Shown here: positions 1 through 64,000 of the stretch, in pieces
How positions within the stretch are numbered: position 1 is the stretch's first letter
Layout of the letters: every line of letters begins with the position of its first letter
Assembly (NCBI GenBank): GCA_034521445.1
Contig: JAXHMM010000003.1
Coordinates: 248,001 to 312,000, forward strand
Origin: Balneolaceae bacterium
GTDB lineage: Bacteria > Bacteroidota > Rhodothermia > Balneolales > Balneolaceae
Direction: 5' to 3'
DNA length: 64,000 nt
Translations under genes and position numbers: made by a program
Notes under the pieces: model-generated
What the model saw: the letters and a program-made list of their open reading frames with translations, nothing else
Databases searched by the model: none
Told to the model about the DNA's origin: nothing

Positions 1-748
1 CAATGTCCAGCGCGTCCAGTCCCTCTTTCACCTCGGCGTAGTGCGCGGCCGTCTCCTCGCCCAGGAAATCGGTAATGACCGGTGCGTCTTCCAGAAAAGG
101 CTGGTCTTCCTCTTCCTTGGAGTCGAGAATGCGCATGGGATTCTTCTCGAAACGTTCGCGTGAGATTTCGCTGAGCTCGTCGAGGTGCGGCCGGAAGTAG
201 TCGCGGAGCGCCTCGCGGTAGGCGTCGCGGCTGTCGGGGTCGCCCACCGAATTGATCCTGAGGGTAGTGTTGTCAATGCCCACCCGCTCGTAGATAGAGA
301 GCATGAGGGCGATGATGTCTACGTCCGCCGCAGGGTCGTCCGCCCCCAGGATCTCGGCGCCGAACTGGTGAAACTGGCGCTGGCGGCCTTTCTGGGGACT
401 CTCCGCGCGGAACATGGGTCCAATGTAGTATAAATTCTGCGTGCCGCCGCGCTGCTCCAGGTGGTGCTGCACGAAGGCGCGGACCACGGGCGCCGTGCAC
501 TCCGGACGCAGCACGTAGCGGTCGTCCCCCCGCTCGAAGGCGAACATCTCCTTGGAGACGATGTCGGTGAGCTGGCCCACCCCGCGGGCAATCAGTTCGG
601 TCTGCTCCATCACCGGCGTGCGGATTTCCCTGAAGTTGAAGAGGCGGGCCTGCTCGTGGATGATGCGCTCCAGGGCCTGCCACTCCTCCACCTCGCCCGG
701 TAGGATGTCGTACATGCCGGCGTGGGTGCTGTATTTGGGTTGGGCCAT
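1..748 (-). CDS. hisS: Histidyl-tRNA synthetase, C-terminal part missing (window edge)
   Basis: Charges tRNA-His with histidine in the cytoplasm. The visible 249 codons begin MAQPKYSTHAGMYDILPGE, the usual class II HisRS opening, and contain motif 2 elements (ERGDDRYVLRPECTAPVVRA, about residues 72-91) and FHQFGAEILG. The ATG at 746-748 gives the expected N terminus. The reading frame is open to base 1, so the gene is cut by the window and not broken. It lies 75 bases downstream of the quinone oxidoreductase gene on the same strand and could be co-transcribed with it. Confidence 0.96.
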   Translation of the reverse strand, partial: MAQPKYSTHAGMYDILPGEVEEWQALERIIHEQARLFNFREIRTPVMEQTELIARGVGQLTDIVSKEMFAFERGDDRYVLRPECTAPVVRAFVQHHLEQRGGTQNLYYIGPMFRAESPQKGRQRQFHQFGAEILGADDPAADVDIIALMLSIYERVGIDNTTLRINSVGDPDSRDAYREALRDYFRPHLDELSEISRERFEKNPMRILDSKEEEDQPFLEDAPVITDFLGEETAAHYAEVKEGLDALDI

Positions 749-823
749 AGGGAGATGAAAGCTGGTTGAATATTCGGGATTTCGCTGCGCGCCCAAGATA
801 ACGGTATGGGCAGAGAATATCTG

Positions 824-1810
824 CTACATGCCGGTGAGCACGATCTTGCCGGTATTTTTATCATCGGCCATATAGCGGTGGGCCTCATCAGCCTCGCTCC
901 AGTCGAACTGCCGGTCCACCACCGGACGCAGCACCTCCTGCTCGAAGAGGTCAAGGGTGTGGTCGGCAAACTCCGAGGTGAGCTTGATCTTGTAGGACTC
1001 CGGGCGGTTGCGCAGGGTGGAGCCCGTCAGCGTGAGCCGCTTGCGGAGGAGGGCGCCCAGGCTGGCCTTCTTGAGCTTGTGTCCCCCCAGAAAGGAGAGA
1101 TACACCAGCCGCCCGTCCATGGCCAGTACCCGCATGTTCTGCTCCCAGTAGGGGGCGCCGATGAAATCGACGACCAGGTTGACGGCGTTTTTGCCAAGCT
1201 CATCCTCGACGGCCTCCGCCCAGTCTGCTTTCCTGTAGTTGAAGGCGTAGTTGGCGCCCAGCTTCAGGGCCGCCTCCAGCTTGCGTTGTTTGCCGGCGGT
1301 GGTGACCACCCGGGCGTTGACCAGGTGGTGGGCCAGCTGGATGGCGGCGGTACCCACCCCGCTGCCGCCGGCATGGATGAGCACGGTCTCCGAGCGGGTC
1401 AGCCCGCCCAGCCAGTTCAGGGCCTGGTAAGCCGTCAGGAAAGTTTCCGGTATGGCGGCCGCCTGCACGAAGGAGAGGCTCTCGGGCAGGGGCATAGCGA
1501 GGCGCTCGTGGATTACGCAGAACTCGGCGTAGCCGCCGCCGGGCAGCAGGCCGAATACGAAATCGCCCGGCTTCAAGCGGGTGACCTGCTCGCCGGTCTC
1601 CTCCACGATGCCGGCCATTTCCAGTCCCAGGATCTCGCTGGCACCCTCCGGCGGGGGATACTTGCCGCCCTTCTGGTGGAGGTCGGCGCGGTTGAGGGCG
1701 GTGGCCTCCACCTTCACCAGGAGCTGGTTGGGACCGGGAGAAGGGCGTTTGGTCTCCCCGATCTTCAGGCGGGCCTTCTTGCCCGGGTTGACTACGTGTA
1801 TGGCCTTCAT
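824..1810 (-). CDS. NAD(P)H:quinone oxidoreductase, zinc-free MDR family (PIG3-like)
   Basis: A 328-residue medium-chain dehydrogenase/reductase. The N-terminal GroES-like domain has NRADLHQKGGKYPPP (about 40-54) and the nucleotide-binding domain has GGSGVGTAAIQLA (148-160), both typical of the TP53I3/PIG3-type quinone oxidoreductases, which reduce quinones with NADPH. The catalytic-zinc ligands of alcohol dehydrogenases are not seen. Full length for the family. The ATG at 1808-1810 starts exactly at the conserved MKAI opening. The gene is divergent from the PIG-L gene (92-base gap). Substrate cannot be read from sequence. Confidence 0.88.
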   Translation of the reverse strand: MKAIHVVNPGKKARLKIGETKRPSPGPNQLLVKVEATALNRADLHQKGGKYPPPEGASEILGLEMAGIVEETGEQVTRLKPGDFVFGLLPGGGYAEFCVIHERLAMPLPESLSFVQAAAIPETFLTAYQALNWLGGLTRSETVLIHAGGSGVGTAAIQLAHHLVNARVVTTAGKQRKLEAALKLGANYAFNYRKADWAEAVEDELGKNAVNLVVDFIGAPYWEQNMRVLAMDGRLVYLSFLGGHKLKKASLGALLRKRLTLTGSTLRNRPESYKIKLTSEFADHTLDLFEQEVLRPVVDRQFDWSEADEAHRYMADDKNTGKIVLTGM

Positions 1811-1902
1811 GGAGAGATAAATTTTTATTATCCGGGGGGAATCCCCTAATTTGGCACCATCCGAATATAAGAATTCTTATCGACGCCGGAAGAAACCGCC
1901 CT

Positions 1903-2541
1903 ATGGACCGCATAGAGAAAGTACTGATCCTCGCTCCCCACACCGACGACGCCGAACTGGGCTGCGGGGGCACTATGGCGCGCTTTCTGGAGCAGGGCAT
2001 TGAGATCCATGTGGCCGCCTTTTCCACCGCCCGCGCCTCCCTTCCCCCCGGCAGCGACCCCGACCTGCTGCGCAAGGAGTTCAACCAGGCCATGGACCTC
2101 TTCGGCATCCCGGAGGAGCAGCGCTACATCTACGAGTACCAGGTGCGCAAGCTGAGCTACGACCGCCAGGAGGTGCTCGAGGAGATGATCAAGCTGCGCG
2201 ACCTGGTGGAGCCCGACATGGTGCTGCTGCCCAGCGGAAGCGACCTGCATCAGGACCACGAGGTGGTCTACAACGAGGGGCTGCGCGCCTTCAAGGAACG
2301 CACGGTTTGGGGCTACGAGCTGCCCTGGAACCACATCACCTTCTCCGCACAGGCCTTCATCAAGCTGGAGGAGCGTCACCTGGAGAAGAAATGGGAGGTG
2401 CTGCAGTGCTACAAGAGCCAATTTGAGAAGAACCGGCGCTATTTTACCGCGGAGTTCATCCGGGGACTGGCCGGCGTGCGCGGCGTGCAGGTGAAGTCCG
2501 ACTACGCGGAGGCCTTCGAGGTGATTCGGACGGTTTACTGA
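1903..2541 (+). CDS. PIG-L/LmbE-family deacetylase
   Basis: A 212-residue member of the PIG-L family of zinc-dependent N-deacetylases (GlcNAc-PI, mycothiol and bacillithiol enzymes). The family metal site is visible as APHTDDAELGCGG (11-23; the usual HPDD is HTDD here) and HQDH (116-119). No signal peptide, so cytoplasmic. Family members deacetylate an N-acetylated sugar or amine. BshB1/B2-like bacillithiol synthesis or sugar modification for the surface glycans further along are both possible, and the sequence does not decide between them. Confidence 0.86.
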   Translation: MDRIEKVLILAPHTDDAELGCGGTMARFLEQGIEIHVAAFSTARASLPPGSDPDLLRKEFNQAMDLFGIPEEQRYIYEYQVRKLSYDRQEVLEEMIKLRDLVEPDMVLLPSGSDLHQDHEVVYNEGLRAFKERTVWGYELPWNHITFSAQAFIKLEERHLEKKWEVLQCYKSQFEKNRRYFTAEFIRGLAGVRGVQVKSDYAEAFEVIRTVY

Positions 2542-2610
2542 GGAACCCCCTTACAAAGTGTAAAAATATGGTGTATTGCGTAACTTGACATAGTAGGAAC
2601 TACATTTGAT

Positions 2611-2913
2611 ATGGACCTGGCAGAACTGAAAAACGAACAGTTGAAAAAAGCCTGTGAAGATTACGGGGTTAAGGAACTTTATGTATTCGGTTCATTTCTG
2701 TCGGACACATTTGCTGATAAAAGTGATCTCGATTTTTTGGTAGAATTTGATCGCTCCGGGTACCAAGGCGCGTTTAATCAGTATATGGGCTTCAAGCAGG
2801 AGCTGGAGGAAATTTACCAACGTCCTGTTGACCTGGTGAAATTGCAGGAGTTTCGGAATCCGGTATTTCAAGAAGAGGTTGAGAGATCCAAACAACTTGT
2901 ATATGCCGCATAG
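2611..2913 (+). CDS. mntA: MntA-like minimal nucleotidyltransferase antitoxin
   Basis: A 100-residue nucleotidyltransferase of the MNT/PF01909 type with an exact GSX10DXD active-site motif: GS at 27-28, D39 and D41. In the characterised MntA-HepT systems this protein neutralises its HEPN partner by transferring AMP to a tyrosine near the toxin's RX4HXY motif. The next gene is just such a HEPN protein and overlaps it by 11 bases. Base composition is visibly lower in GC than both flanks, which suggests acquisition. Function is inferred from family and pairing. Confidence 0.87.
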   Translation: MDLAELKNEQLKKACEDYGVKELYVFGSFLSDTFADKSDLDFLVEFDRSGYQGAFNQYMGFKQELEEIYQRPVDLVKLQEFRNPVFQEEVERSKQLVYAA

Positions 2914-3235
2914 TGCCAGAAAACTGTTACTGGATATCAGCATCTCTTGCCGTGAAATAATCGAATTTACGGAGAAGAAATCCCTGGAAGATTTAAGGGA
3001 AGACCGGTTGCTTCAACTTGCTCTTGAAAGGGAGTTTGAAATTATTGGTGAAGCCTTATCTCGACTGGAAGGTATTGAACGGGAAAAACTTGAAGAGAAT
3101 ATTCCCGATTATCGAAAAATCATTGGTCTCCGGAATGTTATTGCCCACGGCTATGACACCATTGATGACGAGGCCATGTGGGATTTCGTTGAGAATCACG
3201 TACCCGGGTTAATGGAGAGGGTTCAAAACTACTAG
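2903..3235 (+). CDS. hepT: HepT-like HEPN-domain toxin (DUF86)
   Basis: A 110-residue all-helical DUF86/HEPN protein with an exact RX4HXY ribonuclease motif, RNVIAHGY (77-84). Family members are mRNA or tRNA endoribonucleases. Tyr84 is the residue AMPylated by MntA in known systems. I chose the ATG at 2903, which overlaps mntA by 11 bases and implies translational coupling; an ATG at 2879 in the same frame would add eight residues that do not look conserved. The two genes form a complete, apparently intact module. Confidence 0.86.
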   Translation: MPHSARKLLLDISISCREIIEFTEKKSLEDLREDRLLQLALEREFEIIGEALSRLEGIEREKLEENIPDYRKIIGLRNVIAHGYDTIDDEAMWDFVENHVPGLMERVQNY

Positions 3236-3300
3236 ATACACTATTATTACTCTTTGGGAGGCTATTCCTAGCGTACTGTATTCCAAATGCATTTGCCGAG

Positions 3301-4020
3301 TCAAGACCCCAACAATAATTCCCGGCTCTCCGGCCCGCAGTTGAACAGCAGGTCGATGACCGAGAGGTGGGATTCGAAGTCGCCCCAGAGCTGGGGATAC
3401 TCCGGATGCTCGAATTTGCTGTAGCGTAGCTCGATGCCGTGCTCTGCCAGCAGTTCATCGTCGTTGTACTCCTTCCCCCCGCCCGTGCCCGAGAGATAGA
3501 CCCCGGCGCCCAGGGCTTCGCAAAGGTCGGCAATCAGCTGCGTCTTTTCGCCAAACTCATCCAGCAGTTCCGAGAGCCGCACCAGCGGCGTGCCGATGCC
3601 CAGGTAGTCCCGCACGGCGTGAATCAGCGCGATGTTCAGCTCCGTAAAATCGTCGTGTTCCTCCAGGGCCTCCTCCACCATGGGATAGACCTCTTCGTAA
3701 TACCCGGCCTTCTTGTAGTTCATCTGCAGGGTGCGCAGGTGCTTGCGCTTCCATTTCCCGCCGGCGATCTGCACCTCGGTGTAGGGCACCTTTCCCTTCT
3801 CCCCGGAGGGGATGCTCACCGGTACGGTAAGCCAGGTGGTGCCGTTGTGAGTCTTCACGCGGTTGCGGTTGGCGAAACTCTGTCCCCGTGGAAACTGCAC
3901 CTCGTCCAGCAGCACGAAGCGGTCGCAGTTGGCCATTTTATGAAAATAGCCCAGATAGGGGAGATAGTTGGGCTGGTGCATGGCCATAACCAAGGGGGAG
4001 CCTTCCGGGTTGTCACTCAT
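3301..4020 (-). CDS. WbqC-family protein
   Basis: A 239-residue member of the WbqC family, recognised from AMHQPNYLPYLGYFHKM near the N terminus and the following DEVQFPRGQSFANRNRVKT. The family occurs in O-antigen and other glycan clusters. Its reaction is not well defined, though roles in modifying or transferring sugar derivatives have been proposed. The start at 4018-4020 overlaps the sulfotransferase stop by eight bases (ATGAGTGA), so the two are translationally coupled; a start nine bases further upstream is also in frame. Confidence 0.85.
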   Translation of the reverse strand: MSDNPEGSPLVMAMHQPNYLPYLGYFHKMANCDRFVLLDEVQFPRGQSFANRNRVKTHNGTTWLTVPVSIPSGEKGKVPYTEVQIAGGKWKRKHLRTLQMNYKKAGYYEEVYPMVEEALEEHDDFTELNIALIHAVRDYLGIGTPLVRLSELLDEFGEKTQLIADLCEALGAGVYLSGTGGGKEYNDDELLAEHGIELRYSKFEHPEYPQLWGDFESHLSVIDLLFNCGPESRELLLGS

Positions 4021-5005
4021 GGTCGGCAAAGGTCTTCAGGATGGATTCAAATTTTTGCTTCTCGTCGTCGCGGTCCTCGTAGGTGCGGTGGTCGAAGGAG
4101 GAGGGCGGCTGTTGCGCCAGTCCGGGCCGCCGGCCATAGAGCTTCTCAAGTCTGTCCCGGATGCGTTCCAACTGGGCGGCGGGGTCGGCGCAGAGCTCCT
4201 CGTAGGAGAGGGTCAGGCAGGGGCCGTCCTCGCCCATGGTCTCGAACTGCCTCCGGTAATAGGCGTCCAGGTAGTGCACCTGCCCCGCGATCTGGGTCCA
4301 GTAGTCCTCGTCGATGATCTCCTCGTACCGGGGCGGCACGTAGCTCCACCAGTGGGAGGGATCGTCGTAGTATTTCCGGCGGGCGTCCAGGATGGAGACG
4401 GCCGTGTCGAGGGGGTCGCGGCGTATCCAGATCCAGAGGGTCTTGTTCAACTCTTCGTTCAGCCGCGGCATGTGGTAGGAGCCGAAGATGTTCTTGAAGA
4501 CTATGGGCTTGCCGAACTCCCGCTGCATGGCGGCCAGGGAGGCGCGCAGCTCCTCCCAGTCGATTTCCTCCTCCGTCTGCGGAGCGTTTTTGATGGACGC
4601 GAAATCGTCTTTATTGAGCTTCTCCCGCCAGAAGTAGCCGAACTCGTGGATGTCCTTTAGCCGGTCAGTTGCCCCGTAATGGGACTGAAAGGCCTGGAAG
4701 GGCTCCTTGTCGAGCACCGCCCGGGCGAAGCGGATGCCGGTGACGGGCGCTTTCCAGAAGCGGGCGGCCAGGTTGTTGACGAAACCCGTTTCAAGGCAGT
4801 GGGCGATGACCTGTGTGAGCAGCGTGGTGCCCGAGCGCGGCAGCCCGATCACAAAAAGAAAAGGGTGTTCAGGCGGCTCGTCGTTATAGTGACTGCGCTC
4901 CAGGGGGAGGAGCTCCTCGTTGAAGCGCTCCAGGAAGTTTTCCTCCTCGGGCGACTTCCGGTACTGCTCGCTGCGCTGCAGATTCAGTTCGGTGTGCTTG
5001 GGCAT
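4013..5005 (-). CDS. Sulfotransferase family protein
   Basis: A 330-residue PAPS-dependent sulfotransferase. The 5'-phosphosulfate loop is GLPRSGTT (54-61) and the 3'-phosphate region is WIWIRRDPLDTAVS (191-204), where Arg and Ser contact PAPS. No signal peptide or membrane segment. Its position between a WbqC gene and an asparagine-synthase-like gene, in a cluster with a flippase and glycosyltransferases, suggests it sulfates a surface-glycan or lipid precursor in the cytoplasm. The acceptor is unknown. Eight bases separate it from the upstream gene, consistent with an operon. Confidence 0.87.
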   Translation of the reverse strand: MPKHTELNLQRSEQYRKSPEEENFLERFNEELLPLERSHYNDEPPEHPFLFVIGLPRSGTTLLTQVIAHCLETGFVNNLAARFWKAPVTGIRFARAVLDKEPFQAFQSHYGATDRLKDIHEFGYFWREKLNKDDFASIKNAPQTEEEIDWEELRASLAAMQREFGKPIVFKNIFGSYHMPRLNEELNKTLWIWIRRDPLDTAVSILDARRKYYDDPSHWWSYVPPRYEEIIDEDYWTQIAGQVHYLDAYYRRQFETMGEDGPCLTLSYEELCADPAAQLERIRDRLEKLYGRRPGLAQQPPSSFDHRTYEDRDDEKQKFESILKTFADHE

Positions 5006-5013
5006 GGGGCGGT

Positions 5014-6729
5014 TCAGGATTTCAGGTGGAGGCGGTAGGAGAGCACCGCGGTGAGTGCGTTGAATTTGGCCTGGGCTTCGGGCCGGCCGAAGACCTGACG
5101 GGCCTCCTCGCGCAGTTCGGGCTCGTCCACCTCCGCAATATGATCATTAAAGAGTCCAGTTAAAACCTCGGGGATGCGGGCGTTGCGGCGCATCCACCAG
5201 GCCAGGGGGGTCATCTCGTCGCCGGGCAGCCCCAGTCCCGCCAGCAGATGGCGTCGCGCCTTGGCGGCCAGCCCGAAGAGCTTCATGGGGAGGGGACGCC
5301 GGATGCGGGTGCCGGCCTTCTGCCAGCGGTAGCGGGCCATCTCCGGGTGCCGCCGGCGCATCCATTCCGTGTAGAGCTTCTCCCCGCGGCGCAGCTCCTC
5401 CGGCAGCGAGAGGCAGAAGCGGATCAGTTCGCGGTCGTAGAAGGGGGAGGGCATGTCGATCCAGTGGGCCACGGAGCGGTCGCCGTTCAGGGTGCCGTTC
5501 ACCTGCCGCTGCTCCCAGGCGAAGAGTTCGGGGGCGCCCTGCAGGTAGCGCTCGCGCAATTCAGGCCAGATGGAAATACGTTCGATGATCTCCGGGGCGT
5601 CCAGGAAACCCAGGCTGCCGGGCCGGTCGCGCAGCTTGGCGCGCAGGCCGGTGAAGGAGCCGAAAAGCACGTCGCCGATCTGTCCGCTGTGCAGCGCCCC
5701 GAAGCCCTCCAGGTCGAGGTTCTGCAGGGCGTGAATCATATGCGCCGCCCCGTTGAGCGCCGTGAGTCCGTCCCCGGCCTCCAGGTAGCGTTCCAGTCCG
5801 CTGGTCAGGTAACCTCCCTCCTCCAGGTCCACGAAGCGGTGCGTATAGCCGCGGTCGCCGGCGATCTGCCGGGCCACGGCCTGGTCGGAGGTGCCGGCCC
5901 GCGAAAAGGTGAGCGTGTGCAGGTTCTCAAAACCCAGCTCGTCGGCCAGCATCACGTTCGCCCTCGAATCGAGTCCCCCGCTCAGCAGGGCCAGGTGCCT
6001 GTAGCCGTTTTGCCGGTCCTTCTCCCACTCCCGCTCCACCGCCCTGCGCAGCAGGCGGTCGGCCTCCTCCAGGGCCTCCGCCAGGCCAAGGGATTGCGGG
6101 GACTTCTCCAGGGCGAACCAGCGCCTCTCGGTGGAGGTAAAATCCTGCAGGTCGAAGGAGAGCACCGTCCCCGGCGGCACCTTGCGCACCTCACCTGCGG
6201 GCGTCAGTCCGTCGAGCATGTAGCCGAAGGAGAGCAGGCAGCGGAAGGCGTCGGCCGATACCCCCAGCGGCAGACCCATCTCCCGCGCAGTGCCGGTGAC
6301 CCACTTCAGTTCGGAGCCGAAGAGCAGGGCGCGTCGCCCGGGCTGGCAGAGGTAGTAGAGGGGCCGCGTGGCGAGAGGGTCCGTGAACAGGCAGAGCTCC
6401 GAGCGGGCGCGGTCCAGCACGAAGCCCGAGAAAAGACCCTCGAGGGCGCCCGGAAAGTCCTCGCCCTCCTCCCATGCCTCCCGCACCATCCCGGCGGCCG
6501 AACGTTCGCCCCGGTTGTAGAGCAGTCCCTCCAGTCCCACGACCAGCTCGCCCTCCTCCTCCAGCGCCCGGTCCTCCTCGAAACGGTCCGTCACGCTGCG
6601 TCCCGCCACGAAATCCCCGCTCTGCCACTCATCGTTGTCGGTATGAGGCAACGGTGCGCTGAACATGCGGCGGTAGCTCCCGCTGGGGAGCTCGGCGCCG
6701 GGTGCGTATATGCCGTAGATGCCAGCCAT
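5014..6729 (-). CDS. Asparagine-synthase-like protein without the nucleophilic Cys2
   Basis: A 571-residue protein with the AsnB layout: a class II glutamine amidotransferase-like N domain and a synthetase domain with the PP-loop ALLSGGLDSRA near residue 246. The N terminus reads MAGIYGI, where active AsnB enzymes read MCGI. The catalytic Cys is therefore Ala and glutaminase activity should be lost. The start at 6727-6729 is one base from the upstream flippase stop; the frame stays open to 7026 but that extension overlaps the flippase gene and is out of family. In glycan clusters such proteins probably amidate or adenylate sugar or amino-acid groups. Substrate unknown. Confidence 0.85.
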   Translation of the reverse strand: MAGIYGIYAPGAELPSGSYRRMFSAPLPHTDNDEWQSGDFVAGRSVTDRFEEDRALEEEGELVVGLEGLLYNRGERSAAGMVREAWEEGEDFPGALEGLFSGFVLDRARSELCLFTDPLATRPLYYLCQPGRRALLFGSELKWVTGTAREMGLPLGVSADAFRCLLSFGYMLDGLTPAGEVRKVPPGTVLSFDLQDFTSTERRWFALEKSPQSLGLAEALEEADRLLRRAVEREWEKDRQNGYRHLALLSGGLDSRANVMLADELGFENLHTLTFSRAGTSDQAVARQIAGDRGYTHRFVDLEEGGYLTSGLERYLEAGDGLTALNGAAHMIHALQNLDLEGFGALHSGQIGDVLFGSFTGLRAKLRDRPGSLGFLDAPEIIERISIWPELRERYLQGAPELFAWEQRQVNGTLNGDRSVAHWIDMPSPFYDRELIRFCLSLPEELRRGEKLYTEWMRRRHPEMARYRWQKAGTRIRRPLPMKLFGLAAKARRHLLAGLGLPGDEMTPLAWWMRRNARIPEVLTGLFNDHIAEVDEPELREEARQVFGRPEAQAKFNALTAVLSYRLHLKS

Positions 6730-6730
6730 G

Positions 6731-8008
6731 TCAGTCGTAGGCCTCCCTCCCCAGTTTGAGTATCCAGAAAAGCAGATAGCCCTGGATGATGATACCAGCC
6801 ACCCCGTAAAAGGCCACCGCCAGCCAGGCGTCGGCCAGCCAGATGCCCAGGAAAAGGGCGGCCAGGCGCAGTACCAGGTAGGCAATCTCGATGGCGAAGG
6901 CCTTCTTCTGGCGATCCAGCATGTTGGGTATGTAGACCAGGGGAGAGACCACGAAAACCATGTAGAAGTAGGGCGCCAATACCTGGGTGTACTGCCCGGC
7001 GACGGTCCACTGCGCGCCGAAGACAAACTCGAACAGGGGCGGGGCGAAAAGGGCCAGCAGGCCGAAGGGCAGCAGGGCCACCAGGGCGAGCTGCCCGGCG
7101 ATCTTTTTGGTGAAGGCGTGAATGTCTTCCTCCTGCTGGTACTTTTCGGTCACCCGCCGGCTGAAAACCTGTCCCACCGAACTCGACACAAGCTGCACCG
7201 GGGCGAAGCAGACCTTGTAGGTCAGGTTGTAGTGTCCGTTGATGGTCTTGGAGAAAAAACTGAGCAGCAGGATCTGCGGGAGCTGGCTGGAGGAGGCGTT
7301 GGTGAGGGCGTGCGGGGCGTTCACTTTGGGGAAGTTTTCATAGCGTTTGGCCACTTCACGGAAGGTGTCACGCGAGAAGGTCTCGGGCAGCAGAAGCTTC
7401 CGGCGAAGCAGGTCGGCCCCGCTCCAAATCCAGCTGAAAAGGTCGCCGATGACCCGGCCAATAACCAGTCCCGCAGCCCCCATCCCCAGAAAGCCGAAAC
7501 CCAGTTGGGCGCCTGTCATCCCCGCGGCCTGGCTGAACTTGCTGGCGGCGATGGTGCCGTAGCGCTTGTGGCGGTTGAGCTGGTAGGAGAAGACCTGGTA
7601 GAGTCCAATGCTGGCGATGCAGGCGGGGGCCCAGTACATCAGGTTGCCCAGCTCCTCGGTATCCAGCAGGACCATAAGATCGTTGAGCGGTTCCTTGAAG
7701 AGCACGATGGCCAGCAGGGTGGCCAGGCTGACCGCAAAGGTGAGCATGATCGAGAGCCAGGTCACATGTCGCGCCCGGTCTTCCCGCTCCGGCAGCAGGA
7801 TGGCCAGTTCGTAGCGGCCGGTGGCGAAGGAGACCACGATGGTGCAGAAAGCGGCGAAGGCCCCCAGCACGCCGAACTCGGCGGGCGTGAAGATACGGGT
7901 GAGCACCGGAGAGGCGAGGATGGGTATGAGCTGAGCCATGCCGGTGCCGGTGGCCAGCGTGGCGGCGTCCCGGTACAGTTCCGTATTCGGGAAGAGGTTG
8001 CGAATCAT
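6731..8008 (-). CDS. Oligosaccharide flippase, Wzx/MATE-like
   Basis: A 425-residue polytopic membrane protein with about 12 hydrophobic segments and no soluble domain, matching the polysaccharide-transporter (PST/Wzx) family, which flips lipid-linked oligosaccharides across the inner membrane. The opening MIRNLFPNTELYRDAATLAT and the segment GMAQLIPILASPVLTRIFTP are typical. It is the first gene of the minus-strand block flippase - AsnB-like - sulfotransferase - wbqC, with gaps of 1 and 8 bases and one overlap. A promoter should lie in the 118-base divergent gap 8009-8126. Confidence 0.86.
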   Translation of the reverse strand: MIRNLFPNTELYRDAATLATGTGMAQLIPILASPVLTRIFTPAEFGVLGAFAAFCTIVVSFATGRYELAILLPEREDRARHVTWLSIMLTFAVSLATLLAIVLFKEPLNDLMVLLDTEELGNLMYWAPACIASIGLYQVFSYQLNRHKRYGTIAASKFSQAAGMTGAQLGFGFLGMGAAGLVIGRVIGDLFSWIWSGADLLRRKLLLPETFSRDTFREVAKRYENFPKVNAPHALTNASSSQLPQILLLSFFSKTINGHYNLTYKVCFAPVQLVSSSVGQVFSRRVTEKYQQEEDIHAFTKKIAGQLALVALLPFGLLALFAPPLFEFVFGAQWTVAGQYTQVLAPYFYMVFVVSPLVYIPNMLDRQKKAFAIEIAYLVLRLAALFLGIWLADAWLAVAFYGVAGIIIQGYLLFWILKLGREAYD

Positions 8009-8126
8009 TAACAGATTCAGTCAAAGATCGTTATACTTGCGCATGCAAAGCCGATAAGATACACGGAAAAATCTGGTAATTGAAAACCGCCTTTCCATGC
8101 GGGGGAGCGGGTTCACCGGGCACCAA

Positions 8127-9296
8127 ATGAAGATTCTATACCTCACGTGCTGGTATCCCACCGACGAGCAGCCTGGCAACGGCATCTTTGTCCGGGAGCA
8201 CGCCCGGGCGGCCGCAAAGGCCGGCGCCGACGTCCGCGTGCTGCAAATCTGGCCGGTCTACGATCCGGGCACCCTCTGGCGCACCGATATCAGGAACCAT
8301 GAGGAGGGCGGCATTCCCACCAGTTCCGTGCTGATCCGGTCGCGGTTCCACAAGGCTATCTACGGCAATACGCCCCTGATGAACCTGCTGGCCCGCCGCT
8401 TCTACGTGGAACAGGTCTATACGCGCTTCGAACCTGATCTGGTCCACGCCCACGTGATCTACCAGGCCGGAGTGATGGCCTGGGGCCTGCACCGCATGCA
8501 CGGGCTTCCCTACGTGATCAGCGAGCACTGGTCCAAATTGGACTGGTACTTCAACCGACCCTGGTTCTCCTATCCCGCCGCCACCGTCTACAAGGAGGCG
8601 GAGGCGGTCATGCCCGTCTCAGACTACCTGGGCGTCAACATCCGGGGATTCGTGCCGGACCTGCAGCCGGAGCAGATGCCGGTGGTGCCCAACGTGGTGG
8701 ACACCGACCTTTTTTATTACAAAGAACAGGACGAGAGGGAAGGGGAGGGCATCGAACTCCTGGCGGTCATGAACTTTACCCACGAGCACAAGCGACCCCT
8801 GGTGCTGCTGGAAGCCATCGCCCAGCTGCCGGACGAGCTGCAGCGCCACATCACCCTGCGGCTCATCGGCAAGGGGGAGGGGGTGGTGGACGACACCGAG
8901 GCCCTGGTGAAACGCTATGAACTGGAGGCCGAAGTCATTTATGACGGTTTCCGGGAAAAGTCCTATATCGCGGACGCCATGCGCCGGGCCGACTTCCTGG
9001 TGCACCCCTCCGAGCGGGAGACCTTTGGGGTAGTGGTGGCCGAGGCGCTCTGCTGCGGGCTGCCCTGCATTGTGAGTGACCGCTGGGCGCTGCCCGAGCA
9101 TATTGGGGAGGATGAGGATTATTTGGTGCCGGACAATTCGGCTAAGGCTTGGCGTGACGTTCTGCAAAAAAACCTGGCGGGTGAGAAAAACGTGGACCGC
9201 ACGGCCCTTTCCGAGACTCACCGGCAGCGTTACGCCCCCGGAGAGGTTGGACAGACCCTTTGCCGCATCTACGATCAGGCCCTGAACAATTCCTAG
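8127..9296 (+). CDS. Glycosyltransferase family 4
   Basis: A 389-residue GT-B glycosyltransferase. The N domain begins MKILYLTCWYPTDEQPGNG with the donor-side EHWSKLDWYF region. The C domain carries the retaining E-x7-E signature inside HPSERETFGVVVAEAL (about 291-306). It transfers a sugar from a nucleotide donor on the cytoplasmic face. I chose the ATG at 8127; an in-frame ATG at 8097 adds ten residues not seen in the family. It is divergent from the flippase block and most likely serves the same glycan. Confidence 0.9.
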   Translation: MKILYLTCWYPTDEQPGNGIFVREHARAAAKAGADVRVLQIWPVYDPGTLWRTDIRNHEEGGIPTSSVLIRSRFHKAIYGNTPLMNLLARRFYVEQVYTRFEPDLVHAHVIYQAGVMAWGLHRMHGLPYVISEHWSKLDWYFNRPWFSYPAATVYKEAEAVMPVSDYLGVNIRGFVPDLQPEQMPVVPNVVDTDLFYYKEQDEREGEGIELLAVMNFTHEHKRPLVLLEAIAQLPDELQRHITLRLIGKGEGVVDDTEALVKRYELEAEVIYDGFREKSYIADAMRRADFLVHPSERETFGVVVAEALCCGLPCIVSDRWALPEHIGEDEDYLVPDNSAKAWRDVLQKNLAGEKNVDRTALSETHRQRYAPGEVGQTLCRIYDQALNNS

Positions 9297-9335
9297 CATC
9301 TCCTATTGGTCTGATATACAGAAGATGAGCAAGAG

Positions 9336-9365
9336 TTGAAGTTCATCTGATTATTATTAATTTAG
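9336..9365 (+). promoter_or_regulatory. Candidate promoter for the propeller lipoprotein
   Basis: TTG at 9336-9338, a 19-base spacer and TAATTTAG at 9358-9365 fit the Bacteroidota -33/-7 pattern (TTG, N19-21, TAnnTTTG) with one mismatch. It lies 26 bases before the ATG at 9392 in an AT-rich gap. No transcript data. Confidence 0.35.
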
Positions 9366-9391
9366 TTGTAATTGCTAATCCAGCCGTATCC

Positions 9392-10573
9392 ATGAAGACC
9401 TGGCTCCCTGTCATCCTCCTGCTGTTGCTGGTAAGCTGCGTCTCACCGGACTTGGAATTGCCTTCCGATATTCAAAGCCTGAAGAACCTGACCGTCTACG
9501 ACGCTAACCAGGAGCCATCCCGCAACATCAGCCTGCATCCGGAACAGACTTTTAGCGATACGGGGCAAACCCTGATCGGAAGCCTCACCGATTTCGAGGT
9601 GGATGATCAGGGACGGGTCTACCTGGCCGATGGCGAGCAGCTTACTGTGCATGTCTACAACCGGGATGGGGAGGTGGTATCACGGCTCGGGCGCGAGGGA
9701 CGTGGACCCGGGGAATTCCAGTCCATCGAAGGCCTGCAGATGGCGGCCGGCCGCCTCTTCATCGACGACAACAGCCTGGATCGCACGACCATCTATTCGA
9801 CCGATTCCCTGGTGCACGTCGGTACCATCGACCTGGCCTACTCACAAGGCGACGTTGAAGAACTGGGCCGGTACAGCCGGGCCTATCTGGAGGATTACCT
9901 GGCGAGGAGCGACGGAAACCTGCTGCTCAGGTTTGTGAGTTACGACATGTCCGACAAGGGAAAATATGACGCGTATCGCGAGACCGATCACTACTATCGA
10001 CTGAGTGAGAATGAGGAGCTTGACGGGCAGGAGTGGCTGGAACTGCCCGCGGAGACCGGGGCCCTGCTTCCCATCGGTCCTCGTGTTATGGGATTCAATG
10101 TGGCATTTTATGGCCGCCATTTGCGCCGGCTGTCCAGCGACGATCGGCTCTTTACGGCTACGCCGCCCCATTTCCTGGTGAAGGTCTACGACGCGGAGGG
10201 AAACTATCGTCGGGCGTTTTATCATCCCTATGAAGGGGTACCCCTTACGCAGGCTAATGCCGATAAGGCCGGCCTCGAGGATTACGTTCTGCAGGGCATG
10301 TCTCAACTCGAGCTGCCGGACACCTGGCCGGCCATCAATGACATGGTGATTGACGACCAGAATCGTCTCTGGGTTGCCACCATCGTGGAGGACTTCAACA
10401 TGTACGAATGGTGGGTACTTGATGAGCAGGGGGAGCTGCTGGCACAGTTCAGATGGCCCAGGCATCGCACGGTGGAGGTGGTCCGGGACGGTAAGCTCTA
10501 TGCAATGGTAGAAGACACCACGACCGGTGTCAACGAAGTCGTACGCTGGGATATCGACCTGGGGGACGAATGA
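9392..10573 (+). CDS. Six-bladed beta-propeller lipoprotein
   Basis: A 393-residue exported lipoprotein. The signal peptide MKTWLPVILLLLLVSC ends in a lipobox (LVSC, Cys16). The mature part has repeated propeller-like strands such as DFEVDDQGRVYLADGEQ and DMVIDDQNRLWVATIVEDF, and a GREGRGPGEFQ segment, typical of the six-bladed beta-propeller proteins abundant in Balneolota and Bacteroidota. Their function is largely unknown; sensing or binding at the outer membrane or periplasm is likely. It stands alone in its direction and converges on the GT gene at 10707. Confidence 0.8.
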   Translation: MKTWLPVILLLLLVSCVSPDLELPSDIQSLKNLTVYDANQEPSRNISLHPEQTFSDTGQTLIGSLTDFEVDDQGRVYLADGEQLTVHVYNRDGEVVSRLGREGRGPGEFQSIEGLQMAAGRLFIDDNSLDRTTIYSTDSLVHVGTIDLAYSQGDVEELGRYSRAYLEDYLARSDGNLLLRFVSYDMSDKGKYDAYRETDHYYRLSENEELDGQEWLELPAETGALLPIGPRVMGFNVAFYGRHLRRLSSDDRLFTATPPHFLVKVYDAEGNYRRAFYHPYEGVPLTQANADKAGLEDYVLQGMSQLELPDTWPAINDMVIDDQNRLWVATIVEDFNMYEWWVLDEQGELLAQFRWPRHRTVEVVRDGKLYAMVEDTTTGVNEVVRWDIDLGDE

Positions 10574-10706
10574 TATTCAAGTATCACTATCTGGAAGATC
10601 GGTCAGCATGGCAGGATATCGTTTAATAACGATTGGGGACGGCGGTTCAAGGCCTGCGAAACGATGGAAATGGAAAGGCTATAGGTATGGCATCCGCGAC
10701 AGGAGG

Positions 10707-12392
10707 TCACCCCTCCTCTGATCTTTCCTTTTCTCCGTTCGCTTTATCTTTCTCTTCCTCTTCCTGACCCTGTTTCTTCCCCGACCTGCGGTAGTCGCTG
10801 AGGGTTTTCTCCTCCGTTTCCTTAAGCAGTTCGGCCAGTTTCTTCGTAAGCGACAACCGCGAATAGGGGTGCTCCGTGCGGTCGTGCTCATCCGGGATAT
10901 AGGCAGAGAGTCCGTCCGGATTGCGGAGGGCGGCGGTGAGGAACTTGCGGATCTCCTTCACGTCGTCGTGCTCGATGGCCACGCCCTGGTTGTTTTCCAG
11001 GATGATTTCGGCGGCGTCGCCTTCGGTGGCGCCCAGGAAGAGAATGGGCTTGCCGCTGCCGAGGTACTCAAAGAGTTTGCCGGTCAGGATAAGCTCACTG
11101 CCGGGCGTGCGGGAAATACTCAGAAGCAGCAGGTCGGCCTCCATCATGGCCTTTACCGCCAGGCGGTGGGGGATGTAGCCCCTCAGGCGCACCGTCTCCC
11201 CAAGTCCCAGTTTGCGGATGATTTCTTCCAGGCGGGGATGGGCGTTCCCGATGAATTCCACGGTCAGCCCGGATCGCAGGCTGGGCGGCAGCAGGGCGAT
11301 GGCCTGCAAGAGATCGTCGGGCAGGGCGGCCTCCCGTACGCTGCCGATAAAACGGACCAGCAGGCTGCCCCCGGTTTCGGGCTGCTTGCGTGGGGTGAAA
11401 TCGGGAGTTGCGTGTTTCTTCTTGCGCGCGGGATCGGCTGGTTTGTGGTGCTTGCCGGGCATTTGAGGGTCGCTCCAGCCCGCTTTTTTCTTGGTGGACC
11501 AGGTGGGTTCGTGGTAGCCGCGCACGTGACGGCTGGAGCGTTTCACGCCGGAAGATTTCAGGGTCTGGTGGCTGCGGCCCGGCGGTTCCGTCCCGGCATT
11601 CTCCCCGTCACCGTCTTTCTCCTCACCCTCTTCGGCGGCCTTCCTCTTCTCCGCCTCCATGGCCCGAAGCTCCTCCTCCGAGGGATAGTCGTCCGGGTCG
11701 AAACCGTTGGGGATGACACGGTACTCGCGGTCATAGATCTTATTCTGCGACTGGGCCATGGAGGGGGAGATGACCACCACCTCGTCGGCATTCATGAGCA
11801 CCCCCACCTCCATGTGACGGTCGAGGGCGCGGGCCCAGCTGGTGCGCGGCATGAGCTTGTTGTAGTAGACCTCGCTCCAGGGATCGCGGAAATCGGCCAC
11901 CCAGCGGATACCGGTCTTCTTTTTGGCGTATTTGCCGATCAGGTGCGTGGAATGGGGAGGACCCGTGGTGATAATATTGGAGATGTTGAACCGGTCGATC
12001 AGCTCCACCGCCTTGGTCTTGGCTGTGAGGGTCCATCCGCGCCGCGCGTCGGGCAGGAAGAGGTTGGCGCGTATCCAGCCGCTGATGCGGGGACCCAGGC
12101 CGCCTTGCAGTTCCATGGTGGGCTGGGTGACTTCGCTTTTGTGCTTGCCCTTGAGCCAGGCGTAGAGTCCGAACACCTCGTAGGTGCGGGTGCGGTAGAC
12201 TTTCAGGCTCTCGGGGACGTCCTCTTCCAGGGACTTGTCGGTGATGGGATAGGTGGGGTTCTCCACCGTCAGGATAAGCGGATTGAAACCGCACTTGGGA
12301 AGGTACTTGGCGAACTTCAGGAAGCGCTGCACCCCCGCGCCCCCGCTGGGGGGCCAGTAGTAGGTGACGATAAGAACATCAGGTTTTTTCAT
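10707..12392 (-). CDS. Glycosyltransferase family 4 with a long charged insertion
   Basis: A 561-residue GT-B enzyme. The N domain starts MKKPDVLIVTYYWPPSGGAG (glycine-rich nucleotide-sugar loop) and includes TTGPPHSTHLIG and WVADFRDPWSE. The C domain has RFIGSVREAALPDDLLQA and GSGKPILFLGATEGDAAE. Between VIPNGFDPDDYP and LLVRFIG, about residues 238-342, lies a roughly 100-residue low-complexity stretch rich in Lys, Glu, His and Pro. The C-terminal tail (about 530-561) is also highly charged. Without the insertion the length is normal (about 430). It overlaps the YfhO gene by 14 bases. Confidence 0.85.
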   Translation of the reverse strand: MKKPDVLIVTYYWPPSGGAGVQRFLKFAKYLPKCGFNPLILTVENPTYPITDKSLEEDVPESLKVYRTRTYEVFGLYAWLKGKHKSEVTQPTMELQGGLGPRISGWIRANLFLPDARRGWTLTAKTKAVELIDRFNISNIITTGPPHSTHLIGKYAKKKTGIRWVADFRDPWSEVYYNKLMPRTSWARALDRHMEVGVLMNADEVVVISPSMAQSQNKIYDREYRVIPNGFDPDDYPSEEELRAMEAEKRKAAEEGEEKDGDGENAGTEPPGRSHQTLKSSGVKRSSRHVRGYHEPTWSTKKKAGWSDPQMPGKHHKPADPARKKKHATPDFTPRKQPETGGSLLVRFIGSVREAALPDDLLQAIALLPPSLRSGLTVEFIGNAHPRLEEIIRKLGLGETVRLRGYIPHRLAVKAMMEADLLLLSISRTPGSELILTGKLFEYLGSGKPILFLGATEGDAAEIILENNQGVAIEHDDVKEIRKFLTAALRNPDGLSAYIPDEHDRTEHPYSRLSLTKKLAELLKETEEKTLSDYRRSGKKQGQEEEEKDKANGEKERSEEG

Positions 12393-14889
12393 CGTCCCGG
12401 GATGAGGTTCGCCCTCTCCACCAGCCGGCCAGCAGGACGATCCCGAGTCCCCATTGCAGCAGGTTGCCGATCCACGAGATCCGCGAGCCCCAGATGTAGG
12501 AGGCGGGATCGAAGCGCAGGCGTATCTCGTGCTCGCCGGCCGGCACCTGCAGGCCGCGCAGGATGTAGTCAGTCTTGTAGATTTCGGTCTGCTGCCCGTC
12601 CACTGTGGCCGTCCACCCGGGCGGGTAGTAGATTTCGCTCAGTACCAGGAATCCCTCGCCGGAGCTGCTGGTCCGCAGGGTGATCTCGCGGGGGCCGTAG
12701 GAGGTGACCTCTACGCTGGCTGAAGTGTCCGGACGGGATACCAGGGCCTGCGAGGTCTCCACCACGGCGGTCTCTCCAAGGTCGATGCCGCTGCCGGTCT
12801 TGAGGTAGTCGATGGCCTCCTGCGGGCTGGAGACGGTGATGACCGAATCCACGAAGAAGGCTTTGGGCAGCACGTCGGTGTTTTCGTAGACCCGGCCGTT
12901 CTGATCGGAGAAGGCCAGGGTAAGATTGGGCATGGGCAGCTGCTGGTTGGCGCCCACGGAGATGTATTTCACATTGAGCAGGTCGAGCAGACCCATATTC
13001 AGTCCCTGGGGACCGGTGTAGAGGGCGTTCTCGATCACATCCTGATAGTAGCTGAGCTTGGCCCCGGTGTAGCCGCCGATGGAGGGATAGAAATAGGCGG
13101 GGATGGCGTTGTTGAAAGGGTTATCGGTCGCCGGAAAGACGCGATAGTCCCATCCCTCGCCGCTGGCGACGTTGTTCATCATAAAGCGGTCCTGTGGACG
13201 CTGCTGGCGCTGCAGGGCCTGTTCCAAGTCGGTGCTTTCGGGCGCCATCGCATCCTCGGCCAGGTAGCGGCTGCCCACGCTGAGCATGTCGTAGGAGCCC
13301 AGCACAATCAGCCCGGCCAGGAACCATCCCTTGCCGATGCGCCGGTCGTAATAGGCCCAGATGAGGGCCCCGGCCAGCAGCACCAGGATCAGAAAGCGCA
13401 GGGAGTCGCTGCTTGCCATCTCCTTGCGCTGGGGTTTGAGCTGGTTGTTGATGTAGCGAGTTACATTGAGTTGTACCTGATCATTTTCTGGCGATAGATT
13501 GTTTTGTTGCGCCAATTGCTCTGCAAAAGCTCGCCGCTCGCCCGGCTTTTCGTAGTCCAGCAACGCGTCGCTGCCCACGGTGAAGATGATCGCCAGTCCC
13601 AGCGGAAGCGCCAGGGGAATGAGCAGGGTGCGCAGGCTCTTGTTCTGTTTAGCCTCGCGCGTCTTCTCGAAGATGGCCAGCACGCCGAAGACGGCCAGAA
13701 CGCAGAAGCAGAAGACCGTTACGATGAGCCACATCTCCGGGGTGCGGAATTTGTTGAAGTAGGGCACGTAGTGGAACATGAACTCGTTCAGCGCCGGGAA
13801 ATGGTAGCCCAGGGAGAAGAGGGCCGTCAGCACGCCGGTGCCCAGGAAGAGGTATTTGATGCGCTTGCGGTAGTAGAATATGCCGAACAGGGCCAGCACG
13901 ATCACCACGGCGCCCATGTAGTGGGGGCCGCTGGTCACCGACTTGGGTCCCCAGTAGGCCTCGCTGGAGGCCCCGCCGAAGAGGCCGGGAATGACAAGCG
14001 TGAGCAGCTCGGCCACGCCCTGCGACCAGTTGAAAGCGTACTCCAGGTTGAGTCCCCCGCTGCCCACCTCCAGGGCCGAGCCGCCCCGGATGCTGTAGGG
14101 GGAGTACTCGGCCAGGCGCCAGTATTTCTGCAGGGTGCCCAGCAGGCCCAGCACGCCGCCGGCGGCCAGCATAGCGGTAGACTTGCCCCAGACTGCGGTA
14201 CGGTGTTCCCGGTAGGCCCTGGCACCCTCATAGATCCACCAGAAAAAGAGCAGGTAGAGAAAGTAGTAGGTCACCTGCGGATGGCCGGCCCGCATGTGGA
14301 GGGTGAAGGTGACGGCCAGCGTAAAAAGCCCCAGCCATTTCCTGTCGGTGCGCAGGATGAGCCAGGCGCCGGTGAGCACCCAGGGCACCCAGGCCAGGGC
14401 CAGCACCTTGGCGTTGTGTCCTGCCCCTATAATAATGGGAAGGTAGGTGGTGAAGGCAAACAGGAGTGCACCCAGGGCCGCCAGAAGGGGACGTGCCCCC
14501 ATCATCCAGAACAGCAGGTAGAGTCCCCCGAGCAGCACCCAGTAGGGGGCGGCGGGATAGAGGGATTCAAACAGGCCGAAGACGATATCGTCGAGGTGCG
14601 GTACCGCCGCCTGCACGGAGATCACGTAGGCGGGCATGCCCGAAAACATGTTGGTGGCCCAGAGGGGCTCCTCCCCGTGGGTCTCGCGGTAGTCGATCAC
14701 CGACTCGGCCCCGGCACGCCACTGCAGGGCGTCATGGGCCAGGTAGCGCTCACCGCCCAGGATGGTGGGACTGTAAAGGATGACCGGCAGGATGAAGAGC
14801 ACGGCCAGGGCGATGATGTGACGGGAACGCGTGGAGAGGGAGGAGAGGAAGTCTTCCTTGGGAGGCGTTTCTTTTTTTCGGGCGGACAT
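12379..14889 (-). CDS. YfhO-family multispanning membrane protein
   Basis: An 836-residue inner-membrane protein. A short basic N tail is followed by many hydrophobic helices up to about residue 550, then a mostly soluble beta-rich C-terminal part, and a final helix near 815. The layout and NMFSGMPAYVIS (about 79-90) match YfhO proteins, which belong to the GT-C-like fold and are linked to glycosylation of lipoteichoic acids or other surface polymers in Firmicutes. It overlaps the adjacent GT4 gene, so the pair probably acts together on a surface glycan. Exact substrate not evident. Confidence 0.85.
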   Translation of the reverse strand: MSARKKETPPKEDFLSSLSTRSRHIIALAVLFILPVILYSPTILGGERYLAHDALQWRAGAESVIDYRETHGEEPLWATNMFSGMPAYVISVQAAVPHLDDIVFGLFESLYPAAPYWVLLGGLYLLFWMMGARPLLAALGALLFAFTTYLPIIIGAGHNAKVLALAWVPWVLTGAWLILRTDRKWLGLFTLAVTFTLHMRAGHPQVTYYFLYLLFFWWIYEGARAYREHRTAVWGKSTAMLAAGGVLGLLGTLQKYWRLAEYSPYSIRGGSALEVGSGGLNLEYAFNWSQGVAELLTLVIPGLFGGASSEAYWGPKSVTSGPHYMGAVVIVLALFGIFYYRKRIKYLFLGTGVLTALFSLGYHFPALNEFMFHYVPYFNKFRTPEMWLIVTVFCFCVLAVFGVLAIFEKTREAKQNKSLRTLLIPLALPLGLAIIFTVGSDALLDYEKPGERRAFAEQLAQQNNLSPENDQVQLNVTRYINNQLKPQRKEMASSDSLRFLILVLLAGALIWAYYDRRIGKGWFLAGLIVLGSYDMLSVGSRYLAEDAMAPESTDLEQALQRQQRPQDRFMMNNVASGEGWDYRVFPATDNPFNNAIPAYFYPSIGGYTGAKLSYYQDVIENALYTGPQGLNMGLLDLLNVKYISVGANQQLPMPNLTLAFSDQNGRVYENTDVLPKAFFVDSVITVSSPQEAIDYLKTGSGIDLGETAVVETSQALVSRPDTSASVEVTSYGPREITLRTSSSGEGFLVLSEIYYPPGWTATVDGQQTEIYKTDYILRGLQVPAGEHEIRLRFDPASYIWGSRISWIGNLLQWGLGIVLLAGWWRGRTSSRDDEKT

Positions 14890-14898
14890 GCGGGAGGG

Positions 14899-15186
14899 TT
14901 ATTCGATTACGCGGGGCACGCGAAAGTAGTCGGAGTCGGCGTCCGGGGCGTTCTTGAGGGCCTCTTCGCGGGAAAGGGGCTCCCCGGCCTTGTCGTCACG
15001 AAGCCGGTACTCCAGGTCGATAACGTGCTCCAGGGGCTCCACGTCCTCGGTGTCCAGCTCCTGCAGGGTGGAGACGTAGTCCAGGATACGGTTCATGTCG
15101 CCCACGAGGCTTTCGGCCTCCTCGTCGCTGAGCTTCAGGCGCGCCAGGTGGGCCACGTAGTGCACTTCCTCCTTGCTGACAGACAT
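14899..15186 (-). CDS. gatC: Asp/Glu-tRNA amidotransferase subunit C
   Basis: A 95-residue GatC, the small subunit that stabilises the GatAB transamidase converting Glu-tRNA-Gln (or Asp-tRNA-Asn) to the cognate amide form. EVHYVAHLARLKLSDEEAE (about 7-25) and the C-terminal DYFRVPRVIE are diagnostic. The ATG at 15184-15186 gives the family start; the frame continues 15 codons upstream without similarity. gatA and gatB are not in this window. It sits nine bases upstream of the YfhO gene and could lead that transcript. The GACTT array lies about 45 bases upstream. Confidence 0.93.
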   Translation of the reverse strand: MSVSKEEVHYVAHLARLKLSDEEAESLVGDMNRILDYVSTLQELDTEDVEPLEHVIDLEYRLRDDKAGEPLSREEALKNAPDADSDYFRVPRVIE

Positions 15187-15230
15187 ACAAATCCGTTTTA
15201 AGGTTCTCAGTTGCCTCATAAAGTACGACA

Positions 15231-15336
15231 AAGACTTTAAAGTCGAAAAGTCTATAAAGTCAGAAAGTCATTAAAGTCGAAGAGTCTGAAAGTCCACCGA
15301 CTTTGTGACTTCTGGACTTTACGACTTTTAGACTTG
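15231..15336. repeat. GACTT/AAGTC array A
   Basis: About seven AAGTC-type units (one reads GAGTC) are followed by five GACTT units, spaced 7-10 bases apart and meeting at AAGTCCACCGACTT near 15290-15303. The halves are imperfectly complementary, so the transcript of either strand could fold into a long hairpin. It occupies the divergent gap between gatC and ptsH, unlike arrays B-E, which sit at gene ends. The spacers of 2-4 bases vary between units. Confidence 0.85.
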
Positions 15337-15397
15337 GAAGGTAGATAGTTGAACCAAAGTTTATGATCTTGTTGGCCTGAACAAGCTACCTTCCCGG

Positions 15398-15664
15398 ATG
15401 GTCAAGAAGAAAATCACCATTGTAAACGAGGCGGGGCTGCACGCGCGTCCCGCGGCGGCCCTGGTCAAGCTGGCCAGTAAATTTGAATCCGATTTCTTTA
15501 TCCACATGTACGGGTACAAGGTGAACGGCAAGAGTATCCTGGGCGTGATGACGCTGGCCGCCGAGCAGGGAGCCGAACTTGAGCTGGAACTGGACGGTCC
15601 GGACGAAAAGGAGGCTTTTGAAGCCATCAAGGATCTCATTGAAAACGGCTTCGGGGAGTCGTGA
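15398..15664 (+). CDS. ptsH: HPr phosphocarrier protein
   Basis: An 88-residue HPr. The active-site His15 lies in EAGLHARPAA and the regulatory Ser46 in NGKSILGVMTLA, so both the EI phosphorylation site and the HPr-kinase site are kept. HPr passes phosphate from enzyme I to PTS EIIA proteins or regulatory targets. Enzyme I follows at once (GTGA overlap). No EII component is present in the window, so it may be a regulatory PTS or its transporters are elsewhere. Confidence 0.95.
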   Translation: MVKKKITIVNEAGLHARPAAALVKLASKFESDFFIHMYGYKVNGKSILGVMTLAAEQGAELELELDGPDEKEAFEAIKDLIENGFGES

Positions 15665-17409
15665 GAATCATGGAACAGCAGACCCAGGGCGAACAGACGG
15701 TTATCGAGGGGCAGCCGGCCTCGCCGGGACTGGCCCGCGGACCGCTCTGGCGTTACCGCCGGGCGTCCCATACCCTGTCGGACGAGAGGTTGGAGGAGCC
15801 GCAGGTGCAGGATCACCTGGAGCGCTGGGAGGAAGCCAGAAGCCAGGTGGGGGAGGAGCTGGAGCGCATGAAAAGGGAGAAATCCGATCCTGATACCCTC
15901 GCCATCCTGGAGGCCCAGGTGCAGGTGGCCAGGGATCCCGACCTTGACGGGCGCATCCGCAGGGAGATCCGTGAGCGCCTGCGGCCCGCGGACCGGGCCA
16001 TTCACGCTGTCTTTCAAGCCTACCTGCAGGCCATGAATGCCCGCAGCGAGGGGGAGGATGGCCGGTCCGTGGACCTGGAGGATATTCGCGACCGGCTCAT
16101 CGCGCAGGTGCAGGACCGCGAAGAAGAGGATTTCGAGGTGGAGGAGGGCGCGGTGGTCCTGGCGCGCGAACTGAGTGCGCGGGAGGTGATCCGTCTGTCG
16201 GGGCGCCGGATCAGGGCCATCGTCACCGAAAGGGGGGGCGCCCACTCCCACGCCGCCATCATCGCGCGCTCCATGGGCATTCCCACCGTGATGGGTGCGG
16301 GACAGGCCCTGGCAGGAGGCGCGGACGGGACCCTGGCACTCGTGGACGGGGAGGAGGGAACCGTGGTGCTGCATCCCGGCGAAGAGGCCCTGCAGCGATA
16401 CAAGGAGAAATGTGAGGCCTTCGACCGGCGGCGTGAGGCGCGCGCACAGCTTTGCCGGCGACCTTCGGAGACCGACGACGGGCACCCCTTCGCGCTGCGG
16501 GCCAACGTGGAATTTCCCGAGGAGCTGGAGAAGGTCAGGCTATTCTGCGCCGAGGGAATCGGCCTGCTGCGCACCGAATCGGTCTACCTGGAGCGCTCCA
16601 ACTTTGACGACCTGGCCATGCAGGAGGAGTTCTACGATGGTATGCTGGAGCAGACCGGCGAACACCCGGTGACCATCCGGCTCTTCGACGCAGGGGGCGA
16701 TAAGTTTTTCCGGGGCGGGGAGCCCGAGGACAATCCCTTCCTGGGATGGCGGGGCATACGCATGCTGCTGGACGAACGGCAGCTCCTTCGGGATCAGCTG
16801 GAGGCGGTGCTTCGTGTGGCGGGACGTTACCCCGGTCGCGTACGCCTTCTCCTGCCCATGGTGACCGAAACCTCGGAGGTGCGTGAGGTGCGCGAGGAAA
16901 TCAGCCGCCTGCATGACCGGCTGGAGGAGGAGGGCGCGGACGTCGACCGCAACATACAGCTGGGCATCATGATCGAGGTGCCCGCGGTGGCCCTTCAGGC
17001 GCACCACTTTACGGGACTGGTGGATTTTTTCAGCCTGGGCACCAACGACCTGACGCAGTACCTGCTGGCGGTGGATCGCGGCAACGACCGGGTCTCACGT
17101 CTCTACGACCAGCGTCATCCCGCCGTCTGGCGGACGATAAAGCGTTGTGCGGAGGCCGCACGCGAGGGGGACACTTCCGTGGCTATCTGCGGGGAACTGG
17201 CCTCCGACCCTGTGGCGGCCGCCTGCCTGCTGGGCATGGGCGTGGACGACCTGAGCATGTCGCCCTCCCGCATCCCCGAGGTCAAGGAACTGCTCACCGA
17301 ACGAACGCATAACGAGATGGAGGAGCTGGCCGATCGGGCCCTGGCCTCCGAAACCGCGGGCGAGATTCATCGCCTGTTCAAATCCTGGAAAGAGAAACAC
17401 GATGGCTGA
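15661..17409 (+). CDS. ptsI: Phosphoenolpyruvate-protein phosphotransferase (PTS enzyme I)
   Basis: A 582-residue enzyme I that takes phosphate from PEP and gives it to HPr. The phospho-histidine domain has GGAHSHAAIIARS (His near 195). The PEP-binding TIM barrel has RTESVYLERSN, the metal ligands in GIMIEVPA and SLGTNDLTQYLLAVDR, and the catalytic Cys in AICGELASDP near 508. Length is normal. A GTG at 15661 overlaps the ptsH stop (GTGA); an ATG at 15670 is an equally possible start three codons in. The next gene overlaps its end by eight bases. Confidence 0.95.
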   Translation: MRIMEQQTQGEQTVIEGQPASPGLARGPLWRYRRASHTLSDERLEEPQVQDHLERWEEARSQVGEELERMKREKSDPDTLAILEAQVQVARDPDLDGRIRREIRERLRPADRAIHAVFQAYLQAMNARSEGEDGRSVDLEDIRDRLIAQVQDREEEDFEVEEGAVVLARELSAREVIRLSGRRIRAIVTERGGAHSHAAIIARSMGIPTVMGAGQALAGGADGTLALVDGEEGTVVLHPGEEALQRYKEKCEAFDRRREARAQLCRRPSETDDGHPFALRANVEFPEELEKVRLFCAEGIGLLRTESVYLERSNFDDLAMQEEFYDGMLEQTGEHPVTIRLFDAGGDKFFRGGEPEDNPFLGWRGIRMLLDERQLLRDQLEAVLRVAGRYPGRVRLLLPMVTETSEVREVREEISRLHDRLEEEGADVDRNIQLGIMIEVPAVALQAHHFTGLVDFFSLGTNDLTQYLLAVDRGNDRVSRLYDQRHPAVWRTIKRCAEAAREGDTSVAICGELASDPVAAACLLGMGVDDLSMSPSRIPEVKELLTERTHNEMEELADRALASETAGEIHRLFKSWKEKHDG

Positions 17410-18454
17410 AGTGGACCGAAAACGCATTGAATCCGTTGACACCCAGAATATGTGGGAGCTGCTCAGCGATTTCCCCGCACAATGGAGGGAGTCGGTGAGC
17501 CGCACCGAATCGCTGGACCTTACCATAGACGCCTCCCGCATTCGCAGCATCTGCCTGGCCGGCATGGGAGGCTCCGCCATCGGGGCCGACCTGGTACGCG
17601 CCTACAGCTACCACACCTGTCCCCATCCTGTGCAGGTGGTCCGCCACTACGACATTCCGGCCTGGGTGGATGAGCACACCCTTTTCATCTCCTGCAGCTT
17701 TTCGGGCAATACCGAGGAGACCCTCTCGGCGCTTGGACAGGCGCGCGAGCAGGGGGCGCAGACCATAGGGGTCACCTCGGGAGGGGACTTGCTGCGCCGC
17801 GCCAGCCGCGAGGAGTTCGACATCATCCAGATTCCCGGAGGCATGCCTCCGAGGGCGGCGCTGGGCTACAGCTTCGTGCCCCTGTGGCGCATATTCCGTC
17901 ACCTGGACTATCTCGGCGAGGGCGAGGGGGCGCTGGAGGAGACGGCGCACCTGCTGGAAGAGCAGGCCGAAATGTACCGCGATTTGAGCGATAACGAGGC
18001 GCTGCAGCTGGCGGAAGACCTCAACGACACCCTGCCGGTGATCTACTCCGACGCCCTGCTCATGGAGCCGGTCAACCTGCGCTGGAGGGGACAGTTCGGG
18101 GAGAACGCCAAAACCCTCGCCTACGGCAACACCCTGCCCGAAATGAACCACAATGAGATTGTGGGCTGGGAGCGGGTGGTGCACCTGACCGGGCGCCTGT
18201 CGGTCATTATGCTGGTGGACAAGGAGGACAAGCCCAGGGTGCGGCGGCGCATGGAGATCGTCGAGGAGCTGGTGGCCGACCAGACCACGGGGGTGCACCG
18301 GCTCACTACGCGCGGCAAGAGCCGCCTGGCGCGCATGTTCTCCCTGGTGCAGATGGGCGACTGGACCAGCTACTACCTCGCCCTGATCAACGGCGTGGAT
18401 CCCACGCCCATCGCCAAAATCGACCTGCTAAAAAGCCGCCTCGCGGAGAGCTGA
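17402..18454 (+). CDS. Bifunctional phosphoglucose/phosphomannose isomerase
   Basis: A 350-residue SIS-fold isomerase of the bacterial/archaeal PGI-PMI type, which interconverts fructose-6-P with glucose-6-P and mannose-6-P. SICLAGMGGSAIGADLVRAY (about 50-69) and SCSFSGNTEETLSA (98-111) are the two sugar-phosphate-binding SIS elements, and NHNEIVGWE (251-259) is the conserved C-domain motif. It overlaps ptsI by eight bases and precedes birA by two. It would link glycolysis to mannose-based nucleotide sugars for surface glycans. Confidence 0.92.
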   Translation: MAEVDRKRIESVDTQNMWELLSDFPAQWRESVSRTESLDLTIDASRIRSICLAGMGGSAIGADLVRAYSYHTCPHPVQVVRHYDIPAWVDEHTLFISCSFSGNTEETLSALGQAREQGAQTIGVTSGGDLLRRASREEFDIIQIPGGMPPRAALGYSFVPLWRIFRHLDYLGEGEGALEETAHLLEEQAEMYRDLSDNEALQLAEDLNDTLPVIYSDALLMEPVNLRWRGQFGENAKTLAYGNTLPEMNHNEIVGWERVVHLTGRLSVIMLVDKEDKPRVRRRMEIVEELVADQTTGVHRLTTRGKSRLARMFSLVQMGDWTSYYLALINGVDPTPIAKIDLLKSRLAES

Positions 18455-18456
18455 CC

Positions 18457-19242
18457 GTGTTCGACGCCGAACGCTTTGAAAAGCTGCTGGAGACCCGCTG
18501 GCTGGGTCACGGGGGACACTTTTTCGAGGAGCTGCCCTCCACCAACAGCTATATGAAAGAGCAGCCGGCCTCCGGGATCACCCACGGCATGCTCTGCCTG
18601 GCAGACCACCAGACGCGCGGCCGTGGTCAGTATGAGCGAAGCTGGGAGACCGAAGCCGGATGCAATCTCACCTTCACCCTCTGCTTCCGTCCACCCCGGG
18701 TCGACCGCCTCCATGTGCTTACCCTCACCTGCGCCCTGGCCCTGCTCCGGGAGATGGAGAAGGAGCTGGGGGAGGGGGAGGTCACCCTCAAATGGCCCAA
18801 TGACGTCCTGGTCGGCGAGCGCAAGGCTGCCGGCCTGCTGACCGAGACCGTCTTCAACGGAAACCGGCTGGACCGCGTACTGGTGGGCATCGGACTCAAC
18901 GTCAACCAGGAGCGTTTTCCCGGTGAGCTGGGGGAGACGGCCACTTCCATGCGGCGGGTCAAAGGTGATGAGATCGACCGGGAGGCCTTGCTGGCGCGGC
19001 TGCTCTCCCGGCTGGAGTATGAGTACGGGCGATGGAACCGGAACAAGACCGACCTCCTGCGTGAAATCAACCGTTCCCTCAGGGGATACGGGCAGTGGGT
19101 GCGCCTGCAGGTGAACGGGGAGAGGTGGGATGATACCTACAAATTTCTGGGCGTCAGCGAGGCCGGCCGCCTGCTGGTGGTCGACCACGACGGAGGACTC
19201 AAATCTTTCAGCTATGAGCAAATCAGACTGGTCCCCGCTTGA
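18457..19242 (+). CDS. birA: Biotin-[acetyl-CoA carboxylase] ligase, no DNA-binding domain
   Basis: A 261-residue class I biotin protein ligase that makes biotinyl-AMP and attaches biotin to the AccB carrier. Visible motifs are PSTNSYMKE (27-35), QTRGRGQYERSW (the GRGRxGRxW biotinyl-AMP loop), LKWPNDVLVG and VGIGLNVNQE. There is no N-terminal helix-turn-helix, so it should not act as a repressor. It starts two bases after the isomerase stop; its start codon is GTG at 18457. The 3' end overlaps tilS by 29 bases. Confidence 0.93.
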   Translation: MFDAERFEKLLETRWLGHGGHFFEELPSTNSYMKEQPASGITHGMLCLADHQTRGRGQYERSWETEAGCNLTFTLCFRPPRVDRLHVLTLTCALALLREMEKELGEGEVTLKWPNDVLVGERKAAGLLTETVFNGNRLDRVLVGIGLNVNQERFPGELGETATSMRRVKGDEIDREALLARLLSRLEYEYGRWNRNKTDLLREINRSLRGYGQWVRLQVNGERWDDTYKFLGVSEAGRLLVVDHDGGLKSFSYEQIRLVPA

Positions 19243-20656
19243 GGAGGAGGTCCGCCGCCGGGTGAACGAGCATTTCGGCGCGGAGCTCCCCGGTGCGCCC
19301 GATTCGGGTGGCCGGCACCCGGCTGTATCCGCTGGGGAGGAGGGTGGTGGCCGGGCATCCGGCAGCCTCCCCCTATTCGTGCTGGGAGTGAGCGGGGGAC
19401 CCGATTCCATGGCGCTGATGTACGCCCTCCACCGGCTGGGTCTCCCTGCGCTGGTCGCCCACGTCAACTACCAAAAGAGGGGGGAGGCCTCCGACCGCGA
19501 CGCCGAACTGGTGGAGGAGCTTGCCTTTCAGTGGGGCTTCGACTGCCACACCGCGGCGGCGGACCCAGAGGAGGCGGAAGGGGAAAATTTCCAGCAGTGG
19601 GCGCGCGATTTCCGCTACGACTTTTTTCGCGCCTTGCGACGCGACCACAGCTGCGAGGGCATCGCCGTGGCCCACCACCAGGACGACCAGGCCGAGACCA
19701 TCCTGCAGAAGCTCTTTCGCGGGGCCGGGCTGGCCGGCTGGCAGGGCATGGAGGTATGGGACGGGGAGCTCTTTCGTCCCCTGCTCCGCCTCTCCCGTGA
19801 GGACATTGAACGCTACCTGGAGGAGCACGAGGTGCCCTGGCGCACCGATGAGAGCAACCTGAAGAGCGATTTTGCCCGCAATTTCCTGCGACGGGAGTGG
19901 CTGCCGGAGCTGGAGCGCCATTTTCCCGGATGGAAGTCCAACGTGCTGCGCGCAGGAGATCAGGCCGGGATTTTCCAGGATGCCCTGGCGTGGATCGGCC
20001 GGCGCGTCAGCGGGGAGCGCGGGGGACTGAATCGCGAGGCGCTGCTCTCCCTGGAGCCCGGTCTGGCAAAGGCGCTGGTGCTGCACCGTCTGCGGCGGGA
20101 GCTGCCCGGCGCCCCTGTAAGCGGTAATGCGCTCGACGAACTGGAGAAGCTTCCCGAACTGCAGACCGGCAAGGCCATCCGCCTTGCCGAAGGGGTGGAG
20201 GTGATGCGCGACCGCGAGCTGTTCAAAATTGTGGTCGACACGGGCCAGCGCTCCGTTTCGATCCCTCTGGAGCGTGAGGCCCTGGAGCAGAAAGCCTTTA
20301 CCTTTGACGGGCTATCCTTCCGGGTGGCCGGATACCGGGACCCCGATTTCGACCGCAAGCTCTACCTGGAGGCCGGCGCGCTGGCCTGGCCGCTCACCCT
20401 GCGGCGATGGCGGGAGGGCGACCGGTTCCGGCCTTTCGGCATGGAGGGCACCCAGCTGGTTTCGGACCACCTGACCAACCGGAAAGTGGCGGCAGATCTT
20501 CGCGGACGCGCGCTCGTGCTGGAGGCCTTGGACGAAACCATCGCGGCGGTTATCTTTCCGCCTTCCGAAAAGCGGCTGCCCCCCGGCACCATTTCGGAGG
20601 AGGTCCGCTGCGGCCCGGAGACCGGCTCGTGCCTGGTAATCAGCCGCAACAAATGA
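19214..20656 (+). CDS. tilS: tRNA(Ile)-lysidine synthetase
   Basis: A 480-residue TilS that converts C34 of tRNA-Ile(CAU) to lysidine. The ATP-pyrophosphatase loop is GVSGGPDSMALMYAL (58-72). AVAHHQDDQAETILQKLFRG and the C-terminal RRWREGDRFRPFGM (TilS C domain) complete the family pattern. I take the ATG at 19214 (MSKSDWSPLEEE), which overlaps birA by 29 bases; the upstream extension is a birA-frame artefact. The stop TGA (20654-20656) overlaps the first unit of GACTT array B. Confidence 0.93.
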   Translation: MSKSDWSPLEEEVRRRVNEHFGAELPGAPDSGGRHPAVSAGEEGGGRASGSLPLFVLGVSGGPDSMALMYALHRLGLPALVAHVNYQKRGEASDRDAELVEELAFQWGFDCHTAAADPEEAEGENFQQWARDFRYDFFRALRRDHSCEGIAVAHHQDDQAETILQKLFRGAGLAGWQGMEVWDGELFRPLLRLSREDIERYLEEHEVPWRTDESNLKSDFARNFLRREWLPELERHFPGWKSNVLRAGDQAGIFQDALAWIGRRVSGERGGLNREALLSLEPGLAKALVLHRLRRELPGAPVSGNALDELEKLPELQTGKAIRLAEGVEVMRDRELFKIVVDTGQRSVSIPLEREALEQKAFTFDGLSFRVAGYRDPDFDRKLYLEAGALAWPLTLRRWREGDRFRPFGMEGTQLVSDHLTNRKVAADLRGRALVLEALDETIAAVIFPPSEKRLPPGTISEEVRCGPETGSCLVISRNK

Positions 20657-20747
20657 CTCCCTGACTTCGGACTTCCAGACTTCGGACTTCTGGACTTCCC
20701 GACTTCGGACTTTCAGACTTTCTGACTTATTAGACTTTAAGACTTGT
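20655..20747. repeat. GACTT array B
   Basis: Twelve GACTT-type units (the first GACTC) in one orientation, separated by 1-4 bases, fill the gap between tilS and hpt. The tilS stop lies in the first unit and the last unit ends six bases before the hpt TTG start. Bases 20694-20722 are identical over 29 bases to 32680-32708 in array E. With only one orientation it cannot fold like arrays A and D. Confidence 0.88.
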
Positions 20748-20752
20748 AGAGC

Positions 20753-21316
20753 TTGTATAGCCCCGACCATTTACAGTGCAACGGCGAGACCTTCCGCATC
20801 TATCTTAGCCGGGAGGAGATACAGCAGCGCGTCGCCGAACTGGGGGAGGAGTTGAGCGAACAATATGCCGGAAAGCGACCCATCTTCATCGGCGTGCTGA
20901 ACGGGGCCTACATTTTTCTCTCCGACCTGATGCGCCAGGTTGAGATCCCCTGTGAGGTGGACTTCCTGAAGCTGAGCAGCTACGGGGACGAGAAGGTATC
21001 CTCCGGCCAGGTGACCGACCTCAAGGACATCGACGCCGATATCGCCGGGCGCCATGTGGTGCTGGTGGAGGACATTGTTGACACCGGCCTCTCCATGAAG
21101 TACCTGGTGGACAAGCTGAAGAAAAAGAGGCCCGCCTCCATCGCCACCGTCACCCTCCTCCACAAGTCCGAAGCCACCCAACACGATGTGCAGCTCGACT
21201 ACGTGGGCTTCCGCATTCCCACCCTTTTTGTGCTGGGCTACGGGCTGGACTACGCCCAGGAGGGGCGCAACCTGGCACAGATTTACATACAGGAAAAGGG
21301 CGGGGAGGAGGCATAA
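20753..21316 (+). CDS. hpt: Hypoxanthine phosphoribosyltransferase
   Basis: A 187-residue purine-salvage enzyme that joins hypoxanthine or guanine to PRPP. The PRPP loop is VVLVEDIVDTGLSM (102-115), and GVLNGAYIFLSDL (47-59) is the family's second loop. The only usable start is TTG at 20753, since an in-frame TAG lies six bases upstream and no ATG or GTG follows before the conserved region. The start falls right at the end of repeat array B, so the repeat supplies the whole 5' leader between tilS and hpt. Confidence 0.92.
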   Translation: MYSPDHLQCNGETFRIYLSREEIQQRVAELGEELSEQYAGKRPIFIGVLNGAYIFLSDLMRQVEIPCEVDFLKLSSYGDEKVSSGQVTDLKDIDADIAGRHVVLVEDIVDTGLSMKYLVDKLKKKRPASIATVTLLHKSEATQHDVQLDYVGFRIPTLFVLGYGLDYAQEGRNLAQIYIQEKGGEEA

Positions 21317-21376
21317 GTCCCGGTCCCATTCCGCGTTGAATTCAAGCTGCAGCGGGCTTATATTTGTGGCTCTCTC

Positions 21377-21465
21377 GGAGAGGTGGCTGAGTGGTCGAAA
21401 GCGCTCCCCTGCTAAGGGAGTATACCCTCAACAGGGTATCGAGGGTTCGAATCCCTCCCTCTCCG
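21377..21465 (+). tRNA. tRNA-Ser (GCT)
   Basis: An 89-base tRNA. The acceptor stem GGAGAGG (21377-21383) pairs with CCTCTCC (21458-21464), with discriminator G. The anticodon stem-loop CTCCC-CTGCTAA-GGGAG gives anticodon GCT, reading AGC/AGU serine codons. A long variable arm (ATACCCT...AGGGTAT) confirms a class II tRNA-Ser. The T arm GAGGG-TTCGAAT-CCCTC is intact. CCA is not encoded. A low-GC two-gene module follows 58 bases downstream. Confidence 0.96.
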
Positions 21466-21523
21466 CTCTTTTCTATTTTTCAGGTTCGACCATTTATTCC
21501 CATCCGTGTCGAACTTCCGGGTG

Positions 21524-21736
21524 CTAGTCATCGATGGGCTTCAGTTTGTAGATGCGTCCATACTCTGAGGCTTTCCCGAAGTTTTTCTGTTTCAGCGCTT
21601 CTCGCACCTCATCCAATCTGGAGGCATCTTCTACGCTCAAATAGGGAGACCATGCATCCTCTGTGGTTATGACTTCTACTTCTACCTCGGCTACGTACAG
21701 GCCTTCGTGAATGTATTTGGTCTTTTTTCGGGTCAT
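21524..21736 (-). CDS. Small hypothetical protein paired with a DUF4258 gene (possible antitoxin)
   Basis: A 70-residue protein of no family I can name. It begins with basic MTRKKTKYIHEG, followed by a beta-rich acidic stretch (YVAEVEVEVI) and a helical segment (LDEVREALKQKN). It lies six bases downstream of the DUF4258 gene, and DUF4258 proteins are often paired with a small partner. The module is clearly lower in GC than its surroundings. The antitoxin role is inferred from position only. Confidence 0.65.
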   Translation of the reverse strand: MTRKKTKYIHEGLYVAEVEVEVITTEDAWSPYLSVEDASRLDEVREALKQKNFGKASEYGRIYKLKPIDD

Positions 21737-21742
21737 GACATT

Positions 21743-22078
21743 TTAGTCGATTCTATACATAAATGTTGGATCCCAACGTGTAGGATCCGGTCTATATGCG
21801 GTAACTAATACGGCCGGTTGGTCGTGGCCTTTGGGTATGCCCCATAATACATGAACGGGTTTTCCCGCCGCATCATATTGTAAAAGCAATATACATTTTC
21901 CCTTTGGAAAATTCGGGTATTCCTCAACAATAAGAGCATCATTCAAACCGGTTAAAATATCTGCCACACGGATCTGATCGGCTGCAAGCTCTTCGTATCC
22001 ATGCTCGGATATGCGTACCAAGCCATGTGCAACTAGGTAAACGATATGTGCATATAGGTCACGCAATAGGAAGACCAC
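21743..22078 (-). CDS. DUF4258-domain protein (RelE-like toxin candidate)
   Basis: A 111-residue protein. The core RISEHGYEELAADQIRVADI, the segment ALIVEEYPNFPKGKCILLLQ and the closing VLVTAYRPDPTRWDP match the DUF4258 pattern, which is thought to be related to RelE/HigB-type mRNA interferases. The first 22 residues are unusually hydrophobic and could be an over-extension; no later ATG fits well. The gene is first in a two-gene, low-GC minus-strand unit next to tRNA-Ser. Toxicity is not shown. Confidence 0.72.
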   Translation of the reverse strand: MVFLLRDLYAHIVYLVAHGLVRISEHGYEELAADQIRVADILTGLNDALIVEEYPNFPKGKCILLLQYDAAGKPVHVLWGIPKGHDQPAVLVTAYRPDPTRWDPTFMYRID

Positions 22079-22228
22079 TTTTCCTGGAACGATTTCTTGG
22101 AATTCAGTGACCCTCCGTGCCCTCCTTCCTTACATCTCAAGAAGGCAATAGTTATTGATTCCTTGAGACTTATTGGTTATGGTTCGGTGAATTTGGTCTA
22201 CGGAAACCCTCACCAAGCCTTCTCATCC

Positions 22229-25200
22229 ATGAAAGTACGACGATACCTTCTCCTGTTTTTCCTTACCCTGTTCTCCATGCCCCTGCTTGCGCAGGACGGC
22301 AATGTCATTTCGGAGACCAGCTACAACGGACTCCAGCTACGCAATATCGGTCCCGCCCTGAATACTGCGCGGATCGCCGACATCGCCATCCATCCTGAAA
22401 ACGAGAATACCTGGTACGTGGCGGTGGGATCCGGCAACGTCTGGAAGACCGTCAACGCTGGCACCACCTTTGAGCCCATCTTCGACAACCAGGGCTCATA
22501 CTCTACCGGCGCTGTCGCTCTTGACCCCAGCAATCCCAGTACGGTCTGGGTAGGCACCGGCGAGAACGTAGGAGGCCGACACGTCGGCTACGGGGATGGG
22601 ATTTACCGCTCCGACGACGGGGGACGATCCTGGGAGAATATGGGACTGGAAAACTCCGAGCACATCTCCAAGATCATCGTACATCCGGAAAACTCCGATA
22701 TCGTCTGGGTGGCCGCCCAGGGGCCGCTCTGGAACAGCGGCGATCAGCGGGGACTCTACAAGACCACCGACGGCGGGGAGACGTGGACCAAGACACTGGG
22801 CAACGACGAGTGGACCGGCGCCACGGATATCGTGATCGACCCGCGCAATCCCGACGTGCTTTATGCAGCCACATGGGACCGGCACCGAACCACCGCCGCC
22901 TACCTGGGTGGTGGACCCGGATCAGGGGTTCATAAGTCCACCGACGGCGGCGAGACTTGGACCGAGCTCCGCGGCGGACTGCCCGGCGGACCGCTAGGCA
23001 AGATTGGCCTGGCCATCTCCCCGCAGGATCCTGATCGCGTTTACGCGGCCATCGAGACCATCCGCACCGACGGAGGCGTCTGGATGTCCACCGATCGCGG
23101 CGCTTCCTGGGAGTACATGTCCGACGCCGTCTCCGGCGGCACCGGACCGCACTACTACCAGGAACTCTACGCCTCCCCCCACAATTTCGGGGAACTATAC
23201 TTGGTGAGCAGCACCACCATGATGTCCACGGACCACGGAGCCAACTTTGAATATATTGATAACGGTTCCAAGCACGTGGACGACCACGCCATCGCCTTCA
23301 AGAAGAGCGATCCCGACTACATCCTCTTCGGGACGGACGGGGGACTCTACGAGACCTACGACAAGATGGAGACCTGGCGGCACCTCGACAACATGCCGGT
23401 CATGCAGTACTACAAGATTTCGGTGGATAACGCCAAGCCCTTTTACAACGTTTACGGGGGCACGCAGGACAACGGTTCGAACGGGGGACCTACCCGGACC
23501 ATGAACTCCGACGGCATTACCAACGGCGACTGGTTCAAGATCCTGGGCGCCGACGGCCATGACAACGCCACCGAGCCGGGCAATCCCGACATCGTCTACG
23601 CCTCGACCCAGCAGGGCGGCCTCCACCGTATCGACCGCACCACCGGCGAGGAGGTCTACGTACGTCCCCAGCCGGGCGAGGGCGAGGATTTTGAGCGCTA
23701 CAACTGGGACGCTCCCGTGGAGGTCTCCCCGCACAGTCCCACGACCATTTACCACGCCTCCCACCGCGTCTGGCGCTCGGAGAACCGGGGCAACAGCTGG
23801 ACGCCCATTTCCGGCGACCTGACCCGCAACGAGGAGCGCATCACCCTCCCCATCCGGGGCAAGCAGCAGAGTTGGGACAATGCCTGGGACGTGGGGGCCA
23901 TGACCAACTATAACACCATCACCTCCGTGGCCGAGTCGCCACTTGAGCAGGGCCTGCTCTACGCCGGTACGGACGACGGACTCTTCCACGTCTCCGAGAA
24001 TGCGGGCGAGAGCTGGCGACGCGTGGAGCTGGGCGACGTCGAGGGCGTGCCCGACCGCATTTTTGTGAACGACATCGTGGCCGACCGCCACGACCCTAAT
24101 ACGGTCTACGTGATGGGCGACGACCATAAGAGCGGCGATTTCAGTCCCTACCTGCTCAAGAGCACCGACCGGGGCGAGACGTGGACCCGCATCGACGGGG
24201 ACCTGCCGGACCGCCACCTGGTCTGGCGAATGACCCAGGATCATGTGGATCCCGACCTGCTTTTCGCGGCCACCGAATTCGGCATCTTCTTTACGGTGGA
24301 CGGCGGGGAGAACTGGCAGGAACTCAGCGGCGGTGTGCCGACCATCGCCTTCCGTGATATCCACATCCAGCGGGAGTGGAACGACCTGGTGGCCGGCTCC
24401 TTCGGAAGGGGCATCTTCATCCTGGACGACTACACGCCGCTCCGCGAAATGACGCCCGAAATGCTGAACAGCGAGGCCGTGCTCTTCGATACGCGCGACG
24501 CCCTCTGGTATGTGCCCAACAATGCAATCGATTCTGAGGGCACAGCCGAATGGTCGGCTCCGAACCCACCCTACGGTGCCAACCTCACCTATTACCTCGG
24601 TGAGAGCCTGCAGTCGCTGGAAGGTCAGCGCAAGGCTGACGAGCGCGCCCTGGACGATGACGAGGACGTGCCTTTTGTGGGCTGGGACAGCCTGGAAGCC
24701 GAGATGCGTGAACAGGGTCCCACCGTCCTGATCACTATTAAAGATGAGAACGGCCAGGTAGTGAACCGCATCACCGGACCCACTTCCGAGGGCTTTCACC
24801 GCGTGAACTGGGAGCTGGACTACCACAGTGAGAGCATCATTGAAGTAGGGCAGCAGGCCGGCGGCTTCTTCGGCGGCGGCTTCCGGGTCACCCCGGGCAC
24901 CTACACCGCCGAACTCTCGAAGGTGGTGCGCGGCGAGCATACCCCGCTCAGCGAGCCCATTACCTTTGAGGTGAAGCCCCTCTTTGACGGCGCCCTGCAG
25001 CGCGCCTCCAACGAGGAGTTCGCCTCCTTCCGGGAGACCCTCACGCAGTTTCAGCGCGAGCTGACGCGGACCGAGGAGAGCATGCAGGAGCAGATCGACC
25101 TCGTGAACGCCATGCAGACCGCGCTGCGTCGCGCGCCATCGGAGAATCCCGACCTGGCCGAACGACTCAACGACACGCGCCTTGAGCTACTCCAGCTTAA

Positions 25201-25459
25201 CGAGGAGTTCGATGGCAGCGAGGCCAAAGGCGAAATCGGCGAAAGGAATCCCCCGACGCCCTCCGACCGCATGTTCGTAGGCTACCGGGCGCTCTTCACC
25301 ACTTACGGTCCCACCGAGATGCACAAGCAGACCGTGCAGGTGGGCATGCGTGAGCTGGCCGACATCCGAGAGCGCATCCAGAACTACGCCGACAACGTTA
25401 TTCCGGAACTGCGTCAGGCTGTAGAGGCCACCGGCGCGCCGCCCATCGAAGACTTTTAA
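22229..25459 (+). CDS. Large secreted Asp-box (BNR/VPS10-like) propeller protein
   Basis: A 1076-residue exported protein. The signal peptide MKVRRYLLLFFLTLFSMPLLAQ is cleaved after Ala-Gln or Ala. At least eight Asp-box (SxDxGxxW) repeats follow, including RSDDGGRSWENM, KTTDGGETWTKT, KSTDGGETWTEL, MSTDRGASWEYM and KSTDRGETWTRI, giving one or two beta-propellers through about residue 740. The C-terminal 330 residues have beta-sandwich and helical parts. It matches the sortilin/VPS10-like 'glycosyl hydrolase' proteins of Bacteroidota, whose function is unknown. The frame stays open upstream to 22097, but the ATG at 22229 begins the signal peptide. The stop lies inside repeat array C. Confidence 0.85.
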   Translation: MKVRRYLLLFFLTLFSMPLLAQDGNVISETSYNGLQLRNIGPALNTARIADIAIHPENENTWYVAVGSGNVWKTVNAGTTFEPIFDNQGSYSTGAVALDPSNPSTVWVGTGENVGGRHVGYGDGIYRSDDGGRSWENMGLENSEHISKIIVHPENSDIVWVAAQGPLWNSGDQRGLYKTTDGGETWTKTLGNDEWTGATDIVIDPRNPDVLYAATWDRHRTTAAYLGGGPGSGVHKSTDGGETWTELRGGLPGGPLGKIGLAISPQDPDRVYAAIETIRTDGGVWMSTDRGASWEYMSDAVSGGTGPHYYQELYASPHNFGELYLVSSTTMMSTDHGANFEYIDNGSKHVDDHAIAFKKSDPDYILFGTDGGLYETYDKMETWRHLDNMPVMQYYKISVDNAKPFYNVYGGTQDNGSNGGPTRTMNSDGITNGDWFKILGADGHDNATEPGNPDIVYASTQQGGLHRIDRTTGEEVYVRPQPGEGEDFERYNWDAPVEVSPHSPTTIYHASHRVWRSENRGNSWTPISGDLTRNEERITLPIRGKQQSWDNAWDVGAMTNYNTITSVAESPLEQGLLYAGTDDGLFHVSENAGESWRRVELGDVEGVPDRIFVNDIVADRHDPNTVYVMGDDHKSGDFSPYLLKSTDRGETWTRIDGDLPDRHLVWRMTQDHVDPDLLFAATEFGIFFTVDGGENWQELSGGVPTIAFRDIHIQREWNDLVAGSFGRGIFILDDYTPLREMTPEMLNSEAVLFDTRDALWYVPNNAIDSEGTAEWSAPNPPYGANLTYYLGESLQSLEGQRKADERALDDDEDVPFVGWDSLEAEMREQGPTVLITIKDENGQVVNRITGPTSEGFHRVNWELDYHSESIIEVGQQAGGFFGGGFRVTPGTYTAELSKVVRGEHTPLSEPITFEVKPLFDGALQRASNEEFASFRETLTQFQRELTRTEESMQEQIDLVNAMQTALRRAPSENPDLAERLNDTRLELLQLNEEFDGSEAKGEIGERNPPTPSDRMFVGYRALFTTYGPTEMHKQTVQVGMRELADIRERIQNYADNVIPELRQAVEATGAPPIEDF

Positions 25460-25532
25460 AGTCTATCTATAAAGTCATAAAGTCTTGAAGTCCTGAAGTC
25501 GGAAAGTCATAAAGTCGGAAAGTCATGACGTC
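25451..25532. repeat. GACTT/AAGTC array C
   Basis: It opens with the 13-base palindrome GACTTTTAAAGTC (25451-25463), which contains the TAA stop of the upstream gene, and continues with about eight AAGTC-type units at 8-10 base spacing in one orientation. A GC-rich intrinsic terminator hairpin follows 11 bases later. Confidence 0.85.
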
Positions 25533-25543
25533 TGATGCTTGCA

Positions 25544-25575
25544 GGGGATCCCGGTTTTCCGGGGTCCCCTTTTTA
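25544..25575 (+). terminator. Intrinsic terminator after the Asp-box gene
   Basis: GGGGATCCCGG (25544-25554), loop TTTT and CCGGGGTCCCC (25559-25569) form an 11-bp stem with one G-U pair, followed by TTTTT (25570-25574). It stands just beyond array C, so the array itself is probably transcribed as 3' untranslated RNA. Confidence 0.82.
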
Positions 25576-25709
25576 CTGGTGCGGCTCTCCCAGGCGATAG
25601 ACCTTGCCACCGCTGTGTCCGGCTCGGCCTAATCTATATTGTGTCTATCCGCCGCCCTTGTTTACATGGGGTGTTGACGCACTGGATCGGATACCAACCT
25701 ACGTAGCGC

Positions 25710-27665
25710 ATGTCTGACAACGGCCATACGGAATCCCCATCCCCCGACGGTATCTCATCTGGCCTCCTCCGGTTCGAGATGGCCATGACTGCAGTCTGCA
25801 CGCTCAGCCTGGCCTCTGGATTTTTCGGGGAGCTGCTGGGCTTAATCGGGCCGGCCGCGGCGAATATGTTCTATATGGCCGCCTATGCCGCCGGCGGGTA
25901 CGCCGGGGTCCGCGAGAGCCTGAAGGCACTCAGGCACGGCGAGCTGAATGTGGATTTGCTGATGATCCTGGCGGCGGCCGGCGCGGCGGTGATCGGCGAG
26001 TGGCTGGAGGGTGCGGTGCTTCTGTTTCTCTTTTCTCTTAGCAACACCCTGCAGTATTACGCCATGGGACGCAGCCGAAGGGCCATTCGCTCCCTGATGA
26101 AACTGAGGCCGGACCGGGCCCTGAAGGTCTTTAGTGACGGACGCGAAGAAGAGGTGCCTGTGGAGGAGCTCAGTCCCGGCGACCGGATCAGGGTGAAACC
26201 GGGCGAGCGCATCCCCATGGACGGGGTGGTGGAGGAAGGGGAGAGCAGCGTCAACCAGGCGGCTATTACCGGCGAGAGCATGCCCGTTGTCAAGGAGGAG
26301 GGGGACGAGGTCTTTGCGGCCACCCTCAACGGGGGAGGTGTGCTCACCCTCAAGGTTACCCGTCACGCCCACGAGACCGCCCTGGCCAAAATCCTGCGGA
26401 TGGTGGAGGAGGCCCAGGGGCGCAAGGCCGAAACCCAGCGCTACCTCGACGACTTCGAGTCACCCTACGCCCTGGGCGTTATCCTGGTTACCGTTGGACT
26501 CATCCTGGTTCCATGGCTGCTGCTGGGCGAACCCTTCGATCCGACTTTTTACAGGGCCATGACCGTGCTGGTGGTCGCCTCCCCCTGCGCGCTGATCATC
26601 AGCACCCCTGCCAGCATCCTTTCGGCCATCGCCATCGCGGCCCGCAACGGGGTGCTCTTCAAGGGCGGGGCTTTCCTCGAGCAGGCCGCCTCCATTGAGA
26701 TGGTGGCCTTTGACAAGACGGGAACGCTCACCACGGGCGAGCCGCAGGTCACCGACGTGCTGGTGACGGAGGCCGTTCGCTCCGGGGAGGACGATCCGGG
26801 AGAAGGTGTCACCGAAGAGGAGATTCTTGCCCTGGCTGCCTCCGCCGAGGAGCACTCCGAACACCACCTGGCGGCCGCCATCCTGGAGAAGGCCCGCCGG
26901 GAGGGCGTCACGTGGAAGCGCGCGGCGGAGGTACAGGCCGATGCGGGCAAGGGCATCACCGCCATAGTCGAAGGCCGAGAGGTGCGTGTGGGCAACCGGA
27001 AGATGTTTCCCGGCGTGATGGAGAATCTGCCCGCCTCCCTGAAGGAACGTATCGAGGATCTTCGCAGGGAGGGAAAGACCTACGTGTTCGTGGAGCGCGA
27101 TGGAACAGTCATTGGCCTGATTGCCATGGCCGACACGCTAAGGGAGGATGCGCCCGGAGCCCTGCAGGCCCTGCGGGAGCTGGGCATTAAGGAGCTGGTG
27201 ATGCTGACCGGAGATCTGCCCTCGGTGGCGGAGGCCATCGGAGAAAAGCTGGGCATGGACCGAATCTACGCCGAACTGCTGCCCAACCGCAAGGTGGAAC
27301 TGGTGCGCGAGCTGGCGGCCGGTCGCCCCGTGGCCATGGTGGGGGACGGGGTCAACGACGCCCCCGCGCTGGCCGGCAGCAACATCGGCATCGCCATGGG
27401 AGCGGCGGGCACCGACGTGGCCCTGGAGACGGCCGACGTGGTGTTGATGTCGGACGACCTGATGAAAATACCATGGCTGATACAACTTTCCCGAAGGGCC
27501 AGGAGGGTGGTGTGGCAGAACATCGTCTTCAGCCTTGCGGTCATAGCCGTGCTGGTAGCCTCGGTCTTTTTGTTTGATCTGCCGCTGCCTCTGGGGGTGG
27601 TGGGGCACGAGGGAAGCACCCTGTTGGTCGTTCTCAATGGTCTTCGGCTTTTAAAGTCTGACTAA
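25710..27665 (+). CDS. P1B-type heavy-metal ATPase, P1B-4-like (Co/Zn/Fe export)
   Basis: A 651-residue metal-pumping P-type ATPase of the inner membrane. It shows the actuator loop TGESMPV (about 189-195), phosphorylation site DKTGTLTTGEP (335-345), nucleotide-domain SEHHLAAAI and hinge GDGVNDAPAL (near 546-555). The membrane metal motif is SPCAL (about 290-294), not CPC, and the last helix has HEGSTLLVVLNGLRLL. SPC with HEG(G/S)T marks subgroup P1B-4, whose members export Co, Zn or Fe. There is no N-terminal HMA domain or Cys-rich tail. The protein ends LLKSD and its stop lies in array D. Confidence 0.9.
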   Translation: MSDNGHTESPSPDGISSGLLRFEMAMTAVCTLSLASGFFGELLGLIGPAAANMFYMAAYAAGGYAGVRESLKALRHGELNVDLLMILAAAGAAVIGEWLEGAVLLFLFSLSNTLQYYAMGRSRRAIRSLMKLRPDRALKVFSDGREEEVPVEELSPGDRIRVKPGERIPMDGVVEEGESSVNQAAITGESMPVVKEEGDEVFAATLNGGGVLTLKVTRHAHETALAKILRMVEEAQGRKAETQRYLDDFESPYALGVILVTVGLILVPWLLLGEPFDPTFYRAMTVLVVASPCALIISTPASILSAIAIAARNGVLFKGGAFLEQAASIEMVAFDKTGTLTTGEPQVTDVLVTEAVRSGEDDPGEGVTEEEILALAASAEEHSEHHLAAAILEKARREGVTWKRAAEVQADAGKGITAIVEGREVRVGNRKMFPGVMENLPASLKERIEDLRREGKTYVFVERDGTVIGLIAMADTLREDAPGALQALRELGIKELVMLTGDLPSVAEAIGEKLGMDRIYAELLPNRKVELVRELAAGRPVAMVGDGVNDAPALAGSNIGIAMGAAGTDVALETADVVLMSDDLMKIPWLIQLSRRARRVVWQNIVFSLAVIAVLVASVFLFDLPLPLGVVGHEGSTLLVVLNGLRLLKSD

Positions 27666-27790
27666 GTCTAATAAGTCATAAAGTCTCCCAAGTCAGAAAG
27701 TCTTAAAGTCTGATAAGTCGAAAAGTCAGAAAGTCGTAAAGTCGGATGCCCGACTTCGGACTTTTCGACTTATCAGACTTTAAGACTTTC
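27652..27790. repeat. GACTT/AAGTC array D with a perfect 32-base inverted repeat
   Basis: Eleven AAGTC-type units are followed by five GACTT units. Bases 27696-27727 are the exact reverse complement of 27759-27790 (32 of 32). The 31-base centre contains a further small hairpin, AAGTCGG-ATGC-CCGACTT. The array lies between two convergent genes and contains both stop codons: the TAA of the ATPase (27663-27665) and that of the YjbQ protein (27780-27782, minus strand). A bidirectional terminator or RNA-end protector is plausible; there is no clear U tract. Confidence 0.9.
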
Positions 27791-28202
27791 CATGGATGGT
27801 CACGACCAGACGGCGCGATCCCCCGCTGTTGCGATGCTCGCAGAGCCAGATGCCCTGCCAGGTGCCCAGGTTCAGGCGGCCGTTGGTGACAGGCACGGTC
27901 AGATCATGACCCAGCAGGGAGCTTTTGATATGGGAGGTCATGTCGTCCGGTCCCTCCAGGGTATGCTCGTAGAGGGAGGTGTCTTCCGGGACCATACGCT
28001 TGAAGTGCGAAAGGAAGTCGCGCCGGACCGCCGGATCGGCGTTCTCGTTCAGTGTGAGGGAGGCGCTTGTATGCAGAATGAAAAAGTGGGCCAGTCCCCG
28101 TTCCATATGTTCCAGGCCCTCAAGCTGGTCGAGTACCTCGTCGGTAACCAGATGGTAGCCGCGCGATTTTGGGGAAAGGGTTATTTCCTGTTGGTGCCAC
28201 AT
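27780..28202 (-). CDS. YjbQ/UPF0047 family protein (secondary thiamine-phosphate synthase)
   Basis: A 140-residue YjbQ-family protein. [20 protein letters not shown] (about 44-63) and the C-terminal [20 protein letters not shown] (113-132) are diagnostic. Some members have weak thiamine-phosphate synthase activity, but the physiological role is uncertain. The ATG at 28200-28202 lies two bases after the SDR stop, so the two are one operon. The last codons (HGKS then TAA) are formed by the end of array D. Confidence 0.88.
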
Positions 28203-28204
28203 TA

Positions 28205-28981
28205 TTAACCAAAAAGTCCCTTGATGCTGCCGCCGTCGTGGCTTATGGTTTGTCCTGTCACGTATCCGGCCTTCGGCGAAAGCAGCCACGCCGCCAGGCT
28301 GGCGATCTCGCCCGCCTCTCCCATGCGTCCCACGGGTATGGCCTCCTCCATGTCGGCCTTCATCTCCTCGAAGCTCATGTCGCTGTCGTCGGCCTCTTTG
28401 CTGATCACGCGGTCGATGGCGGGCGTGTTGTGGGAACCGGGCGCCAGAACGTTGACGGTCACGCCCTCCCCGGCGACCTCGAGAGAGAGGCTCTTGGCGA
28501 AGCCCACCATGCCGGAGCGAAAGGCATTGCTGAGCACCAGCTTGGGCAGGGGCTGCTTGACCGACTGGCTCTCGATGAAGAGCATGCGGCCGTAGCTGTT
28601 GGCGGTGAAATAAGAGACCAGTCGCAGGGCCAGTTCCACCTTCCAGCGCATAACTTTGTTGTAGGCTTTGTCCCAGTCCACCAGGGCCGTCTCCAGGGGA
28701 GTCAGTGCGGGCGGCCCTCCCGCGTTGAAGACCACTCCGTGCAGGCTGTCGTTGCCGATGGCCGCCTCGATTTCGTTGTGGGTATCCTCCTGCAGCAGGT
28801 TGCCGGCCACCACGGTCACCTGGCCGGGGAAGTCCCCGGAGAGTTCCTCCAGCTTTTCCTGGCGGCGGGCGACGGCGATGACCTGCGCGCCCTCCTCCAG
28901 CAGCTGTTCGGCAATGGCGCGTCCGAAGCCGCTGCTGGCTCCGCATACGATAAAACGCTGTTCGGCAATCTCTAGGTCCAT
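28205..28981 (-). CDS. SDR-family oxidoreductase lacking the usual YxxxK
   Basis: A 258-residue Rossmann-fold protein of the short-chain dehydrogenase superfamily. The dinucleotide loop is [16 protein letters not shown] (13-28), with FNAGGPPAL and [14 protein letters not shown] further on. Where typical SDRs have the catalytic YxxxK it reads [19 protein letters not shown], with no Tyr, as in a divergent '3-oxoacyl reductase-like' subgroup. Catalysis by the standard mechanism is therefore doubtful. I chose the ATG at 28979-28981; an open extension to 29182 looks non-coding. It precedes the YjbQ gene in an operon and is divergent from typA. Confidence 0.86.
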
Positions 28982-29247
28982 GTGTTGTGGGGTGTTTCGG
29001 GTTGAGGTTGGTATGCCGGTGTGCCGTATAGATATAACACGTAAAGTCCGGCCGGTTGGTTCCCGGTGGGCGGTTGGAGGCCGGGCAGGGTGCCCTCCAA
29101 GGTATCCATCAACCGTTAAAAAATATAGCCGCGATCTCTCCGTCCCCCTGCCGCGGGAGTGGAAGAAAAGGGGAGGCGCCATGCGGAGTTGTGCGCAAAA
29201 TGCCTTATTTTGAAAGTCTTTTTGAACCCCGATTTTACCGCGCCTGT

Positions 29248-31080
29248 ATGAGTACCGACCTGAGAAATATCGCCATTATCGCCCACGTGGACCACGGCAA
29301 GACCACCCTGGTGGACCAGATGCTGCGCCAGAGCGGCACCTTCCGGGAGAATCAGCAGGTGAGAGAGAGGGTGATGGACTCCGGCGACCTGGAGCGGGAG
29401 AAGGGTATCACCATCAGCTCCAAAAACACTGCCATACGCTGGAAAGGCACCAAGATCAACATCGTGGACACCCCGGGCCACGCCGATTTCGGCGGGGAGG
29501 TGGAGCGCATCCTCAAGATGGTGAACGGGGTGATCCTGCTGGTGGACGCCGCCGAGGGACCCCTCCCGCAGACCAAGTTTGTGCTTCGGAAGTCCCTGCG
29601 CATGGGCTTCCGGCCCATTGTGGTGATCAACAAGATCGACCGCAAGGACGCGCGCCCCGACGAGGTGCTCAACGAAATCTTCGATCTTTTCGTGATACTG
29701 GATGCCGACGACGATCAGCTCGACTTTCCCCTGCTATACGCCGTTGGACTGGAGGGCATGGCCAAGCGGGAGCTGGAACATGAGGGCGGGGACCTGACGC
29801 CTCTTTTCGAAACCATCGTGGAGCATGTGCCCGCCCCCGAACAGCAGCTCGACGCCCCATTCAAGATGCTGGTGAGCAGCATCGACTGGAACGACTACGT
29901 GGGACGCATCGCCATCGGCCGCGTGGAACAGGGACGCATTCGCCTGAACCAGGAGATTGCGCTGCTGGACCGCAAGGGCAACCTGAAGGAGAAGGCGCGC
30001 GCGACCAAGCTGTATACTTTTTCGGGACTGGGACGCGAACCGGTGGAGGAGGCCGTGGCGGGAGACATCTTCGCAATGGCCGGCTATCAGCAGACCGACA
30101 TAGGCGACACGCTGACGGCGGCCTCCGACATGACGGCCCTGCCCTACCCGGACATCGACCAGCCCACCATGGCCATGTTCTTCCGGGTCAACGACTCGCC
30201 CTTCTCGGGCCTGGAAGGCAACTACGTGACCTCCAACCAGATCGAGGACCGCCTGATGCGCGAGATCCGCACCAACGTGGCCATCAAGGTGGAGGAGACC
30301 TCCAGTCCGGACATCTACCGGGTGGCCGGGCGGGGTGAGCTGCAGCTGGCCGTACTCATCGAGACCATGCGGCGCGAGGGCTACGAGTTTTCCGTCTCGC
30401 GACCGGAGGTTCTGATGAAGGAAATCGACGGGTCGATCCACGAGCCCTTCGAGGAGGTGGTGGTCGACGTGCACCAGGACTACGCCAATCGGGTGATCGA
30501 CAACCTGCAGAAGCGCAGGGGTCTCATGACCTCGATGACCTCCGAGGGCGAGAACAACCGCCTGGTTTTTGAGGCGCCTTCGCGCGGACTCATCGGTTTT
30601 CGCGGGGAGATGCTCACTGAGACGCGCGGTACGGGCGTCATGCATCAGCAGTTCGAGGAATACCGTCCCCACGCCGGGGAGGTGCCCACCCGCAACCGCG
30701 GGGCGCTCATCGCCCTGGAGAGGGGAGAGGTGACCTCCTACGCCCTGGAGGGGTTGCAGGACCGCGGCACCTTCTTTGTGAATCCGGGCGAAGCGGTGTA
30801 CGGGGGACAGGTGGTGGGCAGCAATAACCGATCCGACGACCTGGTGGTCAACGTGGTCAAGAAGAAGAATCTCACCAACCACCGCGCCACCCAGAGCGCC
30901 GACGCCGTCAAGATCGATCCCGCAAAGAAGATGAGCCTGGAGCAGTGCATCGAGTTTATTGCGCGCGACGAGCTGCTGGAGGTGACCCCGGAAAGCCTGC
31001 GCATCCGCAAGCTGCATCTCGATCCCAACGAGCGCAAGCGTGCAGAAAAGAAAGGACTGAAGGAGGGCCTGCAGGCCTAG
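29248..31080 (+). CDS. typA: Ribosome-associated GTPase TypA/BipA
   Basis: A 610-residue translational GTPase related to EF-G and LepA. The G1 loop is [10 protein letters not shown] (12-21), G3 is DTPGHADF and G4 is NKIDR. The C-terminal TypA domain has [17 protein letters not shown] and [15 protein letters not shown] text ([20 protein letters not shown]). It binds the ribosome under stress or cold and helps 50S assembly in other bacteria. The ATG at 29248 matches the family start; the frame is open 64 codons further upstream without similarity. The stop shares a CTAG with the convergent gene. Confidence 0.95.
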
Positions 31081-31637
31081 GATTCTGCATTGGCACCCCT
31101 TCCGGCCTCAGCAGAGGACTCAGACCCGGTCCCGGTTCCCGTCTCCGCCTCCGGCCGGTAGCGAGCGAACGCCTTCTCCGCCCAATGATCCCTGCGCGTG
31201 TAGTAGAAGTATCCGCCAATCAGCATGATTCCCCCGGTGGCGTAGCCCACCATGCCAAAGAAAGGCGTGTCGGGCACCCGCGTAAGCACCTCCGACACGA
31301 AGGCCGCGTAGAGTCCCATCACCGACCAGTACATCCACGCCAGGTGGGCCATGAGCCAGCTTTTTGAGGTGCGCCGCACGGCCGGGATAATGCCGGCCAC
31401 CACGGTCACCAGGCTGAGCATGGCGGCGACGTGGAAGACCCCGAAGCCCCCGAAAAGGCGGTAGATGAGGAAGGCCGTCAGGTTCAACGTCAGCATGGCA
31501 CCGAAGTAGACGTAGCCTATCTTGCGGTGACGTTCGGTTCCCTTGGGGGTAAAGAGGATCCAGGTGCCGGTGACGAGGGCGACTACGGCAGCCGCCAGGT
31601 GCACCGCGCCGGTAGCGTCGTGAACGAGGTAGTTCAT
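31077..31637 (-). CDS. DUF2306-like membrane protein
   Basis: A 186-residue inner-membrane protein with about five hydrophobic helices (for example AVHLAAAVVALVTGTWILF). HRKIGYVYFGAML and WLMAHLAWMYWSVMGLYAAF resemble DUF2306 proteins of unknown function. The C-terminal 30 residues are hydrophilic and rich in Glu, Gly and Ser. It ends in a CTAG shared with typA and lies four bases downstream of the helix-turn-helix gene, forming a three-gene minus-strand unit. Confidence 0.75.
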   Translation of the reverse strand: MNYLVHDATGAVHLAAAVVALVTGTWILFTPKGTERHRKIGYVYFGAMLTLNLTAFLIYRLFGGFGVFHVAAMLSLVTVVAGIIPAVRRTSKSWLMAHLAWMYWSVMGLYAAFVSEVLTRVPDTPFFGMVGYATGGIMLIGGYFYYTRRDHWAEKAFARYRPEAETGTGTGSESSAEAGRGANAES

Positions 31638-31641
31638 GTGT

Positions 31642-31971
31642 TCAGTCGTTTTCGGTGGAGGGAGGTTCTGGTGTTGAGCTGTCGTCGGGATCGATGTATT
31701 GCTTTAGGGTATCGACATAGGACTCGAAGGCCTCCAGGCCCTGGGGGGTAATCCGGCAGCGGGTGCGTGGCTTCCGGTCCACAAAAGTCTTCTCCACCTC
31801 GATGTAGCCCGCCTCCTCCAGCTTGCTGAGCTGCACGCTCATGTTGCCCGAGGTGGCGCCGGTCTGCTCCATCAGGTAGGTGAAATCGGCGTGTTCCACG
31901 CTCAGCAGCAGGGACATGACGGCCAGCCGAAGCTGGGAGTGCAGAAGCGGATCCAGGTCGTCGAAACTCAT
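31642..31971 (-). CDS. Winged-helix transcriptional regulator
   Basis: A 109-residue protein with an ArsR/MarR-like winged helix. FTYLMEQTGATSGNMSVQLSKLEEAGYIEVEK (split here as helix pair ATSGNMSVQLSKLEEAGYI and wing VDRKPRTRCRITPQGLEAF) is the 'HTH_27' pattern commonly found beside a small membrane protein that it regulates. The tail is acidic and Ser/Pro-rich. It starts one base from the stop of the upstream membrane-protein gene. The likely target is its own operon; the signal is unknown. Confidence 0.82.
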   Translation of the reverse strand: MSFDDLDPLLHSQLRLAVMSLLLSVEHADFTYLMEQTGATSGNMSVQLSKLEEAGYIEVEKTFVDRKPRTRCRITPQGLEAFESYVDTLKQYIDPDDSSTPEPPSTEND

Positions 31972-31972
31972 C

Positions 31973-32575
31973 TCAGGAATCCTCCCCGCTGTTCTTCAGC
32001 AGGTAGCCGGGCACCAGGTAGCCCCCGGCGACGGCTGCGGCGGTGGCCAGGAGCTGCCAGGCTAAGGGCAGCAGAAAGGCCGCGATGGCCAGGGCCCAGA
32101 TGAAATAACCCCCGTATTTCAGGGGAGGGAACCGCAGTACGCAACCTGAGAGGAAGGTGGAACCGGCGGCCAGCAGGAGCACCAGGGGGGTCAGGTAGTG
32201 GGGGTCGGCGCTGAGGAAATAGATGATGAGGAAGTAGTTGGCCAGGAAGACCATCCAGATGGTGGAGTATACCCGGTTGGGGTACGTGCGCACCTCTTCC
32301 GTGCGGCCGTCTCGTGCGCCCTTCACAAAGGAGGCGATCACGCCCACGGCTATGACCGCCCATGCCCACTCGGGGCGGGCTGTCAGTTCAACGTGCAGCA
32401 GCAGGAAGTGTCCCAGGCTGCCCGCCAGGATGATCCATCCCCACAGCAGGAAGTAGAAGGCCTGACTGCGAAAGTCGCCCTTCGCCCGCGAGATCATGTC
32501 CCGTATCAGGGCCAGGCTCTCCCGGCCGCTCATCGATTCGCCCGTAGGCTCCTTGCTCTGTTCCATGGTCGGCAT
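31973..32575 (-). CDS. Hypothetical membrane protein upstream of the winged-helix regulator
   Basis: A 200-residue protein with an N-terminal soluble segment (about 1-38, with SLALIRDMISRAKGDFRSQA) and five or six hydrophobic helices. Small membrane proteins of this shape occur together with HTH_27-type regulators in Bacteroidota; I do not recognise a biochemical function. The start at 32575 (MPTMEQ) could also be the ATG at 32566. A good promoter candidate lies just upstream, so it is probably the first gene of the unit that continues to 31077. Confidence 0.72.
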   Translation of the reverse strand: MPTMEQSKEPTGESMSGRESLALIRDMISRAKGDFRSQAFYFLLWGWIILAGSLGHFLLLHVELTARPEWAWAVIAVGVIASFVKGARDGRTEEVRTYPNRVYSTIWMVFLANYFLIIYFLSADPHYLTPLVLLLAAGSTFLSGCVLRFPPLKYGGYFIWALAIAAFLLPLAWQLLATAAAVAGGYLVPGYLLKNSGEDS

Positions 32576-32602
32576 GTATTGGTTTGCATCTTAATTCAGA
32601 TA

Positions 32603-32633
32603 CAATTATAAACTACTTTATAAAATAAAGCAA
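32603..32633 (-). promoter_or_regulatory. Candidate promoter of the membrane protein/regulator operon
   Basis: On the minus strand, TTG (32633-32631), a 20-base spacer and TATAATTG (32610-32603) match the TTG-N20/21-TATnATTG form also seen before rpsL and 16S. It lies 28 bases before the start at 32575 in an AT-rich gap. Confidence 0.5.
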
Positions 32634-32671
32634 GTGTGTATGCACCTGCCCGACAGATATACGAACAAAAG

Positions 32672-32748
32672 GACTTCGAACTTCCCGACTTCGGACTTTC
32701 AGACTTTCCGACTTTATGACTTAGTAGACTTTAAGCCTTTAAAGACTA
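32672..32748. repeat. GACTT array E
   Basis: About nine GACTT-type units (variants AACTT, GACTA) in one orientation relative to the plus strand. The array runs into the recG 3' end, so the recG stop (TAG on the minus strand, 32746-32748) is part of the final GACTA unit. Bases 32680-32708 repeat 29 bases of array B exactly. Confidence 0.86.
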
Positions 32749-34815
32749 TCCCAGCCCATAATACCGTGACCTTTCTTTGAAATAGGGAATGAAGACTTTG
32801 CGCAGTTCGGCGTGTTCAGGACGCTGCAGCTCCGGGTCCTCCCGCATCACCCGGCGGGCGGCCTCCCGCGCCTGCTCCAGCAGCATCTGGTCTTCCACGA
32901 TGTCGGCCAACCGGAATTCGGGCAGACCGCTCTGCCTGGTACCGAGGAAGTCGCCCGGCCCGCGCAGTTTCAGGTCGACTTCGGCGATCTCGAAACCGTC
33001 GCTGGTCCGGCTCATGGTATTCAGCCGTGTGCGGGCGTCCTTGCCCACCTGTTCACCGGGTATAAGAATGCAGTAACTCTGCCGGGCGCCGCGTCCGATA
33101 CGGCCACGGAGCTGGTGAAGCTGGGAGAGGCCGAAGCGCTCGGCATGCTCCACGATCATCAGGCTGGCGTTGGGAACATCCACCCCCACCTCGATGACGG
33201 TGGTGGATACCAGGATCTGCACCTCCCCCTCCACGAAACGCTGCATCACCTGCTCCTTCTCTTCGGCCTTCATGCGTCCGTGCAGCAGTCCCACCTCCCG
33301 GTTGTCAAAGCGCTCGCGCAGGTGTTCGTAGCCCTGCGTGGCATCCTTCAGGTCGAGGGCCTCCGACTCCTCCACCAGAGGGTAGACCACGTAGGCCTGT
33401 CCCCCGTCTTCCAGTTCCTTGTCCATAAAATCATAGATGTCCTCCCGCGCCTTCTCCCTGCGGACCGCCGTGCGCACCGGCTTTCGTCCCCCGGGCAGCT
33501 CCCGGATCACCGAGATGTCCAGGTCGCTGTAGAGCGTCATGGCCAGCGATCGGGGGATGGGGGTGGCCGACATGACCAGCACATGGGGATGGGAGCCCTT
33601 TTCGAGAATCTCCGCGCGCTGGCGCACCCCGAAGCGGTGCTGCTCGTCGATGACGGCCAGGCCCAGGTTATGAAAGGTAACCGTATCCTGGATGACCGCG
33701 TGGGTGCCTGCCAGAATCTGGCAGGTGCCGCCGGCCACGTCGGACAGGATGTCCTCCCGTGCGGAGGCGTTGCGACTTCCGGTAAGCAGACGCACGTTGA
33801 GGTCGAGCGGTTCCAGGTATTCCGAGAGGGTGCGGAAGTGCTGTTCGGCCAGGATTTCCGTCGGAGCCATGAAACAGGCCTGCAGGCCGTTGTCCACGGC
33901 CATGAGCATGGCGCCCACGGCCACGACGGTCTTTCCCGAACCCACGTCCCCCTGAATGAGCCGGTTCATCTGTACGCCGCTGCGGACATCGGCCTTGATG
34001 TCAGCCAGCGCCTGCTTCTGTCCCCCGGTCAGCTCGAAGGGCAGGTGTTCGTTGAAAAAGCGGCGGGTGTAGTTATCCATTTCACTGAGCAGATGCCCCT
34101 GTTTCCGCTCGACGATACGCCGCTTGATGCGCGCAATGCTGAGGGTGAAGAGGAATAGCTCCTCGAACTTGAAACGCTCGCGGGCACGCCGGTAGTCGGG
34201 GGGCTCCTCCGGGAAGTGGGCCATGCGGTAGGCTTCCTTGCGGGACGGGAGGCCGTGTTTCTCCAGCAGGGAAGTGGGGAGGTATTCGGGCGGTTCGCTG
34301 TGGCGCAGGGCCTGCTCCATCCATCGGCCGATCAGCCTGCTGGTAATGTACGCCTTCGAGAAAGCCTTTCCCGAGGGATAGACCGCCACGATGCGTCCCA
34401 GTTCGCTGCGCCCGTCCTTCTCCTCCACCTGGTCCACTTCCGGGTGAGCCATGCTCAGGGAGCTGCCGTAGCGTTTCACGGTGCCGAAAAAGGTGACCAG
34501 CTGTCCTTCCTCGAAGAGCTTGTGCACCCAGGAGGTGCCCTTGAACCAGACCCCCTTGAGGGAGGCGGTGTCGTCCTGTATAAGCACTTCCAGTCGTTTT
34601 TTACGGCCCTTGCCCGCAAATCGAACCGATTTGACTTCGCCTACCACGGTGGCCTCCTCGCCCCGCCCTCTCAGCCGGCCGATGGGAAGGACGGTGGTGC
34701 GGTCCAGGTATTTGCGCGGGAGGAAGTCCAGCAGGTCACCGATGCTGCGCACATCGTGCTCGGCGAGCGCCTTCAGGCGCCCGGTCCCCATACCGTCCAG
34801 GTCAGATAATTTCAA
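32746..34815 (-). CDS. recG: ATP-dependent DNA helicase RecG
   Basis: A 689-residue RecG that remodels stalled replication forks and Holliday junctions. An N-terminal wedge/OB domain (about 1-230, LDFLPRKYLDRTTVLPIG) is followed by the helicase core with GDVGSGKTVVA (Walker A), DEQHRFG (box II), SATPIPRSLAM and QLRGRIGRGARQS (motif VI). The TRG region LKLRGPGDFLGTRQSGLPEF is intact. The start is TTG at 34813-34815, giving MKLSDLDGMG; the next ATG (34791) would cut into the conserved opening. It is divergent from rpsL. The stop lies in array E. Confidence 0.95.
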   Translation of the reverse strand: MKLSDLDGMGTGRLKALAEHDVRSIGDLLDFLPRKYLDRTTVLPIGRLRGRGEEATVVGEVKSVRFAGKGRKKRLEVLIQDDTASLKGVWFKGTSWVHKLFEEGQLVTFFGTVKRYGSSLSMAHPEVDQVEEKDGRSELGRIVAVYPSGKAFSKAYITSRLIGRWMEQALRHSEPPEYLPTSLLEKHGLPSRKEAYRMAHFPEEPPDYRRARERFKFEELFLFTLSIARIKRRIVERKQGHLLSEMDNYTRRFFNEHLPFELTGGQKQALADIKADVRSGVQMNRLIQGDVGSGKTVVAVGAMLMAVDNGLQACFMAPTEILAEQHFRTLSEYLEPLDLNVRLLTGSRNASAREDILSDVAGGTCQILAGTHAVIQDTVTFHNLGLAVIDEQHRFGVRQRAEILEKGSHPHVLVMSATPIPRSLAMTLYSDLDISVIRELPGGRKPVRTAVRREKAREDIYDFMDKELEDGGQAYVVYPLVEESEALDLKDATQGYEHLRERFDNREVGLLHGRMKAEEKEQVMQRFVEGEVQILVSTTVIEVGVDVPNASLMIVEHAERFGLSQLHQLRGRIGRGARQSYCILIPGEQVGKDARTRLNTMSRTSDGFEIAEVDLKLRGPGDFLGTRQSGLPEFRLADIVEDQMLLEQAREAARRVMREDPELQRPEHAELRKVFIPYFKERSRYYGLG

Positions 34816-34889
34816 ATTTGATATATTGATATATACAACTATATAAGTATTAGGAGGCCTTTAGAGCTTGTTTAAAGGGGTGGCGAATA

Positions 34890-34901
34890 TTTTGGCCAAA
34901 A
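34890..34901. other. 12-base perfect palindrome in the recG-rpsL gap
   Basis: TTTTGGCCAAAA is a perfect palindrome between the divergent recG and rpsL genes, 122 bases before rpsL. It could be an operator or chance; nothing in the sequence decides. Confidence 0.4.
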
Positions 34902-34936
34902 AGAGTCGTGTTGGTGCGTTCTGGAGGGATTATTTT

Positions 34937-34968
34937 TTGCAAATCATACCCGAAATTCCTTATCATTG
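34937..34968 (+). promoter_or_regulatory. Candidate str/S10 superoperon promoter
   Basis: TTG (34937-34939), a 21-base spacer and TATCATTG (34961-34968). The block CCTTATCATTG occurs again in the rRNA promoter region (54116-54126) with a TTG 20 bases upstream of its TATCATTG. The resemblance to the Bacteroidota -33/-7 consensus supports a strong primary promoter 44 bases before rpsL. Confidence 0.55.
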
Positions 34969-35011
34969 GCAACTCTTGTTTGACCGAAAAATCCAATTAA
35001 GCGCCTAGCCT

Positions 35012-35383
35012 GTGCCTACGATTCAACAGCTCATCCGCAAAGGTAGAAAAAGTAAGACGAGCAAAACAACTGCTCCGGCCTTGCAAAACTGCCCGCAGAA
35101 ACGCGGCGTGTGTACGCGCGTTTATACAACAACGCCCAAGAAGCCCAACTCCGCGCTTCGGAAGGTGGCCCGCGTCCGGCTGACCAACGGTTATGAGGTC
35201 ACCGCCTACATCCCGGGTGAGGGGCACAACCTGCAGGAACACAGCATCGTGCTGATCCGCGGCGGCCGGGTGAAAGATCTTCCCGGGGTGCGCTACCATA
35301 TCGTACGCGGCGTGCTCGACACGGCGGGTGTGGCAGATCGCCGGCAGGGCCGCAGCCTCTACGGCACCAAAAAGCCCAAGTAA
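35012..35383 (+). CDS. rpsL: 30S ribosomal protein S12
   Basis: A 123-residue S12, part of the decoding centre. [20 protein letters not shown] and [17 protein letters not shown] keep the lysines that, when mutated, give streptomycin resistance, so the wild-type form is present. The start codon is GTG at 35012. First gene of the 19-kb plus-strand translation cluster, 38 bases ahead of rpsG. Confidence 0.98.
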
Positions 35384-35421
35384 TTCATCCTACGGTAAAG
35401 CAGCTTAAATCCTGAGGACCT

Positions 35422-35889
35422 ATGAGAAGAAAAACAGCAGAGAAGCGTGATATTCAGCCGGATCCCCTGTTCGGCGACAAGCTGGTCACCCGTTTTGTGA
35501 ACAATCTGATGAGAGACGGCAAGAAGAACATCGCCCGAAAGATTCTCTACCAGGCCTTTGAAATTATCGAAGAAAAGACCGGCGAAGAAGGCATTGACGT
35601 ATTCAAGGAAGCGATGAGCAACGTCTCGCCTGTCGTGGAGGTCCGCGGCCGCCGCGTCGGCGGATCCACCTACCAGGTGCCCATCGAGGTGCGTCCTGAC
35701 CGGGGCACCGCCCTGGGCATGCGCTGGCTGATCAGCGCCAGCAACGGCCGCAACGACAAGTCGATGGCACGCCGGCTGTCGCGCGAACTGATGGACGCCG
35801 CCAACAACGAGGGCGGCGCCGTACGCAAAAAGGACGAAGTGCACCGCATGGCCGAGGCCAACAAGGCCTACGCCCACTTCCGATTCTAG
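35422..35889 (+). CDS. rpsG: 30S ribosomal protein S7
   Basis: A 155-residue S7, primary binder of the 16S 3' major domain and part of the E site. MRRKTAEKRDIQPDPLFGDK opens the protein and GGSTYQVPIEVRPDRGTALG (about 81-100) is its conserved core. The leader ATCCTGAGGACCTATG has a weak GAGG, one of few Shine-Dalgarno-like sites in the cluster. In E. coli S7 represses the str operon; no such mRNA structure was identified here. Confidence 0.98.
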   Translation: MRRKTAEKRDIQPDPLFGDKLVTRFVNNLMRDGKKNIARKILYQAFEIIEEKTGEEGIDVFKEAMSNVSPVVEVRGRRVGGSTYQVPIEVRPDRGTALGMRWLISASNGRNDKSMARRLSRELMDAANNEGGAVRKKDEVHRMAEANKAYAHFRF

Positions 35890-35936
35890 ACCCTATATCA
35901 TCAATCACTACACAGACCGAGTTTTAACGTATTCAA

Positions 35937-38084
35937 ATGGCTGAAGCAACCACCAAAACCGACCCCAAAATTGTAGACCGGATCAAGAGGACCCGGAACA
36001 TCGGCATCATGGCCCACATCGATGCCGGCAAGACCACCGTGACCGAACGCATCCTCTTCTACACCGGAATTACCCACCGCATGGGTGAGGTGCACGACGG
36101 GGCCGCCACCATGGACTGGATGGAGCAGGAGAAGGAGCGGGGCATTACCATTACCTCCGCCGCCACCCACTGTATCTGGAAGGACCACCGCATCAATATT
36201 ATCGACACTCCCGGCCACGTGGACTTTACGGTGGAGGTGGAGCGCTCCCTGCGAGTGCTTGACGGCGCCATCGGCGTCTTCTGTTCCGTGGGCGCCGTTC
36301 AGCCGCAGTCGGAGACCGTTTGGCGCCAGGCCAACAAGTACAACGTCCCGCGCATGGCCTTCGTCAACAAGATGGATCGCACGGGGGCGGACTTCTTCAA
36401 TGTGATTACACAGATGAAGGAGAAGCTCAAGGCCAATCCCATTCCCATCCAGATTCCCATCGGTACGGAGGAGGATTTCCGCGGGGTGGTCGACCTGATC
36501 AACATGCGGGGCGTTATCTGGGACGACCAGTCTCTCGGTATGGAATACGACGAGATCGAAATTCCCGAGGACCTGAAGAAGAAGGCTGCCGAGTATCGCA
36601 AGATCATGCTTGAAGCCATCGCCGACCAGAACGACGAGCTGATGGAGAAGTACCTCATGGAGGAGGAGATCAGCGAAGAGGAGATTGACGAGGCGATCCG
36701 CCTGGCCACCCTTGATCGCTCCATCACGCCGGTCATGTGCGGCTCCGCCCTTAAGAACAAGGGCGTGCAGACGCTGCTGGACAAGGTGATCAAGTACATG
36801 CCCAGCCCCTACGACATTCCCGCCGTTACCGGCAAGGATCCCCAGGACCATTCTGTGAAACTGAAACGCGAACCCAGCGTGAACGAACCATTCTCCGCGC
36901 TGGCTTTCAAGATCATGTCCGACCCCTACGTGGGCAAGTTGACCTTTTTCCGCGTCTACTCGGGCGAGCTTGAGAAGGGATCCTACATATACAATGCCAC
37001 CACGGGCGAGAAAGAGCGCATCGGACGCATTCTTGAGATGCACGCCAACGACAAGAAGGATATGGACGTGGTACGCGCCGGCGACATCGCCGCGGCTGTA
37101 GGCGTCAAGCAGGTCCGCACGGGCGACACCTTCTGTGACATCGACCATCCCATTCTTCTTGAGGAAATTACCTTCCCCGAGCCCGTGATCAAGCTGGCCG
37201 TGGAGCCCAAGTCGAAGGCCGACGCCGAGAAGCTGACCAAGGGCCTGATCAAGCTTGCCGAGGAGGATCCCACCTTCCAGGTGGAGTCCGACGAGGAGAC
37301 CGGCCAGACCACCATCGCCGGCATGGGCGAGCTGCACCTTGAAATCATCGTTGACCGCCTGAAGCGCGAATTCAAGGTAGAGGCCAACGTGGGACGTCCC
37401 CAGGTCTCCTATCGCGAGACGATTACCGGCGTGGTCGAGCACCGCGAAACCTATAAGAAGCAGACCGGCGGCCGGGGCAAGTTCGCCGACATGGAATTTG
37501 AGATGGGTCCCCTCGAGCACTTTGACGAGTACGACCCTGAAGAGGACAAGAAGGTCACCCTTGAGAACGGTTTCAAGTTTATCGATGAAATCGTGGGCGG
37601 CAACATCCCCCGCGAATTTATTCCCGCCGTGGAGAAGGGCCTGCGCAGGTCCATGAAGGGCGGCATCCAGGCCGACTATCCGGCCCAGAACATTGGGGTG
37701 CGCCTTTTCGACGGTTCCTACCACGACGTGGATTCCGACGCCGTAGCCTTTGAACTCTGCGCCAAGCTGGCCTTCCGCCGTGCGGCGCTAAGGGCCAAGC
37801 CCACCATCCTCGAACCCGTCATGGAGGTGGAGATCATCACTCCCGAGGAGTACATGGGCGATGTGATCGGCGACCTCAACGGCCGCCGCGGCATCATCGG
37901 CAAGATGGACAACAACAAGGAGGGTTCCGTGGTCACTTCCCGCGTGCCCCTCTCCGAGATGTTCGGCTACTCCACCGACCTGCGTTCCATTACCCAGGGA
38001 CGTGCGGTCTACTCCATGGAGTTCGACTCTTATGAGCCGGTGCCTTCCGAAATCGAGAAGGAAATACTGGAATCGAGATCCTAA
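35937..38084 (+). CDS. fusA: Elongation factor G
   Basis: A 715-residue EF-G, the GTPase that drives translocation. Visible are [19 protein letters not shown] (G1), [18 protein letters not shown] (G3), [10 protein letters not shown] (G4) and the C-terminal [17 protein letters not shown] element of domain V. N-terminal AEATTKTDP extension is short. Length is normal. It sits 47 bases after rpsG and 26 before tuf, the classical str order. Confidence 0.98.
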
Positions 38085-38110
38085 AACCTGACTGAGAAAC
38101 CACCACTATT

Positions 38111-39298
<1,188 letters not shown>

Positions 39299-39311
39299 AT
39301 CATTCGGAACT

Positions 39312-39623
39312 GTGGCTACACAACAGAAAATACGAATTAAGCTCAAGTCGTACGATCACAACCTGATCGATAAATCGGCGGAGAAAATCATACAGACGGT
39401 CAAGTCGACCGGGGCCGTGGTATCGGGACCGATCCCCCTGCCCACCAAGAAGAACATCATCACGGTGAACCGTTCGGTACACGTGAACAAGAAGTCGCGC
39501 GAGCAGTTTGAATACCGCTCACACAAGCGGCTGATCGACATCCTGTCGACCGGTTCGCAGACCGTGGATGCTCTTATGAAACTGGAGCTGCCCTCCGGCG
39601 TGGACGTAGAAATTAAAGTGTAA
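39312..39623 (+). CDS. rpsJ: 30S ribosomal protein S10
   Basis: A 103-residue S10 (NusE), which also joins transcription antitermination through NusB and box[23 protein letters not shown] and [20 protein letters not shown] are diagnostic. The start is GTG at 39312, 13 bases after tuf, so no S10-operon leader of the E. coli type exists and the str and S10 operons appear fused. Confidence 0.97.
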
Positions 39624-39636
39624 CAACAGGACCACT

Positions 39637-40272
39637 ATGAGTCGCGGACTAATTGGAAAAAAAGTGGGAATGACCAACATGTTCGATGACCGCGGCCGCA
39701 ACTATGCGGTCACCGTCGTCGAGGTCGCACCCTGCGTGATCACCCAGATCAAGACCGTGGAGCGGGACGGCTATGAGGCCGTGCAGCTCTCGGCTTTCGA
39801 CAGGAAGGCCAAGAGCACCTCAAAGCAGCTCCAGGGCCATTTTGAGAAGGCCGGCACCTCTCCCAAACGGTACGTCACCGAATTTCGGGATTACATTCCC
39901 GAGGGTATGGAGGTGGGCGACGAGCTGAACATTGAGGATGTGTTCGCCTTGGGTGACAGCGTCGATGTGGTCGGCATTACCAAGGGCAAGGGCTTCACCG
40001 GCGTGATGAAGCGTCACAATTTCAGCGGCGTCGGCGAGGCCACGCACGGCCAGCACAACCGCCAGCGTCACCCCGGGGCCATCGGCCAGGCTTCGGATCC
40101 CGCCCGCGTGTTCAAGGGCATGAAGATGGCCGGACGCTCCGGCAACTCACGCGCCAAGATCAAAAACCTGACGGTCGCGAAGATACTTCCTGATGCAAAC
40201 CTGATGATGATCACCGGCTCCATCCCCGGTCCCAACGGCCGGAAGGTAGAAATTTACAATCACAGCGAATAA
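39637..40272 (+). CDS. rplC: 50S ribosomal protein L3
   Basis: A 211-residue L3 that organises the 23S 3' end near the peptidyl-transferase centre. MSRGLIGKKVGMTNMFDDRG opens the protein. GVMKRHNFSGVGEATHGQHN contains the loop reaching the centre, with the GQ-type methylation context less conserved (HGQHNRQRHPGAIG). Leader AACAGGACCACTATG. Gap of 13 bases from rpsJ and 6 to rplD. Confidence 0.97.
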   Translation: MSRGLIGKKVGMTNMFDDRGRNYAVTVVEVAPCVITQIKTVERDGYEAVQLSAFDRKAKSTSKQLQGHFEKAGTSPKRYVTEFRDYIPEGMEVGDELNIEDVFALGDSVDVVGITKGKGFTGVMKRHNFSGVGEATHGQHNRQRHPGAIGQASDPARVFKGMKMAGRSGNSRAKIKNLTVAKILPDANLMMITGSIPGPNGRKVEIYNHSE

Positions 40273-40278
40273 GCAGCG

Positions 40279-40923
40279 ATGAAGTTACCCATTTACACCA
40301 TCGAAGGAGGCGACAGCGGCCGTGAGGCCGAGCTGAAGGACTCTATTTTCGCCATTGAACCCAACGAGACGGTGGTCTACGAAGACGTGCGCCGCTACAT
40401 GGCCAATCAGCGCCAGGGCACGGCCAAGACCAAGGAACGCAGCGAAGTTCGAGGCGGCGGCCGCAAGGCCCACCGCCAGAAGGGGACGGGCATGGCCCGA
40501 CGCGGATCTATCCGCTCTCCGCTGCTGAAGGGAGGAGGGACGGTCTTCGGGCCAAGTCCCCGCAGCTACACCGTCAAGATGACCCGCAAGATGCGCCAGC
40601 TGGCACGCAAGTCGGCCCTGACCGTAAAGGCGGAGGCCGGCGAGATCCGCATCATCGAGGACTTCCAGCTGGACGAACCCAGAACCCGGAAGGTGGCCGA
40701 CCTGCTGAAGGCCCTTGAGCTGGAAGGCAAAAAGGTGCTCCTTCTGAGCGGGTCCACCGACCAGATTCTTTACAAGTCGGCCCGCAACATCCCGAAGGTC
40801 AAGGTGCTGGAAGGCAACAAGCCCAGCACCTACCAGATCCTTCATGCCGACGTCATCCTGATGCAGCAGAGCGCTCTTGACGCCCTGCAGGAATCCGTTG
40901 AACCCACCGAGGAGGCTGCCTGA
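40279..40923 (+). CDS. rplD: 50S ribosomal protein L4
   Basis: A 214-residue L4, which lines the exit tunnel. The tunnel loop is seen as [20 protein letters not shown] (about 57-76) with macrolide-contact residues present. In E. coli L4 autoregulates the S10 operon, but the leader target is absent here. Its TGA stop overlaps the rplW ATG (TGATG), implying coupled translation. Confidence 0.97.
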
Positions 40924-41219
40924 TGAAAGCAACCAAGATTCTACAGAAACCGCTTATCACCGAAAAGCTCACACGGCTGCAGGAAGAAGGCAAGTACGCC
41001 TTTAAAGTGAAGCGTGACGCCACCAAACCCGAAATAAAGCGGGCCGTGGAAGAGCGCTATCCTCATGTCAAAGTGCGCAAGGTTAACACCATGGTGATGC
41101 CTTCCAAGCCCAAGGGACGCTATACCAGCAGCGGGTACGTCGTGGGCCGCGAGAAAGTCTGGAAGAAAGCAATTGTAACCCTGAAGGATGGCGAAATAGA
41201 CTTCTTCAGCGAAATCTAG
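40923..41219 (+). CDS. rplW: 50S ribosomal protein L23
   Basis: A 98-residue L23 at the tunnel exit, docking site for trigger factor and SRP. ILQKPLITEKLTRLQEEGKY and VRKVNTMVMPSKPKGRYTSS are characteristic. The ATG overlaps the rplD stop by one base. Confidence 0.97.
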   Translation: MKATKILQKPLITEKLTRLQEEGKYAFKVKRDATKPEIKRAVEERYPHVKVRKVNTMVMPSKPKGRYTSSGYVVGREKVWKKAIVTLKDGEIDFFSEI

Positions 41220-41237
41220 GAAAACCGGTATTCCATT

Positions 41238-42071
41238 ATGCCAACAAAGAAAATAAAACCGACCACGCCCGGATCGCGCCACCGCGTAGCGCCGGTCTTT
41301 GACGATGTCACGGTTGAGAAGCCGACGGTCAAGCGCCTGGTAAAAGGCAAGGGCAACACCGGCGGACGCAACAAACAGGGGAGGATGACCTCCCGGCACC
41401 GGGGCGGGGGACACAAGCGCCGCTACCGGGAAATCGATTTCAAGCGTGACAAAAACGACGTTCCGGCCAAGGTACAGACCATCGAATATGACCCGAACCG
41501 CTCTGCGCGTATCGCCCTGCTGGCCTACGCCGACGGAGAGAAGCGCTACATTATCGCCCCCAACAAGCTGAAGGTGGGCGATACGGTCATCAGCGGAGAA
41601 CGGATAGAGCCGGACAACGGCAATGCCATGCCCCTGCAAAACATGCCGCCGGGTACGATTATCCATAACATCGAGCTGCATCCCCGCCAGGGCGCGCAGC
41701 TCTGCCGCAGCGCGGGCACCACGGCGCAGCTGGTCGCCAAGACCGACCGCTACGTTACCGTGAAGCTTCCCAGCGGGGAGATTCGCATGATCCTGGGTAC
41801 CTGCTACGCTACGGTGGGCAGTACCAGCAATCCGGACCATTTTAACACTACGCTGGGCAAGGCCGGACGCAGCCGTTGGAAAGGCAAGCGTCCTTTCTCC
41901 CGCGGCGTGGCCAAGAACCCCGTCGACCACCCCATGGGCGGCGGCGAAGGCAAGGCCTCCGGCGGGCACCCGCGTTCTCCCTGGGGACAGTCGGCCAAAG
42001 GCAAGAAGACCCGTAAACGCAAGAAGCTGTCGGACCGCTACATCGTCCGCAGCCGAAAAAAGTCTAAATAA
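41238..42071 (+). CDS. rplB: 50S ribosomal protein L2
   Basis: A 277-residue L2, needed for subunit joining and peptidyl transfer. [20 protein letters not shown] and the C-terminal [20 protein letters not shown], whose His lies near the peptidyl-transferase centre, are intact. Leader ends CCATTATG with no Shine-Dalgarno. Spacing is 18 bases from rplW and 8 to rpsS. Confidence 0.98.
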
Positions 42072-42079
42072 CTTCTGTT

Positions 42080-42373
42080 ATGCCAAGATCGCTAAGAAAA
42101 GGACCTTACGTCTACTACAAGCTGCGGCGTAAGATCGAAAGGATGAACCAGAGCGGAAAGAAGAACGTGATCAAAACCTGGTCGCGCAGCTCCATGGTCA
42201 CCCCTGAATTCGTGGGACTGACCCTGGCCGTGCACAACGGCAAGCAGTTTATTCCGGTCTACATTACCGAGAATATGGTGGGTCATAAACTGGGCGAATT
42301 TGCCCCGACCCGAACCTTCCGGGGACACCCGGTCAAGAAGGCCGCCGATAAGTCACCGACCAAACGACTCTAA
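42080..42373 (+). CDS. rpsS: 30S ribosomal protein S19
   Basis: A 97-residue S19 of the 30S head. [20 protein letters not shown] opens it and [20 protein letters not shown] and [13 protein letters not shown] are the family core. It is a few residues longer than the usual 92-93 because of a basic tail ([11 protein letters not shown]). Leader TCTGTTATG. Confidence 0.97.
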
Positions 42374-42391
42374 ACCGCAGTACCCTGAATT

Positions 42392-42769
42392 ATGGCAGAT
42401 CAACCGTTGGAAGCTAGAGCAATACAGAAGCACCTGCGCAAGGCGCCCCGCAAGGTTCGCCTGGTGGTGGATGCGGTGCGCGGTGACAACGTAGCCAAGG
42501 CCCTCCGCAAGCTGGAGTTCACCAACAAGTCCTCCGCGCGGGACGTGGCCAAGGTGGTCAAGTCCGCCGCCGCCAACATCCGCGACAAGTTCCAGGAGGA
42601 GCGCCTCGACAACGGCGTGCTCTACATAAAGGAGATCTACGTGGACGAGGGCGCCACGCTGAAGCGCATTCAGCCGGCGGCCATGGGACGCGCCCACCAG
42701 ATACGCAAGCGTACCTGCCACATTACCGTAGTGGTAGCCCGCAAGGAAGAGGAATTAGTTAACGAATAA
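42392..42769 (+). CDS. rplV: 50S ribosomal protein L22
   Basis: A 125-residue L22 whose beta-hairpin reaches into the exit tunnel. KHLRKAPRKVRLVVDAVRGD and the hairpin tip MGRAHQIRKRTCHITVVV are visible. The usual GRA.GRA.I..R tip reads GRAHQIRKR here. Leader GAATTATG. Twelve bases separate it from rpsC. Confidence 0.96.
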   Translation: MADQPLEARAIQKHLRKAPRKVRLVVDAVRGDNVAKALRKLEFTNKSSARDVAKVVKSAAANIRDKFQEERLDNGVLYIKEIYVDEGATLKRIQPAAMGRAHQIRKRTCHITVVVARKEEELVNE

Positions 42770-42781
42770 AACGACAGTACT

Positions 42782-43516
42782 TTGGGACAAAAATCACATC
42801 CGATAGGCTTACGACTCGGCATCATTCGCGGCTGGGATTCCAACTGGTATTCCGAAGAGAATGAGCCTGAAATCCTCTACGAAGACACCAAGCTGCGGGA
42901 ATATCTGCACACCCGTCTCCACAACGGCGGACTGTCGCGGGTGATTATCGAACGCACCCCCAAGCGCATTCTGCTCACCCTGAAAACCAGCCGTCCCGGC
43001 GTGATTATCGGGAAGGGGGGCGAACAGATCGAACTGCTGCGTGAGGAGCTCAAGAAAATCACCAGCAAGGAGGTGCAGATCAACGTCAGCGAAATCAAGC
43101 GTCCGGAGACCGACGCCAGCCTGGTGGCGCAGAACATCGCCCAGCAGCTGGAAGCGCGGATATCCTTCCGGCGCGCCATGAAAACGGCCATCTCCTCCGC
43201 CATGCGGATGGGTGCCGAAGGCATCAAGATCCGCTGCGCCGGTCGACTGGGCGGTGCCGAAATGTCCCGCACCGAGCAGTACCGCGAGGGCCGCGTGCCC
43301 CTGCACACGCTTCGCGCGGACATCGACTATTTTAATACCACCTCCAACACCATCTACGGCTCTATTGGCGTGACCGTCTGGATTTTCAAGGGCGAGGTGC
43401 TCGGCGATGTGGAACTCTCCCCCGGACCCGCCCACAGCAACAAGCAGGACGAAGGACGGGGCCGACGCGGAGGAGGCGGACGCCGTTCAAGCCGTCGTCG
43501 CCGACGCAATAATTAG
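42782..43516 (+). CDS. rpsC: 30S ribosomal protein S3 with an Arg/Gly-rich tail
   Basis: A 244-residue S3 at the mRNA entry site. The KH domain carries [17 protein letters not shown] (about 76-92), and [20 protein letters not shown] is in the C domain. The start is TTG at 42782, the only codon that gives the universal [13 protein letters not shown] opening. After HSNKQDEG the last ~20 residues are almost pure Arg, Gly and Ser, longer than in most bacteria. Confidence 0.97.
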
Positions 43517-43542
43517 AATCAACGACACGAAAGCAGAAGACC

Positions 43543-43965
43543 ATGCTAGAACCCAAACGCCTACGCCGTCGACGGCAGCACCGGCGCAGCCTCAAGGGCA
43601 ACGCGCACCGGGGACACACCCTCGCCCACGGCGACTTCGGACTCAAGGCTCTTGAGCCCAAGTACATTACCGCAAGGCAGATCGAATCGTGCCGTGTGGC
43701 CATCGCCCGCCATCTGCAGCGTGACGGGCAGACCTGGATTCGGATCTTTCCGGATCTGCCCAAGACCGCCCAGCCGGCCGAAACCCGGATGGGTAAAGGC
43801 AAGGGCGCCATCGAAAAGTACGTGGCCGTAGTCAAACCCGGCCGCATCCTCTTCGAAATCTCCGGGGTCTCCGAGGGGCTGGCCCGTGAAGCCATGAAGC
43901 GCGCCGATCACAAGCTGCCGATCAAAACCAAATTTATTGTCCGTCGCGACTACGACGGACCCTGA
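43543..43965 (+). CDS. rplP: 50S ribosomal protein L16
   Basis: A 140-residue L16 near the A-site tRNA. The N terminus [20 protein letters not shown] is more arginine-rich than usual; [20 protein letters not shown] and the terminal [12 protein letters not shown] are canonical. Gap of 26 bases from rpsC. Confidence 0.97.
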
Positions 43966-43984
43966 ACTACACACCGCGAGTGAT

Positions 43985-44191
43985 ATGAAAGCAGAAGACA
44001 TGCGAAATCTCACCATTGAGGAGCTGCAGGCCCGCGTGAAGGACGAGCAGAAGGCCATGCAGGACATGAAATTCAACAGCGCGGTGGCGGGTCAGATTGA
44101 GAATCCCGCCCGCGTGAAGATGACCCGACGCGAAATCGCACGCCTGAAGACGGTCATCACAGAAAAACAACAAGAAGAAAGTGCGCAGTAA
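43985..44191 (+). CDS. rpmC: 50S ribosomal protein L29
   Basis: A 68-residue L29 near the tunnel exit. [20 protein letters not shown] and [19 protein letters not shown] match the family's two-helix fold. I chose the ATG at 43985; the frame runs 16 codons upstream into rplP. Seven bases precede rpsQ. Confidence 0.94.
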
Positions 44192-44198
44192 CCGAACT

Positions 44199-44462
44199 AT
44201 GGCACAACCCGAACGAGCTCAACGACGACAGAGAACCGGCCGCGTAGTCAGCGACCGAATGGACAAGACGATCACCGTTGCCGTGGATCGTCAGGTGAAA
44301 CATCCCATTTACGGCAAGTTCATCACCAAGACCACCAAGTACATGGCGCATGACGAGAACAACGACGCCCATATCGGCGACACCGTTCAGATCATGTCCA
44401 CCCGTCCGCTTTCCAAGCGGAAGACCTGGAGGCTGGTGGAAGTCCTCGAACGGGCCAAGTAG
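44199..44462 (+). CDS. rpsQ: 30S ribosomal protein S17
   Basis: An 87-residue S17, early 16S binder. [20 protein letters not shown] and the basic [20 protein letters not shown] are typical. Start is the ATG at 44199 (an earlier in-frame ATG at 44181 lies in rpmC). It is the last S10-operon gene; the 79-base gap after it is the largest in the S10-spc part. Confidence 0.96.
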
Positions 44463-44541
44463 AGTGGCTGCCAAACTTTGACAACCTGACCAGTTTGACC
44501 CCGAACTTTCGGGTGAAGCGTAAAAACGATTAGGAAAACCG
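44463..44541 (+). other. S10/spc junction, possible regulatory gap
   Basis: This 79-base gap separates the S10 and spc gene sets while other gaps here are 6-36 bases. It holds a small inverted repeat, CCCGAACTTTCGGG (44501-44514), and CAAACT...AGTTTG arms upstream. It could host an internal promoter or an r-protein binding site. I see no clear -33/-7 pair. Confidence 0.35.
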
Positions 44542-44910
44542 ATGGTACAGATTCAAACGAAACTAAATGTTGCTGACAACAGCGGTGCACGTGAGCTCAT
44601 GTGCATCAAGGTGCTGGGGGACTCCCGGCGGCGTTACGCCCGCATAGGCGACTTGATCTCCTGTTCGGTCAAAAACGCCATCCCGGGCGGCACCGTCAAG
44701 AAAGGCGAGGTCGTCAAGGCCGTGGTTGTCCGCACCAAAAAGGAGATCCGGCGCCGCGACGGCAGCTACATCCGATTTGACGAAAACGCCGCCGTCGTCA
44801 TCAACAAGGAGAACGAGCCTGTCGGCACCCGAATTTTCGGTCCGGTGGCCCGCGAGTTGCGCGAACGCAACTTCATGCGCATCGTCTCCCTGGCGCCCGA
44901 AGTACTTTAA
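44542..44910 (+). CDS. rplN: 50S ribosomal protein L14
   Basis: A 122-residue L14 at the subunit interface (bridge B8). [20 protein letters not shown] and [20 protein letters not shown] are highly conserved ends. Leader GATTAGGAAAACCGATG contains a weak TAGGA. First gene of the spc set. Confidence 0.98.
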
Positions 44911-44930
44911 CCTACAGATCTACCCGCATC

Positions 44931-45284
44931 ATGCCACGCAAGAAAAACCAAAGAAAGAAACTGCACGTTAAGAAAGGCGACCAGGTCAAGCTCATTGCCG
45001 GCAACGACAAAGGCCGCGAAGGCCGCGTGCTGGCGGTGTTCCCCAAGCGGGACCGCGTCCTGGTGGAGGGTATTAACATGCGTGTGCACCACGACAAGCC
45101 CACCCAGGAGAATCCCCAGGGAGGGCGCATCGAGCGTGAAATGGCGGTGCACATTTCCAACGTGATGGTAATCGACCCCACCACCGGCGAGCCCTCCCGC
45201 ATCGGCCGCAAGAAAATCGACGAGGGCGGCAAATCCCGATGGGTACGCTATGCCAAGAAGAGCGGCGAGATTATAGACCAATAA
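44931..45284 (+). CDS. rplX: 50S ribosomal protein L24
   Basis: A 117-residue L24 that starts 50S assembly. The KOW motif is visible as [20 protein letters not shown] (about 13-32). A basic N tail [13 protein letters not shown] and a C-terminal [19 protein letters not shown] follow the family. Confidence 0.97.
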
Positions 45285-45296
45285 TTGAATCACCCA

Positions 45297-45848
45297 ATGG
45301 CTGAAGCAAGACTACATACACTTTACAAGGACGAAATCATCGCGAAGCTTACCGAGGACTTCGACTACGAGAATCAAATGGCCGTGCCCCGGCTGGAGAA
45401 GATCGTGATCAACACCGGGGTGGGCGAGGCTGTGGAGAGCGAAAAGGTGCTCGACACCGTCACCGACAACCTGGCCCGCATCACCGGCCAGCGTCCCATG
45501 ATGACACGCTCCAAAAAGTCCATCTCCAATTTCAAACTCCGTGAGGGCATGCCCATCGGGGCCAAGGTGACGCTGCGCCAGCGCATCATGTTTGAATTCC
45601 TGGACCGCCTGATCAACCTGGCCCTGCCGCGGACCCGCGATTTCCAGGGCGTCCCCGACAGGAGCTTTGATGGAAGGGGCAACTACACGCTCGGCATCAA
45701 GGAACACACCATTTTTCCCGAAATCGACACGGACAACGTGGACAAGATCCACGGTCTGGACGTAACCTTCGTGACAAGCGCCGAAACCGATGAGGAGGCC
45801 TACGCCCTGCTCAAGTATTTCGGAATGCCTTTTGTCAAACGGAACTAA
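45297..45848 (+). CDS. rplE: 50S ribosomal protein L5
   Basis: A 183-residue L5 that binds 5S rRNA and the P-site t[23 protein letters not shown] and [19 protein letters not shown] are diagnostic. I chose the ATG at 45297; a TTG at 45285, directly after the rplX stop, is in frame but less likely. Confidence 0.97.
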
Positions 45849-45868
45849 CACACAAGCAACGCACTGTT

Positions 45869-46138
45869 ATGGCTAAGAAAGCTTGGATCGCACGCAACGA
45901 GAAGCGCAAGAAAACGGTCAAGAAATACGCCGAGAAGCGCCGCAAGCTCAAGGAGGAAGGCAAGTGGGAAGAGCTGCAGAAGCTCCCTCGTGACGCCAGC
46001 CCCACGCGGGTGAACAACCGCTGCAGCCTCACAGGCCGTTCCCGCGGTTACATCCGCAAGTACGGCGTCTCGCGCATCAAGTTCCGCGAGCTCGCCCTGG
46101 ACGGCAAGATTCCCGGCGTACGAAAAGCCAGCTGGTAA
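45869..46138 (+). CDS. rpsN: 30S ribosomal protein S14, zinc-free (C-) form
   Basis: An 89-residue S14. The C-terminal [20 protein letters not shown] and the ending KASW identify it. The length and the absence of CxxC pairs (only one Cys, in NRCSLTG) mark the zinc-independent long form. Leader CACTGTTATG. Confidence 0.97.
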
Positions 46139-46156
46139 CTACCCAATAAACGCATC

Positions 46157-46549
46157 ATGTTTGATCCCATATCCGATTACCTGACCCGTATCCGCAACGC
46201 CCAGCAGGCCGGCCACCGACGTGTGGACATACCCGCTTCCAAACTGAAGCGGGCCATGACCAAGATCCTGCTGGACAAGGGGTACATCAACAAATACATC
46301 AACATAGACGACGGCAAGCAGGGTGTTCTCCGGCTCTTCCTGAAGTACGATTCCTACGGGAAGCCGGTGATCAAGGACCTGAAGCGCCGCTCCAAGCCGG
46401 GCCTGCGCGAGTACCGCAGTTCCAACGAGATACCCCGTGCCCTCAACGGGCTCGGTATCGTCATCATGTCGACCTCCAGGGGCGTCATGACCGACAAGGA
46501 GGCCCGCAAGCTGAGTGTGGGCGGCGAAGTACTGTGCACTGTCTACTAA
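46157..46549 (+). CDS. rpsH: 30S ribosomal protein S8
   Basis: A 130-residue S8, primary 16S binder and, in E. coli, the spc-operon repressor. MFDPISDYLTRIRNAQQAGH and MSTSRGVMTDKEARKLSVGG (the STSRG loop) are intact. No S8-like mRNA target was identified near rplE. Confidence 0.97.
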   Translation: MFDPISDYLTRIRNAQQAGHRRVDIPASKLKRAMTKILLDKGYINKYINIDDGKQGVLRLFLKYDSYGKPVIKDLKRRSKPGLREYRSSNEIPRALNGLGIVIMSTSRGVMTDKEARKLSVGGEVLCTVY

Positions 46550-46565
46550 CCAAGCCTTTAGAATT

Positions 46566-47123
46566 ATGTCTCGTATCGGAAAACAGCCGATTGAATTGAA
46601 GGATAACGTGAAGTTCAGCATTGATGGCGACAATGTGGTCACCATCAAGGGTGATAAGGGGACCGACACCATCAAGGTGCATCCCAGCATCACCGTCAAG
46701 CAGAACGACCACGAGATCCTGGTAACTCGGAACTCCGAGGAGAAGCTGGACCGCTCCCTTCACGGGCTGACACGCTCGCTCATCGACAACATGGTGACCG
46801 GCGTGACGGAAGGCTACAAGAAGGAACTGGAAATCATTGGCGTGGGCTACCGCGCTTCCCTCAGCGGCGACGTACTGGAGCTGACCCTGGGATATTCCCA
46901 TCCCATCTACTTCGTACCGCCCGAGGACGTCGACATTGAGGTGGATACCAAAACGAAGAAGAACCCGATGCTCATCGTCTCCGGTATCAACAAGGAGCTG
47001 GTGGGACAGGTTGCGGCCAAGATCCGATCGTTGCGTCCCCCGGAGCCCTATAAAGGTAAGGGCATCCGCTACGTGGACGAATGGGTACGCCGCAAAGCCG
47101 GTAAATCCGCCGCCAAAGCCTAA
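46566..47123 (+). CDS. rplF: 50S ribosomal protein L6
   Basis: A 185-residue L6 near the sarcin-ricin loop. MSRIGKQPIELKDNVKFSID opens it and EPYKGKGIRYVDEWVRRKAG is the conserved C end. I chose the ATG at 46566 (leader GAATTATG); the frame is open 17 codons upstream into rpsH. Confidence 0.97.
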   Translation: MSRIGKQPIELKDNVKFSIDGDNVVTIKGDKGTDTIKVHPSITVKQNDHEILVTRNSEEKLDRSLHGLTRSLIDNMVTGVTEGYKKELEIIGVGYRASLSGDVLELTLGYSHPIYFVPPEDVDIEVDTKTKKNPMLIVSGINKELVGQVAAKIRSLRPPEPYKGKGIRYVDEWVRRKAGKSAAKA

Positions 47124-47135
47124 CAGATACGCATT

Positions 47136-47504
47136 ATGAATAAGAACCAAGTTAAGAATCAACGCAGAGCCAGAATCAAGCGGCGCATCCGGTCGACCAT
47201 CAAAGGTACGGCCGACCGCCCCCGGCTCACCGTGTACAAAAGCAGCAAGCACCTGTACGCCCAGCTGGTCAACGACCGCCTGGGACATACCCTGGCCTCC
47301 TCCTCCACGGTCTCCAACGACCTCTCGGGGGAGCTGACGGGTAAGACCAAATCCGAGGCCGCCAAACTGGTGGGCGACGATCTCGCCGCCAAGGCGAAGG
47401 AGAAAGGCATCGACAAGGTGGTTTTCGACCGCAGCGGCTACCGCTACCACGGGGTGGTCAAGGCGCTGGCCGAAGGCGCCCGTGAAGCTGGACTAGACTT
47501 TTAA
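47136..47504 (+). CDS. rplR: 50S ribosomal protein L18
   Basis: A 122-residue L18 that brings 5S rRNA to the large subunit. [20 protein letters not shown] and [20 protein letters not shown] are characteristic. Leader GCATTATG, 12 bases after rplF. Confidence 0.97.
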
Positions 47505-47517
47505 AACAGACGCTATT

Positions 47518-48042
47518 ATGCCTAAAGTAAGAAGACGACATAACATCAAACCCGGCAACCTCAACCTCGAGGAGAAGCTGGTGCACATCAACCGCGTCTC
47601 CAAGGTGGTAAAGGGAGGGCGCCGCTTCAGCTTTAATGCCATCGTGGTGGTCGGCAACAAGGACGGGGTCGTGGGACACGGCCTCGGCAAGGCCAACGAG
47701 GTCTCCGACGCCATCCAGAAGGGCTTTGACAATGCCAAGAAGAACCTGATCAAGGTGCCCATGACCCGTACCGGGAGCATCTATCACAGCATCACCGGCA
47801 AGGAGGGCGCCGGCGAGGTGCTGCTTCGCCCCGCCTCCGACGGTACCGGCGTGATCGCCGGCGGACCGGTGAAGGCGCTGCTGGATATCGCGGGCATTAC
47901 CAACATTCTCACCAAGTCCACCGGCTCGTCCAACCCGCACAACATGGTGAAGGCCACCTACAACGCCCTCAAAAACCTGACCGACCCCGTGGAAGTGGCC
48001 GAACGACGCGGCATCCCGGTGGAGAAGGTTTTCGAAGGCTAG
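47518..48042 (+). CDS. rpsE: 30S ribosomal protein S5
   Basis: A 174-residue S5, a fidelity protein at the mRNA entry channel. [20 protein letters not shown] and [20 protein letters not shown] are conserved. The following gene is rplO after only 34 bases, where rpmD (L30) stands in many bacteria. Confidence 0.97.
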
Positions 48043-48076
48043 GAAATATTCAAGGAACAGACTAAAGCACGAAACC

Positions 48077-48541
48077 ATGGCTATCGATTTAAGCAACCTC
48101 GACGCCCCCAAGCCCAACCAGAAGAACAAGAAACGCATCGGGCGCGGACAGGGCACCGGCAAGGGCGGCCACACGGTCGGCCGCGGCCACAACGGCCAGC
48201 GGGCCCGCAGCGGGTTCAAGGTGCGGTTCTGGTTCGAAGGGGGACAGATGCCCCTGCAGCGCCGCATTCCCAAATTCGGTTTCATCAACCGCTTTCGCAC
48301 CGAGTATGTCCCCCTGAACGTGGACCGGCTCGCGGCACTTCTCGAGGAGGGACGCCTGGGCGAGACGGTCACCATCGAAAACCTTAGGGAATCCGGCTTC
48401 CTCGCCAAGGATGAGCTGGTCAAGCTCCTGGGAGACGGTGAGATCGACGCCAAAGTGGACATCGAGGTCCACGCCTGCAGCGATTCAGCCCGAAAAAAAG
48501 TAGAAGAAGCCGGCGGTAGCGTAACCGTTACGGAAGACTGA
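48077..48541 (+). CDS. rplO: 50S ribosomal protein L15
   Basis: A 154-residue L15, a late assembly protein. KRIGRGQGTGKGGHTVGRGH and the RSGFKVRFWFEGGQMPLQRR region, which includes the RIPKFGF hallmark, are visible. The C-terminal half is the typical L18e-like fold, ending in acidic VTVTED. Confidence 0.97.
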   Translation: MAIDLSNLDAPKPNQKNKKRIGRGQGTGKGGHTVGRGHNGQRARSGFKVRFWFEGGQMPLQRRIPKFGFINRFRTEYVPLNVDRLAALLEEGRLGETVTIENLRESGFLAKDELVKLLGDGEIDAKVDIEVHACSDSARKKVEEAGGSVTVTED

Positions 48542-48577
48542 ACGCCACGCAAAACCAACCACTGACCAGACGCTCAG

Positions 48578-49885
48578 ATGAGTCTCGTACAGAATTTCAG
48601 GAACATATTTAAGATTGAGGAGCTCAAGAACCGCATCCTCTATGTGGTCGGCATCCTGATGATCTACCGCATCGGCAGCTACGTGACCCTGCCGGGCATC
48701 GACGCCTCCCAGCTGGTCCAGCAGACCGGCAACGCATCCAGTCTCCTGGGACTGTTTGACATGTTTGTGGGGGGCGCCTTCTCGCGGGCCGGCGTCTTCG
48801 CCCTGGGCATCATGCCCTACATTACCGCCGCCATTATCATCCAGCTCATGGGCGCGGTGGTACCCTATTTCCAGAAGCTTCAGCGCGAAGGGGAGGAGGG
48901 CAAGCGCAAGATCAACCGTCTGACCCGCTACGGAACCGTAGGTATTACGGCCGTGCAGGCAGTAGGCTTCGCCATCAACCTGATGGCCACCTCCCCCAAC
49001 GCCGTGGTAGTAAGCACTTTTACCTTCGTGATGACCTCTGTGATTATTCTCACGGCGGGCACCACCTTCGTGATGTGGCTGGGCGAGCGCATCACCGAGC
49101 GGGGCATAGGCAACGGGATTTCCATCCTGATCATGATCGGGATCATCGCCGCACTGCCGGTCAACTTCTACAACGAGATCACCACCAAGGGCAACATGGT
49201 GATCGTGCTGATTGAGGTGGCCGCCCTGGTCATCGTGATCGCCGGTTGCGTGCTGTTGACGCAGGGCGTGCGCAAGATTCCCGTGCAGTACGCCAAGCGG
49301 GTGGTCGGCCGAAAGGTATACGGCGGCACCACCCAGTACCTGCCGCTGAAAGTGAACTCGGCCGGCGTGATGCCCATCATCTTCGCGCAATCCATCATGT
49401 TTATTCCCAGCACCGTCGCGACCTTTTTCCCCGACAATGAGACGGTGCAGTGGCTGACGGCCTGGTCGAGCGACTTCACGGGCATCACCTACTCGATTAT
49501 CTTCTTTTTCATCTGCATGTTCTTCACCTATTTCTACACGGCCATCGCCATCAACCCGAAAGAGATGGCCGACACCATGAAACGCCAGGGCGGATTTATC
49601 CCCGGCGTACGGCCCGGCAAGCAGACCGTCGAGTTTATTGACAACATCCTGACCAAGGTCACCCTGCCCGGCGCCATCTTTCTGAGCTTCGTGGCCATCC
49701 TGCCCGCCTTCGCGGCGCGGCTGGGCGTCACACCCGGGTTTTCCATGTTCTACGGCGGGACCAGCCTGCTCATTATTGTGGGCGTCGCGCTGGACACGCT
49801 CCAGCAGATTGAAAGCCACCTCATGATGCGTCACTACGACGGCTTCATGAAGACGGGCAAAATGAAAGGACGGCGCCGTTCCTGA
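48578..49885 (+). CDS. secY: Protein translocase subunit SecY
   Basis: A 435-residue SecY, the channel of the Sec translocase, with ten predicted membrane helices. NRILYVVGILMIYRIGSYVT (helix 1), the plug-proximal GIMPYITAAIIIQLMGAVVP, GNGISILIM and the cytoplasmic QGGFIPGVRPGKQT loop are all canonical. Its TGA overlaps the map ATG (TGATG), so the two are coupled. Confidence 0.98.
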   Translation: MSLVQNFRNIFKIEELKNRILYVVGILMIYRIGSYVTLPGIDASQLVQQTGNASSLLGLFDMFVGGAFSRAGVFALGIMPYITAAIIIQLMGAVVPYFQKLQREGEEGKRKINRLTRYGTVGITAVQAVGFAINLMATSPNAVVVSTFTFVMTSVIILTAGTTFVMWLGERITERGIGNGISILIMIGIIAALPVNFYNEITTKGNMVIVLIEVAALVIVIAGCVLLTQGVRKIPVQYAKRVVGRKVYGGTTQYLPLKVNSAGVMPIIFAQSIMFIPSTVATFFPDNETVQWLTAWSSDFTGITYSIIFFFICMFFTYFYTAIAINPKEMADTMKRQGGFIPGVRPGKQTVEFIDNILTKVTLPGAIFLSFVAILPAFAARLGVTPGFSMFYGGTSLLIIVGVALDTLQQIESHLMMRHYDGFMKTGKMKGRRRS

Positions 49886-50700
49886 TGATCTACCTCAAGA
49901 GCGAATCGGAAATAGAGAAGATGCGCGAGAGCGCGCTGATCGTCTCCCGCACCCTGGGCCTCGTGGCCAGGTATATTGAGCCGGGAGTGAGTACCGCGCG
50001 CCTGAACGGCATCGCCGAGGAGTTCATCGAAGGGGAGGGCGGAGAGCCCGTGTTCAAGGGCTACGGTCCGAAAGGCAATCCCTTCCCGGCCGCGCTCTGC
50101 ATCTCCATTAACGAGGAGGTGGTGCACGGCATCCCCAGCGAGGACCGCGTGCTGGACGAAGGAGATATCGTTTCGGTTGACTGCGGCGTCGTCAAGAACG
50201 GCTACGTGGGCGATCACGCCTACACTTTCCCGGTAGGGGAGGTGGACGAGGAGAGTCGGCGGCTGCTTCAGGTTACCCGGGAGTCGCTGGAGAAAGCCAT
50301 TGATCAGGCTGTTCACGGCAACCGGGTGGGAGACATCTCCCATGCGGTGCAGAGCCACTGCGAAGACGCCGGTTTCGGGGTGGTGCGCGACCTGGTGGGA
50401 CACGGGCTGGGACGCTCGCTGCACGAGGATCCCTCCGTGCCCAACTTTGGGCGAAAGGGCCGCGGCGAACGCCTGCGAAGCGGCATGACCCTCGCCATTG
50501 AGCCCATGATTACTGCGGGCTCCTGGAAGGTGCGTACCCTGGAGGACGGATGGACGGTGGTGACTGCCGACGGAAGCCGTGCGGCGCACTTTGAGCACGA
50601 CGTGGTCATACGCGATGGGGAGGCTGATATTTTGAGTACTTTTGATTATATTGACGGGATAGCCAAAAGACGAATTAACACCGAGATAGCCAATGGCTAA
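49885..50700 (+). CDS. map: Methionine aminopeptidase, type I
   Basis: A 271-residue enzyme that removes initiator Met at the ribosome. The five metal ligands are visible: two Asp in [18 protein letters not shown], His in [18 protein letters not shown], Glu in MTLAIEPMI and Glu in [10 protein letters not shown]. Slightly longer than the usual ~255 through its C-terminal tail. It overlaps secY by one base and infA by eight. Confidence 0.96.
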
Positions 50701-50911
50701 AGAAGAGCCAATTAAACAGGACGGCGAAATTGTAGAGGCTCTGCCCAACGCACAGTTTCGGGTGGAGCTGGACAACGGCCACAAGATCCTGGCCCATGTG
50801 TCCGGCAAAATGAGAATGCACTATATCAAAATACTCCCAGGCGACCGTGTCGCCGTGGAGATGTCTCCCTACGACCTGAGCAAAGGTCGCATTACATACC
50901 GCTATAAATAA
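50693..50911 (+). CDS. infA: Translation initiation factor IF-1
   Basis: A 72-residue IF-1, an OB-fold protein that blocks the A site during initiation. [20 protein letters not shown] and [12 protein letters not shown] match the family exactly in length. The ATG lies inside the last codons of map (AATGGCTAA), an eight-base overlap. Confidence 0.98.
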
Positions 50912-50937
50912 ATACCAAGTTAAAACAACTGCATGTT

Positions 50938-51054
50938 ATGAAGACCAAGTCTTCCGTAAAGAAAAGAAGTCCCGACGACAAGATCGTACGTCGCCACGGA
51001 CGCGTATATGTTATCAATAAGAAGAATCCTCGCCATAAGCAGCGGCAAGGATAA
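50938..51054 (+). CDS. rpmJ: 50S ribosomal protein L36, zinc-free form
   Basis: A 38-residue L36 reading [20 protein letters not shown] and ending NPRHKQRQG. The Cys residues of the zinc ribbon are replaced (SPDD in place of CxxC, N in place of the third Cys), so this is the C- form. Found by reading the gap between infA and rpsM. Leader CATGTTATG. Confidence 0.97.
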
Positions 51055-51072
51055 GAAAGCAAACAAAGCTCT

Positions 51073-51453
51073 ATGGCAAGAATAGCTGGAATTGACTTAC
51101 CTAAGGAGAAGCGCGGCGAAATCGGCCTGACCTATATTTTCGGCATAGGCCGCTCCACCGCCCAGGACATCCTTGACGACCTGGATATTGACCGGGGCAC
51201 CAAGGTAAAGGACTGGACGGATGATCAGGTGTCCGCCCTGCGCAGTATAATTGACGCCGAATACAAAGTGGAAGGCTCCCTGCGCACGGAGGTCAACCAG
51301 AACATTCGCCGTCTTATTGAGATCGGTTCCTATCGCGGGAACCGTCACCGCAAGGGCCTGCCGGTGCGCGGACAGCGCACGCGGACCAACGCCCGGACAC
51401 GGAAAGGCAAGCGCCGCACCGTTGCGGGCAAGAAGACAGCTCCTAAAAAATAA
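51073..51453 (+). CDS. rpsM: 30S ribosomal protein S13
   Basis: A 126-residue S13 at the head-50S bridge. [20 protein letters not shown] and the C-terminal [20 protein letters not shown] that contacts P-site tRNA are intact. First gene of the alpha set, 18 bases after rpmJ. Confidence 0.98.
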
Positions 51454-51470
51454 CAGACCCGAGATTATAA

Positions 51471-51878
51471 ATGGCTAAAAGAGAACGTAAAAGTGCAGAT
51501 TCCTCCAAGAAGAAACGGAGGAAACAGCTCTCCGATCCCAACGGGATGGTCTTTATCAAGGCCACCTTCAACAATGTGCTGGTGACCATCACCGATGCGA
51601 ACGGCAACGCCCTGTCATGGTCGTCCGCCGGCAAGGAGGGCTTCAAGGGATCGCGCAAGAACACCCCATACGCCGCACAAATGAGTGCGGGGACGGCGGC
51701 CACCGCCGCTTACGAAATGGGGCTTCGCCGCGTGGAGGTATTCGTCAAGGGACCCGGATCGGGCCGCGAGGCAGCCATCCGCGCCCTGGCATCCAGCGGT
51801 CTGGAGGTTACCACCATCAAGGACCGAACGCCGATACCCCACAACGGCTGCCGCCCGCCGAAACGCAGAAGAGTATAA
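51471..51878 (+). CDS. rpsK: 30S ribosomal protein S11
   Basis: A 135-residue S11 on the 30S platform beside the anti-Shine-Dalgarno helix. [20 protein letters not shown] and the end [16 protein letters not shown] are conserved. The N tail is lysine-rich ([17 protein letters not shown]). Confidence 0.98.
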
Positions 51879-51899
51879 CCGAGTCAGCAGACACCAGAC

Positions 51900-52505
51900 A
51901 TGGCACGATACAGAGGACCCAAACAGAAGAAAGCCCGACGCTTCCGGGAGCCGATTTTCGGCCCCAGCAAGGCACTCGAGCGTAAACCCTACGGCCCCGG
52001 ACAGCACGGCCGTTCGCGCTACTCCCGCAAGTCGGAGTACGCCATCCAACTCGAAGAGAAGCAGAAGGCCAAGTACACCTACGGGCTGCTGGAGAAGCAG
52101 TTTTCGAATCTTTTTGACAAAGCCAGCGCCAAGGACGGCGTGACCGGCGAAATTCTCCTGCAATACCTGGAAGGACGCCTGGACAATACGGTCTTTCGCC
52201 TGGGACTGGCCAGCACGCGCCGCCAGGCCCGCCAGCTTGTCAGCCACAAGCACATGGTGGTCAACGGTGAGGTTGTCAACATACCCAGTTACGCGCTGAA
52301 GCCGGGCGACGTCGTTTCGGTACGTCCCAAATCGCGCAATCTGGAAGTGATAGAGGACTCCCTTCAGCATGCGCCTACCAGCAAGTACAAGTGGCTGGAG
52401 ATCGACAAGAAATCCAAGACGGGTAAGTTTCTCAATTACCCTTCCCTGGAGGAGATCCCCGAGAACATCAACGTACAGCTCATCGTCGAGCTTTACTCCA
52501 AGTAA
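51900..52505 (+). CDS. rpsD: 30S ribosomal protein S4
   Basis: A 201-residue S4, assembly initiator and fidelity protein. The S4 RNA-binding fold is seen as [20 protein letters not shown] followed by [19 protein letters not shown]. The N-terminal zinc cysteines of some species are absent. In E. coli S4 represses the alpha operon. Confidence 0.98.
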
Positions 52506-52535
52506 TTGTAACCAGCAAGCTACTACGCTTCTATT

Positions 52536-53513
52536 ATGAGCAACTACAGCATACAAATGCCTGAAGCGCTTCAGGTGGAAGAATCCAGCGATAATTTCGG
52601 TACCTTCGTACTGCAGCCGCTGGAGCGTGGATTCGGCGTGACCATCGGCAACTCCTTCCGCCGCATCCTTCTCTCCTCTCTCCCCGGCATTGCCATCAAC
52701 GCCATTAAGATTAACGGCGTGGAGCACGAGTATTCCAGCATCAAGGGGGTCAAGGAGGACGTCTACGAAATCATCCTGAACCTTAAGGAGATCCGCTTCA
52801 AACAGCTCGAGCAGAGCAGCGGCGTCGTCCACCTGACCAAGAAAGGGGAGGGCGTGCTGACCGCCGGTGACATTGCCGAAACGACGGCCGATTACGAGGT
52901 CCTGAACCCGGACCAGCTCATCGCGACCATGTCCGAGGACGCCGAGATCGAAATGGAACTTCGCGTGGGACGCGGGCGCGGCTACGTGCCCTCCGAGGAG
53001 CAGGACATCGATACCGAGGACGATGTGACCCTTATCCCCATCGACGCCATTTATACGCCGATCAAGCAGGTTAAATACGACGTGGACAATGTGCGCGTGG
53101 GACAGCGGACCGATTACGAGAAACTGACCGTGCATGTGACCACCGACGGTTCGGTGAACGCCAAGGAGGCGCTCACCATCGCGGGCAAAATCCTGAAGGA
53201 ACACATCGAGAAATTCATTACCGAAAAGATCGACGAGCCCTTCACCCAGGAAGAGGAGGAGGTCGATGCGGAGAAACAGCGCATCGCCAACCTGCTGAAA
53301 ACCAGCATAGAAGACCTCAATCTGAGCGTGCGGGCCTACAACTGCCTGAAATCCGCCAACATCAACACCATCGGGGAGCTGGTCTCCCGCGACGAGCAGG
53401 ACCTGCTGAAGTTTCGCAACTTCGGCAAAAAGTCTCTGGCGGAGCTGGTGGAAGTCATCGAGGACAAGAACCTCCACTTCGGCATGGACGTCTCGAAATA
53501 CCTGGATACGTAA
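52536..53513 (+). CDS. rpoA: RNA polymerase subunit alpha
   Basis: A 325-residue alpha subunit. The NTD assembly region LEPLERGFGVTIGNSFRRIL reads QPLERGFGVTIGNSFRRIL here. The CTD (about 250-325) has IEDLNLSVRAYNCLKSANIN and DLLKFRNFGKKSLAELVEVI, which bind UP elements and activators. An acidic linker (QEEEEVDAEKQ) joins them. Leader TCTATTATG. Confidence 0.98.
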   Translation: MSNYSIQMPEALQVEESSDNFGTFVLQPLERGFGVTIGNSFRRILLSSLPGIAINAIKINGVEHEYSSIKGVKEDVYEIILNLKEIRFKQLEQSSGVVHLTKKGEGVLTAGDIAETTADYEVLNPDQLIATMSEDAEIEMELRVGRGRGYVPSEEQDIDTEDDVTLIPIDAIYTPIKQVKYDVDNVRVGQRTDYEKLTVHVTTDGSVNAKEALTIAGKILKEHIEKFITEKIDEPFTQEEEEVDAEKQRIANLLKTSIEDLNLSVRAYNCLKSANINTIGELVSRDEQDLLKFRNFGKKSLAELVEVIEDKNLHFGMDVSKYLDT

Positions 53514-53536
53514 TATTCTAAAGATTTAGCCAAGCC

Positions 53537-54007
53537 ATGCGTCATCTGATTAAAGGAAGAAAACTGGGCCGCACGCCCTCCCACAGGAAAGCTACACTGA
53601 GCGCCCTGTCGGTGGCCCTGATCAAGCAGCACCGTATCAAGACCACGGTGCCCAAGGCCAAGGAGCTTCGCACCTTTGTGGAGCCCCTCATCACCAAGGC
53701 CAAGGAGGACACCACCCACAACCGCCGCCAGGTCTTTTCCAAACTGAAAGACAAGCAGGCGGTCACCCATCTTTTCGATGAAGTGGCCCAGAAGGCCATG
53801 GACCGTCCCGGCGGATACACCCGGGTGATCAAGCTGGGCTACCGCTCCGGCGACAATGCGCATATGGCCGTCATCGAGCTGGTCGACTACAACGACATCA
53901 AGCCCGAGGACAGCAAGAAAACAAGTCGCACGCGTCGGGCAGGCAAGTCGAAAAAGACCACCTCAGCATCGCCTGACAGCGGCGGAGAGGAAGCTTCCGA
54001 GGGGTAG
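53537..54007 (+). CDS. rplQ: 50S ribosomal protein L17
   Basis: A 156-residue L17. [20 protein letters not shown] and the [20 protein letters not shown] core are typical. The C-terminal ~35 residues ([19 protein letters not shown] onward) are a low-complexity Lys/Ser/Thr tail beyond the usual ~120-residue protein. Last gene of the cluster, 272 bases before 16S. Confidence 0.97.
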
Positions 54008-54095
54008 TTCAGGGTACCTTTTTCCCCGCCGCGCAGGAGCTTTTTCCCAGCGGCCGAATCCCTGCCATTTCTTAACGATTATTTTACGCTTTCTT

Positions 54096-54126
54096 TTGGA
54101 TAAGGTAACATTATGCCTTATCATTG
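54096..54126 (+). promoter_or_regulatory. Candidate rRNA promoter
   Basis: TTG (54096-54098), 20-base spacer, TATCATTG (54119-54126), within the repeated block CCTTATCATTG also found before rpsL. It lies about 150 bases before the mature 16S start and just upstream of the boxA-like site. Confidence 0.6.
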
Positions 54127-54154
54127 TGCCGCTCCTGAAGCAGGGAGCAACACC

Positions 54155-54175
54155 GTTCTTTGACATGCTGGAATA
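54155..54175 (+). promoter_or_regulatory. boxA-like antitermination site in the 16S leader
   Basis: GTTCTTTGACATGCTGGAATA resembles boxA elements bound by NusB/S10 (the first 20 bases are the conserved part). A near copy with the same spacing stands before 23S at 56223-56243, as expected for rRNA antitermination in both halves of the operon. Confidence 0.65.
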
Positions 54176-54279
54176 CAGAGACGATCGCACGTCGAGCCCT
54201 TGTCATCCCGACAATAGTTGGGAGCGACATAGGAAAACGTTACGGGCTGGGTTCAACACTCTATATTAAGGTGTACTCT

Positions 54280-55819
<1,540 letters not shown>

Positions 55820-55919
55820 TTGAGGGAGAACCGGCCCGTAGCGGCTCGTCGTGTGATCGTCTGTGTATTCCAGCCAGGCCGGCCTGCCGGCCCCAAACCG
55901 GTGGTTCCCCCACGTATTT

Positions 55920-55994
<75 letters not shown>

Positions 55995-56042
55995 CTCGGC
56001 CGGCCGCCCCCCCGGGGGCGTCCGGCCAGCCGGGGCGCCCCT

Positions 56043-56116
56043 GGGGCTATAGCTCAGTTGGCTAGAGCACCTGCTTTGCAAGCAGGGGGTCGTCGGTTCG
56101 AATCCGACTAGCTCCA
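56043..56116 (+). tRNA. tRNA-Ala (TGC)
   Basis: A 74-base tRNA. Acceptor GGGGCTA (56043-56049) pairs with TAGCTCC (56109-56115) with one G-U. The anticodon arm CCTGC-TTTGCAA-GCAGG gives TGC. The Ile-Ala order in the spacer is the common bacterial arrangement. Confidence 0.96.
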
Positions 56117-56222
56117 CAGGTAGGCCGCCCGGGGGTGTTTGTTGGTTGTTGATGTGTTGCGCGCCGATGTTTAGGGCGGGATCTCCCTTGGGAGCTCCCG
56201 CCCGGAGCATCCGTGCTCCGGT

Positions 56223-56243
56223 GTTCTTTGACGTAGTGGAATA
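56223..56243 (+). promoter_or_regulatory. boxA-like site before 23S
   Basis: GTTCTTTGACGTAGTGGAAT repeats the 16S-leader element at 54155 with three differences. Position in the spacer upstream of 23S is where a second boxA is known in other rRNA operons. Confidence 0.62.
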
Positions 56244-56318
56244 GCTGATAGGTTATAAGGTTAAGATCGAGCGTCGATCGAGCAAGGCGCTGGCGACTGC
56301 CGGCCCCGCCGAGGGGAT

Positions 56319-56332
56319 GGCAAGTCATACAG
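56319..56332 (+). other. 23S processing stem, 5' arm
   Basis: GGCAAGTCATACAG is the exact complement of CTGTATGACTTGCC at 59264-59277. The 14-bp helix brackets 23S and is the probable RNase III-type processing stem. Confidence 0.75.
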
Positions 56333-59263
<2,931 letters not shown>

Positions 59264-59277
59264 CTGTATGACTTGCC
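59264..59277 (+). other. 23S processing stem, 3' arm
   Basis: CTGTATGACTTGCC pairs perfectly with 56319-56332. Confidence 0.75.
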
Positions 59278-59411
59278 AGGCCCTCGCCCGGCCGGCGACC
59301 GGTCTTAACCGGCAACCCCCTTCAGCTATTCCCCTGGGTCAAAGCACGCCTTGCGCGCGGCCCCGTTCCCTTCTTTGTACATACATACTGACAGTCCCTC
59401 CTTCCAAGGCT

Positions 59412-59530
59412 TTGGAGGAGGCGAGCCAAGCGCGGAGGTTCCACCCGTTCCCATCCCGAACACGGCCGTTAAGCTCCGCAGCGCCGATGGTACTGCCTAC
59501 TGGCGGTAGAGTAGGTCCTCGCCTCCTCCA
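59412..59530 (+). rRNA. rrf: 5S ribosomal RNA
   Basis: About 119 bases with the conserved CCATCCCGAACACGGCCGTT (loop B/C region) and CAGCGCCGATGGTACTGC. The terminal helix is part of a perfect 20-bp stem, 59406-59425 with 59518-59537, which extends beyond the mature ends. The short CCTTTTG that follows may make this also act as a terminator, but the U run is weak. Confidence 0.93.
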
Positions 59531-59772
59531 AAGCCTTCCTTTTGTTATGGTACGCAGCGGCTGCATCCGATTCGATTAATGACGTCTCTCTTTCTGATTA
59601 GAGCCGCTGGAAGTTCAGGGCCCTCCAGCCCAATAAGCGCGGAAGGTCTGCGTTTTAGGGTAGTACAGAAAATGATTATATTACTCAGGTTATATACAAA
59701 CCCGTTTGCGAACCTGGAGCATGCCAAACGCCGGGCATCTTCCGGCCGGTAGATTCAATACAAGCAGGACAT

Positions 59773-61278
59773 ATGGAATTCTCCGATTTTATTAAGCGCT
59801 TTAAAGACAAGCTGCACAACCTCTTCAATGTAGAGGACGACCTCGACGAGCTCAGCCTTGAGCGCGGACTTCCCGACGATATTTTCAGCGAGGTAATGGA
59901 CTGCCATCCCCTGAGCGTTTTTATCCCCGAAGAGTACGGGGGGCGCGGCGTAAAGACCCACGAGGCGCTTTCGATGCTGGAGACCAGCTCGTATGAATCT
60001 CTGGCGCTGGGGCTGATGATGGGCATTAACGGAGCGCTGTTCCTGCAGCCCGTGGCCAACTACGGACGCCCGGAAATCAAGGACGAGATCTTCCGCCGGT
60101 TTATGGAGGAGCAGAGCATGGGCGGGCTGATGATCACCGAGCCCGACTTCGGCTCCGACGCCCTGCGTATGGAGACTTCCTACCGCTACAACAAGGAGAA
60201 AAACCACTACAACGTGGAGGGCACCAAGCATTGGGCCGGGCTGACCGGCAGCGCAGACTACTGGCTGATCACTGCGCGCCAGCAAGGCAAGAACGGCAAC
60301 CTGGGGCGTGACATCGGATTTTTTGTTCACGACAGCCGCCGCGGGGGCATCGAGGTGGAGGAGTACTACAAGAACCTGGGCCTCTACATGCTGCCCTACG
60401 GCCGAAACAAGATCAACATCAACGTCCCCGGCGAGTTCCGTCTCAAACCCAAATCCACCGGCATCAAAATGATGCTGGATGTGCTGCACCGCAGCCGCCT
60501 GCAGTTCCCCGGCATGGGCATCGGATTCCTGAAGCGCATGCTCGACGAAGCCATGGAGCACTGCCGGGAACGCATCGTGGGAGGTCAGAACCTGGTCAGT
60601 TACGACCAGGTGAAAGAACGCCTCAGCCGTCTCCAGGCCTATTTTACCATCTCTTCGGCCATGTGCGCGTATACCTCCGAGAAGATCAACATGGAGAAGG
60701 ACGTTGCAACCATGGACCTGCCGGCCAACAGCATCAAGTCCCTCACCACCGACATGATGCAGAGCGCCGCCCAGTCGCTTATGCAGCTGATGGGCGCCAA
60801 GGGATACCGTCTCGATCACATCGCCGGGCGCTCGCTCATCGACAGCCGTCCCTTCCAGATATTTGAGGGATCCAACGACATCCTCTACCAGCAGATTTCG
60901 GAATCGGTGATCAAGATGATGCGCAGGCTGAAGACACGCAATCTCTACGAATTCCTGAACAACTACCGGCTCAGTGAGAACGCCGCGGGCTACCTGAAGG
61001 ATCTGCTCAATTTCCGGCTGGACAGCAACCTGGCCCAGCACCGGCAGGTTGAACTGGGCAAAGTGCTCAGCCGCGTCGTATCCATGGAATTCACGCTCAG
61101 GCTGGCCGAAAAAGGCTTTAACCGCGAGCTCGTCTCGGGCGCCATGGACGTGCTTCGTTCGGACATTGAGCGGATCATGACCTCCTTCCATAACACCAGC
61201 AAACCCACCGTGGTGGAATACTACGAGGAGTCGAGCTCCTGGCTTAACACGGTGGCGCCCCAACCGGTGCACTCCTGA
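59773..61278 (+). CDS. Acyl-CoA dehydrogenase family protein
   Basis: A 501-residue flavoprotein. The N domain has FIPEEYGGRGVKTHEAL. The FAD/substrate region MITEPDFGSDALRMETS (about 117-133) and the C-terminal AAQSLMQLMGAKGYRLDHIA lead to FQIFEGSNDILYQQI, whose Glu (near 366) is the usual catalytic base. It is longer than typical ACADs (~380-400) through a C-terminal helical extension (about 400-501). Likely fatty-acid beta-oxidation, exact chain length unknown. It stands 240 bases after 5S with its own promoter not obvious. Confidence 0.87.
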   Translation: MEFSDFIKRFKDKLHNLFNVEDDLDELSLERGLPDDIFSEVMDCHPLSVFIPEEYGGRGVKTHEALSMLETSSYESLALGLMMGINGALFLQPVANYGRPEIKDEIFRRFMEEQSMGGLMITEPDFGSDALRMETSYRYNKEKNHYNVEGTKHWAGLTGSADYWLITARQQGKNGNLGRDIGFFVHDSRRGGIEVEEYYKNLGLYMLPYGRNKININVPGEFRLKPKSTGIKMMLDVLHRSRLQFPGMGIGFLKRMLDEAMEHCRERIVGGQNLVSYDQVKERLSRLQAYFTISSAMCAYTSEKINMEKDVATMDLPANSIKSLTTDMMQSAAQSLMQLMGAKGYRLDHIAGRSLIDSRPFQIFEGSNDILYQQISESVIKMMRRLKTRNLYEFLNNYRLSENAAGYLKDLLNFRLDSNLAQHRQVELGKVLSRVVSMEFTLRLAEKGFNRELVSGAMDVLRSDIERIMTSFHNTSKPTVVEYYEESSSWLNTVAPQPVHS

Positions 61279-61309
61279 TCCGAAGCTGACGAATTCCCCT
61301 TCCCACCTT

Positions 61310-61999
61310 ATGAAGAAGGTCATCGTTCTCACCGGCGCCGGCATGAGCGCCGACAGCGGACTTGGCACCTTTCGCGATGCCGGCGGACTCTGGGAGGAAC
61401 ACGACATCTACGATGTGGCCACTCCGGAGGGCTTCCGGCGCGATCCCGAAATGGTGCTGCGCTTCTACAACGAGCGCCGCAAGCAGACCCACGAGGCCGA
61501 ACCCCACGCCGGACACAAAGCGCTGGCACGCCTGGAAGAGCACTTCGACGTGACCATCGTCACCCAGAATATCGACAACCTGCACGAGCGGGCCGGCTCT
61601 TCCGATGTGCTTCATCTGCACGGGGAGATCACCAAGGTGCGCAGTGTGGAGGATCCCTCACTGGTTTACGACATCGGGGGCGATCCCATCGAGGTGGGCG
61701 ATACCGCCGAGGACGGCGCCCAGCTGCGTCCCCACGTGGTCTGGTTCGGGGAAATGGTGCCCCACATGGAACAGGCTGCCGAGATCGTGCCGGAGGCCGA
61801 CCTGCTGCTGGTCATCGGCACTTCGCTGGTGGTCTATCCCGCGGCGGGTCTCGTGGACCTGGTGCCGGGAACCATCCCGCGATTTGTGGTGGATCCCGCC
61901 CGCCCCGAAATAAACCTGGACGGATGGGAGCATATAGAAAAGCGAGCCGAGGAGGGCGCGCCCGAGCTGGTCGACCGCCTCATTGCCGAAAAGAGCTGA
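61310..61999 (+). CDS. cobB: Sir2-family NAD-dependent deacylase, zinc ligands absent
   Basis: A 229-residue class III sirtuin. The NAD loop reads GAGMSADSGLGTFRDAGGLW (9-28), QNIDNLHERAG (86-96) follows, and His104 in LHLHGE is catalytic. The YxxR pair Tyr53/Arg56 (FYNERRKQ) marks enzymes that remove succinyl or malonyl groups. The four Cys of the zinc ribbon are all missing: the region SVEDPSLVYDIGGDPIEVGD has none. It lies 31 bases after the acyl-CoA dehydrogenase gene, which fits a role in reversing acyl-CoA-derived lysine modification. Confidence 0.88.
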   Translation: MKKVIVLTGAGMSADSGLGTFRDAGGLWEEHDIYDVATPEGFRRDPEMVLRFYNERRKQTHEAEPHAGHKALARLEEHFDVTIVTQNIDNLHERAGSSDVLHLHGEITKVRSVEDPSLVYDIGGDPIEVGDTAEDGAQLRPHVVWFGEMVPHMEQAAEIVPEADLLLVIGTSLVVYPAAGLVDLVPGTIPRFVVDPARPEINLDGWEHIEKRAEEGAPELVDRLIAEKS

Positions 62000-62038
62000 A
62001 CATACCCTCATTTTATTTTAACCAAGCAAAACCGATTC

Positions 62039-63010
62039 ATGTCCGACCGCGAAGCCAACGACGCAACGAATTCTCATCCCGATGAGCAGCCCGAAATCTC
62101 CGGTACCGGCCTGGCTGGGGCCTCCGAAGGGGAGAAGGAGGTGTTGGAAAAATATCTCCTGCAATTTCTGAACCTGGAAAAACGATTTCCGCTTCTACCC
62201 GGCATCGACAATACGGGCGCCATGGCCGGCCTTTTCGGACTGGAGGAGAGCGAGCTGGCCAAGCTGCGCGACCGCTACCGCCAGAACGCACGGGATGCCG
62301 CCGTGGAACTGCTGGAGGAGGGAGAAGTCAACGAGTGGCTGGACGATCTGCCCTTCGGCGCCTCCGATACCATCGTGGCGCTGGGCGACTCCATGACGGA
62401 CGATCTGCAGGGCTGGTTCGAGATTTTCAAGAACGTACTCGAGATTACCGTGCCTGGAGCCGACTTTACGTTCGTGAACGGGGGGGTCTCCTACAACACC
62501 TCCACGGAGGCGGTGCAGCGGCTCAACCGCGACGTGCTGGACCAAGACCCGGACTGGGTATTGGTAGCCCTGGGCACCTTCGACATGCAGCGTCTGCACG
62601 TGGCGCCCAACCGCACGCTGGTGCCCCTGGCCGATTACTGGGAAAACCTGAACACCATCGAAACGGTGGTAGAGGAGGTCACCGACAACCCCATCATCTG
62701 GATCAGTCCCCCGCCGGTCATCACCGAAATGCTCCAGCAGATCCGGCTCTTCGATTTCGATCTCTTTGAGGAGGACCTGCAGCAGGCCCGCGAGGTGCTG
62801 AACGGCAAGAAGGGCTATATCGTGGATCCGGCCGGCCGGCGCATGGGCGAGGACACCGAGCCCGACGCCTGGAACTACCTGAGTGACGGACTGCATCCCT
62901 CTCTTTCGGGACACGTGGAGACCGTGCGTGAAGTGCTGAGACATCTCACCCAGGCCAAGGATCCCGAGGAGGGTTCCAGCCTGGAACCGCCCGAGGACTA
63001 CGAAGGCTAG
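62039..63010 (+). CDS. SGNH/GDSL hydrolase-like protein
   Basis: A 323-residue protein with no signal peptide. An N-terminal acidic and helical segment (about 1-105) precedes an SGNH domain: block I VALGDSMTD (Ser118), block II VNGGVSYNT, block III LVALGTFDM (the usual GxND reads GTFD) and block V SDGLHPSLSGH with the catalytic Asp and His. Esterase or lipase-type activity is likely; the Asn oxyanion residue is not in its usual place. It ends in a CTAG shared with the convergent gene. Confidence 0.83.
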   Translation: MSDREANDATNSHPDEQPEISGTGLAGASEGEKEVLEKYLLQFLNLEKRFPLLPGIDNTGAMAGLFGLEESELAKLRDRYRQNARDAAVELLEEGEVNEWLDDLPFGASDTIVALGDSMTDDLQGWFEIFKNVLEITVPGADFTFVNGGVSYNTSTEAVQRLNRDVLDQDPDWVLVALGTFDMQRLHVAPNRTLVPLADYWENLNTIETVVEEVTDNPIIWISPPPVITEMLQQIRLFDFDLFEEDLQQAREVLNGKKGYIVDPAGRRMGEDTEPDAWNYLSDGLHPSLSGHVETVREVLRHLTQAKDPEEGSSLEPPEDYEG

Positions 63011-63702
63011 AGGTTCACGTTCAGGTTGAGCAGGCCCAGGGCCGGCTGCAGCTCGGTGCGCGGGCCCACGGCGTCCGGCGAAACCGTGCGTACCAGGCCG
63101 GGGCTGAGCAGTCCAAGACTCCAGCTTCCGTCGCCACGGTACTGCAGGAGTCCCGAGGCCGTGCGTTCTCCTCCGCCGGCGCTTGCCGTAAAATCACCTG
63201 GCCCCTCGGCCAGCACAAAGGTGTCCACCAGTCCGAATCCGAAGCCCGTCCACGCGCCGATGCCCGCCCCGTATCGAAGCGACTCCAGTAAATCCTTTTG
63301 GGCCAGCAGGGCTACCGAGGAGGCGAGCACGCAGCCTGCGGCGGTCCCGTAGACGGTGTCCAATAAAACCAGGATGGTGCTGTTGGTCCCGTCGTTGAAA
63401 ATTCCCGACTTGTAGAAATAGTCGTCCCGGCCCATCCGAGTGATGTCATATATGCCCACCCCCAATCCGAACAGAATACCGCCGCCCAGTCCCACTCGCA
63501 GCGCCTCGTAGGAGGTGGTGTTCTGCATCGCCATGGTGGCGCCCCCCAGGGCCAGGCCGTTGACGGCCCCGTTAAGCACGTCGCCCCCCAATACCTCGAG
63601 GGTCTGGGCGCCTGCGGGTGCGCAGAGAGAAGAGACGAGCAGCACGACGGCGCAGAAGCGTTTCAGGGACGTGGCGGCAGGTTTCAGGAAATAGTTTTGC
63701 AT
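63007..63702 (-). CDS. Exported glycine-rich hypothetical protein
   Basis: A 231-residue protein. An N-terminal signal peptide (FCAVVLLVSSLCAPAGAQ) leads to a mature part with repeated small-residue hydrophobic stretches (VNGLALGGATMAMQ, LRVGLGGGILFGLGVGIYD, GAGIGAWTGFGFGLVDTF) and a C-terminal beta-rich tail. It could be an outer-membrane or periplasmic protein; I do not recognise a family. The ATG at 63702 is preferred (63711 is possible). It follows an SDR gene on the same strand. Confidence 0.7.
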   Translation of the reverse strand: MQNYFLKPAATSLKRFCAVVLLVSSLCAPAGAQTLEVLGGDVLNGAVNGLALGGATMAMQNTTSYEALRVGLGGGILFGLGVGIYDITRMGRDDYFYKSGIFNDGTNSTILVLLDTVYGTAAGCVLASSVALLAQKDLLESLRYGAGIGAWTGFGFGLVDTFVLAEGPGDFTASAGGGERTASGLLQYRGDGSWSLGLLSPGLVRTVSPDAVGPRTELQPALGLLNLNVNL

Positions 63703-63793
63703 AGGGACCATAACGCTGTTCGGCAGGTTTTGTTGGTTGTATACCGGCTGGGACCCCCGGCAGTTCCATGCGGTTCCAGGGCACCTCTCCAGC

Positions 63794-64000
63794 CTACCCC
63801 GGATCGCCCAGGGTGACCGGCAGGATCTGCCCGTTGTAGAAATTCGCCCCCTCCAGTCCGAATTCGGCCACGTACCTGCCCATCTGCCCGGCATCCACCG
63901 GGGCCTCGAAACCGGGAAAGGCTTCCTGCAGCATTTCTGTCTGTACGGCGCCCAGGCAGAGGGCGTTGCAGCGAATGCCGCGGCCGGAGAGTTCCGATGC
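63794..64000 (-). CDS. SDR-family oxidoreductase, C-terminal end (window edge)
   Basis: The last 68 codons of a gene that enters from the right edge. ASELSGRGIRCNALCLGAVQ contains the SDR 'GIRCNxLxxGxVxT' region after the catalytic motif, followed by EMLQEAFPG. The ending reads GQILPVTLGDPG. The nucleotide-binding and catalytic parts lie outside the window, so substrate class cannot be judged. Confidence 0.8.
   Translation of the reverse strand, partial: ASELSGRGIRCNALCLGAVQTEMLQEAFPGFEAPVDAGQMGRYVAEFGLEGANFYNGQILPVTLGDPG

Follow-up and report, generated by a model that had tools for sequence, protein, structure and literature searches.

The window, i.e., the whole 64-kb stretch of DNA that was analyzed, contains five intergenic arrays of the pentamer GACTT or its complement AAGTC, and all five were confirmed in the sequence at the positions given by the original prediction. 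Array 1 lies in the divergent gap between gatC (PF02686) and the gene for HPr (PF00381) and was read as an AAGTC arm of 7 units with its head inward (15240 to 15294, − strand), a CACC centre joining the two arms (15295 to 15298, strand not given), and a GACTT arm of 5 units (15299 to 15335, + strand). Array 2, a lone GACTT arm of 11 units (20663 to 20745, +), fills the gap between tilS and hpt. Array 3 is a lone AAGTC arm of 7 units (25472 to 25524, −) with tail cores that start at 25451, and its tail supplies the stop codon of a Sortilin/BNR-repeat gene (end at 25459). Array 4 occupies a convergent gap, with an AAGTC arm of 11 units (27654 to 27743, −) that includes the stop codon of a P-type ATPase gene (gene end 27665), and a GACTT arm of 5 units (27752 to 27788, +) that includes that of a UPF0047 gene (− strand, end 27780). 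Array 5, a lone GACTT arm of 8 units, 7 of them exact (32672 to 32731, +), has its tail separated by 14 bases from where recG ends (− strand). Exact cores numbered 12, 11, 9, and 16 in the first four arrays, within the predicted range of 9 to 16, but only 7 in the fifth; the spacers, predicted to be of 1 to 4 bases, were mostly of 3 and also of 1, 2, and 4, but 5 bases occurred too. No other GACTT pair spaced by 1 to 5 bases was present in the 64 kb, as had been claimed.

Arrays 1 (15240 to 15335) and 4 (27654 to 27788) are two-armed inverted structures, a feature that had been overlooked. Among the five window arrays, only these two folded clearly better than shuffled sequences, array 4 very stably (z −11), while folding of the lone-arm arrays 2, 3, and 5 was not clearly better than that of shuffles. 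A clear copied spacer run between arms was seen for array 4 only, where the outer spacers of the GACTT arm (TTC-ATCA-TAA) recur in the AAGTC arm, perhaps as a result of template switching between arms (excerpts of PMC8604942). In an Rfam scan of positions 15000 to 33000, one tRNA alone reached the gathering score and no family did so at the arrays; microRNA-precursor matches on array 4 fell below gathering and were read as reflecting its palindrome. As judged by eye, a separate hairpin and T-run come after array 3. The gap before hpt measured 96 bp here, with array 2, versus 5 to 18 bp in seven relatives, a comparison covering the forward-strand matches (7 of 29 relatives' loci), with the upstream frame assigned as tilS by position.

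These five arrays are a local cluster within a family that extends across the whole genome, which speaks against the local spread or regional role suggested originally. The search of both strands for GACTT-N1-4-GACTT-N1-4-GACTT gave 443 matches in the genome (212 + 231) and 0 for the reversed control, and 43 clusters with at least 4 cores were found in 1.156 Mb (contig C3 and C5:1-500000); the family comprises ~80 arrays in this genome. When 512 pentamer classes were compared in ~1.16 Mb, AAGTC/GACTT made 42 runs of at least 5 at 7- to 9-base steps and the runner-up, which has letters in common with it, made 4, which excludes a chance origin and leaves GACTT/AAGTC as the sole class so arrayed in the sequence scanned. 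The repeat unit is GACTT plus ~3 bases (YHH), about an octamer, and spacers in the stretches read were mostly of 3 bases, with 1, 2, 4, and 5 found as well. Interior cores were exact in 257 of 268 cases, yet the spacers were of 70 kinds and 1 to 5 bases long; because array detection requires exact cores, this conservation of the core is exaggerated.

Arms are AT-rich at the outer end, the tail, and C-rich at the inner end, the head, and spacer GC drops from head to tail (0 of 2,000 permutations were equally steep). For neighbouring arms within 1 kb, the order AAGTC-then-GACTT was observed in 14 pairs and the opposite order in 0. Such inward pairs form terminal inverted repeats able to pair, as in elements of the intervening sequence (IVS) type, while lone arms (23 of 51) do not. 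Spacer match between arms of one element was not above the cross-element level (own 24.1, cross 25.6), and an RNA stem maintained by spacer pairing was rejected, arm-arm likeness being no higher than between different elements. Repeated spacer runs were found within one arm (C3:377953-378061). The unit and period are presumably unlike those of CRISPR, REP, ERIC, and Correia elements. No match to an already named repeat family was obtained, either as an Rfam gathering-score match or as a description of such GACTT arrays in the literature searched.

The placement of the arrays was, like their frequency, nonrandom. Genes were called by a home-made caller, by which 4 of the 43 clusters were called coding, perhaps wrongly. 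Arm tails mostly abut or provide stop codons, with 30 of 47 within 25 nt of a stop and 7 of 47 within that distance of a start, and the repeat family furnishes host genes with stop codons; in one instance it also contributes residues of the C terminus. Convergent gaps held 14 of 39 non-coding clusters though they make up 58 of 517 gaps of at least 60 nt; in these cluster counts two arms of one element were sometimes counted as two. All gene-border types were used: divergent gaps also hold arrays, codirectional gaps hold lone arms in both orientations, and in the S6-S18 ribosomal gap a four-unit array occupies 29 of the 36 bases.

Presence in related species, raised by the original prediction as a point to check, was not observed: a four-unit GACTT run was found in 0 of the 57 nearest genomes searched, and conservation of the arrays across relatives was rejected. 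None of the nearest genomes listed belonged to the same genus. GACTT arrays were present in 1 of 243 other genomes of the class (G127), with units unlike those seen here, and in 8 of 394 others in a phylum sample, where reversed-pentamer arrays were similarly common by genome count (10 versus 9 of 395). GACTT-N3 arrays occurred in many unrelated genomes, mostly with identical units. Flavobacterium caeni, which is available in culture, is among the array bearers. Viral carriers were also rejected, with 3 viral contigs having repeats of identical units only.

One array pair led to a protein family. S23 (PF05635) is the protein encoded in 23S rRNA intervening sequences, a four-helix bundle for which we know of no settled role. 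The one PF05635 match found in this genome is enclosed by a GACTT-type arm pair and is among the 3 of 954 called genes with such array flanks; in the stretches read, 1 of 14 array pairs encloses S23, and none of the five window arrays does. The only further pair of widely spaced arms, separated by 467 nt on C3, held no trace of S23, and a decayed S23 gene was rejected there. No insert was found in the genome's two 23S rRNA genes (match positions 1 to 2925 in 2,935 to 2,936 bases). To our knowledge, no mobility enzyme is attached to such elements. According to the excerpts of PMC4990558, the 23S rRNA IVS of Coxiella burnetii is hairpin-like, is bounded by terminal inverted repeats, encloses an S23 gene, has been termed selfish, and carries heptamer tandem repeats of variable number just before the S23 ORF. 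The S23 locus described here is likewise hairpin-like, with terminal inverted repeats around an S23 gene, but the GACTT arrays lie between protein genes and not within 23S rRNA, their inverted parts are degenerate octamer arrays, and most copies are without an ORF. PF05635 also resembles the Avd protein of diversity-generating retroelements, and homology between 2GSC and 4DWL has been suggested (excerpts of PMC10053308); unlike such retroelements, this genome had 0 matches to the reverse transcriptase family PF00078 (97.8% complete).

We then compared S23 genes and their flanks in a set of 77 (80 before removal of three identical proteins), taken from relatives and from genomes selected because they carry GACTT arrays, and hence not a random sample. 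Strong inverted flank repeats, i.e., with a score over the 99th percentile of mismatched pairs, were found at 31 of the 77 S23 genes, compared to 0 of 300 genes of our genome and 4 of 143 neighbour ORFs, and the median inverted flank score was 30 for S23 versus 17 to 18 for controls. Direct-sense flank repeats exceeded the threshold at 4 of 77. Pentamer runs numbered 39 in the 77.5 kb adjoining S23 and 16 in 407 kb elsewhere (own loci L255 and L201 excluded; four runs were counted in duplicate because of an overlap between L258 and L299). With L255 omitted, leaving 76 of the 77, the C-over-G contrast of the right versus the left flank was +0.42 for S23 (65/76 positive) and −0.18 for neighbours (45/143; p 1.7e-21), and its sign was the same whichever strand S23 lay on. 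When pyrimidines alone were compared between the flanks of S23, the contrast was weak (mean 0.03 to 0.05, 49 to 50 of 76 positive in two inner windows). S23 proteins were present in all 29 chosen genomes versus 0 of 14 control genomes. Genomes were assigned for 24 of the 117 array loci listed, with a preference for loci with varied spacers and for genomes that recurred. In the reverse test, 8 S23 ORFs were found among the 117 GACTT loci listed, 6 of them no more than 90 nt from an array. At an orthologous site, compared by eye and with a poor MAFFT alignment, one relative had arms plus S23 (L313) and another arms without S23 (L325); the site search found the gene at 19 of 22 loci, with a downstream neighbour common to two only.

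GACTT arrays and S23 flanks thus have an anatomy in common, and the best explanation we can offer, still a tentative one, is that most of the GACTT arrays represent copies, lacking an ORF, of a hairpin-like selfish S23 (IVS-type) element outside rRNA. The mobile-repeat remains listed as one candidate in the original prediction are therefore favoured by the evidence, but through the likeness of the arms to S23-flanking inverted arrays, which had gone unseen. A repeated protein-binding site, another of the original candidates, is also possible. A full element would consist of a purine-rich AAGTC array, an S23 gene in the loop, and a pyrimidine-rich GACTT array; it would be kin to the 23S rRNA intervening sequences, yet placed between protein genes. 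Lone arms would be what remains after loss of the other arm, and we infer that such mobile S23 elements gave rise to the orphan arrays or spread them. Array length may shift by slippage, and the five-base core may be kept since a protein, perhaps an S23 multimer, binds it. The arrays would bring no host benefit and would persist where they are least harmful, at stop codons. Counting against this reading, there is one S23 match for ~80 arrays in this genome, 46 of the 77 S23 genes were not over the strict flank threshold, and seven relatives have 2 to 13 PF05635 matches each, yet no four-unit GACTT run. The high share of lone arms, the second wide pair devoid of S23, the two 23S rRNA genes free of inserts, the lack of a known mobility enzyme or of a reverse transcriptase match, and the weak pyrimidine contrast also tell against it. 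In 21 other GACTT-array genomes, a GACTT pair within 400 nt was found at 6 of 47 S23 loci versus 8 of 80 neighbour ORFs; the arrays near S23 in those genomes are mostly built on other cores, so that an origin of orphan GACTT arrays in S23 elements was not seen there. In one genome (G257), the core of the S23 element, GAAGT, has hardly spread as orphans, since it forms 8 triplets genome-wide, 4 of which adjoin that element's own S23 gene.

It is also possible, though doubtful, that S23 genes outside rRNA in general supply the coding portion of selfish elements that form a widespread but unrecognised class and end in inverted degenerate short-repeat arrays. The S23 protein, a ring of five chains in each of the two solved entries, would then bind the core of its own arms, keeping the core constant and letting ORF-less arrays spread across a genome, as those of GACTT would have done here. 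No description of a tie between S23 and inverted short-repeat arrays was found in the literature searched. Such a tie yields a concrete, cheap hypothesis, namely binding of S23 to the repeats on either side of its gene, and would account for the origin of at least some unexplained short intergenic arrays.

The arrays could instead be a slippage-born satellite, i.e., degenerate-octamer simple repeats in intergenic space, with S23 merely found in such places and no causal tie to it. The mostly identical units of GACTT-N3 arrays in unrelated genomes, the repeated spacer runs inside one arm, the similar frequency of reversed-pentamer arrays in the phylum sample, and the TAACTGA precedent in Beggiatoaceae (excerpts of PMC4679880) all fit this. 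We nevertheless consider it unlikely, since slippage alone fails to account for a fixed arm order (14 versus 0), for arms with a head motif and graded GC, for inverted arrays being enriched around S23 genes, or for constant cores beside variable spacers, a contrast that exact-core detection exaggerates.

A host function appears less probable again. TRAP is a ring protein that reads repeated short sites, and a DNA- or RNA-binding protein reading GACTT sites at 8-base steps would agree with a core far steadier than the spacers, with only one kind of core forming arrays in 1.16 Mb of sequence, and with the position at gene borders. Such a regulatory or architectural array is improbable, as every kind of border is used, codirectional lone arms point both ways, the nearest relatives manage without arrays (0/57), and a candidate protein was not found. 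We give still less credence to bidirectional transcription terminators or RNA 3′-end hairpins, despite the overuse of convergent gaps, the tails near stop codons, and the stable fold of array 4. Arrays filling the S6-S18 and tilS-hpt gaps and those in divergent gaps argue against termination, the arm spacers are unmatched within elements, only 2 of the 5 window arrays fold clearly better than shuffles, and array 3 is followed by its own hairpin and T-run. Intrinsic terminators combine a stable hairpin with a T-run at transcript ends only, and the arrays do not; the RNA 3′-end role originally put forward is weakened accordingly.

The STRR heptamers of cyanobacteria are short-unit tandem arrays with many copies per genome. 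Unlike the GACTT arrays, LSSR/STRR units repeat one sequence, and we know of none among them that show a head, a tail, and a fixed inverted polarity. The cyanobacterial LSSR covered in the excerpts of PMC4679880 likewise consist of short units in tandem and recur many times in a genome. The same excerpts describe TAACTGA heptamer direct repeats in Beggiatoaceae, Cyanobacteria, and some Bacteroidetes, which resemble the GACTT arrays in that they form a large family of short tandem repeats between genes, have a patchy distribution over phyla, sometimes overlap gene ends, and in some cases are missing at the same site in relatives. TAACTGA is a fixed heptamer without variable spacer, whereas GACTT has 70 spacers of 1 to 5 bases, and no S23 link is described for it in those excerpts. 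The Beggiatoa repeats, with one inverted set of 170, run mostly in the forward direction and lie immediately ahead of start codons (excerpts of PMC4679880), whereas GACTT tails lie near stops.

Reading and a pattern search confirmed the five GACTT/AAGTC clusters of the original prediction at their positions in the window, with 12, 11, 9, 16, and 7 exact cores in order, and no further GACTT pair of this kind was found by pattern search in the 64 kb. Two are two-armed arrays (15240-15335 and 27654-27788), with an AAGTC arm, a short centre, and a GACTT arm, and the remaining three are single arms. The regional restriction proposed for them was, however, not borne out. The window's own genome (G000; 3.2 Mb, 18 contigs) contained 212 forward and 231 reverse triplets (three cores with 1-4 base spacers), compared to 0 matches for the reversed-pattern control over the whole genome, and the family, with 443 triplets, is not local. 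Detailed reading covered 1.156 Mb (contig C3 whole and C5:1-500000) and identified 43 clusters with at least four cores. Among the 512 pentamer classes in this sequence, GACTT/AAGTC formed 42 runs of at least five at 7-9 base steps, four letter-sharing classes formed 2-4 each, and all remaining classes formed none. The arrays of this genome are not chance. By our own count, the sequence read contains 233 of the 443 triplets, and extrapolation therefore gives roughly 80 arrays for the genome.

Across 51 arms in the sequence read, the core was exact in 359 of 370 units and in 257 of 268 interior units, which somewhat overstates core conservation since arm detection requires exact cores; degenerate units such as GACTC were visible beyond some heads. 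Spacers were of 70 kinds, with a length of three bases in 225 of 319, and in these the first base was C or T in 220 and the second was G in only 5. The inner arm end (head) is C-rich and frequently carries CRCC or CCCC ahead of the first GACTT, single arms included; the outer end (tail) is rich in A and T, with GACTTTAAGACTT a common sequence. Spacer GC dropped from head to tail (slope -0.06 per unit in 45 non-coding arms; 0 of 2000 permutations equally low). Neighbouring arms within 1 kb were ordered AAGTC-then-GACTT in 14 cases, six of them separated by just 4 bases, while the reverse order was found in 0 and equal orientation in 2. The spacers of the two arms of an element did not match one another when compared, indicating retention of the core and its orientation rather than of a perfectly paired stem.

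Using home-made gene calls for gene borders, 39 of the 43 clusters were non-coding. Convergent gaps held 14 of these, codirectional gaps 20, and divergent gaps 5 (an element with two arms was in some cases counted twice), compared to 58, 332, and 127 such gaps of at least 60 nt, respectively. The tail was no more than 25 nt from a stop codon in 30 of 47 non-coding arms and equally close to a start codon in 7; the other 10 tails were further away. In the window, array tails contain the stop codons of the Sortilin-like, P-type ATPase, and UPF0047 genes. A four-unit array occupies 29 of the 36 bases separating the genes for ribosomal proteins S6 and S18. The gap ahead of hpt is 96 bp in this genome versus 5-18 bp in relatives (seven, read in forward sense), so the array there is extra sequence. 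Between hpt and the Sortilin-like gene, a tRNA gene (21377-21465) scored above the Rfam gathering score.

A four-unit GACTT run was found in 0 of the 57 nearest genomes and, among 243 further members of the class, in 1. In the phylum sample, it occurred in 8 of 394 other genomes, and the reversed pattern in 10 of 395. Scanning named genomes gave at least 117 GACTT loci in many phyla; among the matches listed, most were identical-octamer repeats, and some had varied spacers. A search of 23 foreign genomes reached via such loci gave relaxed triplet counts of 4 to 240, with low reversed-pattern counts in most, except for one genome (G265; 101 reversed versus 4).

The widest array pairs in the sequence read were 467 and 627 nt apart, and the latter encloses an ORF matching PF05635/TIGR02436, the S23 protein known from intervening sequences in 23S rRNA. 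This was the sole PF05635 match in a whole-genome search of G000, and only 3 of 954 called genes had AAGTC triplets to the left and GACTT triplets to the right within 400 nt. Complete 23S rRNA genes were present at 56332-59267 in the window, without an intervening sequence, and, as a second copy, at C3:167463-170397.

Visual inspection of the first 30 S23 loci showed inverted arrays of short period to either side of many, with diverse cores, and a few (e.g., L232 and L236) had no plain arrays. A non-random sample of 77 distinct S23 genes for which both flanks were available gave a median flank-to-flank score of 30 inverted and 18 direct (inverted higher in 63 of 76), compared to inverted scores of 17 for 300 G000 genes and 18 for 143 neighbour ORFs. 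Of the 77, 31 scored above the 99th percentile for mismatched pairs of S23 flanks, versus 0 of 300 and 4 of 143. The sequence up to 300 nt from S23, 77.5 kb in total, contained 39 pentamer runs of at least four (four double counts), versus 16 in 407 kb away from it. Regardless of S23 strand, the right flank was enriched in C and the left in G (contrast of +0.42, with 65 of 76 positive; neighbour ORFs -0.18, positive in 45 of 143). The GACTT arrays have this same polarity; the contrast in plain pyrimidine content was weak. For this sample, there is good support for S23 genes often having inverted arrays to either side. The 117 GACTT loci listed contained 8 S23 ORFs, of which 6 were no more than 90 nt from an array, although 14.8% of the sequence falls within 500 nt of one. 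However, in 21 other GACTT-array genomes S23 genes were not specially near GACTT arrays (6 of 47 versus 8 of 80 neighbour ORFs), the arms there having mostly other cores. In one genome (L300; G266:C76), a 35-unit GACTT run terminates at an S23 ORF whose opposite side bears CTGTC, GTCTA, and GTCCA arrays. At another locus (L261; G016:C6:178500-188000), three S23 genes are packed into roughly 3.6 kb, with a short TTCAG run nearby.

In a different genus of the same taxonomic family, two species have flanking genes and inverted GAGT-type arms in common at one site; S23 lies between the arms in one (L313), with no trace of it in the other (L325). The upstream gene's stop codon lies inside the arm in both, likewise in G000. 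By eye, L325 (reverse complement, past the gene end) has a hairpin-rich, CCGAAGCTCCAGCTTCGG-like intergenic sequence in S23's place, and L316 has a similar one between its arms; this is perhaps a different repeat family of that genus. The proposed derivation of the orphan GACTT arrays, those without an S23 ORF, from S23 elements rests on G000, the shared anatomy, and this one orthologous site.

The two-armed array may be a hairpin element in a short, ORF-less state, with S23 carried by the long form. The Coxiella intervening sequence resembles such a long form, with an inverted-repeat stem and an S23 gene, and its heptamer tandem repeats, variable in number and directly ahead of the S23 ORF, fit the hairpin-element view (PMC4990558). 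A protein reading the repeated cores would account for the kept core and orientation, and S23, with five chains in each of its solved structures (2gsc and 2rld), is the obvious candidate for this putative reader. We infer that the element is mobile. No reverse transcriptase was found in G000; PF05635 is described as resembling Avd, a protein found with diversity-generating retroelements (PMC10053308). Searches of an open-access collection, with most subscription papers and all preprints outside its scope, gave no description of GACTT arrays or of a general S23-array association.

An arm at G000:C5:409136-409162 (L196:9136-9162) encodes the C-terminal residues (...KALKSLKSIKS) of a DinB-like protein, and an array can thus change how a protein ends. 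On contig C2 (L016:8062-8327), 22 AAGTC cores lie within an ORF (7707-8759) whose start resembles, by eye, translation initiation factor IF-2, and the array is translated as an acidic Glu/Val/Ser-rich stretch.
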